A stretch of 64,000 nt of DNA from Muricauda sp. SCSIO 64092 (GTDB lineage Bacteria; Bacteroidota; Bacteroidia; Flavobacteriales; Flavobacteriaceae), in NCBI RefSeq assembly GCF_023016285.1, contig NZ_CP095413.1, forward strand, positions 2,542,001 through 2,606,000, read 5' to 3'. Under the pieces are notes generated by a model, which saw only the letters and a list, made by a program, of their open reading frames with translations, ran no database searches and had not been told where the DNA came from. Made by a program: the position numbers and the translations under genes. Positions 1-64,000 of this stretch are shown here, one piece after another; the stretch's first letter is position 1; every line of letters begins with the position of its first letter.

Positions 1-77
1 AGTTGATTTGAAAGGGAATCCTGGAGGGAACAAAAACGGTAAGACAGGAAGAAAGGAATGGATTTTGAACCAACAAC

Positions 78-120
78 TGACTTGTATCATAACCCGATTT
101 TGACCTGTATTTTAATTTTG
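78..120 (+). promoter_or_regulatory. CRP/FNR-type site plus -7 box for the DUF6544 gene
   Basis: The dyad TGA-CTTGTA-TCA lies at 78-89, and a perfect Bacteroidota -7 box, TAATTTTG, at 113-120. The dyad centre (83.5) is 36.5 bp from the end of the box, the spacing found at nearly every other copy in this window. It suggests class II activation of the gene starting at 140. Before this site, bases 1-77 show no supportable gene; one frame stays open to 106 and could be the tail of an upstream gene. Confidence 0.7.
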
Positions 121-139
121 ACTTTTCAACAAAGTCATT

Positions 140-931
140 ATGGAGCTCCTGATCGTTGCGGTGATCTTCCTTTTAATACTATCCCTTTTTGCCGGGCACT
201 ACCGTTTTTACCATATAACAGAAAAGGATAGGGACACACTTTTTAATCTATCAGGCAATACGGAGCTACCCGTGACCAAGGAAGAACTAAATGTACTGCC
301 AAAAATTGTTAGGGCGTATTTGGTCAAAGCAAAGGTCGTGGGAAAGTGCAGGGATTGCCATCTTATCATAAAGCAAAGGGGGAGAATACGACAAAAAGAA
401 GGGGGTAACTGGCTGGATTTTACTGCAAAACAGGTCATGACCTCCGTACCCCCGGGTTTTGTATGGGCGGCTAGAAGCTTCCCCATTTTTGTTAAGGACA
501 AATGCATTAATGGCAAGGGAGAGGTCAGGGTAAGCTTTTTGGGACTAAGGGCCATGGGAGTACAACTATCCAGGGAAATCAATGAAAGTGCCCTGAACAG
601 GTGTCTTGCCGAGCTTCCACTCTACCCAGTAGGTTTTTTGAGTCCGGCAATTCGTTGGGAGGAATTGGATGGGAAATCGGTAAGGGCCAAAATTAGCGTC
701 GGGAGCACCCAAACGGAAGGAATATTCTTTTTTAATGACCATAGACTTATAGAGCGTTTTGAATCCATCCGGTACAAAGGGGACCTATTGGAACGGTTCA
801 CGGGCAAACTGGAAAATTACGAAACCCTGGAGGGTCTTTATGTGCCAACGAAAATGACTGCCATTTGGAATTTGGTCGAAGGTGATTTTGAATATTTCAA
901 CAGCGAAATTATAGACTATAGAATTGATTGA
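140..931 (+). CDS. DUF6544-type membrane-anchored protein
   Basis: A 263-residue protein of unknown function. Residues 1-20 form one hydrophobic segment (membrane anchor or uncleaved signal). The rest is soluble and resembles the DUF6544 family in length and in blocks such as the VPPGFVW region and the C-terminal segment with WNL and FEYF. A short CRDC motif lies near residue 70. The ATG at 140 sits about 15 bp after the expected transcription start of the promoter at 78-120. The stop is followed directly by the GTG of the J-domain remnant, so the two were probably co-transcribed. No catalytic residues can be named; the family assignment is from memory of its pattern. Confidence 0.75.
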   Translation: MELLIVAVIFLLILSLFAGHYRFYHITEKDRDTLFNLSGNTELPVTKEELNVLPKIVRAYLVKAKVVGKCRDCHLIIKQRGRIRQKEGGNWLDFTAKQVMTSVPPGFVWAARSFPIFVKDKCINGKGEVRVSFLGLRAMGVQLSREINESALNRCLAELPLYPVGFLSPAIRWEELDGKSVRAKISVGSTQTEGIFFFNDHRLIERFESIRYKGDLLERFTGKLENYETLEGLYVPTKMTAIWNLVEGDFEYFNSEIIDYRID

Positions 932-1305
932 GTGGATTTCATAGACTATTACAAGGTGTTGGGGGTACCCAAAAACGCCAGTGCGGATGCCATTAAAAAA
1001 AGCTATCGAAAACTGGCCCGGAAATATCACCCCGATTTGAATCCCAAGAATACCGAAGCAGAAAAGAAGTTTAAACAAATAAACGAGGACTACGAAGTAC
1101 TGTCCGATCCAAAGAAAACAAAGAAGCTGTTGTAGCCCTTGAAGCATTGCCAATATTGGAAAAAATGGTCCGGTTACATAAGGAATTGGATATCAACCCG
1201 GAAGGGCTGCATGCTATTCATCAACTGCTAAAGCAGATCCACACATTGGAACAAGAAGTGGAATTGCTCCAAAGGAAGCTGCGTAATTTGTATTTTTATC
1301 GGTAG
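932..1305 (+). pseudogene. Fused remnant of cbpA (J-domain) and cbpM
   Basis: From the GTG at 932, a good J-domain is readable: DYYKVLGV at the start, the HPD motif in KYHPDLNPK, and YEVLSDP at helix IV. The frame stops at 1133-1135 after 67 codons, so the G/F-rich linker and C-terminal peptide-binding domains of CbpA are missing. In the +2 shifted frame, from about 1105 to the stop at 1303-1305, the sequence reads as the C-terminal part of the MerR-like chaperone modulator CbpM (LEKMVRLHKELDINPEGL, then a leucine-rich coiled coil). CbpM normally follows CbpA. The simplest reading is one internal deletion joining the start of cbpA to the end of cbpM out of frame. A short J-domain protein could still be made, but no working CbpA or CbpM is encoded here. 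Confidence 0.75.
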
Positions 1306-1318
1306 TGGAAAGGTCAAT

Positions 1319-1573
1319 TTATCCTGAGGTGTTGGTTTTTTCGTCCACTGTTCTTTTTGAATCCATTGTTTTGGTGTACTTCACCCCCATTTTTCGCAAC
1401 TCCATTAGGGCACCGTCCATATCGCGATACGAGGCATATTCAAAACTTAAGGTTTTATTGTCCATATCGATTGTGGTCTTTTCCACATAGCCAATCCTAT
1501 TAAGACGTTTGACAATTTTCCCCGCCCGATGGGAATCTTCCAGATTTATTACTTTTAAACGAATACGAAGCAT
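1319..1573 (-). CDS. Small conserved-looking protein of unknown function
   Basis: An 84-residue soluble protein with alternating strand/helix character (beta-alpha-beta-beta-alpha-beta-like, e.g. LRIRLKVINL, then KTLSFEYASY) and no cysteines. It resembles small ferredoxin-like or HMA-like folds, but lacks the CxxC of metal-binding HMA domains, so no function is assigned. Support for a real gene comes from its own promoter: a regulon dyad at 1628-1639 and a -7-like box at 1597-1604 on the minus strand at the standard spacing. It is divergent from the USP gene at 1708, which has a separate dyad. Confidence 0.6.
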   Translation of the reverse strand: MLRIRLKVINLEDSHRAGKIVKRLNRIGYVEKTTIDMDNKTLSFEYASYRDMDGALMELRKMGVKYTKTMDSKRTVDEKTNTSG

Positions 1574-1596
1574 TGGCAGTACGTAAAAACGGATTC

Positions 1597-1639
1597 GGAA
1601 TTTAATCGTTTTTCTTATGCTGCAAAATGACCTGGGTCA
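1597..1639 (-). promoter_or_regulatory. CRP/FNR-type site plus -7 box, minus strand
   Basis: The dyad TGA-CCTGGG-TCA is at 1628-1639. On the minus strand, the 8-mer TAAATTCC (6 of 8 to TAnnTTTG) occupies 1597-1604, its far edge 36.5 bp from the dyad centre. It would drive the 84-residue gene starting at 1573. Confidence 0.5.
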
Positions 1640-1656
1640 ACCATTCATGGATTAAC

Positions 1657-1699
1657 TGATATAGGTCATTTCCTCGATTTACCGGTACACCTAGCTTAG
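1657..1699 (+). promoter_or_regulatory. CRP/FNR-type site plus -7 box for the USP at 1708
   Basis: The dyad TGA-TATAGG-TCA is at 1657-1668, and TAGCTTAG (7 of 8) at 1692-1699, with 36.5 bp from dyad centre to box edge. The centre lies 29 bp from the neighbouring minus-strand dyad, so each divergent gene has its own site. Confidence 0.65.
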
Positions 1700-1707
1700 T
1701 CTCAAAA

Positions 1708-2556
1708 ATGGAAACTGTACTCTGCGCAATAGATTATTCCAAAAATGCCATCCCCACGCTCAAATTTGGTTATACCCTAGGTAGAAAGCTTGGGTTAAAA
1801 TTGGTTGTACTCCATGTTTTCGATATGAATATAGGATTGGTAACCCCTATGAGTATGACGTTTGCCAAGTTGCAGAAAAAGGCATTTGAAGATGAGCTGC
1901 AAAAATTGTCCGATTTCTGCAAGACACATTTGGGCGTACTGCCCAAAAAAGGGCAATTGAGCGTTGTAGTCAGGGAAAATGCCATTCTTGAAGAAGAATT
2001 GATTGATGCCATCCATAGTTTTGATGCCCGGCTCCTGATTATGGGAATGAAGGGAAAAAGCGCCCTTAAGGATGCCATTATGGGCAGTAGCACAAAGAAC
2101 ATGATAACCAAGAGTACCTGCCCCTTAATTGCCATTCCCCCGGTTTTAAATCATTTTGAGATCAATAGTATTTCTTATGCCACAGATTTTGAGGAAAGCG
2201 ATATCCACGCATTGGATTGGGTCACAAATACCTTGGCAAAACCATTAAAAGCGAAAATAAATGTGGTCCATATTGTCACGGATGAAGGGAATGATGCCAG
2301 GGACCAAATGGAATGGTTCAAGGAAATGTTGCAACAGAAAGTGGATTATAGGAAAATCAAGTATCATTTTATTAAAAACGACAATGTCTTCAAAGGACTA
2401 CGCAATTACCTAAAAAAGGGCAAAAACCATCTTTTGGTCATGTTGGAACGCGGGCACAGGGGATTCCTGGAAACATTCACGGAGATTGACAAAGTAAAGC
2501 GGATGTCCTCCAAAGGGAATATTCCTCTTCTTAGCATCAATAAAAAGCGGATATAA
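1708..2556 (+). CDS. Universal stress protein, two UspA domains
   Basis: A 282-residue tandem UspA-fold protein, cytoplasmic. The N-terminal domain (about 1-148) carries the nucleotide-binding signature G-2x-G-9x-GS (GMKGKSALKDAIMGSS), so it probably binds ATP. The C-terminal domain (about 150-282) lacks this signature and ends with the HRGFLETFTEI block seen in most USPs of this window. Family members bind ATP or AMP and help survival under starvation or oxygen limitation; the exact partner is unknown. The promoter is the dyad/-7 pair at 1657-1699. The stop codon overlaps the start of the serine hydrolase gene by one base (TAATG), so the two are translationally coupled. Confidence 0.9.
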   Translation: METVLCAIDYSKNAIPTLKFGYTLGRKLGLKLVVLHVFDMNIGLVTPMSMTFAKLQKKAFEDELQKLSDFCKTHLGVLPKKGQLSVVVRENAILEEELIDAIHSFDARLLIMGMKGKSALKDAIMGSSTKNMITKSTCPLIAIPPVLNHFEINSISYATDFEESDIHALDWVTNTLAKPLKAKINVVHIVTDEGNDARDQMEWFKEMLQQKVDYRKIKYHFIKNDNVFKGLRNYLKKGKNHLLVMLERGHRGFLETFTEIDKVKRMSSKGNIPLLSINKKRI

Positions 2557-3728
2557 TGGTAAAATACATCCTGGTTCCATGGTGTCTCTTGTTTTTGTTA
2601 TGTTGTCGAAATGATACTTCCGGACAATATCCATATCAGGTACCACAACAATTGGAAGATGGGATTGCTATTGGAACACTACAAGATGTTGGTATTGATT
2701 CAACTCGGATTTTTAAGGCATTGCGAAAAATCCAAAAGGGGAATTTTAATGAAATACATTCGGTGCTCCTCTATAAAAATGGACGACTGGTTTTGGAGGA
2801 GTATTTCCCAGGACATCGCTATCAGTGGGACGCTCCATCCCATCATGGCACGGTTGCGCATTGGAACCGCAATGAGTTGCATAGTGTAATGTCCGTGACC
2901 AAGAGTGTTACTTCCGCCCTCGTAGGTTTGGCCGTGGAGAAGGGATTCATTAAAAGTGTGAATCAGTCCATTTTTGACTTTTTGCCAGAGCACCAACACC
3001 TAAGGACCATAGAGAAGGAAGGCATTACAATTGAACATTTGTTGACCATGACCTCTGGACTGGATTGGGTCGAGTGGAATGCTCCATACAGTAGCCGCAG
3101 CAATCCAATGGTTGCTATTTGGTACGCCAAAAAAGACCCGGTCAGTTATATTTTGGAAGCGGAGCTGGTCCATGAGCCTGGCAGTTCCTTTTCCTATTAT
3201 GGAGGCAGCCAGATTCTTTTGGGGGAAATCATCAGGAACGCTTCCCAAATGACCATTGCCGAATTTTCCCAAAAGCATTTGTTTGGACCTTTGGGGATAG
3301 CTGATTTTGATTGGTCCTTGCGATTTGGGAACGGGGTTTATGAATCTGCCGGAGCCCTGCGCCTAAAACCACGGGACATGCTCAAGATTGGCATTGTCTA
3401 TCTAAATGAGGGCACATGGAAGGACAACCGTATCCTTTCCAAGGAATGGATTGGGAAAAGTAAGATTCCCTTTGGTCATAACTTGAATATTCAGGTTCCA
3501 GGGGAAGATATGGACGATACGGGGTATTCCTATTCCTGGTGGTTGGATGAGTTTCAGGTTTCGGGCATGCCCATAGCCACATTCCACGCCAGTGGATGGG
3601 GCGGTCAAAAAATTATTGTCATTCCCAAATTGGAAACTGTTGTTGTATTTACAGGGGGGAATTACACTTCAAAACCAAAGCCGTTCAAGATTTTGGAGCG
3701 CTATATTCTGCCAGCTATGGTAAAATAG
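2556..3728 (+). CDS. Beta-lactamase-family serine hydrolase, probable lipoprotein
   Basis: A 390-residue class C beta-lactamase/esterase-like enzyme. The N-terminus is a short hydrophobic signal ending in LLFLLCC, a credible lipobox, so it is probably an exported lipoprotein. The catalytic S-x-x-K is SVTK at about residue 114, preceded by the usual HSVMS. The second motif appears as FSYYGGS (Tyr base), and the third region is HASGWGGQ near the C-terminus, all in family order and spacing. The substrate is unknown: such proteins include D-aminopeptidases, esterases and penicillin-binding homologues. It overlaps the USP stop by one base and shares that gene's promoter, an unusual link between a periplasmic hydrolase and a stress protein. 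Confidence 0.88.
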   Translation: MVKYILVPWCLLFLLCCRNDTSGQYPYQVPQQLEDGIAIGTLQDVGIDSTRIFKALRKIQKGNFNEIHSVLLYKNGRLVLEEYFPGHRYQWDAPSHHGTVAHWNRNELHSVMSVTKSVTSALVGLAVEKGFIKSVNQSIFDFLPEHQHLRTIEKEGITIEHLLTMTSGLDWVEWNAPYSSRSNPMVAIWYAKKDPVSYILEAELVHEPGSSFSYYGGSQILLGEIIRNASQMTIAEFSQKHLFGPLGIADFDWSLRFGNGVYESAGALRLKPRDMLKIGIVYLNEGTWKDNRILSKEWIGKSKIPFGHNLNIQVPGEDMDDTGYSYSWWLDEFQVSGMPIATFHASGWGGQKIIVIPKLETVVVFTGGNYTSKPKPFKILERYILPAMVK

Positions 3729-3861
3729 GGACCTCACTTCAATTTAGGAATTCTGGCTTTTCTTTTAAAGTTATTGATGCCCTTTCATACTTCGGGTTTG
3801 CCGTGGTGATTTCAATAAGGAATAGGCGTATTGGTAAAAGACTGTTAAATCCCAAGCCTGA

Positions 3862-3904
3862 TGACGCGCGTCATTTACCATTGCATTTGTGGAAGGTAAC
3901 TTTA
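3862..3904 (+). promoter_or_regulatory. CRP/FNR-type site plus -7 box for the USP at 3926
   Basis: The dyad TGA-CGCGCG-TCA is at 3862-3873 (a fully symmetric 12-mer), and TAACTTTA (7 of 8) at 3897-3904, with 36.5 bp spacing. The 197-bp gap holding it contains no other supportable feature. Confidence 0.7.
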
Positions 3905-3925
3905 TCCATATAAAACAGGAATACC

Positions 3926-4819
3926 ATGAAAACGATTCTGTACGCTACCGATTGCGACCCCAAAAAGGCGACTGCTTTGAGATATGCTTATAGAATTAGC
4001 AAGATCTTAAAGGCAGAGTTACATGTGGTGCATGTTTACGATTTAATGCCCTTCACTACAGCTGCGGTGAGGTCCAGGGGTATCTTGGAAAGGAACTATT
4101 TCAAAGATCGGCACATCAGTTTATTCAACTATTGCAGGGAGCAGTTAAAATTTGAACTTGGCTCCCACAAGCCCTATTTTCATGTGGTAAGGAATAGTTC
4201 GGTGACCAGGGGAATTGCAGAAGTTGTACGGAAAATCAATGCCGATTTGGTCTTGGTGGGTGTCAAAAGCCCAAATACCCTTAGGGGCGTGTTTACCGGC
4301 AATATTGGAAATGAGCTGATGGGGATTTTGGAATGCCCATTGTTGATCCTTCCGGAAGATTTTGATTACCACGGACTTTCCACCCTACTTTATGCAACTG
4401 ATTTTGAAGAAACGGATTTTTATGCCATAGAAAGTTTGGTAGCGTTTGCCGAACCTTATGGTGCCCTGATCAAGATTATCCATGTCCCAAGGGCAAAGGA
4501 ATTCAATTTTGAAAGTAAGGCGAGATGGTTTAAGCAGACCCTTGCCCAGCGGATAGCCTATCCGGAAATTGTGTTTTCGGCCGAACGGGCCGAGGATGTG
4601 GAATCCGGAATACTTGATCATGTATCCAAGGATATGCCCGAGATGCTGGTTATGATGGAGCGGGAACACTCCTCCTTTTTGGATAGGTTTTTTCACAGGG
4701 ATATGGTAAAGACCATGGAAGGGGAGATTTCGATACCACTGTTGGTTTTCAACAAAAAGGGCATTGAGGTAAAACTTACCGAGGAACCCACCGATAGCTT
4801 GCGCATGCAATGGGTTTAA
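3926..4819 (+). CDS. Universal stress protein, degenerate nucleotide motif
   Basis: A 297-residue protein with two UspA-like domains. It differs from the other USPs here: the G-2x-G-9x-G(S/T) signature of the first domain is altered (GVKSPNTLRGVFTGN, with Ser for the second Gly and Asn for Ser/Thr). ATP binding is therefore doubtful, and a role as partner of another USP is possible. The C-terminal domain has the HSSFLDRFF block typical of the paralogues. A short polar tail follows the last strand (about residues 282-297), absent from the other copies. It is transcribed alone from the promoter at 3862-3904. Confidence 0.88.
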   Translation: MKTILYATDCDPKKATALRYAYRISKILKAELHVVHVYDLMPFTTAAVRSRGILERNYFKDRHISLFNYCREQLKFELGSHKPYFHVVRNSSVTRGIAEVVRKINADLVLVGVKSPNTLRGVFTGNIGNELMGILECPLLILPEDFDYHGLSTLLYATDFEETDFYAIESLVAFAEPYGALIKIIHVPRAKEFNFESKARWFKQTLAQRIAYPEIVFSAERAEDVESGILDHVSKDMPEMLVMMEREHSSFLDRFFHRDMVKTMEGEISIPLLVFNKKGIEVKLTEEPTDSLRMQWV

Positions 4820-4870
4820 GGCGTATGAAATCAATTTTTAAGATATAGGTCATCCATTAGGGCCCTTTAT

Positions 4871-4931
4871 ACCCGTTGTGCATAGAAGCGGACATAGTTA
4901 TTTATATACAAAATGCACAACGGGTTGTTTT
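4871..4931 (+). terminator. Long inverted repeat, probable terminator
   Basis: Arms ACCCGTTGTGCAT (4871-4883) and its exact complement ATGCACAACGGGT (4913-4925) enclose a 29-base loop, followed by TGTTTTT. Located 50 bp after the USP stop at 4819, it is a likely terminator, though the loop is long. A second perfect repeat (AAACCGTT at 5050-5057 and AACGGTTT at 5068-5075) lies just downstream of the opposing minus-strand gene and may end that transcript. Confidence 0.5.
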
Positions 4932-5090
4932 TCACTAAAGACCATGTTGGTTCCCAGTTCTGCTTTTTGGAACGCTCAATAAGACCAATGAACAGTTTGT
5001 TTTTTTGAAATACAGTACTGTACACCGTAATATCGGCAATCCCACTACCAAACCGTTGTCCTTTACTAACGGTTTAAGGTGGTCACGTCC

Positions 5091-6500
5091 TTATAACATT
5101 GTGGTAGGGGCCACATAGTTGGAGATATCAAATTTTCCACTCGTTTTTAGTGCATTAAAACCACCTTTGACATCAACCAGGTTTTCATAGCCCATGGAAC
5201 GCAGAATGGAGATGAATACCATGGAACGATACCCACTTCTGCAATGGACATAATAGATTTTGTTCTTGTCTATTTCGGATAGGTTGTTCTTGAAATAATC
5301 AAGGGGTAGATTAATGGCATGCAGGACATGTTCCGTATTGTATTCGCTTTTTCGTCTAACGTCCAATAGGTCTACATGGTTTTCCTCCAACCTTTCCGGA
5401 CCAATGGATTTTACGGTGTGCAGCTGCTTTCCTGCTTGTTCCCAAGCCCACATGCCCCCTTTTAGGTAACCAAGGGCATTGTCGAATCCTATTCTCGCCA
5501 ATCGGATGGCTACTTCTTCTTCCTTGCCTTCCTCAGCAATGATCAGTATGGGGGTTTTTACATCAACAATGGTAGTGCCCACCCAGTTGGCAAAACTCCC
5601 ATCCAATCCAATATTGAATGAACCCGGAATATGGCCCCTTGCAAACTTTTGGGCATCCCTGGTATCCAATAGTAGGGCCGATGTTTCTTCCCAGGCTGTT
5701 TCAAATGCTTCAATACCTAATGGGGTAGTTCCCTTTTCAATGACATGGTCAATGGCCTGATATCCTTTTATGTTCAATAGAACGTTCTGGGGGAAATAGC
5801 CTGGAGGTGGCGTTAATCCTGTTAAAATACTGTCGATAAACTGCTCCTTGGTCAATTTGGGATCAAGGGCATAGTTTGTCTCTTTTTGATGTCCCAAAGT
5901 ATCTGTTGTTTCATTGCTCATCATTTTGCCACAGGCACTACCGGCACCGTGTCCGGGATAAACGATGACATCGTTTGGCAAGGGCATGATTTTGTTCCTA
6001 AGGGATTCAAATAGCAACCCGGCCAATTTTTCCTGGGTCAGCTCTGCAATGACCTTTTGTGCCAAATCTGGACGGCCTACATCGCCAATGAACAAGGTGT
6101 CTCCTGAAAACAATGAAGTTTCCCTGCCATTTTCGTCAATCAAGAGATAGCAACTGCTCTCCATGGTATGCCCTGGGGTGTGGATTAGACGGATTACGAC
6201 ATTTCCCAACCTAAACTCTTGCCCGTCCGTTGCTGAAATGAAATCGAATCCAGTTTTCATTTCAGTTGGTCCATAGACAATTTTTGCTCCTGTTTTTTGA
6301 GCGAGATCGATATGTCCCGAGACAAAATCCGCATGAAAATGGGTCTCAAATACATATTTGATCTGGGCATTGCGCTCTTTGGCCATTTTTATGTAGGGGT
6401 CCACTTCCCGCAAAGGGTCTATGATCGCCGCTTCACCATTGCTTTCTATATAATAGGCCCCTTGGGCCAGACAACCGGTATACATTTGCTCTACTTTCAT
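5091..6500 (-). CDS. CstB-like persulfide dioxygenase with two rhodanese domains
   Basis: A 469-residue cytoplasmic enzyme. An ETHE1-type metallo-beta-lactamase domain (about 1-245) has the ligand motifs THFHAD, HTPGHT, SGDTLFIGD and YPGHG. A first rhodanese domain (about 260-355) has lost its catalytic loop cysteine. A second rhodanese domain (about 365-460) keeps it in the loop HCRSGYRS. This is the layout of CstB-type persulfide dioxygenase/sulfurtransferases, which use Fe(II) and O2 to oxidise persulfides to sulfite or thiosulfate. Start choice: MKVEQMYTGCLAQ at 6500 matches the family N-terminus. The promoter is predicted at 6561-6603. Its place in the island suggests sulfide/persulfide detoxification as part of the same response. 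Confidence 0.9.
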   Translation of the reverse strand: MKVEQMYTGCLAQGAYYIESNGEAAIIDPLREVDPYIKMAKERNAQIKYVFETHFHADFVSGHIDLAQKTGAKIVYGPTEMKTGFDFISATDGQEFRLGNVVIRLIHTPGHTMESSCYLLIDENGRETSLFSGDTLFIGDVGRPDLAQKVIAELTQEKLAGLLFESLRNKIMPLPNDVIVYPGHGAGSACGKMMSNETTDTLGHQKETNYALDPKLTKEQFIDSILTGLTPPPGYFPQNVLLNIKGYQAIDHVIEKGTTPLGIEAFETAWEETSALLLDTRDAQKFARGHIPGSFNIGLDGSFANWVGTTIVDVKTPILIIAEEGKEEEVAIRLARIGFDNALGYLKGGMWAWEQAGKQLHTVKSIGPERLEENHVDLLDVRRKSEYNTEHVLHAINLPLDYFKNNLSEIDKNKIYYVHCRSGYRSMVFISILRSMGYENLVDVKGGFNALKTSGKFDISNYVAPTTML

Positions 6501-6560
6501 AAGGATGTGTTTTTAAGCCAAGTAATTGATTTCTTGTTGGCCATACTGTTACATTGGTTA

Positions 6561-6603
6561 CAAACCTCCAATAATTAAATTGGAAATTTGCTGATTAATG
6601 TCA
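6561..6603 (-). promoter_or_regulatory. CRP/FNR-type site plus -7 box for the persulfide dioxygenase
   Basis: The dyad TGA-TTAATG-TCA is at 6592-6603. The minus-strand 8-mer GAGGTTTG (7 of 8 to TAnnTTTG) is at 6561-6568, with exactly 36.5 bp spacing. Confidence 0.6.
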
Positions 6604-6657
6604 GCCCAAACCATTAGGTATAATGGTATGGTACCGATAGGGTTCTTTAATGGAAAC

Positions 6658-6700
6658 TGACCCAGATCATTTTCTTTGTGGTATTCAATGTTTACATTGG
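6658..6700 (+). promoter_or_regulatory. Orphan CRP/FNR-type site plus -7 box
   Basis: The dyad TGA-CCCAGA-TCA is at 6658-6669, and TACATTGG (7 of 8) at 6693-6700 on the plus strand, at the standard 36.5 bp spacing. The minus strand has no box at the mirrored position. No recognised gene follows on the plus strand, which makes this promoter point at an unannotated transcript. Confidence 0.55.
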
Positions 6701-6704
6701 CCCG

Positions 6705-6967
6705 AACAATTTTACCCACCCCAAGGGTAAAATGAAAACCGGAATTGTTGGCAATGAAGTACGGTTGTATTGTTGGCATTGTCAAGAATCCAAAAAACCT
6801 TGGGCAAAATTGTTAGGTCAAGGCTCGTGATGAAGATGGTACCAGTAGGCCGAAACTAGGCTTGAATGGTATTGGACTACAGAACATGATAGCGTACGAT
6901 TGGTTTGAAAGATGCTATCTTTTTCATGATGGGAACAGGAGGCTCCAGCCTCCTGTTCCTGTTTTTT
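6705..6967 (+). ncRNA. Candidate small transcript, non-coding or 32-codon ORF
   Basis: Inferred transcription unit of about 260 nt between the orphan promoter (6658-6700) and the strong terminator at 6932-6967, both on the plus strand. It holds no known RNA family that I recognise. It contains one short ORF, 6732-6830 (32 codons, starting MKTGIVGNE and holding a CWHC motif), with AAGGG five bases before its ATG, so the product might be a micropeptide. The surrounding 590 bp (6501-7090) hold no other supportable gene; a 75-codon antisense frame was rejected. Confidence 0.35.
6932..6967 (+). terminator. Strong intrinsic terminator
   Basis: Perfect 13-bp arms GGAACAGGAGGCT (6932-6944) and AGCCTCCTGTTCC (6947-6959) flank a two-base centre, followed by TGTTTTTTG. 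The T-run lies only on the plus-strand side, so it terminates rightward transcription, although no annotated plus-strand gene precedes it. Confidence 0.75.
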
Positions 6968-7090
6968 GTGGCAGACGTTGGTTCATGATACCAAAAACGA
7001 ATAAAGGTTTGCCCCACCGCATTTTGGAAAAAGGGAAGTGGGTTCCCGCCCCAAAAGCAAGGTTCTATTTTTTAAATGGTGGAGTGCGTT

Positions 7091-7711
7091 CTAAAGTTGT
7101 AATCGTTGCAATTCCCAGTTCCCTTCCTTCTTGATGGCAATGAGCTTTGGGCCCATTAGTTTTGAATGTATTTTGGGAAGGTCATATCGACTTTTTTTCA
7201 TTTGGATATTGTACCTCCTTTTCAAAAACGTAACGATGTTCCCATCGGTATCCATAACAACTTCATGGAATCTGTACTCATAGATGTTGAGCTTAAATTC
7301 GTTTTGCCCTCTTGGGATTTTTTCAAAAATGACGCCCGTAGTATACCCATTCTTAAATGGCCGTACATTTAAGAATTCATGTCGTATCACCAGTTCCCCT
7401 TTGGTATTGATAAAGCCAAACACAGGGATATCGTCCACTTCTTTTTTCACCATGCAACGACCATTGGAAAAGTGTGGGTACGTTATCGCCAAGATGCCAT
7501 TGTCCGAATCCACTTCTTTTCCGGTCCAATGCAGATCGTTTCTAAAATCGATGATAATGTTCCCTAAATCATCAATAAATGCCCATGCATCCCCTTGTCG
7601 TATAGCGGCCAATCCTTCGTGAAAGGGGGTCACTTCATCCAAGCTTTCGGGGAGTTGTGCGCTTACACTGGCACATAGTACTACTGCCATTACTACAAAC
7701 ATTCTTTTCAT
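7091..7711 (-). CDS. Exported WG-repeat protein
   Basis: A 206-residue protein with a clear cleavable signal peptide (MKRMFVVMAVVLCASVSAQ). The mature part has WG-repeat-type strands: a first unit with DAWAFIDDLGNIIIDF, a second with VFGFINTKGELVI, and a later MDTDGNIV unit. Such repeats form beta-rich extracytoplasmic modules of unknown binding role. No enzyme motif is seen. Only 25 bp separate its ATG from the MITE-like element. Without that insertion, it would lie 25 bp behind the DUF2267 gene in the same direction, so the pair was probably an operon. No promoter of its own is obvious. Confidence 0.75.
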   Translation of the reverse strand: MKRMFVVMAVVLCASVSAQLPESLDEVTPFHEGLAAIRQGDAWAFIDDLGNIIIDFRNDLHWTGKEVDSDNGILAITYPHFSNGRCMVKKEVDDIPVFGFINTKGELVIRHEFLNVRPFKNGYTTGVIFEKIPRGQNEFKLNIYEYRFHEVVMDTDGNIVTFLKRRYNIQMKKSRYDLPKIHSKLMGPKLIAIKKEGNWELQRLQL

Positions 7712-7736
7712 GACCTTAAATTTTAAGGGTTAGTTA

Positions 7737-7980
7737 GAGCCTGTTTGGGAATTTGTCAATTGTTTTCTTATGTCCCTTTTTGCGGCTAGCGCACCATCTG
7801 GTCCCTCTTTCAAAGGCCAAACCGTTGGCCTTTTCTTTCGGTCCTGTTAAAATTTTAGTCCATAACTATGGCTATGCTTTTCCATCGCACCGGCTCGCCC
7901 ATAGCTTTCGCTATGTCGTGCCTCGTTCCGCACTAAAAATGGCCTATAACAATTCCTATCACAAATTCCCAAACAGGCTC
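7737..7980. mobile_element. MITE-like element with 20-bp terminal inverted repeats
   Basis: Both ends read GAGCCTGTTTGGGAATTTGT inward (left end 7737-7756, right end 7961-7980, perfect 20-bp match), and TTA is duplicated on each side (7734-7736 and 7981-7983). At 244 bp it is too short for a transposase and has no supportable ORF. A 3-bp TNA-type target duplication and GAGCC ends fit a non-autonomous derivative of an IS5-family element, though the parent is not in the window. The interior has two hairpins: AAAGGCCAA/TTGGCCTTT at 7812-7833, and CATAGC/GCTATG at 7900-7915. The right duplication is also the stop codon of the DUF2267 gene. Confidence 0.8.
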
Positions 7981-8433
7981 TTAAAACATGAGATTTGAAT
8001 ACACCATGTTCTTTAATTCTTTTGGTAACGCATCCCGTATGTCCTGGAGCTCTCCCAGGGAAACGTATTGTCGCAAATAAATAAAGGTGGTCCTTATGTA
8101 CTGTTCGGCCACTTCTTCGCTATATTCAAAGTCGTTCACGGCAGCGGGACCATCGTGCTTTCTCACTAAATCGATGAAATCCGGCATACGTTTTATCCGC
8201 AGCTTTTTCTTTTTACTGCTCCAGCCATGAACGTATGCACCCTTTATAAACATAGGTAGCTGGGCGATAAGCTGTAATGATTCTTGAATTGGGATAATAT
8301 CCCGTAGGGCGTGGAGTACGGCAATGAGTATCCGTCCTGCTTTCTCGGTATTATCACCAAGGTTCATTGCTTTGGCATATCCTTTTAAGAACCTATTTCC
8401 TTCAGATGCATATTGATTAAAGTTTAGTGCCAT
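7981..8433 (-). CDS. DUF2267 domain protein
   Basis: A 150-residue all-helical protein of the DUF2267 family, recognised by the opening MALNFNQYASEG, the central RILIAVLHALRDII helix and the QLPMFIKGAYVHGW block. The family is common in stress and USP clusters, but its function is unknown. I start it at the ATG at 8433 (MALNF); an upstream in-frame ATG at 8472 would overlap the shared promoter. Its TAA stop (7981-7983) is one copy of the target duplication of the MITE-like element, so the insertion left the protein whole. The promoter is the minus half of the bidirectional site at 8457-8530. Confidence 0.85.
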   Translation of the reverse strand: MALNFNQYASEGNRFLKGYAKAMNLGDNTEKAGRILIAVLHALRDIIPIQESLQLIAQLPMFIKGAYVHGWSSKKKKLRIKRMPDFIDLVRKHDGPAAVNDFEYSEEVAEQYIRTTFIYLRQYVSLGELQDIRDALPKELKNMVYSNLMF

Positions 8434-8456
8434 TGACTTCCAAATTTCAGATCGTA

Positions 8457-8530
8457 CAAATATTGCCATCAAGGGCCGCTTACAAAATGACCTGTATCAT
8501 GGGGCAGTATGTATGGGCAATCTATTTTAG
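8457..8530. promoter_or_regulatory. Bidirectional promoter sharing one CRP/FNR-type site
   Basis: A single dyad, TGA-CCTGTA-TCA (8488-8499), has -7 boxes on both sides at the same 36.5 bp distance: TATTTTAG (7 of 8) at 8523-8530 on plus for the USP at 8571, and AATATTTG (7 of 8) at 8457-8464 on minus for DUF2267 at 8433. Confidence 0.7.
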
Positions 8531-8570
8531 TGATTCCAAAAAGAGGACAACGCTTTTTTGGGTCAGCACC

Positions 8571-9410
8571 ATGAAAACAATACTTGTACCCATCGACTTT
8601 TCGGAACATTCCCAAAATGCTTTGCAGGTAGCTTCGTTTTTGGCAAAACAACACCATGCAAAAATTATCCTCTTCCATATGATCGGAATATCGGAATCCG
8701 TGTTTGCCAAATCGGAACTGGAGGAAGAAGGGGAAGTAAAGTATTACTTGCAACTGGCCAAAAAGAAATTGAAGTCTTTTTTGGACAAATCGTATTTGCG
8801 GGATCTTAAGATAGAAACCATTATCCAAAACCTTAAGGATTTTAGTGAGGTATCAACGGTTGCCCAAGAGAAGCAAGCCGATTTGGTAGTAATGGGTTCC
8901 CATGGGGCCAGTACATTTCATGCATTTTTTGTGGGTTCAAATACGGAGAAGGTAGTGCGTACTTCCCATATCCCGGTTTTGGTCATAAAGTCAAAACATT
9001 CCAGTTTCCACATCAGAAAGATTTTGTTTGCAACGGATTTAAGTCCAGAAAGTGCTTTTGCCTATGGAAAAGTAAAGGCCTTGGCCAAAACGTTTCATGC
9101 GGAGTTGCCCATAGTTCATGTGAATACCATTGGCGCCAACTATAGAAGTAATTCCAAAATTCGGGAAGACATCGTTTCTTTCCGTGCACTATTGAAGGAA
9201 AACGTGGATGTTGAAATACATGATGACAGTACAGTGGAGGATGGAATATTCAACCATGCCATGAACATAAACGCAGATATTGTAGCATTATCCACCAGGG
9301 GGAGAAAGGGCTTGGCCCATTTCTTTCTGGGAAGCATAGGGGAAAACGTGGCAAATACGGTAAGACTCCCCGTGCTTACCATTAGGGCCCAATTAACCCC
9401 TAAAAAGTAA
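8571..9410 (+). CDS. Universal stress protein, both domains nucleotide-binding type
   Basis: A 279-residue tandem USP. The start is taken at the ATG at 8571 (MKTILVPIDFSEHSQNAL); the frame is open upstream, but that would run through the promoter. The first domain has GSHGASTFHAFFVGS, a complete G-2x-G-9x-GS motif. Uniquely among the USPs in this window, the second domain also keeps a nearly complete version (STRGRKGLAHFFLGS, with Ser for the first Gly). It is thus closer to the classical family than its neighbours and may bind two nucleotides. The 3' end overlaps the convergent TerB-like gene by 18 bp. Confidence 0.92.
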   Translation: MKTILVPIDFSEHSQNALQVASFLAKQHHAKIILFHMIGISESVFAKSELEEEGEVKYYLQLAKKKLKSFLDKSYLRDLKIETIIQNLKDFSEVSTVAQEKQADLVVMGSHGASTFHAFFVGSNTEKVVRTSHIPVLVIKSKHSSFHIRKILFATDLSPESAFAYGKVKALAKTFHAELPIVHVNTIGANYRSNSKIREDIVSFRALLKENVDVEIHDDSTVEDGIFNHAMNINADIVALSTRGRKGLAHFFLGSIGENVANTVRLPVLTIRAQLTPKK

Positions 9411-9800
9411 TTGCAGCCTTCCCAACAATACCAACTCTGCTTTATTGCTCCCGAAAAAAGCGCCGGCTATTGCCCTTGCAGTGGACATGGTCAGGTTTTT
9501 GATCTCTTCGCTGAAAAGGGCTTTATTGGACCTATAAAAAGCTTCAAATTCCTCGTAGCATGTTTCGCTGTCTTTTTCATATTCCAATAGCCAATCAAAA
9601 ACCGTTTCTATCTGGAAAGCGGCATCCGTTCCAAACTCATCCACGTTATCGTCCAGCGGCAACCAATGTTCCCTTACCAATTCCGTTAAGCATTCCATTT
9701 CTTTGGCATGTACGCTATAATCGGCCATGGCTATGGCATAGAATAGCTTTCCCAGGTTTTGATAGAATTCCTTGCTTTTTTTACTCTTGGCATCCAACAT
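9393..9800 (-). CDS. TerB-like helical protein
   Basis: A 135-residue soluble all-alpha protein resembling the TerB/tellurite-resistance fold. The FYAIAMADYSVHAKEMECLTEL segment has the typical acidic residue and E..-L pattern after the first helix. Family members sense or bind metals and appear in stress clusters; a specific role here is not shown. It is convergent with, and overlaps by 18 bp, the USP at 8571. Its ATG is at 9800, with a predicted regulon promoter at 9823-9865. Confidence 0.7.
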   Translation of the reverse strand: MLDAKSKKSKEFYQNLGKLFYAIAMADYSVHAKEMECLTELVREHWLPLDDNVDEFGTDAAFQIETVFDWLLEYEKDSETCYEEFEAFYRSNKALFSEEIKNLTMSTARAIAGAFFGSNKAELVLLGRLQLLFRG

Positions 9801-9822
9801 TTTCTTACCTTTTAAACTAAGT

Positions 9823-9865
9823 TTAAAATAACAAAAGATTCACTTTCCCTCTATGATGTAAATCA
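9823..9865 (-). promoter_or_regulatory. CRP/FNR-type site between TerB-like and kinase genes
   Basis: The dyad TGA-TGTAAA-TCA is at 9854-9865. The minus-strand box TATTTTAA (6 of 8) at 9823-9830, at 36.5 bp, serves the TerB-like gene. On the plus strand, a -7-like box TAAGTTTA (9818-9825) would start kinase transcription upstream of the dyad. The same site could therefore repress the kinase-regulator operon. Confidence 0.5.
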
Positions 9866-9887
9866 GTGTTTACCCAATTCCCAACCC

Positions 9888-11417
9888 ATGAAGCTATTTG
9901 AGGAAAATGATATTTTTAGAATATTGTCGGAAGCGGTATCCGAAGGGATTCTCATTGTAAATGACAAACAACAGATTGTGGCCAGTAATTCCGTGGCCAA
10001 TCAAATGTTCGGCTACTCGGGGGAGGAATTGAATGGGCAATTTCTTAAGGTTTTGTTACCAAGCAGTGCCCAGTCCATCCATGGAAAATATTTTGACGGT
10101 TTTTTGGAAAAGGGAAAACGAAGAAATATGGGTCTGGGGCTGGACTTGCAAGGGGTAAGGCAAGATGGGAGCGAATTCCCCCTGGAAATAGGACTCAACC
10201 CTTTTAAGCTATTACAAAAAAAATATGTAATGGCCCTGGTGGTCGATATCACCGAACGGAAAAAGGCGGAACAGGCCATAGGGCATTGGTTCCGTATTTT
10301 CAATGAGTCGCTCAATGAAATCTATGTATTTGACACCAAAACCCTGAAATTCGTAAATATCAACCACGGAGCCCAACTGAACCTTGGTTATACCCTAGAA
10401 GAACTTCATCAAATGTCCGTTTTGGATATTAAACCGGAATTGACCAGGGAAAGCCTAAAAAGACTTATTTGGCCCTTAACAAAAAACAAAAAGGACAAAA
10501 TCGATTTTGAAACCATCCACAGAAGAAAGGACGGTACTACCTACCCTGTTGAGGTACATTTACAATTGTCATATATTGAGAAAAAAGAGGTGTGCGTGGC
10601 CATAGTACTGGATATCACGGATAGGAAGAACTATACCGAAAAGCTGGAGCACACCGTTGAGGAACGCACCCTTCAACTCAGGAAAGCACTCAAAAAAGAA
10701 AAGGAGTTGAACGAACTAAAGACAAAGTTCCTCTCTTTGGTGTCCCATGAGTTCAAAACTCCCTTGACCAGTATCCTGACCTCAATAACGCTCTTGTCCA
10801 AGTATACGGATTCCAATCAGCAGGAGAAAAGGGATAAACACATCAAGACCATAAAATCCAAGGTAAAATATTTGGACAATATCCTTTCGGATTTTCTTTC
10901 CATAGAACGATTGGAAACAGGAAAAGTAAGGTACAATACCACCACATTCCCTTTGAGCAAACTCGTCAATGAGGTCATTTATACCTCCAATTCCTTGCTT
11001 AAGGAAGGCCAACGTATCCTATATCCCAAAGGAATAGATGGCATAATGGTCACTTTTGATGAAAAGATCATGTCCCTGGCCCTGTCCAATCTCTTGCTTA
11101 ATGCCATAAAATATTCTTCCGAAGAGACCAATGTGGAACTGGTGGTGGAAGAAACCGAGGATTGCCTTCTCATACATATCAGTGATCAGGGGGTAGGGAT
11201 ACCAAAGGAAGACCACCCCTTTATTTTTGATAGATATTACAGGGCCAGCAATGTTTTGACAACCCAAGGGACCGGAATTGGTTTAAACATTGCCAGACAG
11301 CATATTGTGAATTTAGGCGGAGAGATTTTATTTAAGAGCGAGCTTGGTCATGGCTCTACATTTACCTTAAAGATTCCCGTTAAATCAAAGAGCGATGAAA
11401 AAGATCCTGTTGGTTGA
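9888..11417 (+). CDS. Soluble PAS-PAS histidine kinase
   Basis: A 509-residue cytoplasmic sensor kinase with no membrane segment. Two PAS domains (about 10-125 and 135-255) precede a coiled coil. A HisKA domain follows with the phospho-acceptor in VSHEFKTPLTS (about His-287), then an HATPase with N-box NLLLNAIKYSS, G1 DQGVGIP, F-box FIFDRYYR and G2 GTGIGLN. No heme or flavin ligand can be assigned to the PAS domains by eye, so the signal (redox, oxygen, small molecule) is open. The gene overlaps the downstream regulator by 23 bp, the classic arrangement of a cognate pair. It probably phosphorylates the receiver-CRP fusion. Confidence 0.92.
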   Translation: MKLFEENDIFRILSEAVSEGILIVNDKQQIVASNSVANQMFGYSGEELNGQFLKVLLPSSAQSIHGKYFDGFLEKGKRRNMGLGLDLQGVRQDGSEFPLEIGLNPFKLLQKKYVMALVVDITERKKAEQAIGHWFRIFNESLNEIYVFDTKTLKFVNINHGAQLNLGYTLEELHQMSVLDIKPELTRESLKRLIWPLTKNKKDKIDFETIHRRKDGTTYPVEVHLQLSYIEKKEVCVAIVLDITDRKNYTEKLEHTVEERTLQLRKALKKEKELNELKTKFLSLVSHEFKTPLTSILTSITLLSKYTDSNQQEKRDKHIKTIKSKVKYLDNILSDFLSIERLETGKVRYNTTTFPLSKLVNEVIYTSNSLLKEGQRILYPKGIDGIMVTFDEKIMSLALSNLLLNAIKYSSEETNVELVVEETEDCLLIHISDQGVGIPKEDHPFIFDRYYRASNVLTTQGTGIGLNIARQHIVNLGGEILFKSELGHGSTFTLKIPVKSKSDEKDPVG

Positions 11418-12444
11418 AGATGATATTTCCCTGAGGGAGAACATGGAAGAACTTTTGGACCTCTCCGGTTTTTCGGTTTGTGCGGTGGCCAATGGCCGGG
11501 CGGCCATAGCAATGGCCAAAAAGGAAATGCCAGATTTGATATTATGTGATATTATGATGCCGGAAATGGACGGCTATGCCGTTTTGGAACACCTTTCCGC
11601 TTCTCCAAAAACCTGTAAAATACCTTTTGTGTTCGTCTCGGCCAAAACCGAAAGGCATGACGTACGGAAAGGAATGGACCTGGGTGCGGACGACTATCTT
11701 ACAAAGCCCTTTGAGGAGGAGGAATTACTGAACACCATCCATAGTAGACTAAACAAGGCAGAAGCACTTAACAATGCGTTTTCGGATTGGCGCACAACTA
11801 ATGTCAAGAACTATGAAATAAGGACTTTGCATCAGTTGAAAAATTTTTTTGACGACCATGGGGAACTACTTTCCTTTAAAAAGGAAGAATCCATTTATAA
11901 AGAAGGGGACCACTCCAATAAAATATACCTCATACTTAAAGGTTCCGTAAAATGTTACAAACTGGACGAACAGGGCAAGGAATTGATAACATCGGTCTAT
12001 GCCACCGATGAGTTCCTGGGGTTCACCTCATTAATGGACTATGTTCCTTATCAAGAGTTTGCCGTGGCGCTTGAAGATGTTGAACTCGCGGGGATTTCAA
12101 AGCCCCAACTCAAAACCATTTTGGAGGAAAACCAACATGTTTCCCTGGAGGTTTTGGAGGTGATGGTGGAGAGTATCGCCGAAATTAAAAAACAACTTTT
12201 ACAAATGGCCTATAGCTCAGTACGAAAGCGCACGGCATATACGCTCTTACAGTTTGCCCGTGCCATGGGCAACAAAATGGGAAAACCCCTGAAAATTGCA
12301 AGAAGCGACCTGGCAGGGGCTGCGGGCGTGGCAACGGAAAGTCTTATAAGGACACTTTCGGATTTTAAGCAAGAGGGACTGATTGCCGTTGAAAATAGGA
12401 ACATTATTATTTTGGATCCGGAAACACTTCAACATATTGGCTGA
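11395..12444 (+). CDS. Receiver-CRP/FNR fusion response regulator
   Basis: A 349-residue protein. An N-terminal receiver domain (1-122) has the acidic pocket EDD, the phospho-acceptor Asp-52 in LCDIMMPEMDG and the conserved Lys in YLTKPF. It is followed by a full cNMP-binding-type beta-roll (about 145-255, with the KGSVKCYKL block), a long dimerisation helix and a Crp-type winged HTH (about 290-345). The recognition helix ATESLIRTLSDF keeps the Glu and Arg spaced four residues apart, as in FNR (E..-SR) and CRP (RE...R). This fits half-sites containing TGA. No FNR-type cysteine cluster is present. It is the best candidate for binding the 16 TGA-N6-TCA dyads around it. Confidence 0.93.
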   Translation: MKKILLVEDDISLRENMEELLDLSGFSVCAVANGRAAIAMAKKEMPDLILCDIMMPEMDGYAVLEHLSASPKTCKIPFVFVSAKTERHDVRKGMDLGADDYLTKPFEEEELLNTIHSRLNKAEALNNAFSDWRTTNVKNYEIRTLHQLKNFFDDHGELLSFKKEESIYKEGDHSNKIYLILKGSVKCYKLDEQGKELITSVYATDEFLGFTSLMDYVPYQEFAVALEDVELAGISKPQLKTILEENQHVSLEVLEVMVESIAEIKKQLLQMAYSSVRKRTAYTLLQFARAMGNKMGKPLKIARSDLAGAAGVATESLIRTLSDFKQEGLIAVENRNIIILDPETLQHIG

Positions 12445-12447
12445 AAT

Positions 12448-12490
12448 TGATATTTATCATTACAATTTGCATGCCGGTGCTATAATTTAG
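12448..12490 (+). promoter_or_regulatory. CRP/FNR-type site plus -7 box for the USP at 12508
   Basis: The dyad TGA-TATTTA-TCA is at 12448-12459, starting four bases after the regulator's stop codon. TAATTTAG (7 of 8) is at 12483-12490, with 36.5 bp spacing. Confidence 0.7.
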
Positions 12491-12507
12491 CATGGTTATT
12501 TTTTGTG

Positions 12508-13350
12508 ATGAAAAATATTCTAGTCCCTACGGATTTTTCAGAGAATGCTGAAAATGCCTTTAGATATGCGCAGCATCTGTACAGGCCATTTCAATGCAAT
12601 TTTTTTCTAACGCACATAGATGGCCAATTAAACGTTCAAAGCGGCTCTTTTGTCCCAATCAAAAAGGGAAACGGGACGAAAACCGCAAAACCTGCAAAGG
12701 AGATTCTGTCCGATCTTTTAACCAAAACAAAACGGGGAAATACCAATAAAGACCATTGTTTTTATGCGATATACGAGCACGGGTTCTTTATTGAATCCAT
12801 TAAAAGACAATTGGAGGAACGTGAAATAGATTTAATTGTGATGGGCACGAAAGGGGTTTCCGGCCCAAAAGAAAAGGTGGTGGGAAGTAACACGGGTGAT
12901 GTCATAACCAAGGTACAACACAACACCTTGGTAGTCCCCAATGATGTAGCGCTTTCCAAGCCAAGGGAAATCGCTTTTCCCACAGATTACAATATTTTTT
13001 ATTCCCATGATATCCTGAGCGCAATCACCGAAATGCTTGAATTGAACAAGGCAGGTCTCAGAATAGTGAACGTGGGCAGAAAAGGTGCTGTGTTGAGCCA
13101 TGAGCAAAAAGGGAACAAGGCATACCTGCTGGATTTTATGGAAGAGACCCATCCAAACAACTACAGTTTCCACACCTTCACCAATAAAAAGGTAAAATTG
13201 GCGATACAGGGTTTCGTAGAAAAGCGGGATGTGGAAATGATCATCATGGTGGCGAAGAACCTTAATTTCATACAACAACTACTTTTTGATTCCATTGTGG
13301 AGAAAATAAGTTTCCACTCCAAGGTCCCATTCTATGTAATCCACGATTGA
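12508..13350 (+). CDS. Universal stress protein
   Basis: A 280-residue tandem USP. The first domain opens MKNILVPTDFSENAENAFRYA and has a complete GTKGVSGPKEKVVGS nucleotide motif. The second domain opens REIAFPTDYNIFYS and is degenerate, ending in a LNFIQQLLFDSIVEKISFHSKVPF block. I use the ATG at 12508 rather than the GTG three bases earlier. It is the first of a run of four co-directional USPs; the next has its own dyad. Confidence 0.92.
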   Translation: MKNILVPTDFSENAENAFRYAQHLYRPFQCNFFLTHIDGQLNVQSGSFVPIKKGNGTKTAKPAKEILSDLLTKTKRGNTNKDHCFYAIYEHGFFIESIKRQLEEREIDLIVMGTKGVSGPKEKVVGSNTGDVITKVQHNTLVVPNDVALSKPREIAFPTDYNIFYSHDILSAITEMLELNKAGLRIVNVGRKGAVLSHEQKGNKAYLLDFMEETHPNNYSFHTFTNKKVKLAIQGFVEKRDVEMIIMVAKNLNFIQQLLFDSIVEKISFHSKVPFYVIHD

Positions 13351-13355
13351 GGTAT

Positions 13356-13398
13356 TGACCCATATCATTTCCCAAGGAAATCCTTCCGGTTACTTTTG
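13356..13398 (+). promoter_or_regulatory. CRP/FNR-type site plus perfect -7 box, USP operon
   Basis: The dyad TGA-CCCATA-TCA is at 13356-13367, and TACTTTTG (8 of 8) at 13391-13398, with 36.5 bp spacing. It drives the three-gene run 13418-15978. Confidence 0.75.
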
Positions 13399-13417
13399 GA
13401 AAATAAGGGTCAAACAT

Positions 13418-14263
13418 ATGCGAACGGTACTTATACCAACGGATTTTTCGGAAAATGCACTGCAGGCACTTACCTATGCCCAGGAAATCTTTAAGTGCAC
13501 AAGAACGGTTTTCTACCTACTGCATGCCTATGATGATAACCTATATGTCGACTCCGAAAAGTCAACCCCCAAGGATAGAAAACGAAAAAGTCAAGAGTTG
13601 TATAAGAGAACCGTGGAAAGCCTAAAAGTAGTGGTCGAACGGGCAGAAGGGTTACCACCAAACCCAAAACATAGCTTTGAAACCATAGCATCATCCGATA
13701 GTCTGGTGGATGCGGTCAATGATGCTGTAAACCGCCTCAATGTGGACATTGTGGTCATGGGTACCAAAGGCGGGACCAGCGATAATAAGACCATTTTTGG
13801 CAGTTATACGATTCAGGTCTTTAAATATGTGGTTTGCCCCGTTTTGGCGATTCCCGGGAAGGTAGAATTCAGGCCGCCAAAAAGAATCCTTTTTCCCACG
13901 GATTATATGGTCCCCTATAAAAGAAGGGAGTTAAAACTTTTGGGAGAGTTGGCCGGACAGTTCAAATCTGAAATCCATTTTTTATACCTATCCGATTTTG
14001 ATGTGCTGAGCAATCGGCAGGTGGACAATAAACTGTTTTTAAAAGGGACACTTGACAAGGCCTACCTTTTTTTTGAAACCTCCAAAACACAGCATAAGGT
14101 AAATGCAATTTTGGAATGTATTGCTAAAAAGGAAATGGACATGCTTACCATGGTCAATTCCCGCCATTCCTTTTTTGAGGATATGCTATACCGATCATCT
14201 GTAGATGAATTGGGCATGAAGGTCAAGATTCCGTTCCTAGTAATGCAAAATTTACCGAGATAA
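13418..14263 (+). CDS. Universal stress protein
   Basis: A 281-residue tandem USP. The ATG at 13418 (MRTVLIPTDFSENALQAL) is chosen because the longer frame would begin inside the predicted operator and before the transcription start. The first-domain motif is GTKGGTSDNKTIFGS; the second domain opens KRILFPTDYMVPY and ends in the HSFFEDMLYRSSVDEL block. It is first in a three-USP operon (gaps 11 and 12 bp). Confidence 0.9.
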   Translation: MRTVLIPTDFSENALQALTYAQEIFKCTRTVFYLLHAYDDNLYVDSEKSTPKDRKRKSQELYKRTVESLKVVVERAEGLPPNPKHSFETIASSDSLVDAVNDAVNRLNVDIVVMGTKGGTSDNKTIFGSYTIQVFKYVVCPVLAIPGKVEFRPPKRILFPTDYMVPYKRRELKLLGELAGQFKSEIHFLYLSDFDVLSNRQVDNKLFLKGTLDKAYLFFETSKTQHKVNAILECIAKKEMDMLTMVNSRHSFFEDMLYRSSVDELGMKVKIPFLVMQNLPR

Positions 14264-14274
14264 TACCAAAAACA

Positions 14275-15114
14275 ATGAAAAAGATTCTCTTACCCACGGA
14301 TTTTTCTAAAAATGCATGGAACGCCATAGGGTATGCCATGAAATTTCTAGAGGACGAAGAGTGCCTATTTTATCTATTGAATACCTATACGCCAGTAATC
14401 TATAGGGTGGATTATTTGATTGGGGGTCCTGCAGTAAGTGCCGTTCCCGATATTGGTATTGATGTTTCATTGGCGGGATTGGCGCGTTCCGTGGAGAAGA
14501 TAAAAAAAGAGTACTCGAACCCCAAACATCGGTTTAAAACCATTTCAGAGTTCAATACGCTCACGGATGAGGTACTTAGGGTTTGTGGGGAGGAAGGTAT
14601 CGATCTCATAATTATGGGCACGAAAGGGGCTACCGGGGCCAAGGAAATTTTCCTGGGTTCCAATGCCATACATGTGATACGGAAGACCAGGGTTCCCATA
14701 TTGGTCATACCGGAAGGCTTTGCATACAAGCATTTGGAAGCCGTACTCTTCCCAACAGATTATTTAAGCCAGTACAATCCAGAAAACATGGCCCCTTTAT
14801 TTGAAATCATGGAAAAGGGCAGTACCCTTCTGCATATTGTCCATGCAGAGGAGGAGAAACTGGCCATTGCCCAAATGGAAAATAAGGAACAACTTAAAAA
14901 ACTGGTAAACCATATGCCCAGTCTTTTTGAAGATGTAACCGATGGATATATGCCCAATATTGTCCACTCCTACGTAGAAAAGCACAACATTGATTTAGTG
15001 GTTATGATGAACAAAAGGCACAGCTTTCTTCGGCGCCTACTGTTTAAGCAGAATATTGATCAAGTAGGATACCATTGCGCTGTTCCATTTATGGTTTTAC
15101 CGGATACTTCATAA
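14275..15114 (+). CDS. Universal stress protein
   Basis: A 279-residue tandem USP, second gene of the operon (11 bp after the previous stop). The first domain has GTKGATGAKEIFLGS. An insert around residues 40-60 (YTPVIYRVDYLIGGP) is nearly shared with the USP at 16645, marking these two as close paralogues. The second domain opens EAVLFPTDYLSQYNP and ends with the HSFLRRLLFKQNIDQVGYH block. Confidence 0.92.
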   Translation: MKKILLPTDFSKNAWNAIGYAMKFLEDEECLFYLLNTYTPVIYRVDYLIGGPAVSAVPDIGIDVSLAGLARSVEKIKKEYSNPKHRFKTISEFNTLTDEVLRVCGEEGIDLIIMGTKGATGAKEIFLGSNAIHVIRKTRVPILVIPEGFAYKHLEAVLFPTDYLSQYNPENMAPLFEIMEKGSTLLHIVHAEEEKLAIAQMENKEQLKKLVNHMPSLFEDVTDGYMPNIVHSYVEKHNIDLVVMMNKRHSFLRRLLFKQNIDQVGYHCAVPFMVLPDTS

Positions 15115-15126
15115 AAAAGTAGTGAC

Positions 15127-15978
15127 ATGAAACATATTCTATTGCCAACGGACTTCTCAGAAAATGCATGGAATGCCATTTTCACGGCTATAAAGCTCTA
15201 TGCCAACTTTACCTGTAAATTTTATGTTTTAAACTGTTATGCCCTGGAAGGTCGAAATATAGGGGGCTTTAAGAGCACGGTGCGATCCGGAATGGTGTAC
15301 AAAGCCCTTAAAACCACCTCACAGACCGGACTGGCGGAAATCATGCAATATGTAAAGGAAAACCAAACCGATCCAAATTATCAATTTGAAACCATATCCT
15401 ATTCCGGGGATTTGGTCTCGGGCATCAAAAACAGCATATCAAAGTATGATATTGAAACCATAGTAATGGGTACTAAAGGGGCAACAGGGGCCAAAAGCAT
15501 CTTTTTGGGCAGTAATACGGTGAATACATTAAAAAGAATTAAAAACTGTGTCTTGATCGCCGTTCCCAAAAAATTTGATTTTAAGGCGTTGAAATCTGTG
15601 GTACTGCCTACGGAATATACCCATTTCTTTCCTAAACCTGTATTTAAACCCTTATTGGAACTGATCGGTATCGAAGATACCGAAGTAAAGATATTTCATG
15701 TCGCCCAGGAGTTTAAGATGAACGCGCAGCAGGAAGCCAACAAAGCCATTTTAAAAAAGCGGTTGAAAGGGTATGCCCACTCCTTTTATAAGGTGACCAT
15801 AAAATCCACTGTGGCCAGGGCCATCCGGGATTTTTCCGAAGCGCAAAATGCAGATTTGATCGTCCTGACCAACTATTCCCACACGTTTCTGGAAAAAATC
15901 ACCCAAGAACCTGTGGTAAGGAAAATGATGTTCAAAAGTAGTAAACCCATTATGGTATTGCCCGACCTTGAAGGGTAA
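15127..15978 (+). CDS. Universal stress protein
   Basis: A 283-residue tandem USP, last gene of the three-USP operon (12 bp after the previous stop). The first-domain motif is GTKGATGAKSIFLGS. The second domain opens KSVVLPTEYTHFFPK and ends in HTFLEKITQEPVVRKMMF, with no nucleotide signature. It converges on the unknown gene at 16032-16403; the 53-bp gap holds only a weak 6-bp hairpin (16006-16021). Confidence 0.92.
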   Translation: MKHILLPTDFSENAWNAIFTAIKLYANFTCKFYVLNCYALEGRNIGGFKSTVRSGMVYKALKTTSQTGLAEIMQYVKENQTDPNYQFETISYSGDLVSGIKNSISKYDIETIVMGTKGATGAKSIFLGSNTVNTLKRIKNCVLIAVPKKFDFKALKSVVLPTEYTHFFPKPVFKPLLELIGIEDTEVKIFHVAQEFKMNAQQEANKAILKKRLKGYAHSFYKVTIKSTVARAIRDFSEAQNADLIVLTNYSHTFLEKITQEPVVRKMMFKSSKPIMVLPDLEG

Positions 15979-16031
15979 TTTGAGGTAAAGAAATGTAGGG
16001 TGCGACCAATGGTTGCATTGGGAAAATGGGT

Positions 16032-16403
16032 TCAATGAAAGGGCCGTTGCGATTTCATTTTGTTGTTGTCACAATAGCTGGTGTATAATTCCAAAGCATT
16101 CTTGACCAATTCAACTTCCAGCGATAAAAACTCGATATCTTTTTTTAGGTGGGGTTTGTCCTCCTTTTTAATATGCTCACCACACCTCCCGATCATGAGG
16201 TCAAGGCGATGTTCGGTATCAATTAAGGAGGAACAGATTTCCCTTACTTCATCCAAGTGTTCCAATGAAGATGTGGATGCAAAAATGACGTTTAGCTTTT
16301 CCCTTAGCGAAGTAATCATTTTCCGCTTTTGTAGTAGCACATATAAAGGGGAGTCAGTGCTTTTGCTATTGGTTGCCGAGGTAATGGAATTGGTTTTTCC
16401 CAT
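16032..16403 (-). CDS. Unknown helical protein
   Basis: A 123-residue soluble, charged, mostly helical protein that I do not recognise. Its helices (KKDIEFLSLEVELVKNALELYT and the SLREKLNVIF region) suggest a helical bundle. I start it at the ATG at 16403 (MGKTNSITS) because a predicted promoter box at 16420-16427 lies between this ATG and the upstream in-frame ATG at 16436. Its place under a regulon dyad supports it being real and stress-induced. Confidence 0.6.
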   Translation of the reverse strand: MGKTNSITSATNSKSTDSPLYVLLQKRKMITSLREKLNVIFASTSSLEHLDEVREICSSLIDTEHRLDLMIGRCGEHIKKEDKPHLKKDIEFLSLEVELVKNALELYTSYCDNNKMKSQRPFH

Positions 16404-16419
16404 GATGGATTCTTTGGCT

Positions 16420-16462
16420 GCAAGGTAAGTTCGCAAACATGTTTAAGAAATGATCTGGGTCA
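16420..16462 (-). promoter_or_regulatory. CRP/FNR-type site plus -7-like box, minus strand
   Basis: The dyad TGA-TCTGGG-TCA is at 16451-16462. The minus-strand 8-mer TACCTTGC (6 of 8) is at 16420-16427, with 36.5 bp spacing, upstream of the ATG at 16403. Confidence 0.5.
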
Positions 16463-16576
16463 TTATCCGTAGCGTGCAGAGGGGAACTCCTTTTTGATCG
16501 CAAGGCATCCCAATAATTCCTGATCAAGTATTCCCTTTTTGGTACTGAAGTTGTAAAAGTGCACAGTTCCGACAAT

Positions 16577-16619
16577 TGACCAAAATCATGGCACATTGTT
16601 CCGATCAAAACTATTTTAC
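16577..16619 (+). promoter_or_regulatory. CRP/FNR-type site plus -7 box for the USP at 16645
   Basis: The dyad TGA-CCAAAA-TCA is at 16577-16588, and TATTTTAC (6 of 8) at 16612-16619, with 36.5 bp spacing. As at 1.6 kb, the divergent gene has a separate dyad (16451-16462). Confidence 0.55.
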
Positions 16620-16644
16620 AATCATGATTTTAAGTTTTTAGGTT

Positions 16645-17496
16645 ATGATGAACATTCTTTTGCCTACGGATTTTTCTGAAAATGCCTTTGAGGCTGCCTG
16701 CTACGGCCTTCATCTTTTGCAAGGGGAAACCTGTGTATTTTATGTAATGCACACCTATACCCCGCCCATATATCGAGTGGATTATGTTATGGGAAGTCCA
16801 GGTCAATTGGGTCTACCGGACGACCATCAGTATTTTGCCGAAACGAACCTGAGGGGATTTGTGGACAGATTGGGGAAGGAATTCAAAAATACCAAGCACA
16901 CTTTTATACCGCATTCGGCCTTTAATACATTGGCAGATGAAACCGTGCGTATGGTAAAAAATGAAAACATAGACTTGATCATTATGGGAACCCAAGGGGC
17001 CACTGGGGCCAAGGAGCTGTTTTTTGGCTCCAATGCCCTTCATATCATAAAAAAGGCAACAACGCCCGTCTTGGTGATTCCCTCCAACACTCAATTTACA
17101 CCCCCAAATGTGATTTTATTTCCAACGGATCTGGAAATCGATTTTAAACAAGCACAACTCAATGTTTTGTTTGGCCTTTCCCAATTGTGGAATGCGAAAA
17201 TCCACATACTCCACCTCACTGCTCCGGAGGGTCTGGACGAAGTGCAATTCCATAACCGGAAGAAGTTGAAGGAGCTTCTCCAATATACCAGTTTTGTGTA
17301 TCACGATTTACCGGACCAGGAGCTATTGGTCGCCATTGACCATTTTCACAAGGAACATAAAATGGATATCCTCGCCATGGTACAGAACAAACACACCTTT
17401 TTGGAACGTCTGTTCATTATGCCCATCATTAAAAATATTGGCCTGCACAGCCTTGTTCCGTTTTTGGTATTGCCCTATATGGACAAACCCGATTAA
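16645..17496 (+). CDS. Universal stress protein
   Basis: A 283-residue tandem USP. The first domain opens MNILLPTDFSENAFEAA and has GTQGATGAKELFFGS. A loop with YTPPIYRVDYVMGSP makes it the closest paralogue of the USP at 14275. The second domain opens NVILFPTDLEIDF and ends in HTFLERLFIMPIIKN. Two adjacent ATGs (16645, 16648) are equally possible starts. It is a monocistronic unit with its own dyad. Confidence 0.92.
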   Translation: MMNILLPTDFSENAFEAACYGLHLLQGETCVFYVMHTYTPPIYRVDYVMGSPGQLGLPDDHQYFAETNLRGFVDRLGKEFKNTKHTFIPHSAFNTLADETVRMVKNENIDLIIMGTQGATGAKELFFGSNALHIIKKATTPVLVIPSNTQFTPPNVILFPTDLEIDFKQAQLNVLFGLSQLWNAKIHILHLTAPEGLDEVQFHNRKKLKELLQYTSFVYHDLPDQELLVAIDHFHKEHKMDILAMVQNKHTFLERLFIMPIIKNIGLHSLVPFLVLPYMDKPD

Positions 17497-17529
17497 GATT
17501 TTGCACAATGACCGTTAAAAATGGGGAAT

Positions 17530-17572
17530 TGATTCAGATCATGGTAAACAACGGGACCTCGGACTAGTTTTA
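17530..17572 (+). promoter_or_regulatory. CRP/FNR-type site plus -7 box for the USP at 17591
   Basis: The dyad TGA-TTCAGA-TCA is at 17530-17541, and TAGTTTTA (7 of 8) at 17565-17572, with 36.5 bp spacing. Confidence 0.7.
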
Positions 17573-17590
17573 TGGCCAAAGCAATAGTAT

Positions 17591-18445
17591 ATGAACAAGA
17601 GAATTTTACTTCCCACGGACTATTCCAAGAATGCATTGAACGCAATTCGCTATGCGCAAAGACTTTACAAGGATGTTAGTTGTGATTTTTATTTGCTCAA
17701 CACCTATCAGGTATCCGGATATGCCTTGGACAGTATGATGGTCCCCGAACCAGGGGAACAACTTTATGAGACCTTTAAAAGAAAGTCCGAAGAGGGAATG
17801 GACCGCTTATTGGGGATGCTCCATCCAGAGTTGGACAACCCCAAACACCATTTTGAAACCAGGTGCGAATTCAATAGCCTTATTGAAGCCGTTAGACATA
17901 TGGTGGCCAAAAAGGATATTGATACCATTATCATGGGGACCAAAGGATTAACGGGGTCCAAAGCCAGGATTTTTGGGACCCATACGGTTAAGGTTATGGA
18001 GTCCATAAAGGCATGCCCCGTTATTGCCATTCCGGAAAGTCCGGTTTTCCAGCCGCCAAGGGAAATCCTGTTTCCAACGGATTATAGGACCAATTTCAAA
18101 AAAAAGGAGATGCAGTACCTCATAGAGATTGCAAAACTGCACGACTCCAGAATCAATGTACTCCATATTGATCAGGATAAAGATGGAAAGCTCAATAAAG
18201 AAGAGCAGACCAACAGACTGCTTTTACAGGATATTTTGGATGGCACGGATTATGAGATGCATTTTTTGCCTGCCGTTAAATTGGTAAAGGGGATCAATGT
18301 ATTCATGGAAAGCAGAAATTGTGATATGCTGGCCTTTTTAAACCGAAAACACCTCTTCTTTGGAAGCATACTTTCCAACCCCTTGGTAAAGGAAATAGGA
18401 TATGAACCCAAAGTACCGATTCTTGAATTGAACGATAACCCATAA
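17591..18445 (+). CDS. Universal stress protein
   Basis: A 284-residue tandem USP. The first domain opens MNKRILLPTDYSKNALNAI, with motif GTKGLTGSKARIFGT. The second domain opens REILFPTDYRTNFKK and ends HLFFGSILSNPLVKEIGYEPKVPIL. It lies 9 bp before the eRF1-like gene and shares its promoter at 17530-17572. It is the ninth USP of the window. Confidence 0.92.
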   Translation: MNKRILLPTDYSKNALNAIRYAQRLYKDVSCDFYLLNTYQVSGYALDSMMVPEPGEQLYETFKRKSEEGMDRLLGMLHPELDNPKHHFETRCEFNSLIEAVRHMVAKKDIDTIIMGTKGLTGSKARIFGTHTVKVMESIKACPVIAIPESPVFQPPREILFPTDYRTNFKKKEMQYLIEIAKLHDSRINVLHIDQDKDGKLNKEEQTNRLLLQDILDGTDYEMHFLPAVKLVKGINVFMESRNCDMLAFLNRKHLFFGSILSNPLVKEIGYEPKVPILELNDNP

Positions 18446-18454
18446 GAAACACCC

Positions 18455-18865
18455 ATGAGAAAAATAGGAATTTGGCTGGATAAGGAAAAAGCCCTCATCC
18501 TAAGCTTGGAAAAAAATGAGGAACACTTTGAAACCGTTTCTTCGGAATTGGAATTCTTTAATCCTAAGGGTGGCTCGCGCTCCAAAACAAGATGGGGCCC
18601 GCAGGACGTGGTTCAGGACAGCAAGTATTTGGAACGGGAAAAACACCAGTTGAACAGGTATTTTGAAAATATAGTGCAGTCCCTGGGGGCGGTTGGGGAA
18701 TTGGCCATTTTTGGACCTGCAGAAGCTCCCGAAAAGTTCTTTAAGATGCTCACGGAAAAACATCCTAACATGGCAAAAAAGGTCAAGACCATGGAAAAGG
18801 TGGATAGCATGACCGAAAACCAGGTTAAGGCATTGATCAGGGATTGCTTCAGGACCAAAACATAG
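18455..18865 (+). CDS. eRF1/host-attachment-like small protein
   Basis: A 136-residue soluble protein opening MRKIGIWLDKEKALIL, the pattern of bacterial proteins related to the eRF1 N-terminal or host-attachment (baeRF-like) families. In these, an opening strand WLD-KA is followed by a helix and later a GPAEA-type strand-turn (IFGPAEAPEKFF here). Such proteins have proposed roles in ribosome or stress interactions, without proven biochemistry. It is nine bases behind the USP at 17591, so probably in the same mRNA. Family assignment is tentative. Confidence 0.6.
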   Translation: MRKIGIWLDKEKALILSLEKNEEHFETVSSELEFFNPKGGSRSKTRWGPQDVVQDSKYLEREKHQLNRYFENIVQSLGAVGELAIFGPAEAPEKFFKMLTEKHPNMAKKVKTMEKVDSMTENQVKALIRDCFRTKT

Positions 18866-18948
18866 CGGTTTCCCTTTTAAGGGGATGGCTCTGGTCGATA
18901 AAACTATAAACTTCGGAAAGGTCGTATGCTGCACAATACCAATGCTAT

Positions 18949-18991
18949 TGATTTAAATCATTTTGCAAAATTGTACGGTTCGCTACCTTCA
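18949..18991 (+). promoter_or_regulatory. CRP/FNR-type site plus -7-like box
   Basis: The dyad TGA-TTTAAA-TCA is at 18949-18960 (fully symmetric 12-mer), and TACCTTCA (6 of 8) at 18984-18991, with 36.5 bp spacing. The box lies inside the longest version of the next frame, arguing for the later start at 19014. Confidence 0.55.
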
Positions 18992-19013
18992 TTTCCCACG
19001 TAAAAGGAAAATT

Positions 19014-19427
19014 TTGGAGGAAAAAGGTCAAGAAAGGGGAACACAGGAACTGTATCTGGAACTACAGCGATGGAGTTCCCATATCCATTTTATAGAGGAC
19101 GAGATGCACTTTATCAACAGGCTGCTGAATTCCTATGTCTTTGAACCTACAACCCCTAATCTTTTTGAACGGTTGGCGCTTTTTAAGCAAAACTTTGAAC
19201 GGTCAAAAAAACAAAAGCAGAAGATAAAAAAACGAATACTGGAACATCAGGGAAAAATTGCCGGAATTCTGGAATGTTCCCCTAAAACCTGTGATTTGGC
19301 CTATTCCAGGGCACATAAGAACCTGAAACAGAAAATAGATCGGTATTTTGAGGAGTACCTGCTGCTCAAATCCGAGATATACGGTTATGCAGGCTCCGTA
19401 CTGAAAAGGAGAAAACCCGTAAAGTGA
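19014..19427 (+). CDS. Unknown coiled-coil protein, paralogue of the gene at 19996
   Basis: A 137-residue helical, lysine- and glutamate-rich protein of unknown function. The frame is open from a TTG at 18963, but the predicted promoter lies after that. The TTG at 19014 gives an N-terminus (LEEKGQERGTQELYLELQRW) that aligns with the paralogue two genes on (KAKLKKYMEWLSAEEL..-W). Both share the block RW-S-H-(I/L)-F--(E/D)(E/D)-F-N-L--S(Y/H)V and a C-terminal coiled coil ending in basic residues. The stop codon TGA (19425-19427) is also the left half of the next operator. No ATG start fits. Confidence 0.6.
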   Translation: MEEKGQERGTQELYLELQRWSSHIHFIEDEMHFINRLLNSYVFEPTTPNLFERLALFKQNFERSKKQKQKIKKRILEHQGKIAGILECSPKTCDLAYSRAHKNLKQKIDRYFEEYLLLKSEIYGYAGSVLKRRKPVK

Positions 19428-19466
19428 CACAGATCATTTCACTCGTACGGTTTCTGTATAAATTGA
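19425..19466 (+). promoter_or_regulatory. CRP/FNR-type site plus -7 box for hsp20
   Basis: The dyad TGA-CACAGA-TCA is at 19425-19436; its first three bases are the stop codon of the preceding gene. The box TAAATTGA (19459-19466) is 35.5 bp from the dyad centre, one base nearer than at the other sites. It drives the run starting with hsp20 at 19501. Confidence 0.5.
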
Positions 19467-19500
19467 AATTACATATTCATTAATCCAAAACAATAGTATT

Positions 19501-19941
19501 ATGTCACTTATTAAATTTAAAGGAAGCCGATTTCCATGGAACGAAAGTGTTTTTGATTTTTTCAATCAAGATACGTTCATCAATGATGATTTTTTCAACC
19601 TTGAAAAGTCCATGCCTTCAATGAACGTAAAAGAACATGAAAATGATTTTGAGATAGAACTGGCGGCCCCGGGATTTGAAAAAAAGGATTTTGAAATCAC
19701 CATGAAAGATGATGTTTTGGAAATTTCCGCCCATAAAAAAGTAGCGGAAACCAAAAAGGAAGAGGATTACACCCGAAGGGAATTCAGCTATAATTCCTTC
19801 AAAAGAAGTATGCAGTTGCCCAGCTCGGTAGATCAATCCAAAGAAGTAAGGGCCACTTATAAAAACGGTATTTTAAGATTGGACCTTTTAAAAATGGAAG
19901 AAGCCAAAGAGAAACCCAAAAGAATTATTGAGGTGGTTTAG
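19501..19941 (+). CDS. Hsp20 small heat-shock protein
   Basis: A 146-residue alpha-crystallin-domain chaperone that holds unfolding proteins without ATP. A short N-terminal arm with FPWNESVFDFF is followed by the alpha-crystallin domain (about 38-135): VKEHENDFEIELAAPGFEKKDFEI, then EFSYNSFKRSMQLPS, then ATYKNGILRLDL (the A-x-x-x-NG-L signature). The C-terminal tail is short and basic. It is the first gene of a probable operon (19501-22108). Linking Hsp20 to USPs under one operator type is a classic general-stress arrangement. Confidence 0.95.
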   Translation: MSLIKFKGSRFPWNESVFDFFNQDTFINDDFFNLEKSMPSMNVKEHENDFEIELAAPGFEKKDFEITMKDDVLEISAHKKVAETKKEEDYTRREFSYNSFKRSMQLPSSVDQSKEVRATYKNGILRLDLLKMEEAKEKPKRIIEVV

Positions 19942-19954
19942 ACAGGTGATGAAT

Positions 19955-19980
19955 GCGGCAAATGGTTTTCCGTTTGCCGC
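19955..19980 (+). other. Intercistronic hairpin after hsp20
   Basis: GCGGCAAATGG (19955-19965) pairs with CCGTTTGCCGC (19970-19980) over a TTTT loop, with one G-T wobble. No T-run follows, so it is more likely a stability or processing element between hsp20 and the next gene than a terminator. It could make hsp20 mRNA more abundant than the distal part. Confidence 0.5.
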
Positions 19981-19995
19981 TTGAGCAAATCGAAG

Positions 19996-20433
19996 ATGAA
20001 AGCGAAACTTAAGAAATATATGGAGTGGTTAAGTGCAGAAGAATTGCACAACGATTCCAGGAGTTGGCGCTCCCACCTGGAATTCACCAGGGATGAACAA
20101 CAATTCCTGAACGACCTTATAGGAAGTCATGTCCTTGACTTAGTGGATTCTAAGGTGTTTAAAAAGGCAAGCCCCCTACTAACGTCCTTGGAGAAAATGG
20201 AGAAAGATTGGACCACCCTCTTTAAAAAGGTCCAACTTCATGAAAACCAATTGCAAATTATGATAGATGATGTCGATCAATTGAAAATGGAGGAGGCCTA
20301 TTTGACAACACATATGGAACTGACCAATGAAGTTGAAACGTATTTCAAAACGTATCGATCTGTAAAAACCAAAATTTTTAGGTTAATATCGTCCTTAATA
20401 AAGAAAAGAAAGCAAAAAAGATTATTAAATTAA
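19996..20433 (+). CDS. Unknown coiled-coil protein, paralogue of the gene at 19014
   Basis: A 145-residue helical protein of unknown function. A TTG at 19981 is in frame, but sits directly against the hairpin; the ATG at 19996 (MKAKLKKYMEWLSAEEL) is preferred. It shares with its paralogue the central SWRSHLEFTRDEQQFLNDLIGSHV block, a long heptad-like middle and a very basic C-terminus (SSLIKKRKQKRLLN). The two copies flank hsp20, suggesting a duplication around it, and possibly a role with the chaperone; that link is inference only. Confidence 0.65.
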   Translation: MKAKLKKYMEWLSAEELHNDSRSWRSHLEFTRDEQQFLNDLIGSHVLDLVDSKVFKKASPLLTSLEKMEKDWTTLFKKVQLHENQLQIMIDDVDQLKMEEAYLTTHMELTNEVETYFKTYRSVKTKIFRLISSLIKKRKQKRLLN

Positions 20434-20463
20434 CAAGACATATTAACCCTTAAACAACAACCT

Positions 20464-21120
20464 ATGCGCAAAACGATTGTTTTTTTGGCAATTCTATTGG
20501 CCGGATGTTCTTCAACAAGCCTCGTTACCAACTGGAAAAATCCGGACATTGTGATATTTGATGCCAACAAGGTGCTTGTTGTAGGAATGACCCAAAATGA
20601 GGAAACAAGGCTTAAGTTCGAGACCCAACTCCAGAGCGAATTCACAAAGCGCGATATAGAAGCTTTTAGAAGTATTGATCTCTTTGATATTGAGTTCACC
20701 TCTTCGGAAAAATCCGAAGAAGAACTTTCAGAGGTGGAACAACAATTATTGGACAAGGGGTTTGATGCCATTCTCTTCACCAAGATAATTGGTTCTGAGA
20801 ATAAAAAAACGTTTAAGAGGAAAGTGCAGGACCTGGATGCCTACATGATTTCGTTCAGGGATGACTATCTAAGCCACCAACCCATTTATTATCAGGAAGG
20901 GTATTATAAAAACTATACGGTCTATCATGCGGAAACCTCCCTATACTGCATCTGTGTGGGCAAAGAAAGGGAACTTATTTGGAGGGGCGATATAAACATC
21001 AATGACCCTGGCAATGTGGAAAAGAGTATAGAGGATTATATAAAATTGGTGGTATTTGCCTTGAGGGAACAGGATATCATTTTCCGAAAACCGCTGCAGG
21101 ATGAAAGTGTTGGTATATAG
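20464..21120 (+). CDS. Lipoprotein of unknown function
   Basis: A 218-residue lipoprotein: signal MRKTIVFLAILLAGC with lipobox LAGC. The mature start (SSTSLVTNWKNPD) and the strand VLVVGMTQNEETRLKFETQL resemble small periplasmic lipoproteins of the DUF4136/GNA1162-like kind. The role is unknown. Two nearby Cys (LYCICVG) occur late in the protein. It lies 30 bp after the preceding gene and overlaps the dehydrogenase gene by 20 bp, so it is an operon member. Confidence 0.75.
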   Translation: MRKTIVFLAILLAGCSSTSLVTNWKNPDIVIFDANKVLVVGMTQNEETRLKFETQLQSEFTKRDIEAFRSIDLFDIEFTSSEKSEEELSEVEQQLLDKGFDAILFTKIIGSENKKTFKRKVQDLDAYMISFRDDYLSHQPIYYQEGYYKNYTVYHAETSLYCICVGKERELIWRGDININDPGNVEKSIEDYIKLVVFALREQDIIFRKPLQDESVGI

Positions 21121-22108
21121 TGCAAAGGATTTTGAAGTCGAAAAACTTAAAAACGCCAATCAGGATAAGCATAGGATGACGTTCGTATCGGAGGCGTTGG
21201 ACAGTACAACGGTCACTTTGGCTGCCGGTCATGAAGCCATTTCCATTTTTTCCGGTGATGATGCCTCTTCGGTAGTCATGGAGATGTTGAAGGAACTTGG
21301 GGTCAAGTACCTCACCTTACGCTCTACCGGGTACAACAATGTAAGCACAATAGCCGCAAAACGATTGGGGATCAAAGTGGCGAATGCACCGGATTATTCC
21401 CCCCATGCCATTGCGGAACATACCATTTGTTTGGTGTTGGCCTTAAACAGAAGGTTGCTACTGGCCAACAAACAAGTAAAAGCGTACAATTTTTTGCTCA
21501 ATGATCTAGTGGGTTCCAACTTGAACGGTAAAACGGTTGGCATTGTGGGAACAGGAAGGATAGGGTCACTTTTGGTGAAGCTGTTCCACGCCTTCGGTTG
21601 TGAGGTCATTGCAAATGATTTGGTGGTCAACCATTATTTGGAAAACCAGTTCAATGTGAAATACATGGATTTGCATACGCTATGTAGAAAGGCGGATATC
21701 ATCAGTATCCATGTACCCCTTACCCAAGACACCCACTATATGTTCAACGAATCACTTTTCAAACTTATGAAGAAGGGGATTGTTTTGGTCAATACGGCCA
21801 GAGGGGCTGTTGTGAGGACAAAGGATGTATTGAACGCCTTGAGGGATGGTTCCCTTGCGGGGTATGCCACGGATGTTTACGAAACCGAAAAAGGAATCTT
21901 TTTTCGGGACAACCCCTCCGGCATAAAAGATGCGGAACTCAAGGAATTGATAGCATTGCCCAATGTATTGCTAACGCCCCATCAGGCATTTGTGACCGAG
22001 GAAGCGTTACGGAATATCGCGGATACCACAGTATATAATCTAAACTGCTGGGAAGAAAATAGGCCTTGCAAGAACGAATTGGGCTATAAAACCCAAATAC
22101 TGTTATAG
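21101..22108 (+). CDS. D-lactate dehydrogenase-type 2-hydroxyacid dehydrogenase
   Basis: A 335-residue NAD-dependent D-2-hydroxyacid dehydrogenase that probably reduces pyruvate to D-lactate (length and motifs match the LdhA branch). It has the Rossmann motif GIVGTGRIGSLL, followed by a C-terminal catalytic triad: Arg in LVNTARGAVV, Glu in DVYETEKG, and His in LTPHQAF. The ATG at 21101 lies inside the lipoprotein gene (20-bp overlap). Its 3' end overlaps cls by 6 bp. Placing a fermentative NADH sink at the end of the hsp20 operon hints that the response covers oxygen or respiratory limitation. Confidence 0.88.
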   Translation: MKVLVYSAKDFEVEKLKNANQDKHRMTFVSEALDSTTVTLAAGHEAISIFSGDDASSVVMEMLKELGVKYLTLRSTGYNNVSTIAAKRLGIKVANAPDYSPHAIAEHTICLVLALNRRLLLANKQVKAYNFLLNDLVGSNLNGKTVGIVGTGRIGSLLVKLFHAFGCEVIANDLVVNHYLENQFNVKYMDLHTLCRKADIISIHVPLTQDTHYMFNESLFKLMKKGIVLVNTARGAVVRTKDVLNALRDGSLAGYATDVYETEKGIFFRDNPSGIKDAELKELIALPNVLLTPHQAFVTEEALRNIADTTVYNLNCWEENRPCKNELGYKTQILL

Positions 22109-23515
22109 GAGCGGACTCAAAAGTTTTGCCAATCCTTCCCGTATTTTTGCCCACCAACTGCGTTGTTGGAACGCAAGACGGTCCACTTCCTGGGATTTTG
22201 AACAGTTGTTTAGAAAATCATTCCTGAGATCGGCACTTATTTTTTGGTCATAGATGATTACATTGACCTCATAGTTTTGTTGTAGACTTCGATCATCAAG
22301 GTTGGCCGTGCCAATACTGGCAATTTTAGTATCACTGATGACCATTTTGCTGTGCAGGAACCCATCTGGATATAGGTATATTTTTATGCCTGCCTTTAAA
22401 TAGGCTTCAAAATATGCCCTAACACACCAGTCCACTACTTTACTGTCCGTAGTTGCAGATAGCAATAGTTTTACATCCACCCCACTAAGGGAGGCGGTTT
22501 TAAGGCTTTGCAAAATGGCCTGGCTTGGAATGATGTAAGGGTTGGCGATATACAGGTATTCCTTTGCCTGGTTGATAATGGTAAAATAGACCTGTTCCAT
22601 TATGGCAAAATCATCATCTGGCCCGCTGGGAACGAGCTGCAAATGGGTTTTTGGGTTGGGGGCAATCGTTTTTGAAGTGGTCATGGGAAGATTGGAGCTC
22701 CCTTCGGATTTTCCACTCGCAAGATACCAATCCGACAAAAAGACCCTGTTTAGAAAAGCCACGGCTTCCCCTTTCAATTGCAGGTGGATATCATGCCACC
22801 TTCCCAAATCCGGATCCCCCTTAAGATATTTGTCCGAGATATTAATGCCGCCCGTGAACCCCACCTGGTTATCTGCCACAATAATTTTTCTATGGTTTCT
22901 ATAGTTCAATGCCGCCAGGAACCTTCCCAATCTAAATGGAAGAAACTGTTCTACTTCAACCCCAATACTTTTGAGCTTTTTAATGTACCCTTTGCTCAAG
23001 GAGTAACTGCCTATGCCATCGTAGATCAGTCTAATGGAGACGTTCTGCCTTCTCTTTCTTTCAAATAGATCCAGGAATTTCTGGGCCAATAGGCCATCTT
23101 CAAAAATATAGTATTGGATATGGATGTGGTTTTGGGCGCGCTCCAACGCTTTAAAAATGGACTCAAAGGTTTCCTTACCATCCTTGAGCAATACCAAAGA
23201 GTTCAATGAAGTAATGGGAATTTTAGTGGTCCTTTCTATCAATTTTTGGACCTTGTGACCGTCTAGGTCTGATGCAATGGGGGCAGCTGTAATCTTTGGA
23301 AGATGTCCCAAAAAATCCCTGCTGAGGACAAAGAGCTTGTTTTTTCGCCTGTTCCTTCCGAACACAAGATAGAGTAGCATTCCCCCAAGGGGGATGGTAA
23401 AAATGGCCAAAAGCCAGGCCAGGGTTTTACTCGGCCTAATCCCATTGATAAGCAAGCTTATGACCAGCGCAAAAGCAATAACCACATAAGCAATGATGAA
23501 CAGAAATAGCAACAT
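22103..23515 (-). CDS. cls: Cardiolipin synthase
   Basis: A 470-residue inner-membrane phospholipase-D-family enzyme that joins two phosphatidylglycerols into cardiolipin. Two N-terminal membrane helices (1-45) are followed by a first HKD motif, HRKIIVADNQVGFTGG (about residue 210), and a second, HSKMVISDTKIASIGTANLDDRS (about residue 395); both catalytic His-Lys-Asp sets are intact. The length is normal for bacterial ClsA-type enzymes. It is expressed leftward from a regulon promoter at 23541-23583, so membrane remodelling is part of the predicted response. Confidence 0.93.
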   Translation of the reverse strand: MLLFLFIIAYVVIAFALVISLLINGIRPSKTLAWLLAIFTIPLGGMLLYLVFGRNRRKNKLFVLSRDFLGHLPKITAAPIASDLDGHKVQKLIERTTKIPITSLNSLVLLKDGKETFESIFKALERAQNHIHIQYYIFEDGLLAQKFLDLFERKRRQNVSIRLIYDGIGSYSLSKGYIKKLKSIGVEVEQFLPFRLGRFLAALNYRNHRKIIVADNQVGFTGGINISDKYLKGDPDLGRWHDIHLQLKGEAVAFLNRVFLSDWYLASGKSEGSSNLPMTTSKTIAPNPKTHLQLVPSGPDDDFAIMEQVYFTIINQAKEYLYIANPYIIPSQAILQSLKTASLSGVDVKLLLSATTDSKVVDWCVRAYFEAYLKAGIKIYLYPDGFLHSKMVISDTKIASIGTANLDDRSLQQNYEVNVIIYDQKISADLRNDFLNNCSKSQEVDRLAFQQRSWWAKIREGLAKLLSPLL

Positions 23516-23540
23516 TTTATGAAATGGGAAGGCTTGGAAA

Positions 23541-23583
23541 TAAAGGTATGGGATTTATGGATAGTGGCTACTGAGATAGATCA
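23541..23583 (-). promoter_or_regulatory. CRP/FNR-type site plus -7 box for cls
   Basis: The dyad TGA-GATAGA-TCA is at 23572-23583. The minus-strand TACCTTTA (7 of 8) is at 23541-23548, with 36.5 bp spacing. It is the last regulon site I find in the window. Confidence 0.65.
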
Positions 23584-23647
23584 GTTGGTATTGGACTGGA
23601 ATGATGGGGGACCAATACGGTTAACCCCTCGTGATGCACCCAGGCTC

Positions 23648-23824
23648 TTATAATTTGGCCAGGCTATTATCCAAATCCGGAAGAAGCTCGACAACCTTTT
23701 TGGAGAATTCCTGTTTGAGGTCCTCAGCATATACGCGGTAGGTTGCCAATCCAATCAGGAAAGATCCTAAGAGCAAAGCCCCAATAAGAATTCTGAGCCC
23801 AAAAGTGTCCTTGGAATTTTTCAT
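23648..23824 (-). CDS. Small single-pass membrane protein
   Basis: A 58-residue ORF starting MKNSKDTFGLRILIGALLL. One membrane helix spans about residues 10-30, followed by a soluble amphipathic tail (YAEDLKQEFSKKV) ending DNSLAKL. The function is unknown. Support: good start, one clean TM helix, and a -7-like element on the minus strand at 23862-23869, upstream of the ATG. The gap on either side is otherwise empty. Confidence 0.5.
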   Translation of the reverse strand: MKNSKDTFGLRILIGALLLGSFLIGLATYRVYAEDLKQEFSKKVVELLPDLDNSLAKL

Positions 23825-23989
23825 TTCTTAAAAATGTTAAAGACAAGTTAACAAATTATTTTGATTTAAGAAAAAATTAACATTAAAATCGCAATGAATA
23901 CGGGGTTTGGCGCCATAAATCTTCTGAGGACCGCAACACATCCATAATTTTAAGAAATTTCTTACGTTAATGGAAGAAAGCATACGTAT

Positions 23990-25786
23990 TTGAAGGTTGG
24001 CTTAAAAGAAAATTTTGATTTGCGGGAGTCCCCAATTCCTTTGGTTTTTATGGATAAGGACCATGGGATATTGCAATTCTCTACAGGGCTATTGGACTTT
24101 TTTGAACTCCCAAAATCACATGTTCCCAAAAAATTGGATGACCTATTTGGTAAATTGCCATTAGGCCTTATAACATGCATAAACAACAATTTGGAACATG
24201 TAGAAATTGTTCCCATAGTTTCAAAAAAGGGGAAACAGCGATGGATTAAGGTTTCCCTCTTTCCCTTGGGCAATGAGTCACCCGGATTTCAGATCTTTTT
24301 TGATGATGTTACCGAAGATAAGGAGCACTATGAACTGGCCCTGGAGGCTAAAAAAATAGCGAAGATTGGAAGTTGGAAGGTCGATTTGATCAAGAATTCA
24401 ATTTTCTGGTCAAAGATAACCAAAACCATTCATGAAGTTCCTCCGGATTTTGAACCCGATTTGGAAAAGGGCATCAATTTTTACAAAGAAGGTGAGCATA
24501 GGGAAAGGATTGTGGAAGCGGTATCAGCGTGCATAGAATCTGGAAAACCCTTTGATGTGGAACTGATTATTGTAACCGCAAAAGGCAATGAGAAGTGGGT
24601 TCGGTCCATTGGGGAAGCGGAACGTAGCAATGGGAAAACCATCGGGTTCTATGGGGTGTTTCAGGATATTGATGAGATCAGGCGCGAAAAGCTCAAGAAC
24701 GAGGAATTGAACAATCGTATGCGGGCAGCGGTACAGAGCGCCCAAATTGGTATTTGGGATTGGGATGTGGTCAACAACCACCTTATCTGGGACGATAATA
24801 TGTTCACCATTTTCGATATAGATCGAGATGAATTTAAAGAGGCCTATAAAGCCTGGGAATCCGCACTTCACCCTGAAGACAAGGAGCGCGCCACCCATGA
24901 AGTAGAGCTGGCCCTTGAGGGCAAGAAAGACTTTGATACCGTGTTTCGGATACGAAAACAGGATGGGTCAATTGCACATATCCAGGGAAGGGCGCAGGTT
25001 TTTAGGGATGGGAACGGAAAGCCACTTCGTATGGTCGGAATCAATGCCGATGTCACCAAACTCAAAAGAAAGGACGAACGTTTGCGCAAGCTTTTGGATT
25101 TGACGGAAAAGCAAAACCAAAAACTGTTGAACTTTGCACAGATTGTGTCGCACAACCTTCGTTCCAACTCCAGTAATATATCCATGTTGTCCGGCATGTT
25201 ATTGTCCAATATCGTGAAAAAGGAAAGGGATAAATTTCTGGACATGATCCACACTTCCTCAGAAAGGTTGGAAGAGACCTTGAACCAGTTGAATGAAATC
25301 ATAAGAATTCAAGAAACAAGGTATAGCGACTTACATGAGGTGAAGGTGTTGCCGATACTGGAAAACGTTTTGGAACGTATCAACGCCACTATTGTGGAAT
25401 CCAAGGCTAAAGTTTGTATTGACATGCCCAAAGCGATAAGGGTAATTGGTGTAGAGCCCTATCTAACAAGCGTTTTCACGAACCTTCTGACCAATAGCAT
25501 CAAATACAAATCTTCCCAAAGGGCACTTAAAATCAATATTAAGGCGGAAATTCTGGGCAATCAGACTGTAATAGGTTTTGAGGACAACGGCTTGGGAATT
25601 GATTTGGAAAAGAACGCCAAAAACCTTTTCGGGATGTACAAAACCTTTCATAACAATGAGGATGCCAAAGGGGTTGGATTGTTCATTTCAAAAAACCAAA
25701 TGGAGGCTATGAACGGAAAAATCGAAGTAAGAAGTACCGTCAATAAGGGCAGTACATTTTACTTGTACTTTACTAACAACGAATAA
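23990..25786 (+). CDS. Multi-PAS histidine kinase
   Basis: A 598-residue cytoplasmic sensor kinase: an N-terminal PAS-like region (about 10-110), then two PAS/PAC units (about 120-235 with GSWKVDL; about 245-360 with GIWDWDVVNNHLIWDD). A HisKA-like domain has the acceptor His in IVSHNLRSNSSNI, the variant with Asn after His common in Bacteroidota. The HATPase has N-box NLLTNSIKYKS, FEDNGLGID and KGVGLFISK. No TM segments. It begins at TTG 23990 in this reading; an ATG start would remove the first PAS strand. A receiver protein follows 11 bp later. Confidence 0.9.
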   Translation: MKVGLKENFDLRESPIPLVFMDKDHGILQFSTGLLDFFELPKSHVPKKLDDLFGKLPLGLITCINNNLEHVEIVPIVSKKGKQRWIKVSLFPLGNESPGFQIFFDDVTEDKEHYELALEAKKIAKIGSWKVDLIKNSIFWSKITKTIHEVPPDFEPDLEKGINFYKEGEHRERIVEAVSACIESGKPFDVELIIVTAKGNEKWVRSIGEAERSNGKTIGFYGVFQDIDEIRREKLKNEELNNRMRAAVQSAQIGIWDWDVVNNHLIWDDNMFTIFDIDRDEFKEAYKAWESALHPEDKERATHEVELALEGKKDFDTVFRIRKQDGSIAHIQGRAQVFRDGNGKPLRMVGINADVTKLKRKDERLRKLLDLTEKQNQKLLNFAQIVSHNLRSNSSNISMLSGMLLSNIVKKERDKFLDMIHTSSERLEETLNQLNEIIRIQETRYSDLHEVKVLPILENVLERINATIVESKAKVCIDMPKAIRVIGVEPYLTSVFTNLLTNSIKYKSSQRALKINIKAEILGNQTVIGFEDNGLGIDLEKNAKNLFGMYKTFHNNEDAKGVGLFISKNQMEAMNGKIEVRSTVNKGSTFYLYFTNNE

Positions 25787-25797
25787 GAGGATAATAT

Positions 25798-26193
25798 ATG
25801 GGGGCGAAGAAATTATTTTTGGTCGATGATGACGAGATATTTAAAATTGCTGCCGAGGTGCTGATCAAAACCCATAAGCTGGCCGATGAAGTGGTACAAA
25901 TGGCAAATGGCCTTGAAGCCTATAACGCCCTAATCTCGTTGGAACACAGCCCCAATGACCTACCGGATGTCATGCTTTTGGACATCAATATGCCGGTTAT
26001 GAACGGCTGGGAACTCTTGGAAGAACTAAAACAAGGACCGGAAATCATTAGGAAACAAGTCCAAATACATATTTTGACCTCCTCCATAGCCCCGGAAGAT
26101 CTGAACCTTTCCAAAACATATGATTTTATTGATGGGTACATTACCAAACCACTCACCAATTCTGACATCGACAAAGTAAAAAGCGGCCTTTAA
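25798..26193 (+). CDS. Single-domain response regulator
   Basis: A 131-residue stand-alone receiver: acidic pocket DDD at the start, phospho-acceptor Asp in MLLDINMPVMNGW (about residue 61), Thr/Ser in ILTSS and Lys in YITKPLTN. No output domain, so it acts by protein interaction or in a phosphorelay. It is 11 bp after the kinase at 23990, its likely partner. It converges on the exporter gene with a 10-bp gap. Confidence 0.92.
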   Translation: MGAKKLFLVDDDEIFKIAAEVLIKTHKLADEVVQMANGLEAYNALISLEHSPNDLPDVMLLDINMPVMNGWELLEELKQGPEIIRKQVQIHILTSSIAPEDLNLSKTYDFIDGYITKPLTNSDIDKVKSGL

Positions 26194-26203
26194 CCCCCCA
26201 ATT

Positions 26204-26959
26204 TTACTTCAAAAGAATGGCAATGGCACCTATTGCCGTTACCACAAGTATAAATTTTCGGTAAAGGGAATCGTTGATGAATTTCAATACTTTGGCGCCA
26301 ACAACAAATCCCAGCAACAGTGCAGGAAACAGTTTTAGGTTTAGAACCAAGGTTTCTGCAGAAATCGTTTTCCAAACAAAAACATGAAAAGGAACTTTAA
26401 ATAGGTTGGTAATAAAAAACAACCAGGCCGCGGTGCCCACAAATTCGTTTTTGGGAAGACGTAGCATCAAAAAATAAAGGTTGGTAAATGGCCCGGCCAT
26501 ATTTCCGATCATTGTGGTCAGTCCCGCCAGGATACCACTTCCGGAGGCAAAGGTCCAATGCCGGGGAACGGTTTTGGACTTCCGAATGTCCCAAAAGACC
26601 AATAGCCCCAGGCTTACAAAAATGATGGTCACCATGGCCACCTTAAAAAGGCGTTCGGGCAAATCCTTTCCCAGGATTACACCGGTCAAAATCCCCAGGG
26701 CCATCCAGGGCAAAATCTTCAAAATGGGTTTCCATTGCGCATGTCTGCTGTAATAGAGTACGGCGGCAATATCCCCTAGGACTAGAAAAGGCATGATGAT
26801 CCCAGTGGATGCCTTGGCCCCAAAAGCAAGGGCGAGCAGGGTGACATTGAACAGGGAGAGCCCCTTAAGTCCTGCTTTGGATATCCCTATCATGAACGCG
26901 GCAAGCAAGGCCAAAACCCAGGCAGAAACCGAAACGTCCGTAAATAGGGGAAGAAGCAT
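26204..26959 (-). CDS. TauE/SafE-type membrane exporter
   Basis: A 251-residue inner-membrane protein with about eight hydrophobic helices, in two repeats typical of the TauE/SafE family: the first repeat begins near GISKAGLKGLSLFNV, the second near MIGNMAGPFTNLYFLML. The family exports sulfite, sulfoacetate or other small anions. Sulfite export would pair well with the persulfide dioxygenase at 5091-6500, but the genes are 20 kb apart and no regulon site lies upstream, so this link is only a possibility. Confidence 0.88.
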   Translation of the reverse strand: MLLPLFTDVSVSAWVLALLAAFMIGISKAGLKGLSLFNVTLLALAFGAKASTGIIMPFLVLGDIAAVLYYSRHAQWKPILKILPWMALGILTGVILGKDLPERLFKVAMVTIIFVSLGLLVFWDIRKSKTVPRHWTFASGSGILAGLTTMIGNMAGPFTNLYFLMLRLPKNEFVGTAAWLFFITNLFKVPFHVFVWKTISAETLVLNLKLFPALLLGFVVGAKVLKFINDSLYRKFILVVTAIGAIAILLK

Positions 26960-27099
26960 AAAATGGATACTGGGTCAAAAGTACCATAAAATTGATTTTA
27001 CTTCCAGTATAATGATACCCTTAAACGTGTTGAATCTGTAGAATCTTGTCATTTATTGCTACTAATGTTTCAAATGAAAAGCCGATTCCAAAAAAGTAA

Positions 27100-27107
27100 T
27101 ATCTTTA
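27100..27107 (+). promoter_or_regulatory. -7 box of the symporter operon
   Basis: TATCTTTA (7 of 8 to TAnnTTTG), 21 bp before the symporter ATG at 27129. No CRP/FNR-type dyad is found at the regulon distance. Confidence 0.5.
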
Positions 27108-27128
27108 AGATTCAACCAAAACCAACTT

Positions 27129-28940
27129 ATGGATATTCAAACCCTTGACTACTTCATCATTTTTGGATTTTTCGCAATTGTACTTTTTATAGGAGTTTAT
27201 GTTTCAAAAAAATCGGGAAAAAGTTCGTCGGAATACTTTTTATCCGGCAGGACCATGCCTTGGTGGCTGTTGGGCCTTTCCATGGTGGCCACAACATTTT
27301 CTACGGACACCCCCAATCTGGTGACCGATTTGGTGAGATCCAACGGAGTCTCGGGAAACTGGGGCTGGTGGTGTTTCTTGCTTACTGGGATGCTTACCGT
27401 ATTTGTATATGCAAAGCTGTGGAGAAAGTCCAATGTAAAAACGGATTTGGAATTTTATGAACTGCGTTATGGCGGAAAACCCGCAAGTTTCTTACGAAAG
27501 TTTAGGGCCGTTTATCTCGGGATTTTGTTCAATGTCATCACTATGTCCGCGGTTACCCTGGCAGCGATTAAAATAGGCGGTGTCATGTTAGGGCTGGAAC
27601 CTTGGGTGACGGTGGTTGCCGCCGGGCTAATAACGGTAATCTTTAGTGCACTGGGCGGTTTTAAAGGGGTGGTCTACAGCGACTTTCTTTTGTTCTTTGT
27701 CGCAATGGCAGGAGCTATAGGTGCGGCCTATTATTTGGTGAACCTTCCAGAAGTGGGGGGTATACAGGCCATTATGGACAATGATAATGTGAAGGACAAA
27801 CTAAGCATCCTTCCCGATTTTAATGATAAAAAGGCACTGATAACCATTCTTATCATTCCCTTGGCAGTACAATGGTGGAGCTCTTGGTATCCGGGTGGGG
27901 AACCCGGAGGTGGAGGGTATATTGCCCAGCGGATGTTGGCGGCAAAGAATGAAAATCATGCCATAGGGGCCACCTTCTTTTTTAATATTATGCACTATGC
28001 CTTGCGTCCCTGGCCATGGATTTTGGTGGCTTTGGCCTCTTTGGTGGTGTACCCGGATGTAGCGAGTATACATGAAGCCTTCCCCAATGTGGCGGCAGAT
28101 AAATTAGGGCACGATCTTGCCTATTCCGCGATGTTGACCAAACTGCCCAGTGGACTGTTGGGCGTTGTACTCGCTTCTTTGGTCGCAGCCTATATGAGTA
28201 CCATTTCCACACAGTTGAATTGGGGCTCCTCCTACATTGTCTATGATTTTTACAAGCAACAGATAAATCCAGATGCCAGTGAAAAACAGATGGTTGCCGT
28301 TGGTCGGTTGTCCACAGTAGTGCTCATGGTCTTAAGCGCTTTTTTGGCGCTGGCCATGCAAAATGCAATGGGCATTTTCAATTTGTTGCTGTCTTTTGGG
28401 GCGGGAACGGGATTGATTTTCATATTGCGTTGGTTCTGGTGGCGAATTAATGCATGGAGCGAGATAACGGCCATGTTCTCTTCCGGAATTTTAGCCATTT
28501 TGCTGGAGACCACTTCCCTTAGATCGTTTCTTTTTGCACCAGAAACCGGACTGCTACCGGATTGGGGCGAACTGCCATTCATTATGCTGGTGACCTCGGT
28601 GATCTGGTTGACGGCCACCTTTGTTACCCAGCCCGAATCCAACGAGGTGTTGCGGGACTTTTATAAACGAATTCAACCTGGTGGTCCAGGATGGAAAAAA
28701 GTAGTGGACGAAGCCGAGGCCGAAAACGTTACCGTGGTACACGATAATGAAAAGTGGAGTGTGCCTTCGGGGATTAAGGCCATGCTTTTGGGCGTAATCC
28801 TCATTTACACCATTATGTTCGCCACAGGACATTGGATATATGGGAAAACAACAAGTGCTTTTATCCTAACCATGGTAGCGGCCCTTTCAGGTTTCCTATT
28901 GATCAGGGTTTGGAACAAAATGAAGGATAACCTACTGTAA
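27129..28940 (+). CDS. Sodium:solute symporter (SSS family)
   Basis: A 603-residue inner-membrane transporter with about 13-14 hydrophobic helices. The first opens YFIIFGFFAIVLFIGVYVSKK, and the family sodium-site region is in TFSTDTPNLVTDLV. Family members couple Na+ entry to uptake of sugars, amino acids or other organic solutes. The stop overlaps the next start (TAATG). Its partner is a sugar-amine acyltransferase-like protein, which makes an amino-sugar or other glycan-derived substrate plausible but unproven. Confidence 0.9.
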   Translation: MDIQTLDYFIIFGFFAIVLFIGVYVSKKSGKSSSEYFLSGRTMPWWLLGLSMVATTFSTDTPNLVTDLVRSNGVSGNWGWWCFLLTGMLTVFVYAKLWRKSNVKTDLEFYELRYGGKPASFLRKFRAVYLGILFNVITMSAVTLAAIKIGGVMLGLEPWVTVVAAGLITVIFSALGGFKGVVYSDFLLFFVAMAGAIGAAYYLVNLPEVGGIQAIMDNDNVKDKLSILPDFNDKKALITILIIPLAVQWWSSWYPGGEPGGGGYIAQRMLAAKNENHAIGATFFFNIMHYALRPWPWILVALASLVVYPDVASIHEAFPNVAADKLGHDLAYSAMLTKLPSGLLGVVLASLVAAYMSTISTQLNWGSSYIVYDFYKQQINPDASEKQMVAVGRLSTVVLMVLSAFLALAMQNAMGIFNLLLSFGAGTGLIFILRWFWWRINAWSEITAMFSSGILAILLETTSLRSFLFAPETGLLPDWGELPFIMLVTSVIWLTATFVTQPESNEVLRDFYKRIQPGGPGWKKVVDEAEAENVTVVHDNEKWSVPSGIKAMLLGVILIYTIMFATGHWIYGKTTSAFILTMVAALSGFLLIRVWNKMKDNLL

Positions 28941-30028
28941 TGAAAGATAGAATACGCTCCGTAGATATTTTTAGGGGGATTACCATTGTCCTAATGATCT
29001 TGGTCAATACGCCCGGGACATGGTCCAAGGTGTATGCCCCTTTACTGCATGCAGAATGGCACGGGTACACCCCAACGGATTTGGTCTTTCCCTTCTTCCT
29101 GTTCATTGTTGGGACCTCCATTGTTTTTGCCTATCAAAACAAAAGCCCATCAAAGGCAACCTATAAAAAGATTACCGTCCGAAGTTTGAAATTGATAGGA
29201 TTGGGGTTGTTTCTGGGGGCGTTTACCATAAGTTTTCCCTTCATAAAGGAATTCGCCGAGATTCGATTTCCTGGGGTTTTGCAGCGGATTGGAGTGGTCT
29301 TCTTTTTTGCCGCCATCCTATTTCTTAATTTTAGATGGAAAAAACTGATTTGGATTACGGCCGGTATCCTGGTGGGGTATTGGTTGCTCATGACCTTTGT
29401 TCCCGTTGAAGGGCAAGCCCCTACATTTGAAAGGGCTCCCAACAACTTGGCCAATTATTTGGACGTGAGCCTGTTGGGTTCCCATACCTATAAACCAGAT
29501 TATGACCCTGAAGGAATATTGAGTACAATTCCTGCAATAGCGAGCTCGCTTCTGGGAATTTTTACCGGGTTGGTATTGCGGTCCAAACATGAAAAAAAGG
29601 CGACCATCCTGTTTGGCCTTGGCGGTTGTTTTTTGATCTTGGGACATCTTTGGGATTTTGCTTTTCCAATAAACAAGGCTTTATGGACCAGTAGTTTTGT
29701 GTTGGTCACCGGCGGATGGGCAAATATTATTTTGGCGTTGATCTATTACTTGACCGATGTACGAAAAATCCAATTCGGAAGCATCTTTAGATACGCGGGT
29801 GCAAATGCCATTGTAGTCTATTTCTTGTCCAGCTTTGTCACAAAACTGTTTTACTCCATAAAAGTGGACAGTGAAACCTCATTGCATGGATGGTTGTTCC
29901 AAAAAATCTATGTCCATGATTTCCTTTCCATGCAAATGTCCTCCCTGCTTTATGGGTTAACGGTGGTTTCCTTTTATTGCCTGTTGGCGTATTTCCTGTA
30001 TCTAAAGAGGATATTTATTAAAGTTTAA
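28940..30028 (+). CDS. NagX/DUF5009-type membrane acyltransferase-like protein
   Basis: A 362-residue polytopic membrane protein with about ten helices. It opens with RSVDIFRGITIVLMILVN and contains PTDLVFPFFLFIVGTSIVFA, both hallmarks of the DUF5009/heparan-alpha-glucosaminide N-acetyltransferase-like (NagX) group. These act on amino sugars at the inner membrane. Translationally coupled to the symporter by a one-base overlap, so a joint role in uptake and modification of an amino sugar is a reasonable guess. Confidence 0.85.
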   Translation: MKDRIRSVDIFRGITIVLMILVNTPGTWSKVYAPLLHAEWHGYTPTDLVFPFFLFIVGTSIVFAYQNKSPSKATYKKITVRSLKLIGLGLFLGAFTISFPFIKEFAEIRFPGVLQRIGVVFFFAAILFLNFRWKKLIWITAGILVGYWLLMTFVPVEGQAPTFERAPNNLANYLDVSLLGSHTYKPDYDPEGILSTIPAIASSLLGIFTGLVLRSKHEKKATILFGLGGCFLILGHLWDFAFPINKALWTSSFVLVTGGWANIILALIYYLTDVRKIQFGSIFRYAGANAIVVYFLSSFVTKLFYSIKVDSETSLHGWLFQKIYVHDFLSMQMSSLLYGLTVVSFYCLLAYFLYLKRIFIKV

Positions 30029-30380
30029 TATGATGGTTTATTCTGATTAAAAAGGAAAGGTTACGCAATCTGCTTAACGAGGGCCAATTGAAATACAACA
30101 CTGTAGTTATCGTGTACGATTTTAAATGAAAGATACAAAGGAATCCGGATCAAATTGAATATAGCCTTTACAACCGTTATGGAGAATGATAATTGACTGG
30201 GAAGGATATTGTTTGTCTTTTTGCAGGAACGTATTTTGGTATTGAAAACGAAATATAGAAGGTTTTTATCCTAATATAAAAAAAGAATTAAACTATTTAT
30301 TGTTCAACAAGGCTCAAACCATAAAAAGAATTGTTTTTGCTGTACTTCTAGTTGCAGATTTAGGATCCAATTTTGTCAAC
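30029..30380. other. Intergenic gap, no gene seen
   Basis: A 352-bp AT-rich gap between convergent transcription units. No ORF with coding character, no clear terminator hairpin and no repeat was found. Short minus-strand stretches look weakly protein-like but are broken by stops. Confidence 0.5.
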
Positions 30381-33035
30381 TCAAAGCTTAAGAGAGACAT
30401 TTACCAAAAAAATTCTGGGGAAGAGATTACTGGATGTCTCTCTAAAAAGTTGTTGGTTGAATCTATTCATAATAAGACGTTTGGAGTTTCCCAGATTATT
30501 AATTTTTATACCAAACTCCCATGGAGAATCAGTTGCCCTATGGTACAAGGACAAATTGATTTGGTTATAAGAAAAACTGCTGTTTTGGGTTATATTTTCA
30601 AACCAGGTTTGTACTCCATCCGCTTCCAATTTAAAGGATTTTATGTTGAGGTTCAAGCCAGCGTCTAATCTGAGTACATTGGTGGTGTTTGAAAACAGAC
30701 CATTTTTATTTATGTTTTTGTTGTTACTTAATTCCACGGCGATATTAGGGAATTCTTCAAATAGGGTTTCTAATTGAAGGGTATTGGTTAAACCGTGGAA
30801 TGTATTATTGAACTTTTGGCCATTATAAATGTTGGGTGATTCTCTAAAATTCCAAGAATTCCTTTGTGAAATTTTCCAGTAAGGTCTACGATAAGAAATA
30901 AGATTTCTTGCAGATAAACTTGTCCCATTTTCGTCAATCTGAACGGGTGAGGTAATCCCTTGAATTCCAGAAAAACTAAATGAATTTATAATAGGGTCCC
31001 GGTTTTGGCCATGGCTCAAAGTGCCACTGAAACTTAAGCCATAGGGTTTAAAAGAACTGGCTTTAAGAACATATTTTTCTGAATAATATGAGGTTAAATC
31101 AAAATTTCCATTGTAAATGCTATTAAAGTCGTCCAAGGCTAGTGATATAACCCTTCTATTGGTCGAAGGGGCATACATACTTCTAAAATAGGAAAAACTC
31201 AAATTCAATTTTTCCTTTGGCTCCCATTCGACTTTTAGTTTTGGCAAAAAGTTGTTTGAACTTGCACTATTTCGCAAATTGTTTCTTTCATCAATCCAAT
31301 ATTGATATTGGTATTTGAACCCAAAGGACAATTTAAATTGGTCAATTAATTTTTCATAGGTAGCTCCAGCTATGGACTCTCCAAAGCTACTGGATATAAT
31401 ATTTTGGAAACTGGACAGACCATTGGCAGAGCCGTTTTCAAAGCCTTGTTTTGCTTCTAAGGACAGCGAAGTATGATTAAACCTTGTATTGACTTCAAAA
31501 GTCAATAAATCAGAATGTGACGGTCTGAAATAATCCGCTAAACTCAATTGGAATGAATTGATTGTTTGTGTTTTGGGGACTTCAACGGAATAATTATCAG
31601 TTTCCATCAAATTCAATGTGTCAGAAAAGATATTGTTAAGGCTTTGCCAAATTCCAAGCTCATTGAAGTAGTCATAATTGTATTTCAAAGATGATGTCGC
31701 GGTATTTTTTTCAGAAAAGAATTTTGCCGTTTCCAATGAAAAATCCAATCCTTTTTCATCTCTATTGTTTAATCTATGGTATTCGTTCAACCCATTTAAT
31801 CCTGTATTGCTGGTGTTGTTCTCAACCCCTTCAATTTGAGAAAGATTGAATTGGGTAGACATTTTCATATCAAATGTTTCTTTAGGCGTGAATCTATAAT
31901 GGATTTTTCCAAAATAGATTTTTTGATTGGATGTTTGTTCGTTGAATCTTTCCTCAAATGTTTGGTCGGTGATATATGTATTTTTTAATGAATTAAGTGT
32001 TCTTATATTATCGTCCAGTGCAATAAAGAATGTACGGAGTTCATCTTTTTCACTTGGGTTCCATTGATTGTTAATACCCACAAATTGATGTCGGTTGTCG
32101 AAAAAATCATCGTCTGACAAAAATTGATATACAGGCGAATTCAATACCTCTTCAAATTTTTCGGGAGTATACTCACCTTGAAATGAAAGATAGTCTCCCA
32201 ACGTAAATGATCTATCGGGAGTATTATTGATATCTCCTATAATATTGCTGATATTCTTTGTTGAATAATTGAATATACTTGGGTTAAATCTATACCTGCT
32301 TTTTAACCCTGCGGCTGAATTTAGGTCTCCAAAGGCAAATTTTTTCTTGTCCTCTTTCAGCACTAAATTCATTGCTAGCTCTTCAGAATCCAGGAGGCCT
32401 TTGAGAAAAAAAACTTCATGGTAATCCTCGATTATTTGAACCTCAGCTATAGCATCAGCAGGAATGTTTTCAACCGCTAATTTTGTTTTACCATTAAAAA
32501 AAGTCTTGCCTTCAACCAAGACGATTGTAATCTTTTTGTCGTTAATTAATACACTTCCATCTCTGGTCACCTCCAACCCGGGAAGCTTTTTCAAAAGCTC
32601 TCCAAGTTTTCTTTCCCTACCGGTAGCGAAAGAATCCACTTGATAAATGGTGGTATCTTTTTTAACTTGAATAGGAGGCTTGTACTTTAATGTTATTTCT
32701 TCAAGAAGATTGAGCGATTCCTGCAGGATAAACTTCAATTCCAACTTTTTTGAATCAGCAATAATTTCTCTTTCAACAGGGTTGAACCCTAAGAAAGACA
32801 GTCTCAAATTATAGTTTATACCAATTTCAATTGCTATTTTAAAATTGCCATACTTGTCGGTAGATCCAAATGCAGGTTTCACAATGTTTTTAGAATCCAA
32901 TAAAAGAATATTCGCTCCAAATAAGGGCCGTCCAATAGAATCTGTGACTTTTCCAATGAACAAGGCTTTTTGACCATGTGTGGTAATTGAAACAAATATC
33001 AGAATCAAATAAATATGGGTTGTTAATTTATTCAA
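30381..33035 (-). CDS. TonB-receptor-like outer-membrane barrel protein
   Basis: An 884-residue outer-membrane protein: signal peptide (MNKLTTHIYLILIFVSITTHG), then a carboxypeptidase-regulatory-like beta-sandwich (about 25-105: GKVTDSIGRPLFGANILLLDS), a plug-like region (about 120-230), and a long beta-barrel with many aromatic-ended strands. It belongs to the barrel proteins encoded beside GLPGLI proteins; I see no clear TonB box. It begins 14 bp after the GLPGLI gene, so one operon. The substrate is unknown. Confidence 0.88.
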   Translation of the reverse strand: MNKLTTHIYLILIFVSITTHGQKALFIGKVTDSIGRPLFGANILLLDSKNIVKPAFGSTDKYGNFKIAIEIGINYNLRLSFLGFNPVEREIIADSKKLELKFILQESLNLLEEITLKYKPPIQVKKDTTIYQVDSFATGRERKLGELLKKLPGLEVTRDGSVLINDKKITIVLVEGKTFFNGKTKLAVENIPADAIAEVQIIEDYHEVFFLKGLLDSEELAMNLVLKEDKKKFAFGDLNSAAGLKSRYRFNPSIFNYSTKNISNIIGDINNTPDRSFTLGDYLSFQGEYTPEKFEEVLNSPVYQFLSDDDFFDNRHQFVGINNQWNPSEKDELRTFFIALDDNIRTLNSLKNTYITDQTFEERFNEQTSNQKIYFGKIHYRFTPKETFDMKMSTQFNLSQIEGVENNTSNTGLNGLNEYHRLNNRDEKGLDFSLETAKFFSEKNTATSSLKYNYDYFNELGIWQSLNNIFSDTLNLMETDNYSVEVPKTQTINSFQLSLADYFRPSHSDLLTFEVNTRFNHTSLSLEAKQGFENGSANGLSSFQNIISSSFGESIAGATYEKLIDQFKLSFGFKYQYQYWIDERNNLRNSASSNNFLPKLKVEWEPKEKLNLSFSYFRSMYAPSTNRRVISLALDDFNSIYNGNFDLTSYYSEKYVLKASSFKPYGLSFSGTLSHGQNRDPIINSFSFSGIQGITSPVQIDENGTSLSARNLISYRRPYWKISQRNSWNFRESPNIYNGQKFNNTFHGLTNTLQLETLFEEFPNIAVELSNNKNINKNGLFSNTTNVLRLDAGLNLNIKSFKLEADGVQTWFENITQNSSFSYNQINLSLYHRATDSPWEFGIKINNLGNSKRLIMNRFNQQLFRETSSNLFPRIFLVNVSLKL

Positions 33036-33049
33036 TCAAAAGTTTCAAA

Positions 33050-33739
33050 TTAATCAGGAGTTACCTTCCTATTTGCCCTCATTAATTTAACCAGTTCATT
33101 TGGGCTGATTACATTGTTTAGACTTGGGATTATAAATTCTTTAATTCCATCCTGTGGATTCATGATTATTTTTTCGGAGACATAAACCAATGGCCCTGCC
33201 CTTAATTCCAGAATTAAACCGGGAAGCCCTCCAAATCCGGCCGGACCGTATGGTAAAGGCAGTTCGGGCGAATACCAAGCTTCAACCAATTTGTATTTGG
33301 AGGTTCTATCATTGAACATTTTTAAATTGGCTTTATACGCTTGATAACCCTCAATCATTTTTGAGCTATTATTTAACTCCCAGCCCTGCATACGATCATG
33401 CCTTAATACCACATACCGTTTTCCACGAATCTTATGTTCATAGAATGATACCCTTTGTTTTGAATCTTGGTACCAGTCTTTGGGGGAGCCGGCTGCTATA
33501 AGGGCTAAGTTTGCACTTAATCTGTTATCCGGCACATGTTGAATGTTGAAACAATACGAGTGACTCTTTGTGTATAGCAAAGAAAATCGCATTCTGTTAA
33601 TTTCCCTTGTGATTTTTTTCGAGTAATCGGTATCTTTTTTTGCCGTTTCTATGGCATAAGTTCTATAAGTTATTTCTCCCTCTTGAGCTTGGGAAAGACC
33701 AAAAAAAAACAATGGTAGGAATAAACAGAGGTTTTTCAT
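33050..33739 (-). CDS. GLPGLI family protein
   Basis: A 229-residue exported protein with signal peptide MKNLCLFLPLFFFGLSQAQ and the diagnostic GLPGLI motif in GFGGLPGLILEL (about residue 170), preceded by the family's YSPELPLPYGP block. The family is restricted to Bacteroidota and is encoded with TonB-receptor-like proteins, as here. The molecular function is unknown. First gene of a two-gene operon; the 202-bp gap upstream holds no other feature. Confidence 0.93.
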   Translation of the reverse strand: MKNLCLFLPLFFFGLSQAQEGEITYRTYAIETAKKDTDYSKKITREINRMRFSLLYTKSHSYCFNIQHVPDNRLSANLALIAAGSPKDWYQDSKQRVSFYEHKIRGKRYVVLRHDRMQGWELNNSSKMIEGYQAYKANLKMFNDRTSKYKLVEAWYSPELPLPYGPAGFGGLPGLILELRAGPLVYVSEKIIMNPQDGIKEFIIPSLNNVISPNELVKLMRANRKVTPD

Positions 33740-33941
33740 ACAAAATCAAATACGGGTTTTTCTTAATCTTTTTTAACTACAAAGGGGGTGTCTTTTAGTA
33801 CGCTCAATAGTCGATTAGGAAGTTCAATAAAAACTGCTTAACCTTGAAATACAGTTATAAGGTAAATGAAATGGGAAACTATCAAGCTTTTTTGGGTTTT
33901 GACAGTTTCCCGCTTAACTGACCATTGCATTGTATGGACTT

Positions 33942-34157
33942 TTAGTCCTCCTCTTCTTCACAATCATCATAAACAACATTATAGACCCATTCCGCTTCCT
34001 CTTCATCTACGTCTCCATTCCAATCTTCATAACGTTCAATTTCTTCACAGGCCCTTTGATGACAATCATCATCGAAATAGTGAAGCGCGTATGAGGATTG
34101 AAATGAAATCATTACTATAAAAATTAAAAACGTTTTAAACAATTTACTTGTTTTCAT
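33942..34157 (-). CDS. Small acidic secreted peptide
   Basis: A 71-residue product: signal peptide (about 1-25, ending SFQSSYA), then a 46-residue mature part very rich in Asp and Glu with three Cys and several Trp/Tyr (DDDCHQRACEEIERYEDW is its start). The function is unknown; an acidic cation-binding or bait peptide is possible. It sits 18 bp downstream of the thioredoxin-like gene on the same strand, so they are probably co-transcribed. Confidence 0.6.
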   Translation of the reverse strand: MKTSKLFKTFLIFIVMISFQSSYALHYFDDDCHQRACEEIERYEDWNGDVDEEEAEWVYNVVYDDCEEEED

Positions 34158-34175
34158 AATAAGGAATTTAAAAGA

Positions 34176-34715
34176 TTAATTATTAAACCATTTTCTTTGA
34201 TGAAAAGGGGTATATTTTTCCGAAGTCAGGATTTGAACCATATCTTTTTCGATTGAAGCAACTGAAAACTCTTCAATTCTATTTACTTCTTTATTTCTCT
34301 TTACGATTATCAGTGTTGGAAGATAAACGACTCCGTATTGGCTAAGCAGTTTTTGGGGATATGATTTATCTTTATTTACCGCTATTATCTCAAGACGGTT
34401 ATTCGGTATTCCCAAGAAATCAAAAATTTTTAGAAATTTCGGGACGAAAGATTTGCTATCAGAACACCATGTAGCCATAAATAATTTGAATAAATATTTG
34501 CCTTTCAAATTATGAATTGGTCTTAGGGTAAGGGTATCCACTTTGTAATTTTCATAGTTGTTATGATACCATTGGTAAGTTGAATTTTTCAACGCGGTTT
34601 TGTTAATTGCCCCTAACAAATGTCTCTCTTCAACTTGCTGACAATGAACATATTCGATTAAAAATAAACCAAAGAACAACATTAGTAAATGGTAAAAATT
34701 CACTTGTTTTTTCAC
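34176..34715 (-). CDS. Exported thioredoxin-like protein lacking the second Cys
   Basis: A 179-residue protein with a signal peptide ending near EYVHCQQ. The thioredoxin fold is seen from the strand LFKLFMATWCSDSKSFVPKFLKIF and the cis-Pro loop VVYLPTLIIV. The active site reads WCSDS, with Ser where the resolving Cys of CxxC would be, so disulfide reduction by the usual mechanism is unlikely. A monothiol or structural role is more probable. A terminator after the response regulator (34764-34792) separates it from the gene upstream. Confidence 0.75.
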   Translation of the reverse strand: MKKQVNFYHLLMLFFGLFLIEYVHCQQVEERHLLGAINKTALKNSTYQWYHNNYENYKVDTLTLRPIHNLKGKYLFKLFMATWCSDSKSFVPKFLKIFDFLGIPNNRLEIIAVNKDKSYPQKLLSQYGVVYLPTLIIVKRNKEVNRIEEFSVASIEKDMVQILTSEKYTPFHQRKWFNN

Positions 34716-34763
34716 AAGTTCAAAAATAAGTCCATGCTTATTTGAGTTAAAGAAGTTTACAGC

Positions 34764-34792
34764 AAAAAAAGTAAGGTTTAACCTTACTTTTT
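34764..34792 (-). terminator. Symmetric terminator after the LuxR-type regulator
   Basis: Perfect inverted repeat: AAAAAGTAAGGTT (34766-34778) and AACCTTACTTTTT (34780-34792) around one base, with the A-run serving as a T-run on the minus strand. It lies 22 bp beyond the stop of the regulator and can act in both directions. Confidence 0.7.
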
Positions 34793-34813
34793 AAACAATG
34801 TACCAGCTGTTTA

Positions 34814-35485
34814 TCATAAGTAGCCTTTTTCTTTTGCTGTTTTGATCAATTCAAATGTCGAGGCTGTCTCTATGTTGAAATATTTTTTTAGATTTTTTTT
34901 GCGTTTTTCAATCGCCGAAATGGAAAGAGGTACTTTATGAGGTAGGTTTTTTGTCATTATTCCTTGGGATAACCAATGCAAAATCTCTCTATCTATTGCA
35001 TCTATTAATCTAACTTGGGAAAATTGGTTTCTTATAAGCTGGGAAAAAGTTTGACTGTAGTAAATTTTATCTGATAAAACATCCTCGATGGCAGAAATGA
35101 AGGTCTTTTGGTTCAAATCTGTTTTAATCAAAAGACCATCGGGATTTATTGATGTAAAAACATTGTATAACCTATGGTTTTGGCTGTGGCTTGTTGCAAT
35201 GATAATTTTGGTTTGAGGTTTTTTCTTTCTTAGTATGACACCTAAATCCTCACCCGAATAAATACCCATTTTAGGAAATGCAGGAATATTTATATCCAAG
35301 ATTACTATATTAAAACTAAAACTGTTTTTTCCAAAAACTTTGTTATATGCTTCTTCAGAACTACAAGCAGAATGTATATTTGGAACAATTGAATCGTTGC
35401 CTATAAAATGATTTTCAATAAAAATCTTATATCCTTGACAAACAAAAGGATGATCATCAACGCATAAAATCTTTAAGGATTGCAT
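34814..35485 (-). CDS. LuxR/NarL-type response regulator
   Basis: A 223-residue regulator. The receiver domain (1-130) has DDH at the acidic pocket, phospho-acceptor Asp in VILDINIPAFP, Thr/Ser in IIATSHS and Lys in LLIKTDL. The C-terminal four-helix HTH (about 160-223) includes EILHWLSQGIMTKNLPHKVPLSISAIEKRKKNLKKYF. A stretch IPAFPKMGIYSGEDLGVILR is nearly repeated in the broken gene at 44.5 kb. No histidine kinase is nearby. It may control the secreted proteins downstream. Confidence 0.88.
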   Translation of the reverse strand: MQSLKILCVDDHPFVCQGYKIFIENHFIGNDSIVPNIHSACSSEEAYNKVFGKNSFSFNIVILDINIPAFPKMGIYSGEDLGVILRKKKPQTKIIIATSHSQNHRLYNVFTSINPDGLLIKTDLNQKTFISAIEDVLSDKIYYSQTFSQLIRNQFSQVRLIDAIDREILHWLSQGIMTKNLPHKVPLSISAIEKRKKNLKKYFNIETASTFELIKTAKEKGYL

Positions 35486-35599
35486 TAAAACTGTTTTTTA
35501 TTACACTTATATAGTATTCCTCAATATTATTACGAAGCAAAATCTAAAAACCCTTACTGTTTAGTTTGCCCAATGTTTCTGATCAGCACTAATTTGATT

Positions 35600-35998
35600 A
35601 CGGCAAAATTAAGGCGCTTAACCAGCTATACGTCAAGAGGTCTGCAAAGAAAGGCTTGGATATAAAAAATGACGATTTTATGTTTTGTGCATTGAATTAC
35701 CCATAAAAGGACTTTGGAAAAACAGATGTTGGACTGCACCATTCTTCAGGACAATGGCTAACTATTGGTCATAATCCTGTCACTTGTCAAATTCTAGCCA
35801 GCGGAAGGAGGTCTTTTTCCCTTAATTTTGACTACTGGACTTATGATCCATGGGAACGATGGAAAACCTCTTATATGGGAAGTAGTATCTCCTTAAAATA
35901 AATAAGTTTTATCAAAGGTTGGATAAACTATTTTGGAAGCAGGGAGCTAACGTATCTTTTGAACATATAGCTCTAGATGATTCCGAAATATCACATAA
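35600..35998 (+). pseudogene. Decayed sequence with short coding remnants
   Basis: About 400 bp without an intact gene. Around 35711-35901, one plus-strand frame is open for about 60 codons (FGKTDVGLHHSSGQWLTIGH at its start), ending at a TAA, with no usable start or known family. Around 35903-35968, a frame reads SFIKGWINYFGSREL, which resembles the C-terminal region of group II intron reverse transcriptase/maturases (..FIRGW-NYF..). I take this as debris of one or more lost mobile genes. Confidence 0.3.
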
Positions 35999-36589
35999 CT
36001 AATTTTTGGCTTCTAATAACCGTGCCACATACTTGCCAATCACATCAAACTCCAGGTTGACCCTTGAACCCATCTTATACGAATGGAATCGGGTATGGTC
36101 ATAGGTATAGGGAATAATGGCAACACTAAATCGATTCTTTCGGGAATCCACCACGGTCAAGCTAACACCATCAACGGTAATTGACCCTTTTTCTATGGTA
36201 ATATTGTTTTGGGAGGGATCGTACTCAAATGTAAAGAACCAACTTCCCTGTTTTTCTTCCAGGCCCACACAGGTTGCCGTTTGGTCCACATGACCTTGGA
36301 CCATGTGCCCATCCAAACGGGCGCCCAGGACCATGGCACGTTCCAGGTTTACAAAATCCCCCACTTCCAAATCCCCAAGGCTGGATTTGTCCAAGGTCTC
36401 CTGGATGGCGGTTACGGTATACACATCGTCCCGTATGTCCACCACAGTGAGGCAGACCCCGTTATGTGCCACACTTTGATCAATTTTAAGTTCTTGGGAG
36501 ATATCCGACCGTATCCCAATATGTAGGTTTTCATTTTCCTTTTTTAATGCTGTTACCTCTCCTAAAGTCTCAATGATTCCTGTGAACAT
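35999..36589 (-). CDS. ribE: Riboflavin synthase, alpha subunit
   Basis: A 196-residue enzyme that dismutates two 6,7-dimethyl-8-ribityllumazines to riboflavin. It shows the classical N-terminus MFTGIIETLGEV and two lumazine-binding beta-barrels (about 1-97 and 98-190), each with its signature: NGVCLTVVDI in the first, DGVSLTVVD in the second. A C-terminal helix (GKYVARLLEA) forms the trimer contact. The length is normal. Divergent from pdxA, with overlapping promoters between them. Confidence 0.96.
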   Translation of the reverse strand: MFTGIIETLGEVTALKKENENLHIGIRSDISQELKIDQSVAHNGVCLTVVDIRDDVYTVTAIQETLDKSSLGDLEVGDFVNLERAMVLGARLDGHMVQGHVDQTATCVGLEEKQGSWFFTFEYDPSQNNITIEKGSITVDGVSLTVVDSRKNRFSVAIIPYTYDHTRFHSYKMGSRVNLEFDVIGKYVARLLEAKN

Positions 36590-36606
36590 CCCAATAATAA
36601 TTTACC

Positions 36607-36627
36607 TAGCTTTGTTTTGTAAAATTA
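36607..36627. promoter_or_regulatory. Divergent -7 boxes of pdxA and ribE
   Basis: TAGCTTTG (8 of 8) at 36607-36614 on plus, 25 bp before the pdxA ATG at 36639; TAATTTTA (7 of 8) on minus at 36620-36627, 30 bp before the ribE ATG. The two boxes interlock, so the promoters probably compete. Confidence 0.55.
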
Positions 36628-36638
36628 GGGATTCGATT

Positions 36639-37694
36639 ATGGATTCTAAGAATGAAAACAAGAAAATACGCGTGGGAATTTCCATTGGGGACATCAATGG
36701 TATTGGGTGTGAGGTGGCGCTGAAATCGTTTTCCGATGCCCGAATGCTGGATTTTTGTACGCCCGTCCTTTTTGCCTCCAATAAGGTTGTTTCGGAACAG
36801 TTAAAGACTTTGGGGTTGGAACTAAGGTTCCATGGGGTCCGGGAAGCCGAAAAGGTCCACGACGGAAAAGTAAACGTGGTCAACGTTTGGAAAGAACCCG
36901 TTCCGTTGGAGTTTGGCCAAGCAACGACAAATGGTGGAAAATACGCCATAAGATCACTTCGGGCGGCAGTGGATGCGTTAAAAAAAGGGAGTATAGATGT
37001 GTTGGTAACGGCCCCCATCAATAAAAACAATATACAGTCGAAGGATTTTAAGTTCCCGGGACATACGGACTATCTTGCCCAGGAACTGGATGGAGAGAGC
37101 CTGATGTTTATGGTTACGGACAGTGTTAAGGTAGGCCTATTAACGGACCATATTGCGGTAAAAGAGGTGGCTTCGGCCATTACGACCAAGTTGATAAGGG
37201 ACAAGGTCTTTACCATTTCAAAATCCTTAACGATGGACTTCGGAATCCGAAAGCCCAAGATCGCCCTACTGGGAATCAATCCACATAGTGGTGACAACGG
37301 CACCATAGGCAAGGAAGACGAGGACATTATGAAACCGGCAATAGCGGATTTGTTTAAGGAAGGCCACTTGGTCTATGGCCCATATTCCGCAGATAGCTTT
37401 TTTGGTTCCCAGTCCCACCAGGCCTTTGATGCTGTTTTGGCCGCTTATCACGATCAAGGATTGATTCCATTTAAAACCTTAAGCTTTGGACAAGGGGTAA
37501 ACTATACTGCGGGATTGGCAAAGGTGAGAACATCTCCCGACCATGGAACCGCCTATGAAATTGCAGGGAAGAACCAAGCGGATGAAACCTCATTTAAAGA
37601 GGCTGTTTTCACGGCGATAAAAATTTATAGGAATAGGGAAGATTACCAATGGCTTACTAAAAACCCGCTAAAAAAACAGGTGGCGAAACGCTAG
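36639..37694 (+). CDS. pdxA: 4-hydroxythreonine-4-phosphate dehydrogenase
   Basis: A 351-residue enzyme of pyridoxal-5'-phosphate synthesis (NAD-dependent oxidation before the PdxJ step). The ATG at 36639 is chosen because the N-terminus MDSKNENKKIRVGISIGDINGIG leads straight into the family opening GI-GD-NGIG, while the longer frame crosses the promoter. The metal-binding histidines are in PGHTDYLA, LTDHIAV and AYHDQGLIPFK; a final DHGTAYEIAG completes the active site. Co-directional with DUF177-rpmF, but the latter have their own promoter. Confidence 0.95.
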   Translation: MDSKNENKKIRVGISIGDINGIGCEVALKSFSDARMLDFCTPVLFASNKVVSEQLKTLGLELRFHGVREAEKVHDGKVNVVNVWKEPVPLEFGQATTNGGKYAIRSLRAAVDALKKGSIDVLVTAPINKNNIQSKDFKFPGHTDYLAQELDGESLMFMVTDSVKVGLLTDHIAVKEVASAITTKLIRDKVFTISKSLTMDFGIRKPKIALLGINPHSGDNGTIGKEDEDIMKPAIADLFKEGHLVYGPYSADSFFGSQSHQAFDAVLAAYHDQGLIPFKTLSFGQGVNYTAGLAKVRTSPDHGTAYEIAGKNQADETSFKEAVFTAIKIYRNREDYQWLTKNPLKKQVAKR

Positions 37695-37722
37695 AAATCA
37701 GCAATTGTTTTTTGGTGATTTT

Positions 37723-37757
37723 TTTGAAGTATTCTATAAATAAAAAATGTATCTTTG
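37723..37757 (+). promoter_or_regulatory. Promoter of the DUF177-rpmF operon
   Basis: TTTG at 37723-37726 as the -33 element and a perfect TATCTTTG at 37750-37757 as the -7 box, 23 bp apart, in the style of strong Bacteroidota ribosomal promoters. The DUF177 start follows 43 bp later. Confidence 0.7.
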
Positions 37758-37799
37758 CACCCGCCTTAGCGGAAAGGTACACAAACATTTAGTGTTCAA

Positions 37800-38336
37800 A
37801 TGATGAAGAAAAGGGAGTATTTTATTCCTTTCAAGGGGTTAAAAGCGGGCAAACACAATTTTGGGTACAAAATTGACAATTCGTTCTTTGAATCTTTTGG
37901 TTACGCGGAATTTAACGGTTCCAACATCACTTCCGAGGTTGTTTTAAACAAGATGGAAAGCATGATGGAGTTGGACATTGAGGCGAAGGGAACGGTCAAC
38001 GTCAATTGTGATTTGACCAATGAACCTTACGACCAAGCTATTTCCGCTAACCTGCATTTGGTGATTAAATTCGGGGAGGACTATAATGATGAAGATGATG
38101 AAATCCTTATCCTTCCCCATGGCGAATACCAGGTCAACATTGCACAATATCTATACGAAATGTTGGTCTTGGCCGTTCCCCAAAAGCGAATACATCCCGG
38201 GGTATTGGATGGCACATTGAAGTCCGATGCGCTTAAAAAACTCGAAGAGTTGCAACCTAGGGAAAATACCAACAAAGATGAGAGGACCGACCCAAGATGG
38301 GATGGATTAAAAAAATTATTAACGGACAATAAATAG
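37800..38336 (+). CDS. DUF177 (YceD-like) protein
   Basis: A 178-residue cytoplasmic protein of the DUF177/YceD family, which precedes rpmF across bacteria and is linked to 23S rRNA/ribosome assembly. The family is recognised from the N-terminal FIPFKGLKAGKHNFGYKID, the metal-site-like region where a single Cys remains (VNVNCDLTNEPYD), the acidic EDYNDEDDEI loop and the C-terminal DPRWDGLKKLL motif. Six bases before rpmF. A second ATG three bases in is an equally good start. Confidence 0.92.
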   Translation: MMKKREYFIPFKGLKAGKHNFGYKIDNSFFESFGYAEFNGSNITSEVVLNKMESMMELDIEAKGTVNVNCDLTNEPYDQAISANLHLVIKFGEDYNDEDDEILILPHGEYQVNIAQYLYEMLVLAVPQKRIHPGVLDGTLKSDALKKLEELQPRENTNKDERTDPRWDGLKKLLTDNK

Positions 38337-38342
38337 GAAAAC

Positions 38343-38543
38343 ATGGCACATCCTAAAAGAAAAATATCAAAAACAAGAAGGGACAAAAGAAGGACCCATT
38401 ACAAGGCCAGTATGCCTACCATTGCCAAGGATTCTTCAACTGGGGAACTACACCTGTACCACAGGGCCCATTGGCATGAAGGGAAACTATACTACAGGGG
38501 CCAGGTTCTTATTGATAGGACCGAAGAAGAAACTGCAGCTTAG
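38343..38543 (+). CDS. rpmF: 50S ribosomal protein L32
   Basis: A 66-residue ribosomal protein with the strictly conserved opening [22 protein letters not shown] and the [15 protein letters not shown] tail; no zinc-binding cysteines, as usual in the Bacteroidota form. Classic partner of the DUF177 gene. A terminator follows 26 bp downstream, so it is the last gene of its operon. Confidence 0.97.
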
Positions 38544-38569
38544 CGGATTTTTCCCAATGACAATACCAG

Positions 38570-38601
38570 CTCCCATTTCGTTTGAAAATCGGGAGTTTTT
38601 T
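38570..38601 (+). terminator. Terminator after rpmF
   Basis: CTCCC (38570-38574) and GGGAG (38591-38595) with an inner TTTC/GAAA pairing, followed directly by TTTTTT (38596-38601). Confidence 0.6.
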
Positions 38602-38605
38602 ATTT

Positions 38606-38765
38606 GAACTCATCTAGAGTTCGCAGGGTTTAGGGAAAAAACAGGATTTTGTGCCCAGATGAAGGCTTTTTCGCGTTGCATAGCCATAGCTACGGAACAA
38701 GAAAAAGACAAAATATGGGTGCAAAAGATATTTTGCAGCAAATTTTACGAACTCAAGACGAGTTC
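38606..38765. repeat. Two identical dyads in the rpmF-fabH gap
   Basis: The 17-mer GAACTC-N5-GAGTTC occurs twice, at 38606-38622 and 38749-38765, both with perfect six-base arms. Between them, an imperfect palindrome around 38675-38698 is centred on TAGCCATAGCTA. The gap 38602-38875 has no supportable gene. The dyads may be operators for fabH or ends of a small inserted repeat. A -7-like box TACTTTTC at 38822-38829, with TTG 23 bp upstream, is a candidate fabH promoter. Confidence 0.5.
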
Positions 38766-38875
38766 TTTGTACGGCAGATTGAAAAACAACGGTTGTTGGT
38801 TAAAATATCAGAGAAAATCACTACTTTTCATCGATTTTGAGTCGATTTTTGGCTTTTTGACAAAATTCAAACTTA

Positions 38876-39871
38876 ATGGCTAAAACTAAAGCAGCTATCA
38901 CAGCTGTAGGGGCATACCTTCCGGAATATGTGTTGACGAACCAGATTTTGGAAACCATGGTGGATACCACTGACGAATGGATAACCACTCGCACTGGAAT
39001 CAAGGAGAGAAGAATCCTAAAGGAAGATGGAAAAGGAACTTCGTTTATGGCAATAAAAGCAGCGGAGGACCTTATGGCAAAAAAAGGTTTGGATCCCAAG
39101 GATATAGACATGATCATCATGGCTACTGCAACACCGGATATGCCCGTTGCCGCCACAGGAGCCTATGTTGCATCGGAAATAGGAGCCACCAATGCTTTTT
39201 CCTATGATCTGCAGGCCGCCTGTTCCAGTTTTTTGTACGGTATGTCAACCTCGGCCAGCTATATAGCGTCCGGCCGTTACAGGAAGGTGCTATTGATAGG
39301 CGCGGATAAGATGTCCTCCATCATAGATTATACGGATAGGACCACATGTATCATTTTTGGGGATGGTGCCGGGGCGGTTCTTTTTGAAGCGGATGAAGAA
39401 GGCTTCGGTCTTCAAGATGAACTCTTAAGAAGTGATGGTGTAGGACGACAGTTTTTAAAAATAGATGCTGGAGGCTCCATGTTGCCAGCTTCGGAAGATA
39501 CCGTAAAGAACAAACAGCATTTTGTTTTTCAAGACGGGAAGTCGGTTTTCAAATTTGCGGTCTCCAATATGGCAGATGTCTCGGCCAAAATTATGGAACG
39601 GAACAAGCTCACCCACGAAGATGTGCAATGGTTGGTTCCGCATCAGGCCAATAAAAGGATCATTGATGCCACGGCCAGGCGCATGGGTTTGGAGGAGTCC
39701 AAGGTAATGATGAATATCCATAGGTATGGCAATACCACTTCGGCCACTTTGCCCTTATTGCTCCATGATTATGAAAAGCAATTGAAAAAAGGGGATAATA
39801 TCGTATTCGCTGCCTTTGGTGGTGGATTTACCTGGGGTTCCATTTATTTAAAATGGGCCTACAATTCATAA
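38876..39871 (+). CDS. fabH: Beta-ketoacyl-ACP synthase III
   Basis: A 331-residue KAS III that condenses a primer acyl-CoA with malonyl-ACP to start fatty-acid synthesis. The catalytic triad is visible: Cys in LQAACSSFLYG, His in VPHQANKRI and Asn in IHRYGNTTSATLP. Length and opening (AAITAVGAYLPEYVLTN) are typical. First gene of fabH-accB-accC; grouping initiation with acetyl-CoA carboxylase genes is standard in this phylum. Confidence 0.96.
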   Translation: MAKTKAAITAVGAYLPEYVLTNQILETMVDTTDEWITTRTGIKERRILKEDGKGTSFMAIKAAEDLMAKKGLDPKDIDMIIMATATPDMPVAATGAYVASEIGATNAFSYDLQAACSSFLYGMSTSASYIASGRYRKVLLIGADKMSSIIDYTDRTTCIIFGDGAGAVLFEADEEGFGLQDELLRSDGVGRQFLKIDAGGSMLPASEDTVKNKQHFVFQDGKSVFKFAVSNMADVSAKIMERNKLTHEDVQWLVPHQANKRIIDATARRMGLEESKVMMNIHRYGNTTSATLPLLLHDYEKQLKKGDNIVFAAFGGGFTWGSIYLKWAYNS

Positions 39872-39895
39872 TAGCAACTAACTAAATCAAATTCA

Positions 39896-40384
39896 ATGGA
39901 TATCAAGGAAATTCAAAGTCTAATAAAGTTCGTAGCCAAATCCGGTGCCAGCGAAGTGAAATTAGAGATGGAGGATATCAAAATCACTATCCGAACCGGT
40001 AGTGCTGCTACGACTCCAGAGACCACGATTGTTCAGCAGATTCCCGTAGCACCGGCTCCAGTTGCGGCTGCCCCTGCCCCTGCCCAGGAAGCCCCTGCCC
40101 CTGCGGCACCTGCAAAGGAGGCTGCGGAAGAGGACAATTCCGAATACATTACCATAAAATCGCCGATTATTGGAACGTTCTACAGAAAACCCTCTCCGGA
40201 CAAACCGCCTTTTGTGGAAGTTGGAAGTCAAATCCAAAAAGGTGATGTATTGTGTGTGATTGAAGCAATGAAATTGTTCAATGATATTGAATCCGAAGTT
40301 TCCGGAAAGATTGTTAAGGTGTTGGTGGATGATTCCTCACCTGTTGAATTTGACCAGCCACTTTTCTTGGTCGACCCATCATAA
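39896..40384 (+). CDS. accB: Biotin carboxyl carrier protein of acetyl-CoA carboxylase
   Basis: A 162-residue BCCP. An N-terminal dimerisation part (1-40), an Ala/Pro-rich flexible linker (about 45-80, encoded by GC-rich repeats) and the biotinyl domain (about 85-162) with the biotin-accepting Lys in VIEAMKLFNDIES. The canonical thumb and the final FLVDPS are present. It lies 24 bp after fabH and 73 bp before accC. Confidence 0.96.
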   Translation: MDIKEIQSLIKFVAKSGASEVKLEMEDIKITIRTGSAATTPETTIVQQIPVAPAPVAAAPAPAQEAPAPAAPAKEAAEEDNSEYITIKSPIIGTFYRKPSPDKPPFVEVGSQIQKGDVLCVIEAMKLFNDIESEVSGKIVKVLVDDSSPVEFDQPLFLVDPS

Positions 40385-40457
40385 ACTCAATTCCAAAATC
40401 CATTTACCAAAGTCCAGAAGGGTATTTGGAAATTGACAGTTGAAATTTCAAGGAATT

Positions 40458-41810
40458 ATGTTCAAAAAAATATTGATAGCAAACAGGGGGGAGATAGCAT
40501 TGCGAGTTATCCGTACCTGTAAGGAAATGGGCATCAAGACCGTAGCTGTGTATTCCAAGGCAGATGAAGAGAGCTTACATGTCCGTTTTGCGGATGAAGC
40601 CGTCTGTATAGGTCCAGCCCCAAGTTCGGAATCGTACCTAAAAATTCCCAATATCATTGCAGCTGCGGAAATCACCAATGCAGATGCCATTCATCCAGGA
40701 TATGGCTTTCTTTCCGAAAACGCCAAATTTTCGAAAATATGTGCGGAATCCGACATTAAATTTATTGGGGCTTCTTCCGAGCAAATAGAAAAAATGGGTG
40801 ACAAGGCCACGGCAAAGGAAACCATGAAAAAAGCGGGAGTACCGACCATACCAGGTTCCGATGGATTGCTCAAGGATGTGGGCCATGCAAAAAAAGTGGC
40901 CGAAAAAATGGGATACCCCGTTATGATCAAAGCTACCGCCGGAGGTGGGGGAAAAGGCATGCGTGCCATTTGGAGCGAAGAAGAACTGGAGTCAGGTTTT
41001 GATAGTGCCGTAAAAGAAGCCACGGCAGCTTTTGGCAACGGGGGGATGTACATGGAAAAGCTGATAGAGGAGCCCAGACATATTGAAATCCAAATTGTTG
41101 GAGATCAGTTTGGTAAGGCATGTCACCTTTCGGAGCGCGATTGTTCCGTACAACGAAGGCACCAAAAGCTCACTGAGGAAACCCCTTCTCCCTTTATGAC
41201 CGACAAGCTAAGGGATGAGATGGGAAAAGCTGCGGTAAAGGCTGCAGAATACATTAAATATGAAGGTGCGGGAACGGTAGAGTTTTTGGTGGATAAACAC
41301 AGGAACTTCTATTTTATGGAAATGAACACCCGTATACAGGTAGAACACCCCATTACGGAACAGGTCGTAGATTATGATTTGATCAGGGAACAGATTTTGG
41401 TGGCCGCCGGCGTACCGATCTCAGGAAAAAACTACACTCCAAAATTACATTCCATTGAATGCCGGATCAATGCAGAGGACCCTTATAACGATTTTAGGCC
41501 CTCTCCCGGTAGGATAACCACCTTACATACCCCTGGAGGGCATGGGGTGCGTTTGGATACCCATGTGTACAGCGGTTATATTATTCCACCAAACTATGAC
41601 TCCATGATCGCCAAATTGATTACCACGGCCCAAACAAGGGAAGAGGCCATCAATAAAATGCGGAGGGCATTGGATGAATTTGTTATTGAGGGCATCAAGA
41701 CCACTATTCCGTTCCATAGGCAGTTAATGGAAAGTCCGGATTACCTGGCTGGAAATTATACGACCAAGTTTATGGAGGATTTTGAAATAGACGAAAAATA
41801 TCAAGATTAA
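40458..41810 (+). CDS. accC: Biotin carboxylase of acetyl-CoA carboxylase
   Basis: A 450-residue ATP-grasp enzyme that carboxylates BCCP-biotin. The start at ATG 40458 gives the family N-terminus [20 protein letters not shown]. The ATP lid GGGGKGMR, the metal/bicarbonate residues in [13 protein letters not shown] and the C-terminal biotin carboxylase domain ([11 protein letters not shown].., ..[20 protein letters not shown]) are all intact. It ends the fab/acc operon with a terminator directly after it. Confidence 0.97.
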
Positions 41811-41814
41811 TTCC

Positions 41815-41842
41815 AACCCCGATTTATCGGGGTTTTTCTTTT
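41815..41842 (+). terminator. Terminator of the acc operon
   Basis: AACCCCGA (41815-41822) pairs with TCGGGGTT (41827-41834) over TTTA, followed by TTTCTTTT. The next start codon (41843) touches the end of the T-run. Confidence 0.8.
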
Positions 41843-42958
41843 ATGGAACTTAGCTATTGGGAATACAAAACCTGGTTGTCCAATATCGATTTTGCGGTGG
41901 TGGGAAGCGGTATTGTTGGGTTAAGTACGGCCTTATTTCTTAAGGAACGGTTTCCCAAAGCCAAAATTCTTGTTTTGGAAAAAGGGGTATTGCCACAGGG
42001 AGCAAGCACAAAAAATGCGGGTTTTGCCTGTTTTGGAAGTGTTTCGGAAATCGTATCGGACCTAAAGAAGCATACTGAGGAAGAGGTCTCAAAATTGGTG
42101 GCCCAGCGCTTTAAGGGAATTCAACTCCTCAGGCGGACCTTAGGGGATGCCAATATCGATTTTTTAAAGCTTGGGGGGCACGAGTTATTCCTAAAAAAGG
42201 ATGAAGCCCTTTATGACAGCTGTAGGATTTCTTTGGACAGGATTAATACCCTATTGGAACCTGTTTTTGGGAAAAAGGTGTTTGGACACCACTCAAATAG
42301 TTTTGGTTTTCAAGGGATATGGGGTGAATACATTACCCATTCCGAAGAAGGTCAGTTGCACACGGGAAAACTCATGCAAACGCTGTTAAAACTAGTGTTG
42401 GGCAAAGGAGTCCATATCTTAAATTCGGTTCAGGTACAAGGGTTTGAGGAGCTACAAAGCGGTGTTTCCATAAAGACGGACAAATTTGAGTTTACGGCCG
42501 ACCGATTACTGATTACCACCAATGGCTTTGCTTCGCAATTCTTGAGCAGGGACGTGCGTCCGGCAAGAGCACAGGTGTTAATCACCAAACCCATTGAAAA
42601 CTTAGCGGTCAAGGGCACCTTTCATTTTGATGAGGGCTATTACTATTTTCGGAACATAGACCACCGGATTTTATTTGGTGGTGGTCGGAATTTGGATTTC
42701 AAGACCGAGGAAACCAAGGAATTTGGACAAACGAAATTGATCCAAAACAAGTTGGAAACGCTCCTGTCCAAAGTAATCCTCCCCAACACCCCATTTGAAA
42801 TAGACCATCGTTGGAGTGGTATTATGGGGGTGGGGGAACAAAAGAAACCCATTATCGAGCAATTGTCAAACCGAACCTATTGTGGTGTTCGACTTGGCGG
42901 AATGGGAATCGCCATAGGCACTTCCGTGGGGAAGGGTTTGGCAGAGCTTGTTCATTAG
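41843..42958 (+). CDS. FAD-dependent oxidoreductase (DAO family)
   Basis: A 371-residue flavoenzyme of the D-amino-acid oxidase/glycine oxidase-like family. The dinucleotide fold is at about residues 18-50 (FAVVGSGIVGLSTALFL, then LVLEKG at the end of the second strand). The family loop GASTKNAGFACFG lies next to FAD, and the C-terminal GGMGIAIGTSVGKGLAEL closes the site. The substrate is not evident. The ATG directly follows the acc terminator, leaving almost no room for a separate leader, so expression may rely on readthrough or a promoter inside accC. Confidence 0.88.
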   Translation: MELSYWEYKTWLSNIDFAVVGSGIVGLSTALFLKERFPKAKILVLEKGVLPQGASTKNAGFACFGSVSEIVSDLKKHTEEEVSKLVAQRFKGIQLLRRTLGDANIDFLKLGGHELFLKKDEALYDSCRISLDRINTLLEPVFGKKVFGHHSNSFGFQGIWGEYITHSEEGQLHTGKLMQTLLKLVLGKGVHILNSVQVQGFEELQSGVSIKTDKFEFTADRLLITTNGFASQFLSRDVRPARAQVLITKPIENLAVKGTFHFDEGYYYFRNIDHRILFGGGRNLDFKTEETKEFGQTKLIQNKLETLLSKVILPNTPFEIDHRWSGIMGVGEQKKPIIEQLSNRTYCGVRLGGMGIAIGTSVGKGLAELVH

Positions 42959-42962
42959 GCTC

Positions 42963-44456
42963 TTAGATATTAGAATTTATTATGTCACAAAGAGCTTTTA
43001 ACTGAGTATCTTCCATTCCAAGTATTTGATTTATGGATCTTTCTAATTCATAATCCACTGCGACGCCATCACCGTCAAATAATTCTCCAGTACTTTGATA
43101 AGATATCATTCTTGACCATCTAATTTCCAATTCGGTCAAAGGCAGTCGATAAGCTTGACTCATGCCGCTAGAACCATCTGCTTTAACTCCAGCAAGATGT
43201 ATATTGGGATAACCTTTAAAAGAGCTGGCAAAGACACTTGCCGCACTTGCTGATTTCTCATTTTGCAATATGTATATTGGCTTATTGAAATGATATTTTT
43301 CAGCCGAGTTATCATTTCTTAGTACCATATAAAAATAGTCCGTGAATTTATTCTCATCCAATTCAATTGATGGACGAAAATTTTTCATAAATTTCGAGAT
43401 AGCATCTTTGGCTTCCTTGTTATGTTCCTCATACGATTTTATATTCCTAATCTCTAATCGTTTTCTTTCAGAATCGGTAATCTTATCTCGAAAGCGCACT
43501 AAATTGGCAACGTGATATTCGTTTTTTTCTAAAAAATAGTTGGCAAAAAAGAAAAGTAATTCTCTTTGCCCTCCTGAATTATTTCTGATATCCAGTATAA
43601 GGGCATTCGCATTTCTATTTTTCTCCATGGCCTTAGAAAGCCAGTCGAAATATTCTTCATTTTTTCGGCGTCCAAACATCTCGGGTATTCTTATATATCC
43701 AATATTATTGGACAGTGTTGATGCCATCAACTTCAATGATTTTGGATTTTCAATATCATAATGCGCATCACATACATCACGCCATTTTCTGTTATGTCTT
43801 GACAAAGGAAGTTGCAATGTAGTATCGCTCTTTTCATCCCAAGAAGAAAAAGTAAACCTTAGGGTATCACCATAAGCGATTGACGGAGCTACACTATAGA
43901 ATCTATACAACCGACTTACACCACGTGCCAATCTCGAACGTGTTGGAGCATATTTATCTTTTAAATTGTACTCGTATATATACTTTTTTACTTCAATGTC
44001 ATTTATACTTTTTAAAAATGGAAAACCATTTAAGACAAAAGAGTATAAAGAATCATCCTTCATACTGGATAAAGCAAGGATTTTATCTTCTTTCCAAGGG
44101 GCTATGGAAAATGGCAAATAAAACTTATCTGGTCTGCAGTCTCCAATATATTTTGCCCGAGAATGCCTATCTCCTAATTCCCCAAGAACATTTGTGACAG
44201 CTATTTCTATCTCCTTCTTAGTAATAGATTCTTTCTTTTGCAAAAAAGAATCTAGTTTTGCGAAGGCCTTATCAAATCTTCGATACCTCACATTGACATA
44301 AGCAGATTTTTTCTCTGCAATTTTTCTGAGATTATTGAGCTCTTCCGCAGCTTGGCTTCCCGAAATGGAGCAATTTACCCGTGTACCCAACATTGATCCG
44401 AACAGACAAATAGCGGACAGTAAACTAATAGTCAGTATAATTACCGTTTTAGACAT
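42963..44456 (-). CDS. S41-family peptidase, membrane-anchored or exported
   Basis: A 497-residue C-terminal-processing-type protease. The ATG at 44456 gives a clean signal/anchor (MSKTVIILTISLLSAICLFG); the in-frame ATG at 44501 adds a polar stretch and is less likely. The S41 core runs about 255-460: ANALILDIRNNSGGQRELLFFFA, then the nucleophile region NEKSASAASVFASSF, then GVKADGSSG. The long N-terminal part (about 30-250) has no PDZ that I can recognise. It is alone, four bases from the convergent FAD oxidoreductase and right behind a broken response regulator. Confidence 0.85.
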   Translation of the reverse strand: MSKTVIILTISLLSAICLFGSMLGTRVNCSISGSQAAEELNNLRKIAEKKSAYVNVRYRRFDKAFAKLDSFLQKKESITKKEIEIAVTNVLGELGDRHSRAKYIGDCRPDKFYLPFSIAPWKEDKILALSSMKDDSLYSFVLNGFPFLKSINDIEVKKYIYEYNLKDKYAPTRSRLARGVSRLYRFYSVAPSIAYGDTLRFTFSSWDEKSDTTLQLPLSRHNRKWRDVCDAHYDIENPKSLKLMASTLSNNIGYIRIPEMFGRRKNEEYFDWLSKAMEKNRNANALILDIRNNSGGQRELLFFFANYFLEKNEYHVANLVRFRDKITDSERKRLEIRNIKSYEEHNKEAKDAISKFMKNFRPSIELDENKFTDYFYMVLRNDNSAEKYHFNKPIYILQNEKSASAASVFASSFKGYPNIHLAGVKADGSSGMSQAYRLPLTELEIRWSRMISYQSTGELFDGDGVAVDYELERSINQILGMEDTQLKALCDIINSNI

Positions 44457-44478
44457 AGACAATATATTTTTGACAATT

Positions 44479-44851
44479 TCATTCAGAATTTGGATATCCA
44501 AATCTGTCTTTTATAATTATTCCTTCAGGTTCAACATTTCTATATACACTATACAGTCTATCTTCAATTGAAATATTTGATTTGATTTTTTCTTTTCTCA
44601 TCAAATCGGCCAAATCTTCTCCGGAATATATCTTCTTGTCAGGATAACTGGGAATCCTAATATCTAGAAAAACCAAATCATAGATTAACTTTTTTCTTCG
44701 AATACCTTTTGGTAAGCCTCTTTGGAGTTATGAGCAATATCAACGAAATATTTGCTGCTTTTTTTTGATTAAAATTCAACTCCAGTAAACCTTTAATTAC
44801 TTCACAGAAAAAAGGATTATCATCTACTACCAAAACATTTGTCAATTTCAA
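44479..44851 (-). pseudogene. Broken LuxR-type response regulator
   Basis: The minus strand from a TTG at 44849-44851 reads MKLTNVLVVDDNPFFCEVI, the start of a receiver. The frame is lost near 44760, and the sequence resumes in another frame as EAYQKVFEEK.., LVFLDIRIPSYPDKKIYSGEDLADLMRKEK, the same segment as IPAFPKMGIYSGEDLGVILRKKK in the intact regulator at 34814. After that, the part holding the Thr strand is missing, and the frame ends at 44479 without any HTH. A frameshift, an internal deletion and loss of the 3' end show it is dead. Confidence 0.7.
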
Positions 44852-44859
44852 TACTTATT

Positions 44860-45253
44860 AAATGAGAATTTTTACATTTATAAGTAATACGGAGCAAATA
44901 TTAAAAACCCTAGTATTTTGTTGATTTGAATTCAATATTTGATAGAGAATTGTCAAATTCATAAATAAAAATGAATACAATCATAGGCGGGAATTGTCCT
45001 ATAATTACATTCGGGTATAGAAAGAGTATAGCCGAATTTTAATGCATTAAAGGCTCGTATAAAGCTCTTAAAAAGATATAAGGTTTCCGTTTTGCTCTCT
45101 CAGTTTTGCAAGTGAGAAGTATTCCGAAAAGGTTCATTTAATCCTCAAAAGTTGGAAATCCATTAAGGAAAAAGTTGAACTACATGAATCAAATGCGAAT
45201 AAACCTTTTTTCTATAAAGTATTGAATAATGGATTAAAAGAATGGAAATAAGT
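44860..45253. other. Intergenic gap with a possible coding remnant
   Basis: A 394-bp AT-rich gap. On the plus strand, a stop-free stretch of about 55 codons ends at 45251 (its last part reads NANKPFFYKVLNNGLKEWK), lacks a start and matches no family I know. It is probably debris. No promoter or terminator is clear. Confidence 0.3.
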
Positions 45254-45919
45254 TTAAACCATCCTACCGTCCAATAGATTAATGACTCGGGACCCGTATG
45301 CGGCATTTTTCTCCGAATGGGTCACCTGAATAATGGTCACCCCATCTTCTTCATTCAACCTTTTGAACAGTTGCATGATTTCTTCACTCTGTTGCGAGTT
45401 GAGGTTTCCAGTAGGCTCATCGGCCAAAATCAATTTTGGGTTCGCGATCAAGGCCCTGGCCACACCGACCAATTGCTGTTGTCCCCCACTTAATTGGGCA
45501 GGAAAAAGGTCTTTTTTGCCAACAATGTTAAATCGATCCAACATATCGGCTACCATGGCCTTTCTTTCGGAGCCCTTGAATTTTTTATAGAGCAGGGGCA
45601 TTTCCAGGTTTTCATACACTTTTAAATCATCCAATAGATGGTAGGACTGAAATACAAAACCGATGTATTCCTTATAAAGGTTGGAGCGATGTTTTTCCTT
45701 TAATGTGTGCACGGATTCATCCAAAAAATGGTACTCGCCTTCATCAAAGGTATCCAGCATACCAATGACGTTGAGCAAGGTGGATTTTCCAGAACCGGAA
45801 GGCCCCATCACGGAAATGAATTCCCCTTCTTCTACTTGAAGGTTAATGTCCTTTAACAAAAAGATACGTTGGCCACCGGAGTTGACCCATTTAAAGATGT
45901 TTTTGAGTTGTAAAAGCAT
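45254..45919 (-). CDS. ABC transporter ATPase, MacB/LolD type
   Basis: A 221-residue nucleotide-binding subunit. Walker A GPSGSGKS, Q-loop FVFQSYHLL, signature LSGGQQQ, Walker B LILADEPTGNL and H-loop VTHSEK. The family powers FtsX/MacB-type permeases that move or release lipoproteins, peptides or antibiotics from the outer face of the inner membrane. It is the only ATPase for the permease array that precedes it on the same strand (22-bp gap), and is the last gene of that operon. It probably serves several permeases in turn. Confidence 0.94.
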   Translation of the reverse strand: MLLQLKNIFKWVNSGGQRIFLLKDINLQVEEGEFISVMGPSGSGKSTLLNVIGMLDTFDEGEYHFLDESVHTLKEKHRSNLYKEYIGFVFQSYHLLDDLKVYENLEMPLLYKKFKGSERKAMVADMLDRFNIVGKKDLFPAQLSGGQQQLVGVARALIANPKLILADEPTGNLNSQQSEEIMQLFKRLNEEDGVTIIQVTHSEKNAAYGSRVINLLDGRMV

Positions 45920-45941
45920 ACTATTGTTTTTTGAGTTTTGT

Positions 45942-48407
45942 TTATTCTTCTCTTAGTCTTTTTAAAGGGTTGTCATGGGCAGCAGTTATTGTTTGCGACA
46001 AAATGGTTCCAAAACCGGTTGCGAACATGATGCCCATCCCCAAAACAATGATCCATGGACTGAAACTGACCTTATAGGCAAAGGCTTCCAACCAAAGCGT
46101 ATTTACGAAATAACTTAGGGGCCCCGTAACCAAAACAGCAATTAAGAACAAGGGCAAAAAACCTTTGGATAAAAGAAATGTAATGTTTTTTGTTTTTGCT
46201 CCATGTACTTTTCGGATGCCTATCTCCTTCCTTTTTGATTCCGCTGTAAAGGCCGCTATTCCCAAAAGGCCAAGGGTTGATATGGTAATCGTTAAAAAGG
46301 AGATAAACCCTAAGATGTAAATGATATCGGAAAAGATGGCATTGGTGGCTTTAAGCTCATCTTCGTAAATATGGTATTTGAACGAATGAACCTTATCCAA
46401 ACTTTTCCATTGCCGTTCCATAAACGAAATGACGGATCCCGTATTCGAAGTCGGCGTATGGCGTACGTTCACATAGGCAAATTTATCCGGCAAGTATCTC
46501 AAAAGCAAGGGATCTTTGGGGTCTGCCTCGGTCAACAGGTCGAATATGAAATTGGACGTTAGCCCAATTACGGTTAAAGCGGTTCGTTCTTCCCCTATAC
46601 GAATGGTTTCCCCTACCACGGTTTCCGGTACCGTATAACCCAACAACTGCGCTGCGGCCTCATTCACAATTACAAATTCCTCATTGTGCTTTGGCATTTC
46701 AGCAGAAAAATTTGTCCCGGCTTTGAGCTGTATTTTTAGATTTGGAATGAAGTTTTGATCTACGGCAATAAAGTGTGATGTCAAATCGCTTTCCCCTTTG
46801 GCACCATTGTTTTCAATGAGCACACTTCCGCTATAACCACCTGTTCCGGGAACAAAGGAACAGGCAGAAATCCCTTGAATGGACGGATTTTGAATCAGTT
46901 CATTGGTCAGGGTTTCATAATCCATACCCTGAAGTTTAAGGTTGATCACATTGCTTTGGTCAAAACCATATTCTTTCTCCGTGAGATAGTTTAGCTGTGA
47001 AAAGATTAAAAGTGTGGTAATGATAAAAAAGAGGGAGGCGCAGAATTGTAGTACAACCAATCCCTTTCCAAGATGTATGCGTTTGCCTTTTCCAAGGGTC
47101 ATGCCCGTGGTATTGTGAAGGGTCTTTATGGGCGAAAAAGAAGATAAAAAGGAAGCTGGAAACACTCCTGCCATCCCGCCAACTATAACACTGAACAAAA
47201 CGAATACCAAAAAGAGGGCAATGTCAAACCTAAAATCCAAAATCAAGAATTGGTTTATCCATAAATCCAAAAATACCTTGGTCAATACTTGAAGCAGTCC
47301 AATAGCGATCAGCAATGAGAGTAATCCAACAAGTATGGATTCCAGTATAAACTGTAGGAATACCTGATGCCGGGAAGCACCCATGGTTTTTCTAACCCCA
47401 ATTTCCTTGGAGCGTGTCAGCGAACGGGCAAAAGAAAGATTTACATAGTTAAAACAGGCAGAAAATAGTACAATCAACCCTAAAAAGGAAAGCACGTAGA
47501 TGATTTCAATGGGGATTCGTAAACTCATGGGGTTTTGATGAAAGGTGCTCACATTGATCTGGGAGAGTTTTTCAGAAGCAAACCTAATATTGACATCCTC
47601 AAGAGTGCTATACTTTTCTAAGGTTACATCATTTAGAATGGGTTCCAAAGCCCTTTCGGAAACACCTTCTTTCAACAACAGATAGAGGTAAGCATCAAAA
47701 TAATTTTCCCAATTATCAAAAGTAGCATTGCTTTTTCCTTGTTTTACCAGAGAGGATATGGTGGACATGGAGACCAAAAAATCAAATTGGATATGTGAGG
47801 GTAGTGTGTTGTCCGTGATGCCGGTGACCACAAAATCGCCCAATACGGTTTCTTTGTTTTCCGTGGGAATCAAATCAATGCCCATGGTATTCAAACCAAC
47901 ATCATTGAGTTTAATCGACTTGCCAATTGGATTGGCTTCCCCAAACAGTTTAACGGCCGATTTTTTGGTAAGGACAATGGAGAACGGTTCCTTCAATACC
48001 GTTTTCGCGTCCCCTGAAACCAGATTAAAGTCGAAAACAGTAAAAAAACGGTCGTCCACGTAACGTCCGGCCAAAGGAATCCTATGGTCACCATATACTA
48101 CGTCCCCGCCCACAAAGCTTGATCTTATCTGTACCACATCTTCTATTACATGGGGATAGTTTTCGGAAAGCATTTTACCTAAGGGCAATGGTGTTGAGGC
48201 GAAAGAACGGTTTTCCTCAACACTTAAAACCCGGACGATCCTGTCCTGCTTTTCATGGAAGCCATCCACCTTTTTTTGGCTGTATATCAGGAGGATGATC
48301 AACAAACAGGTTGCCATACTCACCGATAGCCCTAAAACGTTGATGACCGAAAACAATTTATGTTTCAAAAGATTTCGAAAGGCAACCTTTATGTAGTTTT
48401 TTAGCAT
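45942..48407 (-). CDS. FtsX/MacB-type ABC permease 1
   Basis: An 821-residue permease built from two MacB-like halves: N-terminal helix (about 20-42), periplasmic core (about 45-290), three-helix FtsX block (about 295-430), then a second helix, core and FtsX block ending ..NPLKRLREE. The cytoplasmic coupling helix after the first core has the signature SKEIGVRKTMGAS, and the second has KEIGIRKVHGAK. No ATPase domain. Last permease before the ATPase gene, and the one most different from the others at its C-terminus (PLKRLREE rather than NPV-SLR-E). Confidence 0.9.
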   Translation of the reverse strand: MLKNYIKVAFRNLLKHKLFSVINVLGLSVSMATCLLIILLIYSQKKVDGFHEKQDRIVRVLSVEENRSFASTPLPLGKMLSENYPHVIEDVVQIRSSFVGGDVVYGDHRIPLAGRYVDDRFFTVFDFNLVSGDAKTVLKEPFSIVLTKKSAVKLFGEANPIGKSIKLNDVGLNTMGIDLIPTENKETVLGDFVVTGITDNTLPSHIQFDFLVSMSTISSLVKQGKSNATFDNWENYFDAYLYLLLKEGVSERALEPILNDVTLEKYSTLEDVNIRFASEKLSQINVSTFHQNPMSLRIPIEIIYVLSFLGLIVLFSACFNYVNLSFARSLTRSKEIGVRKTMGASRHQVFLQFILESILVGLLSLLIAIGLLQVLTKVFLDLWINQFLILDFRFDIALFLVFVLFSVIVGGMAGVFPASFLSSFSPIKTLHNTTGMTLGKGKRIHLGKGLVVLQFCASLFFIITTLLIFSQLNYLTEKEYGFDQSNVINLKLQGMDYETLTNELIQNPSIQGISACSFVPGTGGYSGSVLIENNGAKGESDLTSHFIAVDQNFIPNLKIQLKAGTNFSAEMPKHNEEFVIVNEAAAQLLGYTVPETVVGETIRIGEERTALTVIGLTSNFIFDLLTEADPKDPLLLRYLPDKFAYVNVRHTPTSNTGSVISFMERQWKSLDKVHSFKYHIYEDELKATNAIFSDIIYILGFISFLTITISTLGLLGIAAFTAESKRKEIGIRKVHGAKTKNITFLLSKGFLPLFLIAVLVTGPLSYFVNTLWLEAFAYKVSFSPWIIVLGMGIMFATGFGTILSQTITAAHDNPLKRLREE

Positions 48408-48422
48408 TTTTTAGTGTTTTTG

Positions 48423-50804
48423 TTATTCGTCCCGTAATACCTCCACGGGATTTACAATGGCGGCTTTAAAACTTTGCCAGCTCACCGTTGCCAAGGCAAT
48501 CAAGAGTGCAGCAGCCCCCGCCAAAGCAAAAACCCACCAACTAAGAGTTGTTTTATGGGCAAAACCTTCAAGCCATTGACTCATGGCGAACCATGAAATG
48601 GGGATGGCAATAAGAAAGGCCAACCCAATCCATTTTACAAAATCCTTGTTGAGAAGGGCAAGAATTTGGGCAATGGTGGCACCGTTCACCTTGCGTATTC
48701 CAATTTCTTTTGTTCTGCGTGCCATGGTGTTGGAAGCCAAAGCAAACAAGCCCATACAGGAAAGCATAATGGCCAATAGGGAAAACCATGTGATCAGGGT
48801 ATTTACACGTTCATATTCTTCATAATAAATGTTCAGTTTTTCATCGGTAAAAAAATAGATCAAAGGGGCATCCGGAAATAGCACGTTCCATTTTTCCCGC
48901 AAAAGGGCGATAGCCTGTGATGTAGCTCCCTTTTCCGATCGAATGGTGAGATAATCCCAATCCATTAGATTTTCCATGTCCGCAAAAAAATGGGCCAATG
49001 GCTCGGTTGCGCGCTGTACACCCTGATAGCTAAAATCATCAATGGCCCCAATCACACGATATTGCGTTCCGCCTTTCCTCCCTTCGACCAGGATTTGGCC
49101 TTCGGCGTTGGAAAAACCCAATTGGTCCATGGCAGTTTTGTTCAGGACCACCGTGTTTTTTAAGCTGGTTGGATCTTTATCAAACCCGTGCCCACTTAAT
49201 AAATCAATTCCCAGCGTTTTAAAATAATCCTTGCCAACGTATGATTTCCGCAGCGCAATATCCGGCAAAATACTTTCACCAATTGGATAAAAAGTATTGT
49301 AGTTTTCATCATAATCCCCGGGGACACTCCCTGTAAAATTAACGGAGGAGATGAAAGGGCTATCCAATAGTTCCTTGGAAATCACATCAAGTTTTCTAGA
49401 GGCGACCTCACTATCCTTATGCTTCCAAAAATCGGTTTGGGCAACAATGACATTCTCGTTATCAAACTTCGGGTTTTTGCCGATCATAAAATCGATTTGC
49501 CTCCTTACGGTAATGGTTCCGGAAATCAAAACAATTGCGATTACAAATTGTACAATGACTGAGGAGTGTTTGGCAAAACCGGATTTGTTTGTCGCTGTGA
49601 TTTTCCCCTGGAGGTTCTCGATCAATTTGCTTCTTGACCACAGCACGGAAGGCACTATACCGGAAAATAGTCCCGTAAAAATCCAAAGGCCAAGAAGTAG
49701 CGCGCCCAAAAAATAGGGGTTTAGGGATTGAAATGCCAACTCCATACCAAAGAGGGAATTGAAGGTAGGAAGTAAAATTGCGTTAAAAAGGATCAGACCA
49801 AGAAGTAACGCCATAAATCCCGTAGCAAGGGACTCGACCATAATTTGTTTTACAATGTGCTTTTTTAAGGCACCATGTACCTTTTTGACACCAATTTCAC
49901 GAGTTCTTGACAGCGCATTCACTATGGTTAAATTGATAAAATTTACAAGGGCTATACTGAGAATACCCACAGCGATGATGGCCAAAATTATGATCAAGGT
50001 TTGGTTGGATTCCTTGGCAGCATGGTATTCGGAAAAAGGGATTAAATCTATTTTAGTGTTGTTTTTCCCTGCCGGAAGGAAGTTCGCCTTAACAATATTG
50101 TCCAGCTTATTCCCAATTTGGGACGGACGCACACCATCTTGAAGCACCACATAGGTCTCTGAAAAAGTATTGTACCAATCATGGACGTCTTTGATCCAGG
50201 GCGAGATGGTCCCGCCGGTTTCATAAGAAGTTACAATGTCAAATGTTACGGAGGAGTTCCCAGGAATATCAACAACCCCGGTAATGGTAAAAAAAACATC
50301 GTCAAAACCTACTTGCAATTGCTTGCCCAAAGCTGAGGTAGTGCCAAAATATTTGGAGGCGAAGGGAGCACTGATGACCGCGCTGTATTTTTCCTCAAGA
50401 ACACCATTGGCCCCGCCCTCCTTAAAGGGAAAACTAAAAACGGAAAAGAATCCCTTATCCACATAAAAAACATTCTCTAAAAATGCATTGTCACCATAAC
50501 TTAAACGGTGACCATCCCAATCAAAAATTCGGGTTCCATTGACAATTTCTGGAATTTCTTGCTGCATTTGTGGTAACAGAAGCCCTTTTGTGGCGGTGCT
50601 TGTTCCCTCTTCATACACTTCTTGGATCCTATAGATATTGGAAAGGTTTGTGTTAAAGTGATTGTAGGTCAAATCATTGTACACGTAGATGACCAAGACC
50701 AGGAAGGAGGCTATCCCCACGCTAAGTCCAATAACATTGATACAAAAGGTGCCTTTATTGCGGTTACTATTCCTAAAGAAGAGTTTTAGATTGTGTTTCA
50801 ACAT
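48423..50804 (-). CDS. FtsX/MacB-type ABC permease 2
   Basis: A 793-residue paralogue with the same double layout. The N-terminus opens MLKHNLKLFFRNSNRNKG. Coupling motifs are TREIGVKKVHGA in the middle and TKEIGIRKVNGATIAQILALL near the end. Its C-terminal FtsX block is very close to that of permease 3 (VNGATI-QILALLN-DFVKWIG, then W-EGFA/W-NGFA), although the N-terminal and periplasmic parts differ strongly. Gap to permease 1 is 15 bp. Confidence 0.9.
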   Translation of the reverse strand: MLKHNLKLFFRNSNRNKGTFCINVIGLSVGIASFLVLVIYVYNDLTYNHFNTNLSNIYRIQEVYEEGTSTATKGLLLPQMQQEIPEIVNGTRIFDWDGHRLSYGDNAFLENVFYVDKGFFSVFSFPFKEGGANGVLEEKYSAVISAPFASKYFGTTSALGKQLQVGFDDVFFTITGVVDIPGNSSVTFDIVTSYETGGTISPWIKDVHDWYNTFSETYVVLQDGVRPSQIGNKLDNIVKANFLPAGKNNTKIDLIPFSEYHAAKESNQTLIIILAIIAVGILSIALVNFINLTIVNALSRTREIGVKKVHGALKKHIVKQIMVESLATGFMALLLGLILFNAILLPTFNSLFGMELAFQSLNPYFLGALLLGLWIFTGLFSGIVPSVLWSRSKLIENLQGKITATNKSGFAKHSSVIVQFVIAIVLISGTITVRRQIDFMIGKNPKFDNENVIVAQTDFWKHKDSEVASRKLDVISKELLDSPFISSVNFTGSVPGDYDENYNTFYPIGESILPDIALRKSYVGKDYFKTLGIDLLSGHGFDKDPTSLKNTVVLNKTAMDQLGFSNAEGQILVEGRKGGTQYRVIGAIDDFSYQGVQRATEPLAHFFADMENLMDWDYLTIRSEKGATSQAIALLREKWNVLFPDAPLIYFFTDEKLNIYYEEYERVNTLITWFSLLAIMLSCMGLFALASNTMARRTKEIGIRKVNGATIAQILALLNKDFVKWIGLAFLIAIPISWFAMSQWLEGFAHKTTLSWWVFALAGAAALLIALATVSWQSFKAAIVNPVEVLRDE

Positions 50805-50823
50805 GGTTCTGACTTTTTAATGG

Positions 50824-53247
50824 TTACTCTGTCCTTAAGCTTTCCACTGGGTTTTGGGCGGCCGCCTTAAAACTTTGCCAGCTTACGGTCACAAGGGCGA
50901 TGACCAATGCCAGAAATCCGGATAGGGCAAAAACCCACCAACTCATACTTGTTTTGTAGGCAAAACCATTCAACCATTGATTCATGGCATACCATGAAAC
51001 GGGTATGGCCATGACAAATGCAAAACCGATCCATTTTACAAAATCCGTATTCAGTAAAGCAAGGATCTGGGGTATTGTCGCACCATTTACTTTTCGTACC
51101 CCGATTTCCTTTTTTCGCCGTACAACGGTATAGGACGTAAGTCCAAAAAGGCCCATGGATGCAATTAAAATGGACAAAACCGTAAAAATCTGGAATGCGG
51201 TGCCAAAGGTTTTGTCATCCTTGTACTGTGCTTCAAAGTTTTGGTCGAGAAACGTATAATTAAAAGTGCTTTCCGGAAATATTTTCTTCCAGGCACCCTC
51301 AATTTGGACCATGGCCTGTTCCATACCACCGGAAGCCATCGCCTTCTGATTTAGTTTTACAAGGATGTTGTTGGAACTGGGAGCGTATCGTAAAATTATG
51401 GGTTCAATACCCGTTTTTAATCCAAAATGGTGATAGTCCTTAAGTATCCCGGCGATGGTCCAATCCTGTTCCCAAAATCGTACGGTTTTTCCAATGGCCT
51501 CATCCATCTCGGATATGCCCATGTATTGCACAAATTTTTCATTCATGACAATTTCATTGCTGTAACCGCGTGAGGTTTCTTTAAAGGGCCCTCCCGCTAC
51601 AAAGGTGAAATCCATTAATTCAAAAAAGGTAGGGCTAACGGAGTAATTATAGGTAATCCTTTTTTCATCCCTTGTTCCGTTAGGGAAGGTGATTCCGGCA
51701 CTGGAACCCAGGTCTTCGTACCTGCCTCCTGGAAAGGTGTTTGCCGTTGCCGTTTTTTCCACAAAGGGAATGTTACGCAATTCATCCTTGAAGGCCCTTA
51801 TCCCCTGCACAAGAGTGGAATCGGAATCCAATCCCAAATTAAGTACTTGCCAATGTAGGGCGACCACTTGTTCCAAATCGGCACCAATGGGCCGGTCTTT
51901 TAAGAACAAGATTTGTTTATTGACCATGAGGGTCCCCACCAGTAGGATAATGGTGGCGAAGAACTGTCCAACAATAAGTCCTTTTCGCACCTTAAGGCCA
52001 ACGGGGGAGGTATTGACCTTTCCCTTTAAGGTATTGGCAGGGGTATACCTACTCAAAATAAAGGCAGGGTATAGTCCCGAAACCAGGGAACCTAAGCATA
52101 CAAGACCAAAAATGGGGAGCATTTGGTCAATATTGGAAATTCCCAAGGACAAATCCTTGCCAATAAAAGTATTGAAGGAAGGCAACGCTATAAAAACAAT
52201 GCCAATGGCCAGCAGTACGGCTATGCCGTTCAATAAAAAGGACTCCAACAAGGATTGAAATACAATTTGGGGCTTTTGGGCACCGGCGACTTTTCGGACT
52301 CCGGTCTCTTTGGCCCGTTCGAGCGATTTGGCCGTCGAAAGATTGATATAGTTCAACCAGGAGAGGACAATGATGATTACCCCGATTACAAATAAAAACC
52401 GCACTCTTTGGATACTCCCATTGGCCTCCGCCTCATAGGGTTTATTGGAGTATAGGTGGATATCTTCCAAAGGTTCAATGTTATGCCGCTCGTAGGGTAA
52501 TGCCTCAATCTTGAAATCCTTTATTTTTTGTTGCAGCAGTGTCGTATTGGTATTGGGATCGATGCTGAAATAGGTGTAATATATATTTTGAGTCCATGTC
52601 CGTTCCCAATCCCCCTCAAAGACCTCCCAGGCACGAAAGGTGCTAAAGGAAATTAAAAAATCATTCTTTATATGGGTATTTCGATGGTTTTCCTTAAGAA
52701 TTCCGGTCACGGTAAAAATTGGACTGTAACTATCCATAAGTTTTAGGGATTTGCCCATTGGGTTTTCGGAACCAAAAACTTTTTGGGCCAAGGCTTCCGT
52801 AAGTACTATGGAGTAAGGTTCCTCCAAGGCAGTAGCAACATTGCCGTGTTTTAACTGGGAATGGAAGATTTTGAAATAGGAGGGATCGGCCAAAGACCCT
52901 TTGGTGTGTTCAAAAACCTGATTTCCACGGAGCAGTAAGCCCCCAGTTATATAGCGGAACCGCAGAAAATCCTTGATTTCAGGAAACTCATCCTTTAAGG
53001 TGGGTCCCGTAACGATATAGGTATTGGCGTCACCAGCAACCCATTTACCCCCCTCCTGATAGTCCATATAGGCCCGATATACATTTTCGGAGCCTTCAAA
53101 GGTATCATAGCTATTTTCATGGTCCACATAGAGCATAATCAATACAAAGGAGGCCACACCTATGGAAAGGCCAAGAATATTGATCAGGGAGTATAGCTTG
53201 TTTTTGAAAAGGTATCTCGTGGCGATTTTTAAAAAAAGCGTATACAT
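50824..53247 (-). CDS. FtsX/MacB-type ABC permease 3
   Basis: An 807-residue paralogue opening MYTLFLKIATRYLFKNKLYSL, the only one not starting ML(K) or MFKNHLK. The coupling motifs are AKETGVRKVAGA and KEIGVRKVNGATIPQILALL; the C-terminus is NPVESLRTE. It is first gene of the downstream unit (permeases 3-2-1 and the ATPase), because a 265-bp gap with a promoter-like dyad cluster precedes it. Confidence 0.9.
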   Translation of the reverse strand: MYTLFLKIATRYLFKNKLYSLINILGLSIGVASFVLIMLYVDHENSYDTFEGSENVYRAYMDYQEGGKWVAGDANTYIVTGPTLKDEFPEIKDFLRFRYITGGLLLRGNQVFEHTKGSLADPSYFKIFHSQLKHGNVATALEEPYSIVLTEALAQKVFGSENPMGKSLKLMDSYSPIFTVTGILKENHRNTHIKNDFLISFSTFRAWEVFEGDWERTWTQNIYYTYFSIDPNTNTTLLQQKIKDFKIEALPYERHNIEPLEDIHLYSNKPYEAEANGSIQRVRFLFVIGVIIIVLSWLNYINLSTAKSLERAKETGVRKVAGAQKPQIVFQSLLESFLLNGIAVLLAIGIVFIALPSFNTFIGKDLSLGISNIDQMLPIFGLVCLGSLVSGLYPAFILSRYTPANTLKGKVNTSPVGLKVRKGLIVGQFFATIILLVGTLMVNKQILFLKDRPIGADLEQVVALHWQVLNLGLDSDSTLVQGIRAFKDELRNIPFVEKTATANTFPGGRYEDLGSSAGITFPNGTRDEKRITYNYSVSPTFFELMDFTFVAGGPFKETSRGYSNEIVMNEKFVQYMGISEMDEAIGKTVRFWEQDWTIAGILKDYHHFGLKTGIEPIILRYAPSSNNILVKLNQKAMASGGMEQAMVQIEGAWKKIFPESTFNYTFLDQNFEAQYKDDKTFGTAFQIFTVLSILIASMGLFGLTSYTVVRRKKEIGVRKVNGATIPQILALLNTDFVKWIGFAFVMAIPVSWYAMNQWLNGFAYKTSMSWWVFALSGFLALVIALVTVSWQSFKAAAQNPVESLRTE

Positions 53248-53512
53248 GGGTTGTGTTTTGAAATTGGGTTACACCTTCGGTGTATTAGTGTAGTTCGATT
53301 TTCATGCCAAAACACAAGAACCTGATATACAGCTACATGTGACTAATCGCACCATTGCTAGTGTAAAATTATTTTACAGATTCTGTATAATATATTTACA
53401 CTGGGCCATTGAAGGGAAGGACTTGAAACCCATACTTCCTTTTTGGTCCGATAATTGCCCGCAACTACCTATCCCAATGCTACTTTAAGAATGCACCCCC
53501 GTTTTTGATGGA
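53248..53512 (-). promoter_or_regulatory. Gap with nested dyads, probable promoter of permeases 3-1 and ATPase
   Basis: The only long gap in the array. A perfect dyad TGTAAAAT-T-ATTTTACA (53362-53378) contains a minus-strand -7-like box TAATTTTA (53364-53371). A wider repeat AGTGTAAA/TTTACACT (53360-53367 and 53395-53402) encloses it, with ACAG-ATT-CTGT in between. A hairpin TACACC-TTC-GGTGTA (53270-53284) lies in the likely leader. No gene is seen. Confidence 0.45.
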
Positions 53513-55951
53513 TTACTCCGCCCGCAAACTCTTCACGGGATTTACCACGGCGGCCCTAATGCTTTGATAGCCCACCGTAAGAACGGCAATGGCTATGGCC
53601 AAAAATGCGGCCAGGAGCAACATCCACCATTGAACTTCGATGCGGTAGGAAAAGTCTTGAAGCCATTTGTCCATGGCGTACCACCCAATAGGCAGGGAAA
53701 TAACAATTGCCCAGCCCACCATTTTCAAGAAATCCGTGGTCAATCGATATGATATTTGACTTATACCGGCCCCCAAAACTTTGCGTATTCCAATTTCTTT
53801 GGTCCTTCTTTGGGCATTAAAAGTGGCCAATCCAAAGAGTCCCAAACAGGCAATGAGTATGGAAAGGACAGTAAAAACGGAAAATATTTGTCCCAATCGT
53901 TGCTCCGCATCGTAACTGTCGTTAAAGGAGTCATCCAAAAAGTAATAGTTGAAAGGTTGTCCAGGAGCTATGGTATTCCAGATTCCCTCAATGGCAGACA
54001 CTGTTGCGGTAACATCTTGGGTTCCCATTTTTATGGCCAGGGATCCAGGGAACCTTCCAATGCCCAAACAGAGGGCCTCAATATTCTTCCGCATGGAATC
54101 ATAGTGGAAATTCCTGACTACCCCAATAATGGTCTGGTAGGTAATATCTTCCTCACTCGCCCCCAAATCCGATGAAATGCGTAGTCCAATAGCATTTTCC
54201 GCACTCACGTTCAGTGTTTTGAGTGTGGCCTCGTTAATGATTACGGCACTGGAATCCGTCGGAATACGAACATCAAAATCCCTGCCTGCAATCAGTTCCA
54301 GGCCCAAGGTAGAAAGGTAATCATGGTCTACCCTCCAGTTTTCCATGTTTATGGCATCCTCCTGGTTGTTGGCGCCCTCTTTAAAGAAGGTTTGACCCGT
54401 TCTTGCGGAAGGAGTAGGCAAAAAACTACTGAGGGTGGCACTTTGTACCTGCCCCAAACGTAGGACCTCACGCTTTAAGGACTGTTCTTGGCCGTTTGCA
54501 TTGTTTATATCCTCCAATACCAGGATTTGTGCTTTGTCATAGCCCAGTTCCTTACTTTGGATAAAGTTCAATTGCTGATAAACCACTACGGTGGCCACAA
54601 TTAAAAGGATGGATATGGCAAACTGAAAAACAACGAGCGAGTTGCGTACTTTACTTCCACCGACATCGGAAAGCCCGCTCCCCTTCAATACCTTGACCGG
54701 AATAAATCTGGACATAAAAAATGCAGGATAGGTTCCCGATAGGACACCCACCACTAAGGTGGCACCTATTAAAATGGCCCAGAACATAGGGTTTTGAAAA
54801 GGAATGGAAATGGCCTTGTCCGCCAAGTCATTGAATAGGGGCAACACCAAAAAAGCAACACCCACGGCAAGTAGTAGGGAAAGAAAGCAGATGAATCCGG
54901 ATTCTGTAAGGAACTGGCGGACCAAATCGGATTTGTCGGAACCCAAGGTCTTGCGTACCCCAACCTCTTTGGCCCGTTTCAAGGAATAGGCCGTGGAAAG
55001 GTTCATGAAGTTGACAACGGCCAGAACTACAAGGAAAATGGCGACAAACGAAAGGATATAGATGTTTTGTATGCTTCCATTGGCGCTGAGTTCGGTTTTC
55101 ATATTGGACTGCAAATGAATATCCGTAAGGGGCATGGCGCTGTAATTGATAAAATTTCCGGAGGCCCGGAATGAAGCTTCGGTCATACCGGGATAATAAT
55201 CCTGTATCCACGGAATCAAATAACGCCCGAGCAAAGAGTCCAAACCTTCTTGAAAGGCGGCCATATCTGCGCTGGGCACCATTTTCACAAAAGTGTAATA
55301 GTTAAGACTGCCCCAATGACCGATTTGTGCAAATTGAAAACTGGGCATGGAAATAAAGACGGTATGGTCCCGTAGGAGGGAATTCTTGGGCATGTCCTCC
55401 ATAACACCGGTTACCCTAAAGGTCCCTAGATTATTGAGTACCATTTCCTGGCCAACGGCGTTGTTTACCCCAAAATGCTTTTCGGCCGCCGTTCGGGTGA
55501 GTACCAATGTATTGGGTTCTGTCAATGCTGTAGTTACATCTCCGTCCAAAAACGCAAGCCCAAACATTTTAAAGAAGGTAGAATCCACAAAGGCACTGTT
55601 CAGTTCCTTTACATTGCTGGTTACATTTGCCTTTCTGATCAACACACTCCCTTGGTCCCTAATACGTATTGCCAGTTCCACTTGGGGATAGTCCCGCATC
55701 AGGGTTTCTGCCATGGGTTCGGGTGATTCGCCAAGCTGCTCCGGCAGACCACCGAATTTCACATCCGCATTAATTCGATAAATGCGGTCCGAATCCGCAA
55801 ACATTTTGTCGTAGCTCAGTTCATCATGGATGTAAAGGGCAATAAGCAAGGCCCCTGCCATACCAATGGCCAGACCAAACGTATTGAGAAAGGTAAAAAA
55901 GGGCTGCTTTTTCAAGCTTCTCCAAGCGATTTTTAAATGGTTTTTAAACAT
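53513..55951 (-). CDS. FtsX/MacB-type ABC permease 4
   Basis: An 812-residue paralogue opening MFKNHLKIAWRSLKKQPFFT. Coupling motifs AKEVGVRKTLGSD and TKEIGIRKVLGAG; C-terminus NPVKSLRAE. It is last in the upstream unit, 50 bp behind permease 5. Its periplasmic cores are predicted beta-rich and share only the general plan with the others (LSYDKMFADSDRIYRIN after the first helix). Confidence 0.9.
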   Translation of the reverse strand: MFKNHLKIAWRSLKKQPFFTFLNTFGLAIGMAGALLIALYIHDELSYDKMFADSDRIYRINADVKFGGLPEQLGESPEPMAETLMRDYPQVELAIRIRDQGSVLIRKANVTSNVKELNSAFVDSTFFKMFGLAFLDGDVTTALTEPNTLVLTRTAAEKHFGVNNAVGQEMVLNNLGTFRVTGVMEDMPKNSLLRDHTVFISMPSFQFAQIGHWGSLNYYTFVKMVPSADMAAFQEGLDSLLGRYLIPWIQDYYPGMTEASFRASGNFINYSAMPLTDIHLQSNMKTELSANGSIQNIYILSFVAIFLVVLAVVNFMNLSTAYSLKRAKEVGVRKTLGSDKSDLVRQFLTESGFICFLSLLLAVGVAFLVLPLFNDLADKAISIPFQNPMFWAILIGATLVVGVLSGTYPAFFMSRFIPVKVLKGSGLSDVGGSKVRNSLVVFQFAISILLIVATVVVYQQLNFIQSKELGYDKAQILVLEDINNANGQEQSLKREVLRLGQVQSATLSSFLPTPSARTGQTFFKEGANNQEDAINMENWRVDHDYLSTLGLELIAGRDFDVRIPTDSSAVIINEATLKTLNVSAENAIGLRISSDLGASEEDITYQTIIGVVRNFHYDSMRKNIEALCLGIGRFPGSLAIKMGTQDVTATVSAIEGIWNTIAPGQPFNYYFLDDSFNDSYDAEQRLGQIFSVFTVLSILIACLGLFGLATFNAQRRTKEIGIRKVLGAGISQISYRLTTDFLKMVGWAIVISLPIGWYAMDKWLQDFSYRIEVQWWMLLLAAFLAIAIAVLTVGYQSIRAAVVNPVKSLRAE

Positions 55952-56001
55952 GATTGTTCGTTTTTTTGGCCCTTAGACCATGCTATGGGCAGATTGATGA
56001 T

Positions 56002-58371
56002 TTATTCCGTTCGTAAACTTTCCACTGGGTTGGTTATGGCCGCTTTTATCGATTTAAAACCAACGGTCAACAGTGCTATTGCAATTACCAAAATTCCCGC
56101 AAATCCGAAGACCCGCCAGGGCATATCGATTCGATATTCGTAGCTGGTAAGCCATTTATCCATAAAATACCAAGCAACAGGACAACCAATGACAATGCCC
56201 AAGACCACCGATCTCAGAAAATCCTTCACCAAAAGACGGGTAATCTTACTGGCCGAAGCACCGAGTACTTTTCGTATTCCGATTTCCTTTTCCCTTTGTT
56301 GGGCCGAAAAGATGACCAGGCCGAATAGCCCTAAACATGAAATGAATATCGCCATCAGTGAAAAGTATTGGGAGAGCTTATAGAAGATGGTTTCACTTTT
56401 GTACATGGCATTGTACCACGCATCGGTAAAGACATAATCGAAGGGAACTTCTGGAAGTGTTTCGGTATACAACTTTTCCAGAGCTTCTACCGTTTCAATC
56501 GTATTTGTAGGACTGATCCGTGCCAAAACGGCTCCCCTGTTCAAATATTCCCCATTGCGAATAACCAATGGGGGAATCGCGGTTTTTACCGTATTTATTG
56601 GAAAATCCTTCATTACCCCAACAATGGTACCTTCCCTGCCCCACATGGTCAAGGGTTGGCCTATGGGGTCTTCAAGCCCCATTATTCCCAGGGCGGTCTC
56701 ATTGATGATATAGCCTGAATTATCGGCCATACTTTGATCGGAAAAATCGGTGCCCATAAGCATTTCCGTGCCCCAAGCTTTGGCAAAATCGGACCCAACA
56801 TCCATACTCATGAATATGGTTGGGTCATTGTCGGGTTTACCCGCCCATTGTACATCATCAAAGCCATTTGAAAACTGCATTGGTCCTACATTGGAAATCG
56901 ACATATGCTCCACTCCGGGAAGTTGTAAAGCCCTTTCCTTTAGGCCTGAAAAAGTGCGTGTGGAATCCCCTTGAAATGCAAAAACAAAAACATTGTGACG
57001 GTCAAAACCGAGTCTTTCATTCTGTATATAATCGATTTGACGCGATGTAATCAGCATTCCCGAAATCAGGATGATGGTCAGGGCAAATTGAAAAACGACC
57101 AAGCCCTTCCGAATCCATTGCGAACCGGCATTGGCGTTTTTGTTGTTTTTGAATAGATAGATCGCTTTAAAGGAAGACAGTACAAATGCAGGATAACTAC
57201 CCGAAACAATTCCGGTCAAAAGGGAAATCCCCAAAATACCCAACCAGGATAAAGGAGGGAGGCTGGAAAGACTTAAATCCTTTCCCAAAAGCGCATTGAA
57301 TGTTGGCATTGCCAATGCTATCAATACGAGTGATAAAATTGTACTAACGAAGGAGAGTAAAAGCGCTTCCCCTAAAAATTGAAATATCAAACTTCCTTTT
57401 TTGGCCCCCAAGTGTTTCCGAATGCCCACTTCCTTGGCTCGTTTCAAGGAACCGGCGGAAGCCAGGTTCATAAAGTTGATGCAGGCAATCAGCAAAATGA
57501 AGAAAGCTATAAAACCAAAGATGCGGACATTATCAATACGACCACCTGAAATGATACCGTTCTTAAAATTGTTGTTCAGATAGCTCTCCCCAAAAGGCTG
57601 TAGCCCCAGTTCCACTGTAAAATTGTCATCTTCTTCGGCCCTGTAGGGTGTTAGAAAATCCTTGATTTTGGCATGTACGGCCGCAACGTTCGATTTTTCC
57701 TTGAGCATTATAAAAGTCGCTGGGCCACTATTGGTAATATCGGGTGCCCATCCGTTTTCCTGCAGGAAAATATCCCAATGCAGGAAAAAATCACTTTTTT
57801 TGGAAGTGTCGGGGCTGGCATCCCTAAGCACAGCGGATACGTTCAACGGGCGGCTATTGTCATAGGAAATCGATTTACCAATGGCATTTTCGGGACTTCC
57901 AAAAAAAAGCCGTGCCATTTCTTCCGATATAGCGATGTTATCCGGGGAATCTAGTACGGAGGCTACCGTACCTTCCAAGAAGTGGTACGAAAACATATCA
58001 AAATAATCCTCACCTACAAAAAACCCTTCTTGCTTAAAGACGTTACCATTGTAGGCAAACGTTTTGGCGCCTTTCCAACTCATTGGGGAAGCTTTCTCAA
58101 TTTCAGGAATTTTATTTTTTAACTCCCTATGAAGCACCGCCGGAGTAAAATACCCTGCATCTACCCTACCTTCGAAAATCTGCTTTTGGTAAACGGAATA
58201 CAATCGATCTATGTTTTCATGGTAGTTATCCATGGTGAGTTCATTGCCTATCCATAGATATATGAGGAGGCTGCATAGAAGGCCAGTGGCCAGACCTGTA
58301 ATGTTCAATAAGGAAAAGACCTTGTTTTTTACAATATTCCTCCAGGCGATTTTCAAATGGTTTTTAAACAT
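56002..58371 (-). CDS. FtsX/MacB-type ABC permease 5
   Basis: A 789-residue paralogue opening MFKNHLKIAWRNIVKNKVFSL. Coupling motifs AKEVGIRKHLGAK and EKEIGIRKVLGAS; C-terminus NPVESLRTE. The sequence around its start codon (AAATGGTTTTTAAACAT on plus) is shared with permeases 4, 6 and 7-8 junctions, a sign of serial duplication. It lies 19 bp after permease 6. Confidence 0.9.
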   Translation of the reverse strand: MFKNHLKIAWRNIVKNKVFSLLNITGLATGLLCSLLIYLWIGNELTMDNYHENIDRLYSVYQKQIFEGRVDAGYFTPAVLHRELKNKIPEIEKASPMSWKGAKTFAYNGNVFKQEGFFVGEDYFDMFSYHFLEGTVASVLDSPDNIAISEEMARLFFGSPENAIGKSISYDNSRPLNVSAVLRDASPDTSKKSDFFLHWDIFLQENGWAPDITNSGPATFIMLKEKSNVAAVHAKIKDFLTPYRAEEDDNFTVELGLQPFGESYLNNNFKNGIISGGRIDNVRIFGFIAFFILLIACINFMNLASAGSLKRAKEVGIRKHLGAKKGSLIFQFLGEALLLSFVSTILSLVLIALAMPTFNALLGKDLSLSSLPPLSWLGILGISLLTGIVSGSYPAFVLSSFKAIYLFKNNKNANAGSQWIRKGLVVFQFALTIILISGMLITSRQIDYIQNERLGFDRHNVFVFAFQGDSTRTFSGLKERALQLPGVEHMSISNVGPMQFSNGFDDVQWAGKPDNDPTIFMSMDVGSDFAKAWGTEMLMGTDFSDQSMADNSGYIINETALGIMGLEDPIGQPLTMWGREGTIVGVMKDFPINTVKTAIPPLVIRNGEYLNRGAVLARISPTNTIETVEALEKLYTETLPEVPFDYVFTDAWYNAMYKSETIFYKLSQYFSLMAIFISCLGLFGLVIFSAQQREKEIGIRKVLGASASKITRLLVKDFLRSVVLGIVIGCPVAWYFMDKWLTSYEYRIDMPWRVFGFAGILVIAIALLTVGFKSIKAAITNPVESLRTE

Positions 58372-58390
58372 AATCGTTCGTTTTTTGGGG

Positions 58391-60814
58391 TTATTCTCTT
58401 TGTAAAACCTCTATGGGGTTGGTAGTAGCGGCCTTAAAGCTTTGCCAACCAACGGTTAGTAAGGCAATGGCCATGGTGCTAATTCCGGCAAAGGCAAATA
58501 CCCACCAGCCAATATTGGTCTTATAGGCAAAGCCCTCCAACCATTTGTCCATGGCCCACCATCCAATGGGAATGGCGATAACTACGGCCACAAGAACAAG
58601 TTTTAAAAAACCGGAGGTGAGTAGGTTTACAATTCCTGCCACGGAGGAGCCCAACACCTTGCGTATACCAATTTCACTGAGCCGCTGGGTAGCGGTAAAG
58701 GCCGTTATCCCCAGCAACCCCAAACAGGCAATGATAATCGCAATGATGGAGAAATATTGGAACAACGTACTTAAGAGATACTCCCTTTGGTACAGTCGGT
58801 CAAAAGCATCGTTCAGGAAGAAGTACTCAAAAGGCCTATCGGGGGCAAATTCCTTAAAATTCGCCTCAACCGAAGCTATGGCAGAAGGAACGTCCGATTT
58901 GGACACTTGAATCAGAACATTGTCTATAAAATAACTTCTTGGGGAAACGGTAAGAAGTAAGGGCTGGATTTTGTCATGCAGTGACTGCATATGAAAATCT
59001 TTGACTATACCGATTAAACGGCCTTCTTTGGAACCTGATGATCCTACCCCAACCATGGATAATTTCACGTTCTGGAGATCATCGATACCAAATTTTGCTG
59101 CGGCCGCTTCATTCATGACAAAGGCCATTGTGGAATCGGTTCCGCGTTCAATGGAAAAACCACGGCCCTTTACCATGGTCATGTCCAGCGTGTTTACGAT
59201 GTTTTCATCAACCAGAAGGGTATTTGCATGGGCTTTGGTCACCAATCCATTGTTGTTGATTGACGTTTCAAAATCATAAAAGCCCTTTTCCCAAGGCAAA
59301 TTGGAAATTGCGGAAACCGATTGGATTTCAGGGGATTGTAGTAATTTTTCCTTAAAGGCATCAAATCTATTCTGAATGGTCCCATCCCGCACGGGAACCA
59401 CAAGGATCTGATCTTGCTGAATACCCAAATTCTTATTTTTTATGTAATGCATTTGGGATTGCATAATGACCGTGGCAATGATCAAAGTGACCGCAACGAC
59501 AAACTGCAATACCAGTAAGGAGGATTGGACGGAAGCGGATTTTTTTCCTTTGAACATGGACGATCCCCTACTTTTCAAAAAGGCGATCAACCGAAATCTG
59601 GAAATGATGATCAAAGGGATAAACGAGATGAAAATACCAATGAGCAACAATAATCCCACCAAATAAAAAATGACCCCGCTGGAAAAGACCGAAGATAAGA
59701 GTAGCTGCGTTTTCATCAGGGAATTGAACCAAGGAAGGATGAGTGTGCCATATAGCAATGCCAAGATCAACGAGATAAAAAGAAAAGAAAGGCTTTCCAG
59801 CAGCAATTGTTTCCATATGCCACTGTTATTGGCGCCCAAAACTTTTTGGATGCCCAGAGATTTTAAATGCAGCACTATTTTGGTGAGAAACAGGTTTACA
59901 AAATTAAAGGCGGCCACAAAGAGTATGACGACCCCAACACCTATAAATAGAAAAAGAACATTTCGGTTAATGGTGGGCTGTAACTCATTTTCCAGACTGG
60001 AGAAATGGATTGAGGTAAAATCCTGGATAGCATGTGTTCTTGTATCTGCTATGTTTTCCGGGATGAACTCTTTTTCAATGTTTTGGATATACTGTACCGT
60101 CTCATTTAGATTAACCTTGGAGTTAAGTTGCACAAAACTATATACCGGGGGATAGTGCCATGTGCTATTGGGATTGGCTATCCAGGGTCCCCAGAGATCC
60201 TCTGCAGCGGCCATGGGAACGATAAAATCAAATTTTAGGCTCGATTGATCGATGGGATCCTTAAATACCCCTGCTACTTTAAACACGAAACTTTTTTCCA
60301 CTCTTAGCAATTGGCCCAAGGCCTCTTTTTCACCAAAATATTTTTTCGCCATACTTTCGGTGATCAATATATTGTCAGGAGCAGCTAAAGCGGATGCCCT
60401 ATCTCCCTGGACCAGGGGAAAGGAAAAGACATCCAAAAAAGAAGGGTCTGCATAAAAGAAATTGGCCTCTTGGAAAATGGTTATGCCCTCGTCATCGCTT
60501 ATGCTGACATTCTGTGGTAACATACGGACGGTTTCCACTATGGAGGACAACTTGGTTTCCAGTAGTGGGGCATAGGCCAAGAAGGAATTGGCATAATTTC
60601 TGGTAATGCCATCTTCGGTAGTTTCATGGGTGGTAATCCTATAAATCTTATCTACATCCTTATGGAAGGTGTCGTATGACAATTCATTATCAACAAAAAA
60701 AAAAATGATCAAACAACAGGCAATGGCCATGGAAAGCCCAAAGAGATTGATAAGGGTATTCATCCGGTCCCTTTTGGCCCGGCGCAAAATGGTTTTGAAA
60801 TAATTCTTGAGCAT
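58391..60814 (-). CDS. FtsX/MacB-type ABC permease 6
   Basis: An 807-residue paralogue opening MLKNYFKTILRRAKRDRMNTL. It deviates at the first coupling helix: HLKSLGIQKVLGAN replaces the usual K-E-(I/V)-G-(V/I)-R-K pattern, while the second is intact (LSEIGIRKVLGSS). Engagement of the ATPase by the first half may therefore differ. C-terminus NPIEVLQRE. Confidence 0.9.
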   Translation of the reverse strand: MLKNYFKTILRRAKRDRMNTLINLFGLSMAIACCLIIFFFVDNELSYDTFHKDVDKIYRITTHETTEDGITRNYANSFLAYAPLLETKLSSIVETVRMLPQNVSISDDEGITIFQEANFFYADPSFLDVFSFPLVQGDRASALAAPDNILITESMAKKYFGEKEALGQLLRVEKSFVFKVAGVFKDPIDQSSLKFDFIVPMAAAEDLWGPWIANPNSTWHYPPVYSFVQLNSKVNLNETVQYIQNIEKEFIPENIADTRTHAIQDFTSIHFSSLENELQPTINRNVLFLFIGVGVVILFVAAFNFVNLFLTKIVLHLKSLGIQKVLGANNSGIWKQLLLESLSFLFISLILALLYGTLILPWFNSLMKTQLLLSSVFSSGVIFYLVGLLLLIGIFISFIPLIIISRFRLIAFLKSRGSSMFKGKKSASVQSSLLVLQFVVAVTLIIATVIMQSQMHYIKNKNLGIQQDQILVVPVRDGTIQNRFDAFKEKLLQSPEIQSVSAISNLPWEKGFYDFETSINNNGLVTKAHANTLLVDENIVNTLDMTMVKGRGFSIERGTDSTMAFVMNEAAAAKFGIDDLQNVKLSMVGVGSSGSKEGRLIGIVKDFHMQSLHDKIQPLLLTVSPRSYFIDNVLIQVSKSDVPSAIASVEANFKEFAPDRPFEYFFLNDAFDRLYQREYLLSTLFQYFSIIAIIIACLGLLGITAFTATQRLSEIGIRKVLGSSVAGIVNLLTSGFLKLVLVAVVIAIPIGWWAMDKWLEGFAYKTNIGWWVFAFAGISTMAIALLTVGWQSFKAATTNPIEVLQRE

Positions 60815-60831
60815 TACTGTTTTTTAAAGGT

Positions 60832-63231
60832 TTATTCTGTCCGTAAACTTTTCACCGGATTTTGTTTTGCAGCCTTAATGGCTTGAAAACTAACCGTGAA
60901 TACTGTTATTCCCATGGCTCCCAACATGGCCAGTGCGAAGATCCACCACTTTAGGACAACCCGATAGGAATACTCCTGTAACCACCCGCTCATGAGGTAG
61001 TAGGCAATGGGCACGGCGATAAAACAGGAGAGGATCACCAACTTTAGAAAGTCCTTGGAAAGCATGTTCCATACGTTGAGAACAGAGGCCCCCAATACTT
61101 TGCGAACACCAATTTCCTTGGTACGTTGCTCGGCAACAAAAGAGGTCAGGCCCAATAACCCCAAACAGCTGATCAAGATGGCCAATGCCGTAAAGATTCC
61201 CGAAAGGGTTCCGATGCGCTGTTCGGCCTTGAACTTTTTGGCATATTCCTGGTCCACAAAATCGTACTGAAAGGGAATGGCCGGAAAATGTTTGTTGAAC
61301 ACACCTTCAATGGTAGTGAGGCTTTCCTCAACACTTTGGTTTGGATTGAGCCGTAGATAATAGTAATTGACAATTCCAAGCCGGTTGTAAACATATATCC
61401 CTTGTAGAACGGGTTCATAAGGTGAGCGGGAAACCACATCTTCTATGACCCCAATAATCTTAAGTGGTGGTCCAGGGTTTTCTATGGCACTGTCCTTTAG
61501 TAGTTTCCCAACAGGGTCTTTCAATCCCATATAGCTTACCGCAGATTCGTTGATAAGTACCCCTAATGAGTCAGATGCCCTATCCCTGGAAAAGTCCCTG
61601 CCTTGAACAATATTCAGTTTCAGGGTTTTGGCATATTCAGGGGATATTGCGGTCCAGGCCAAGCTTTCCTGGAAGTCGGAGGGTTTTCCTTCCCAGTCAA
61701 AACCACTTTGCACAGACCAGATATCAGTTATGGGAGCAGAAGCAGTGGCCATGGAGGTGACCGCCCCTGAGTTAATGAACTCCTCACGCATTAAATCGGT
61801 TTTTTCAACAAAGTCGGCGCTGAAAGCAGGTATTTGGATGAGGCCTTCCCTATCATATCCGATGGGACGGTTTTGTGCATGGTTGATCTGTTGAAAGACA
61901 ATCACGGTGCCAATAATAAACACCACGGAAACCGTGAACTGTAACACCACTAAAGCCCTTCTGGGCAAACTGGCATATTTACCCGCCTTAAAGGTCCCTT
62001 TTAAAACACTCACGGGATTAAAGGACGATAAGTACAGGGCAGGATAACTACCTGCCAAAAGGGTCGTGAACAGGATAAACAGAAAAGAAGCGATCCAGAA
62101 CCGGAATTCGCCCCACGGAAATGCCATTTGTTTTTGGGCAATTTGGTTAAAACCGTTAAGGGAAAGATTAATGATGATCATGGCCAATACAAAGGCGAAC
62201 AAGGTCACCAAAAAGGATTCGATCAAAAATTGGGAAATCAATTGGGGCCGTTGTGAACCTATGGACTTGCGAATGCCCACTTCCAATGCCCGTTTTTCAG
62301 ACCGGGCCGTGCTCAAGTTCATGAAATTGATACAGGCCAAAAGGAGCACAAACGCTCCAATGATCCCAAAAAGCCATACGTAGGTAATACGGCCACCTAC
62401 CTGCTGACCTTGCTCAAAGTTGCTCTTCAGGTGCCAATCGTTCATGGGCAACAAAAAAAGCTTTGGGTCGAATTCCGCCAGATCTTCATCGGCGTCCTTA
62501 ACAATAGTAGCAATGGAGTTTGTAACGGCCTGCATGGTAGTGTTGTCCGCGATTTGTACAAAAAGCTGAAAGGAGTTCCTGCCCCAGATGTCAAGACTGG
62601 ACCGGACCCATTCATTGGTGCTGGCATAGTGTCCCCAGGGCATTAGAAAATTGAGCTCTCTAAATGAAGTAGTAAAGGGAAGGTCTTCATAAACGGCAGT
62701 AACCATCATGTCATGGGTATTGTCCACGTTGATTACTTTTCCAATGGGGTTTTCCTTACCAAAAAGCGCATCTGCAGTAGATGCATTGAGCATTATGGAA
62801 TTGATTTCATCCAGGGCATCCCTTTCTCCCTTGATGATGTTAAGATTTAGGAGTTCGGGAGCCCCGGATTCCATGAAGTTACCGTTGCGGGCAATTTTGT
62901 TCCCTTCATATTCCAGGAATTGTTGCATGGTCCACGATGATATGACCACATGCTCAAAATTATCACCATAATCCCGTCGCAGCGCCTGCTCCAGGGGAAG
63001 GGGTGTAAACGCGTTGGTACTGGTGTTCCCATTCTGGGTTATGGATCGATACACCTGGGCAATTCTATCCTTATGGATGAAATAATCGTTCTGTGAAAAT
63101 TCGTCCTCGATCCAAAGGCCTATTAGGACGGCCAAGGCCATTCCTAAAGCCAGCCCCCCAATATTTATGATGGTAAACCCTTTGTTTTTGAACAAATTTC
63201 GAAAAGCAATTTTCAAATGGTTTTTAAACAT
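60832..63231 (-). CDS. FtsX/MacB-type ABC permease 7
   Basis: A 799-residue paralogue opening MFKNHLKIAFRNLFKNKGFTI. Coupling motifs ALEVGIRKSIGSQ and TKEIGVRKVLGAS; C-terminus NPVKSLRTE. Its C-terminal 240 residues are close to identical with permease 8 next door, also at the DNA level, so the two arose by recent duplication. Gap to permease 6 is 17 bp. Confidence 0.9.
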   Translation of the reverse strand: MFKNHLKIAFRNLFKNKGFTIINIGGLALGMALAVLIGLWIEDEFSQNDYFIHKDRIAQVYRSITQNGNTSTNAFTPLPLEQALRRDYGDNFEHVVISSWTMQQFLEYEGNKIARNGNFMESGAPELLNLNIIKGERDALDEINSIMLNASTADALFGKENPIGKVINVDNTHDMMVTAVYEDLPFTTSFRELNFLMPWGHYASTNEWVRSSLDIWGRNSFQLFVQIADNTTMQAVTNSIATIVKDADEDLAEFDPKLFLLPMNDWHLKSNFEQGQQVGGRITYVWLFGIIGAFVLLLACINFMNLSTARSEKRALEVGIRKSIGSQRPQLISQFLIESFLVTLFAFVLAMIIINLSLNGFNQIAQKQMAFPWGEFRFWIASFLFILFTTLLAGSYPALYLSSFNPVSVLKGTFKAGKYASLPRRALVVLQFTVSVVFIIGTVIVFQQINHAQNRPIGYDREGLIQIPAFSADFVEKTDLMREEFINSGAVTSMATASAPITDIWSVQSGFDWEGKPSDFQESLAWTAISPEYAKTLKLNIVQGRDFSRDRASDSLGVLINESAVSYMGLKDPVGKLLKDSAIENPGPPLKIIGVIEDVVSRSPYEPVLQGIYVYNRLGIVNYYYLRLNPNQSVEESLTTIEGVFNKHFPAIPFQYDFVDQEYAKKFKAEQRIGTLSGIFTALAILISCLGLLGLTSFVAEQRTKEIGVRKVLGASVLNVWNMLSKDFLKLVILSCFIAVPIAYYLMSGWLQEYSYRVVLKWWIFALAMLGAMGITVFTVSFQAIKAAKQNPVKSLRTE

Positions 63232-63249
63232 GACCCCTCTTTTTTTTGG

Positions 63250-64000
63250 TTACTCCGTACGCAAACTTTTTACAGGGTTTTGCTTTGCGGCCCTAATGGC
63301 CTGAAAACTGACCGTAAGTACCGTGATTCCCATAGCGCCCAACATGGCCAGGGCAAATATCCACCACTTAAGAATCACCCGATAGGGATATTCCTGTAGC
63401 CAACCGTTCATCACATAATACGCAATGGGTACGGCGATAAAACAAGAGATGATCACCAATTTTAGAAAGTCCTTGGAAAGCATGTTCCAAACATTGAACA
63501 CGGTAGCGCCCAGTACTTTTCGTACCCCAATTTCCTTGGTTCGCTGTTCCGCTACAAAAGAGGTCAGCCCAAACAATCCCAGACAGCTGATCAAAATGGC
63601 CAAGGCCGTAAATATTCCGGAAAGGCTTCCAACACGCTCTTCGGCTGCGAATTTTTGACCATATTCCTCATCCACAAATTCGTATTCAAAAGGAATATCC
63701 GGGAAATGTTGTTTGAACACCCGTTCAATCACGGCTATGTTTTGCCCAGCACTTTGTTTGGGGTTAAGCCTTAAATTGTAATAGCTGAAATTGTTGAACC
63801 TATCATAGACATAGATTCCTTGTTTGACCGGCTCATACGGGGATTGGGCAATCATATCCTCAACCACACCAATGATTTTTAGGGGAGGGTCAGGGTCATC
63901 GCCATCATCTTTGAGCAACACCCCTATTGGATTTTGCAAACCCAAGTATTTTTTAGCGGTTTCGTTGATCAAAACCCCCAGGGAGTCAGAGGCAAAGTCC
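63250..64000 (-). CDS. FtsX/MacB-type ABC permease 8, partial at the window edge
   Basis: The C-terminal ~250 residues of a further permease; the frame is open to the edge (the last bases still encode DFASDSLGVLINE), so the start lies beyond 64000. The final FtsX block has TKEIGVRKVLGAT and ends NPVKSLRTE. It is nearly a copy of permease 7 from the SLSGIFTALAILISCLGL segment onward. The array may continue further right. Confidence 0.9.
   Translation of the reverse strand, partial: DFASDSLGVLINETAKKYLGLQNPIGVLLKDDGDDPDPPLKIIGVVEDMIAQSPYEPVKQGIYVYDRFNNFSYYNLRLNPKQSAGQNIAVIERVFKQHFPDIPFEYEFVDEEYGQKFAAEERVGSLSGIFTALAILISCLGLFGLTSFVAEQRTKEIGVRKVLGATVFNVWNMLSKDFLKLVIISCFIAVPIAYYVMNGWLQEYPYRVILKWWIFALAMLGAMGITVLTVSFQAIRAAKQNPVKSLRTE

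Follow-up and report, generated by a model that had tools for sequence, protein, structure and literature searches.

We analyzed a window of 64,000 nt from the genome of Muricauda sp. SCSIO 64092 (GCF_023016285.1, NZ_CP095413.1, positions 2,542,001-2,606,000 of the forward strand). The putative targets of the sites described below are genes for USPs, a TerB-like protein, Hsp20, a DUF2267 protein, a CstB-like MBL-rhodanese, a DUF6544 protein and several unknown ORFs. Two regulatory genes on the + strand are located inside this cluster. A sensor histidine kinase (9888..11417) with the Pfam domains PAS_9, PAS, HisKA and HATPase_c, arranged as PAS-PAS-HisKA-HATPase_c, is the proposed sensor. The proposed activator, here named REC-CRP (11395..12444), is a response regulator with the domains Response_reg, cNMP_binding and HTH_Crp_2.

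The preliminary description had listed 16 dyads. All of them read TGAN6TCA at the first base given, with a purine before TCA in 16/16 and a pyrimidine after TGA in 15/16, the exception being the G in dyad 23572; TGAYN4RTCA is here referred to as the strict form. A -7-like box, TAnnTTTG, was scored by its matches to the six fixed bases in the better of two orientations. The box had been placed with its end 36.5 bp from the dyad centre (here offset 35), and it was found there for 15 of the 16 dyads, but five of these 15 reach only 4/6. The 6-8 matching positions originally counted included the two n positions; on the fixed bases the range is 4-6 of 6. Two orientations are in use, the box being on the - strand for dyads 1628, 6592, 9854, 16451 and 23572. 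The term intergenic calls for caution: the TGA of 19425 is the stop codon of an ORF ending at 19427, and dyads 3862, 8488, 13356, 16451 and 16577 overlap ORFs from the mechanical list, but these ORFs, or at least their starts, are questionable.

Conservation of the dyads was assessed per target gene in the loci of reciprocal best hits (RBHs). Dyad 78..89 (+; box 113-120, TAATTTTG, 6/6) precedes the DUF6544 gene 140-931 and is found in 1/1 RBH locus. Dyad 1628..1639 (-; box 1597-1604 (-), 4/6; 1/1 RBH) precedes ORF 1319-1573(-), which is weakly HMA-like with a score below the cut-off. Two further dyads precede USP genes, namely 1657..1668 (+; box 1692-1699, 5/6; USP 1708-2556; 1/1 RBH) and 3862..3873 (+; box 3897-3904, TAACTTTA, 5/6; USP 3926-4819; 1/1 RBH). 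Dyad 6592..6603 (-; box 6561-6568 (-), 5/6) precedes the CstB-like MBL-rhodanese gene 5091-6500(-) and is kept in 1/3 RBH loci. No convincing gene lies downstream of dyad 6658..6669 (+; box 6693-6700, 5/6), and no RBH was found for ORF 6886-7134 behind it. Dyad 8488..8499 has boxes on both sides, 8523-8530 (+) and 8457-8464 (-), each 5/6. It is flanked by the DUF2267 gene 7981-8472(-) and the USP ORF 8427-9410(+), with dyads in 2/2 and 6/9 RBH loci, respectively; the true starts of both genes are probably located further inside their ORFs.

Next to the regulatory genes, dyad 9854..9865 (-; box 9823-9830 (-), 4/6) points towards the TerB-like gene 9393-9800(-), which is transcribed away from the kinase gene, and a dyad with box of this type was present in 11/11 RBH loci. 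Dyad 12448..12459 (+; box 12483-12490, 5/6) starts 4 bp after the REC-CRP stop codon and precedes USP 12505-13350; it is kept in 11/11 RBH loci, in 8 of these with a box of at least 4. Dyad 13356..13367 (+; box 13391-13398, TACTTTTG, 6/6; 7/9 RBH loci) precedes a run of USP genes at 13418-14263, 14275-15114 and 15127-15978. Dyad 16451..16462 (-; box 16420-16427 (-), 4/6) precedes an orphan ORF, 16032-16403(-), for which no RBH was found. USP genes follow again behind dyads 16577..16588 (+; box 16612-16619, 4/6; USP 16645-17496; 9/11 RBH loci) and 17530..17541 (+; box 17565-17572, TAGTTTTA, 5/6; USP 17591-18445; 6/6 RBH loci). Dyad 18949..18960 (+; box 18984-18991, 4/6; 3/3 RBH loci) precedes an unknown ORF (18963/19104-19427), and dyad 19425..19436 (+), which lacks a box at offset 35 (2/6), precedes the Hsp20 gene 19501-19941; the latter dyad is present in 3/3 RBH loci, with a box in 2. 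The last one, 23572..23583 (-; box 23541-23548 (-), 5/6), precedes the cls-like PLD gene 22103-23515(-) and is a weak candidate (TGAG...). A strict dyad at 20268, inside 1-23600, is additional to the original list.

In total, dyads were found upstream of 63/74 RBHs of dyad genes versus 7/40 of genes without a dyad, as expected from the preliminary description. The regulated set proposed there has to be narrowed, since TGAYN4RTCA was absent upstream of the cls RBHs in 2/2 loci and dyad plus box upstream of 0/4 cls homologues; the cls site and some other sites are weak. A 2-hydroxyacid dehydrogenase gene was likewise rejected as a member (dyad plus box upstream of 0/8 homologues). Nine USPs had been included, but those at 14275 and 15127 lack a dedicated dyad, both here and in 5/5 and 8/8 RBH loci, and therefore probably sit further down an operon. 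The 35.5-bp spacing given for 19425 is not a second permitted phase, as 34 and 36 show no excess in 80 related loci, holding 23 and 19 boxes where the mean is 24.6. Its box is better seen as decayed or located elsewhere. The most constant target was the TerB-like, putatively helical protein (9393-9800, -), with a site at 44/48 TerB-like genes in the 80 loci.

The claimed density above random was confirmed. Window positions 1-23600 contained 16 strict dyads (15 of those listed and 20268) and positions 23601-64000 three, whereas fifteen 20-kb pieces sampled from the same genome had 24 TGAYN4RTCA in 300 kb (0.8/10 kb); the dyads thus stand at about 8 times background. Among 32 oriented sites, offset 35 held 10 boxes of at least 5/6 (mean across offsets 0.38) and 15 of at least 4/6 (mean 2.26). 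In the whole genome, gap 23 accounted for 14 of the 29 perfect dyad-box pairs over the 31 gaps from 8 to 38. Dyad-to-box offsets were also tallied in the 80 related loci, where, for the 477 distinct dyads, offset 35 held 409 boxes and the other offsets 24.6 on average, and a box at this offset accompanied 416/459 intergenic but 9/77 genic dyads. The box ended a median of 23 nt before the start codon (IQR 19-28, n = 404). The phase was weak or mixed in loci not labelled Flavobacteriaceae; boxes of at least 5/6 were found at 0/3 dyads in L161, 0/2 in L165, 2/8 in L166, 2/7 in L163 and 2/3 in L124. Minor peaks were seen at offset 12 (38 boxes) and offset 57 (33 boxes), with a median of 12 boxes, the former probably reflecting the T-tract after the dyad. 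That the sites are an artefact of chance or base composition might be argued from the five of 15 boxes that match only 4/6, a score common by chance. The counts already exclude this for practical purposes: other gaps and conservation speak against it, eight altered dyads showed neither the density nor the phase, and 0/24 dyads of the own-genome sample had a box of at least 5 at offset 35.

By its domains REC-CRP belongs to the CRP/FNR superfamily (PF00027 2.9e-18, PF13545 3.7e-14, both above cut-offs), and its receiver (PF00072 9.2e-31) keeps the phospho-Asp D52 together with K104, as in response regulators. D52, K104, E315 and R319 are invariant in 21/21 aligned rows, the latter two forming the recognition-helix Glu/Arg pair. 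REC-CRP is not a cAMP-CRP of the E. coli type (81.2 bits with the NCBIfam equivalog NF008732, cut-off 266). The four FeS cysteines of FNR proper are absent as well, the sole invariant Cys in the 21 rows being C51 in the receiver. The kinase is not FixL (98.7 bits with NF041777, cut-off 850). Its first PAS domain matched solved structures of FixL (2.1e-12) and DosP (2e-11) best, and 13/16 such matches were FixL or DosP/yddU, the latter two names denoting one protein. His65, within helix 59-75 of the predicted model, is conserved in 30/33 rows, and the distal Arg position holds Leu in the window kinase and Arg in 17/33 rows. In its structure matches the domain resembles heme O2 sensors, which suggests that the kinase may sense O2.

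The PAS kinase and REC-CRP are the likely regulator pair. The preliminary term CRP/FNR regulon stands as to superfamily, the geometry, which is of class II type, the uniform phasing, the occurrence of the sites in other genomes and the stress-type targets, but the best candidate regulator is a response regulator with CRP output and not a free-standing CRP or FNR. Judged from the sequences, the dyads are probably operators from which REC-CRP, as a two-component activator, would drive a survival response in class II manner. The kinase would phosphorylate the receiver, and the CRP-type dimer would bind TGAY-N4-RTCA (near TGACCTAGGTCA in this genus) at a position overlapping the -35 region, near -41.5. 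From there it would touch RNA polymerase at the Bacteroidota -7 box (TAnYTTTR), the outcome being survival, probably under low oxygen. The sign of regulation does not follow from the position as such, and a repressor bound at -41.5 could block RNA polymerase. We consider this very improbable, because the dyad-box spacer has no -33-type element, only the T-tract directly after the dyad, as expected if an activator replaces such an element. Self-activation of the pair found no support: no dyad lies upstream of REC-CRP in 11/11 loci, and a dyad with a box of at least 4 in the direction of the kinase gene was found in only 3/11.

A second set of sites has to be added to the initial description, since a separate FNR-like system with the same core and phase and a different motif is present in the same genome. 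Two FNR-like paralogues are located at ~1.257-1.259 Mb. The sites at FNR loci share TGAY-N4-RTCA and the offset with the window sites, and the recognition-helix stretch of one paralogue has the TES..IR residues of REC-CRP. The four Cys of this paralogue are invariant (20/20 rows), as would suit an FeS protein that senses O2. Free-standing FNR-like proteins could on these grounds bind the window dyads, with REC-CRP incidental or active elsewhere. We regard this as unlikely. The four inner bases are free of G/C in 64/70 distinct FNR-locus versus 37/127 REC-locus sites, and the FNR-locus sites have A-rich and TTTT flanks; A or C precedes TGA in 93% and 84% of the distinct sites, respectively. The two motifs were separated with a leave-one-out AUC of 0.98, whereas shuffled labels averaged 0.47 and never exceeded 0.57, and with an AUC of 0.95 on held-out genera (10 FNR-locus vs 48 REC-locus sites). 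Furthermore, all 11 genomes of one genus carry the FNR-like protein, yet USP matches number 20-29 and strict sites 16-31 in the 8 with REC-CRP, against 5, 5 and 5 matches and 7-10 sites in the three without it. The same association was found across the family, where comparing 16 genomes that have a full-length REC-CRP match (E <= 1e-75) with 21 that lack one (37 in total) gave p = 1e-5 for sites and 8e-7 for USPs, p values that ignore kinship. As REC-CRP and the USP genes are linked, loss of the entire block would yield identical co-occurrence.

Both regulators might also recognize the same dyads and differ in their degree of preference, the USP cluster integrating O2 through FNR with the kinase signal. 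This is compatible with, and overlaps, activation by REC-CRP; we consider it rather less likely than not. The common core and phase fit it, and so does the presence, in some genera, of cbb3 oxidase and metal P-type ATPase genes in the target set next to REC-CRP. In named REC-CRP loci 210/347 sites score REC-like and 137/347 do not, part of which may be FNR sites. The motif split is clear within the genus, which speaks against shared reading, and blurred outside it (REC-like score in 36/48 held-out REC-locus sites).

Activator-dependent promoters are, to our knowledge, little charted in Bacteroidota, because the promoter there differs from the standard one. A dyad-to-box rule as precise as this would make activator targets readable from sequence throughout the family. 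Should REC-CRP be the regulator, fusions of this type gain a regulon, many unknown genes, the TerB-like one first, gain a family-wide context, and the origin of dormancy programmes can be studied in a harmless marine system. No paper on this regulon was found in an open-access library searched by titles and abstract openings, a limited and possibly over-strict search. A wider reading, whose chances we put slightly short of even, is that Flavobacteriaceae have assembled a Dos-like dormancy regulon from unrelated components, convergent with mycobacterial DosR. It would pair a heme-PAS kinase with REC-CRP as FixJ+FixK-like functions in one piece, acting at Bacteroidota promoters in a rigid class II arrangement, and the inner and flanking bases of the operators would separate its sites from those of FNR. 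Its targets would be USP arrays, Hsp20, a ribosome hibernation factor, PfkB, a cation ATPase, an M50-CBS protease, thioredoxin and the TerB-like signature protein.

In E. coli, FNR and CRP at class II promoters bind as CRP-fold dimers centred near -41.5 with the core TGA-N6-TCA. The fold and core are alike here, and a position near -41.5 is predicted. Differences are the promoter box TAnYTTTR, the absence of TTGA or TGTGA and a response regulator as the proposed activator. The FixL-FixJ-FixK cascade consists of a PAS kinase, a receiver protein and a CRP-type DNA-binding protein. Our locus likewise has a FixL-resembling PAS kinase, a receiver and a CRP-type output, but receiver and output are joined in one polypeptide. 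The HcpR and DNR boxes, wyTTGACnnnnGTCAArw and CTTGATnnnnATCAAG (PMC1274295), share the inner core TGAY-N4-RTCA; their outer TT..AA pair is absent here, and the targets are USPs and others instead of hcp or denitrification genes. As in DosS/DosT-DosR, the kinase-regulator pair lies within its own target set, which includes a small heat-shock protein (PMC4082495). The DosR list there contains ctpF and pfkB, and in relatives of the window the targets likewise include a cation ATPase and a PfkB kinase. The heme of DosS/T is bound by a GAF domain (PMC4082495), whereas here it would at most be in a PAS domain. The likeness to the DosR regulon is one of gene content only, and we propose that it reflects convergence, not kinship. 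DosR is not CRP-type and has a LuxR-type output, whereas the output domain of REC-CRP is HTH_Crp_2 and the regulator is not homologous to DosR.

The 16 dyads (TGAN6TCA) which the preliminary description had placed in the cluster of USP and stress genes (window 1-23600) were all present at their positions. Fifteen of them were of the stricter TGAYN4RTCA type; the complete window contained 35 TGAN6TCA and 19 TGAYN4RTCA. The claimed fixed phase held for 15 of the 16: a -7-like 8-mer resembling TAnnTTTG (here referred to as the box), with at least 4/6 of its fixed bases, was located in one orientation at offset 35, i.e. with the box ending 36.5 bp from the dyad centre. In 10 of the 16 this box reached at least 5/6. 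The sole dyad without a box of at least 4/6 at this offset was 19425, whose TGA (19425-19427) also terminates the ORF before it. Dyad 8488-8499 has 5/6 boxes on either side at equal offset. Four additional TGAN6TCA in 1-23600 (13016, 17337, 20268 and 20846) had at most 3/6 at offset 35 in both directions. The dyad observation stands and is stronger than originally claimed.

That the dyads are not random was supported by the comparison of the cluster, with 16 TGAYN4RTCA in 23.6 kb, to a background sample of the same genome (15 segments of 20 kb each, distributed over it), where 24 occurred in 300 kb. None of these 24 had a box of at least 5/6 at offset 35. The whole genome (5.69 Mb) was searched for TGAYN4RTCA followed after a gap of 8-38 by a perfect TANNTTTG. 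This yielded 29 dyad-box pairs, 14 with a gap of 23 and 15 for the remaining 30 gaps together; the reversed-pattern control gave 8 for this search and 1 for its companion search.

Named genomes were scanned with the protein alignment of REC-CRP, the receiver-CRP fusion (11395-12444 (+)) proposed as activator, and the best 80 loci among the matches listed were analyzed. Most were labelled as Flavobacteriaceae genera, including Allomuricauda and Arenibacter, and in one of the loci (L087) REC-CRP was 99% identical. Per 10 kb of these loci TGAYN4RTCA was found 3.56 times and each of eight altered dyads 0.42-0.82 times. A box of at least 5 at offset 35 accompanied 413 of the 1072 oriented dyads; the median for the other offsets was 12. 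After removal of near-identical copies, and with A also allowed as last box base, 376 of 477 distinct dyads had a box at offset 35 in at least one orientation and 33 had bidirectional boxes. Offset 35 accounted for 409 boxes, the other offsets for a mean of 24.6 and at most 54 (offset 12), which extends the fixed spacing to related genomes. With mechanical ORFs as gene models and near-identical copies retained, the box at offset 35 was present at 416/459 intergenic versus 9/77 genic dyads, and dyad density was 22.2 versus 0.59 per 10 kb. The pooled motif of 356 distinct sites reads AAM-TGAY-N4-RTCAT, a T-tract and then TAnYTTTR at offset 35, with near-zero information between T-tract and box. 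The distance from box to start codon (median 23 nt, IQR 19-28, n=404) matches the expectation for a genuine promoter element followed by a short leader. One REC-CRP relative (L165) was located on a contig labelled as a Deltaproteobacteria MAG, by transfer or mis-binning; neither of its two dyads has a box of at least 4 at offset 35.

Reciprocal best hits (RBH) of the window genes were taken in 11 of the best 80 loci. The 13 window genes owning one of the 16 dyads had a dyad upstream in 57/63 RBH, and a box of at least 4 as well in 53/63. Adding USP 8427 with its uncertain start (6/9) and cls (0/2) resulted in 63/74, versus 7/40 for six genes without such a dyad (Fisher p = 1e-12, with sums made by hand and loci related to each other). 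Excluded from both sums were gene 20464 (dyad in 0/3 RBH loci) and the kinase gene (9888-11417 (+)), which had a dyad in 11/11 RBH and a box of at least 4 in its own direction in 3. The site of the TerB-like gene was kept in 11/11 RBH, as was the dyad of USP 12505 (box in 8); the dyads of USP 16645 and USP 17591 were kept in 9/11 and 6/6. USPs 14275 and 15127 (0/5 and 0/8 RBH) and the REC-CRP gene (0/11) had no dyad. The CstB-like gene kept its dyad in 1/3 RBH only. Compared with the regulated set suggested previously, the list of sure regulon members needs to be shorter.

HTH_Crp_2 had seven matches in the genome, four of them above the cut-off: REC-CRP, two adjoining FNR-like genes at 1.257-1.259 Mb and one gene with an internal stop. 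REC-CRP comprises a receiver, a cNMP-binding fold and an HTH, and its phospho-Asp and the helix residues E315 and R319 were invariant in 21/21 alignment rows; in one FNR-like protein four Cys were invariant in 20/20 rows. Another two-component pair adjoins the cluster (23990-26193); one member is a PAS_3 protein that matched HATPase_c but not HisKA, the other a lone receiver. Elsewhere in the window (45254-63231 (-)) an ABC ATPase gene adjoins seven tandem ORFs of ~790-820 aa, and the four of the seven that were scanned are MacB_PCD + FtsX permeases.

The neighbourhood of the FNR-like genes had the same dyad core at the same offset, upstream of ORFs resembling, by eye, hemN, a cbb3 oxidase subunit and USPs, and a site elsewhere in the genome lies upstream of a hibernation-factor-like ORF. 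Distinct sites (70 of 100 from FNR loci, 127 of 160 from REC-CRP loci) were compared. The FNR-locus motif is AAAnC-TGAY-AWWT-RTCA-T-n-TTTT; the REC-CRP-locus motif has a preference for C and G at both ends of the inner four bases, approaching TGACCTAGGTCA, and lacks the A and T tracts. Mean G+C of the locus sets was 41.2% (FNR) and 41.7% (REC-CRP). The leave-one-out AUC of the split was 0.98 (20 label shuffles: mean 0.47, max 0.57), and 0.95 for other genera after training on the genus alone, with 10/10 FNR-locus and 36/48 REC-locus sites on the correct side. The split is not universal, since 210/347 sites of the named loci (L087 excluded) scored as REC-like. Sites of the REC type also occur outside the cluster: one (G000:C1:2476411-2476453, L010, score 16.1) lies 66 kb before the window start. 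In its first residues, the 243-aa ORF downstream of it is similar to the ORF that follows the FNR-locus site L037:10477. The earlier regulon interpretation calls for a different regulator and for a second, FNR-type set of sites.

Within the genus, 8/11 genomes had a full-length REC-CRP match, seven with 72-100% identity and G009 with 45%, the latter perhaps a paralogue. Strict sites numbered 16-31 and USP matches 20-29 in these eight, against 9, 7 and 10 sites and 5, 5 and 5 USP matches in the three genomes without REC-CRP. The FNR-like protein was present in 11/11. The trend was the same among 37 genomes of the family: those with REC-CRP had a median of 20.5 sites and 20.5 USP matches, those without it a median of 9 and 5, respectively, some of the genomes counted as "with" carrying proteins of 41-45% identity. 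Since the genes are linked, this co-occurrence is of limited use as proof of binding. Second full-length REC-CRP matches with 38-45% identity (G003:C11 ~94000-122000 (L209), G001:C25, G005:C24, G008:C67 and G021:C16) are surrounded by dyad and box sites, as paralogous modules of the same kind within one genome.

The proposed sensor is the PAS-PAS-HisKA-HATPase_c kinase. Its first PAS domain (PAS1) best matched the solved structures of FixL (2.1e-12) and DosP (2e-11); 13/16 matches were FixL or DosP, the rest being 10jx, 3mjq and 2pr5. Residue 65 is the His aligned with the FixL match, where this residue serves as proximal ligand. It was kept in 30/33 rows (the window plus those 32 of the 75 loci with a kinase in which the best kinase aligned starting with PAS1) and in 23/23 rows of the folded set, from which 10 of those 32 loci, mainly with longer kinases, were omitted. 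In a moderate model (mean pLDDT 78.8) His65 is inside helix 59-75. The distal Arg position is Leu in the window kinase and Arg in 17/33 rows. Heme/O2 sensing by PAS1 is a tentative prediction, slightly short of an even chance, because comparable His residues are also found in PAS domains for which no heme binding is known.

Genes of the best 80 loci were grouped according to which of 30 window proteins was their best BLAST match, and those with a dyad and a box of at least 5 were counted. A site was found for 172/303 USP, 44/48 TerB-like, 11/17 WG-repeat, 11/16 Hsp20, 5/10 DUF2267, 2/8 CstB-like and 1/3 DUF6544 genes, for 12/30 unknowns of the 19981-type and 9/16 of the 18963-type, for 3/16 ORFs of the 20464-type, 3/4 of the 1319-type and 2/18 of the 18455-type, and for 5/80 kinase and 2/88 REC-CRP genes. 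None was present in beta-lactamase-like (0/1), 2-hydroxyacid dehydrogenase (0/8), cls (0/4), 16032-type, RR2 or HK2 genes (0/1 each). Genes matching no window protein had a site in 111/901 cases. Among the first 25 of 75 Pfam families listed for these 111 were the ribosome hibernation factor S30AE (16), thioredoxin (11), E1-E2 ATPases (7), COX1/FixO, MlaE, DnaJ and PNPOx-like proteins (5 each) and M50 proteases (4). In the DosR regulon there is an M50-CBS protease as well as a hibernation factor, and several "CHP" entries of the DosR list are USPs. PfkB and a cation ATPase, scanned singly, were among the site-bearing genes of the relatives, and the DosR list includes, among its entries, hspX, ctpF and pfkB (PMC4082495).
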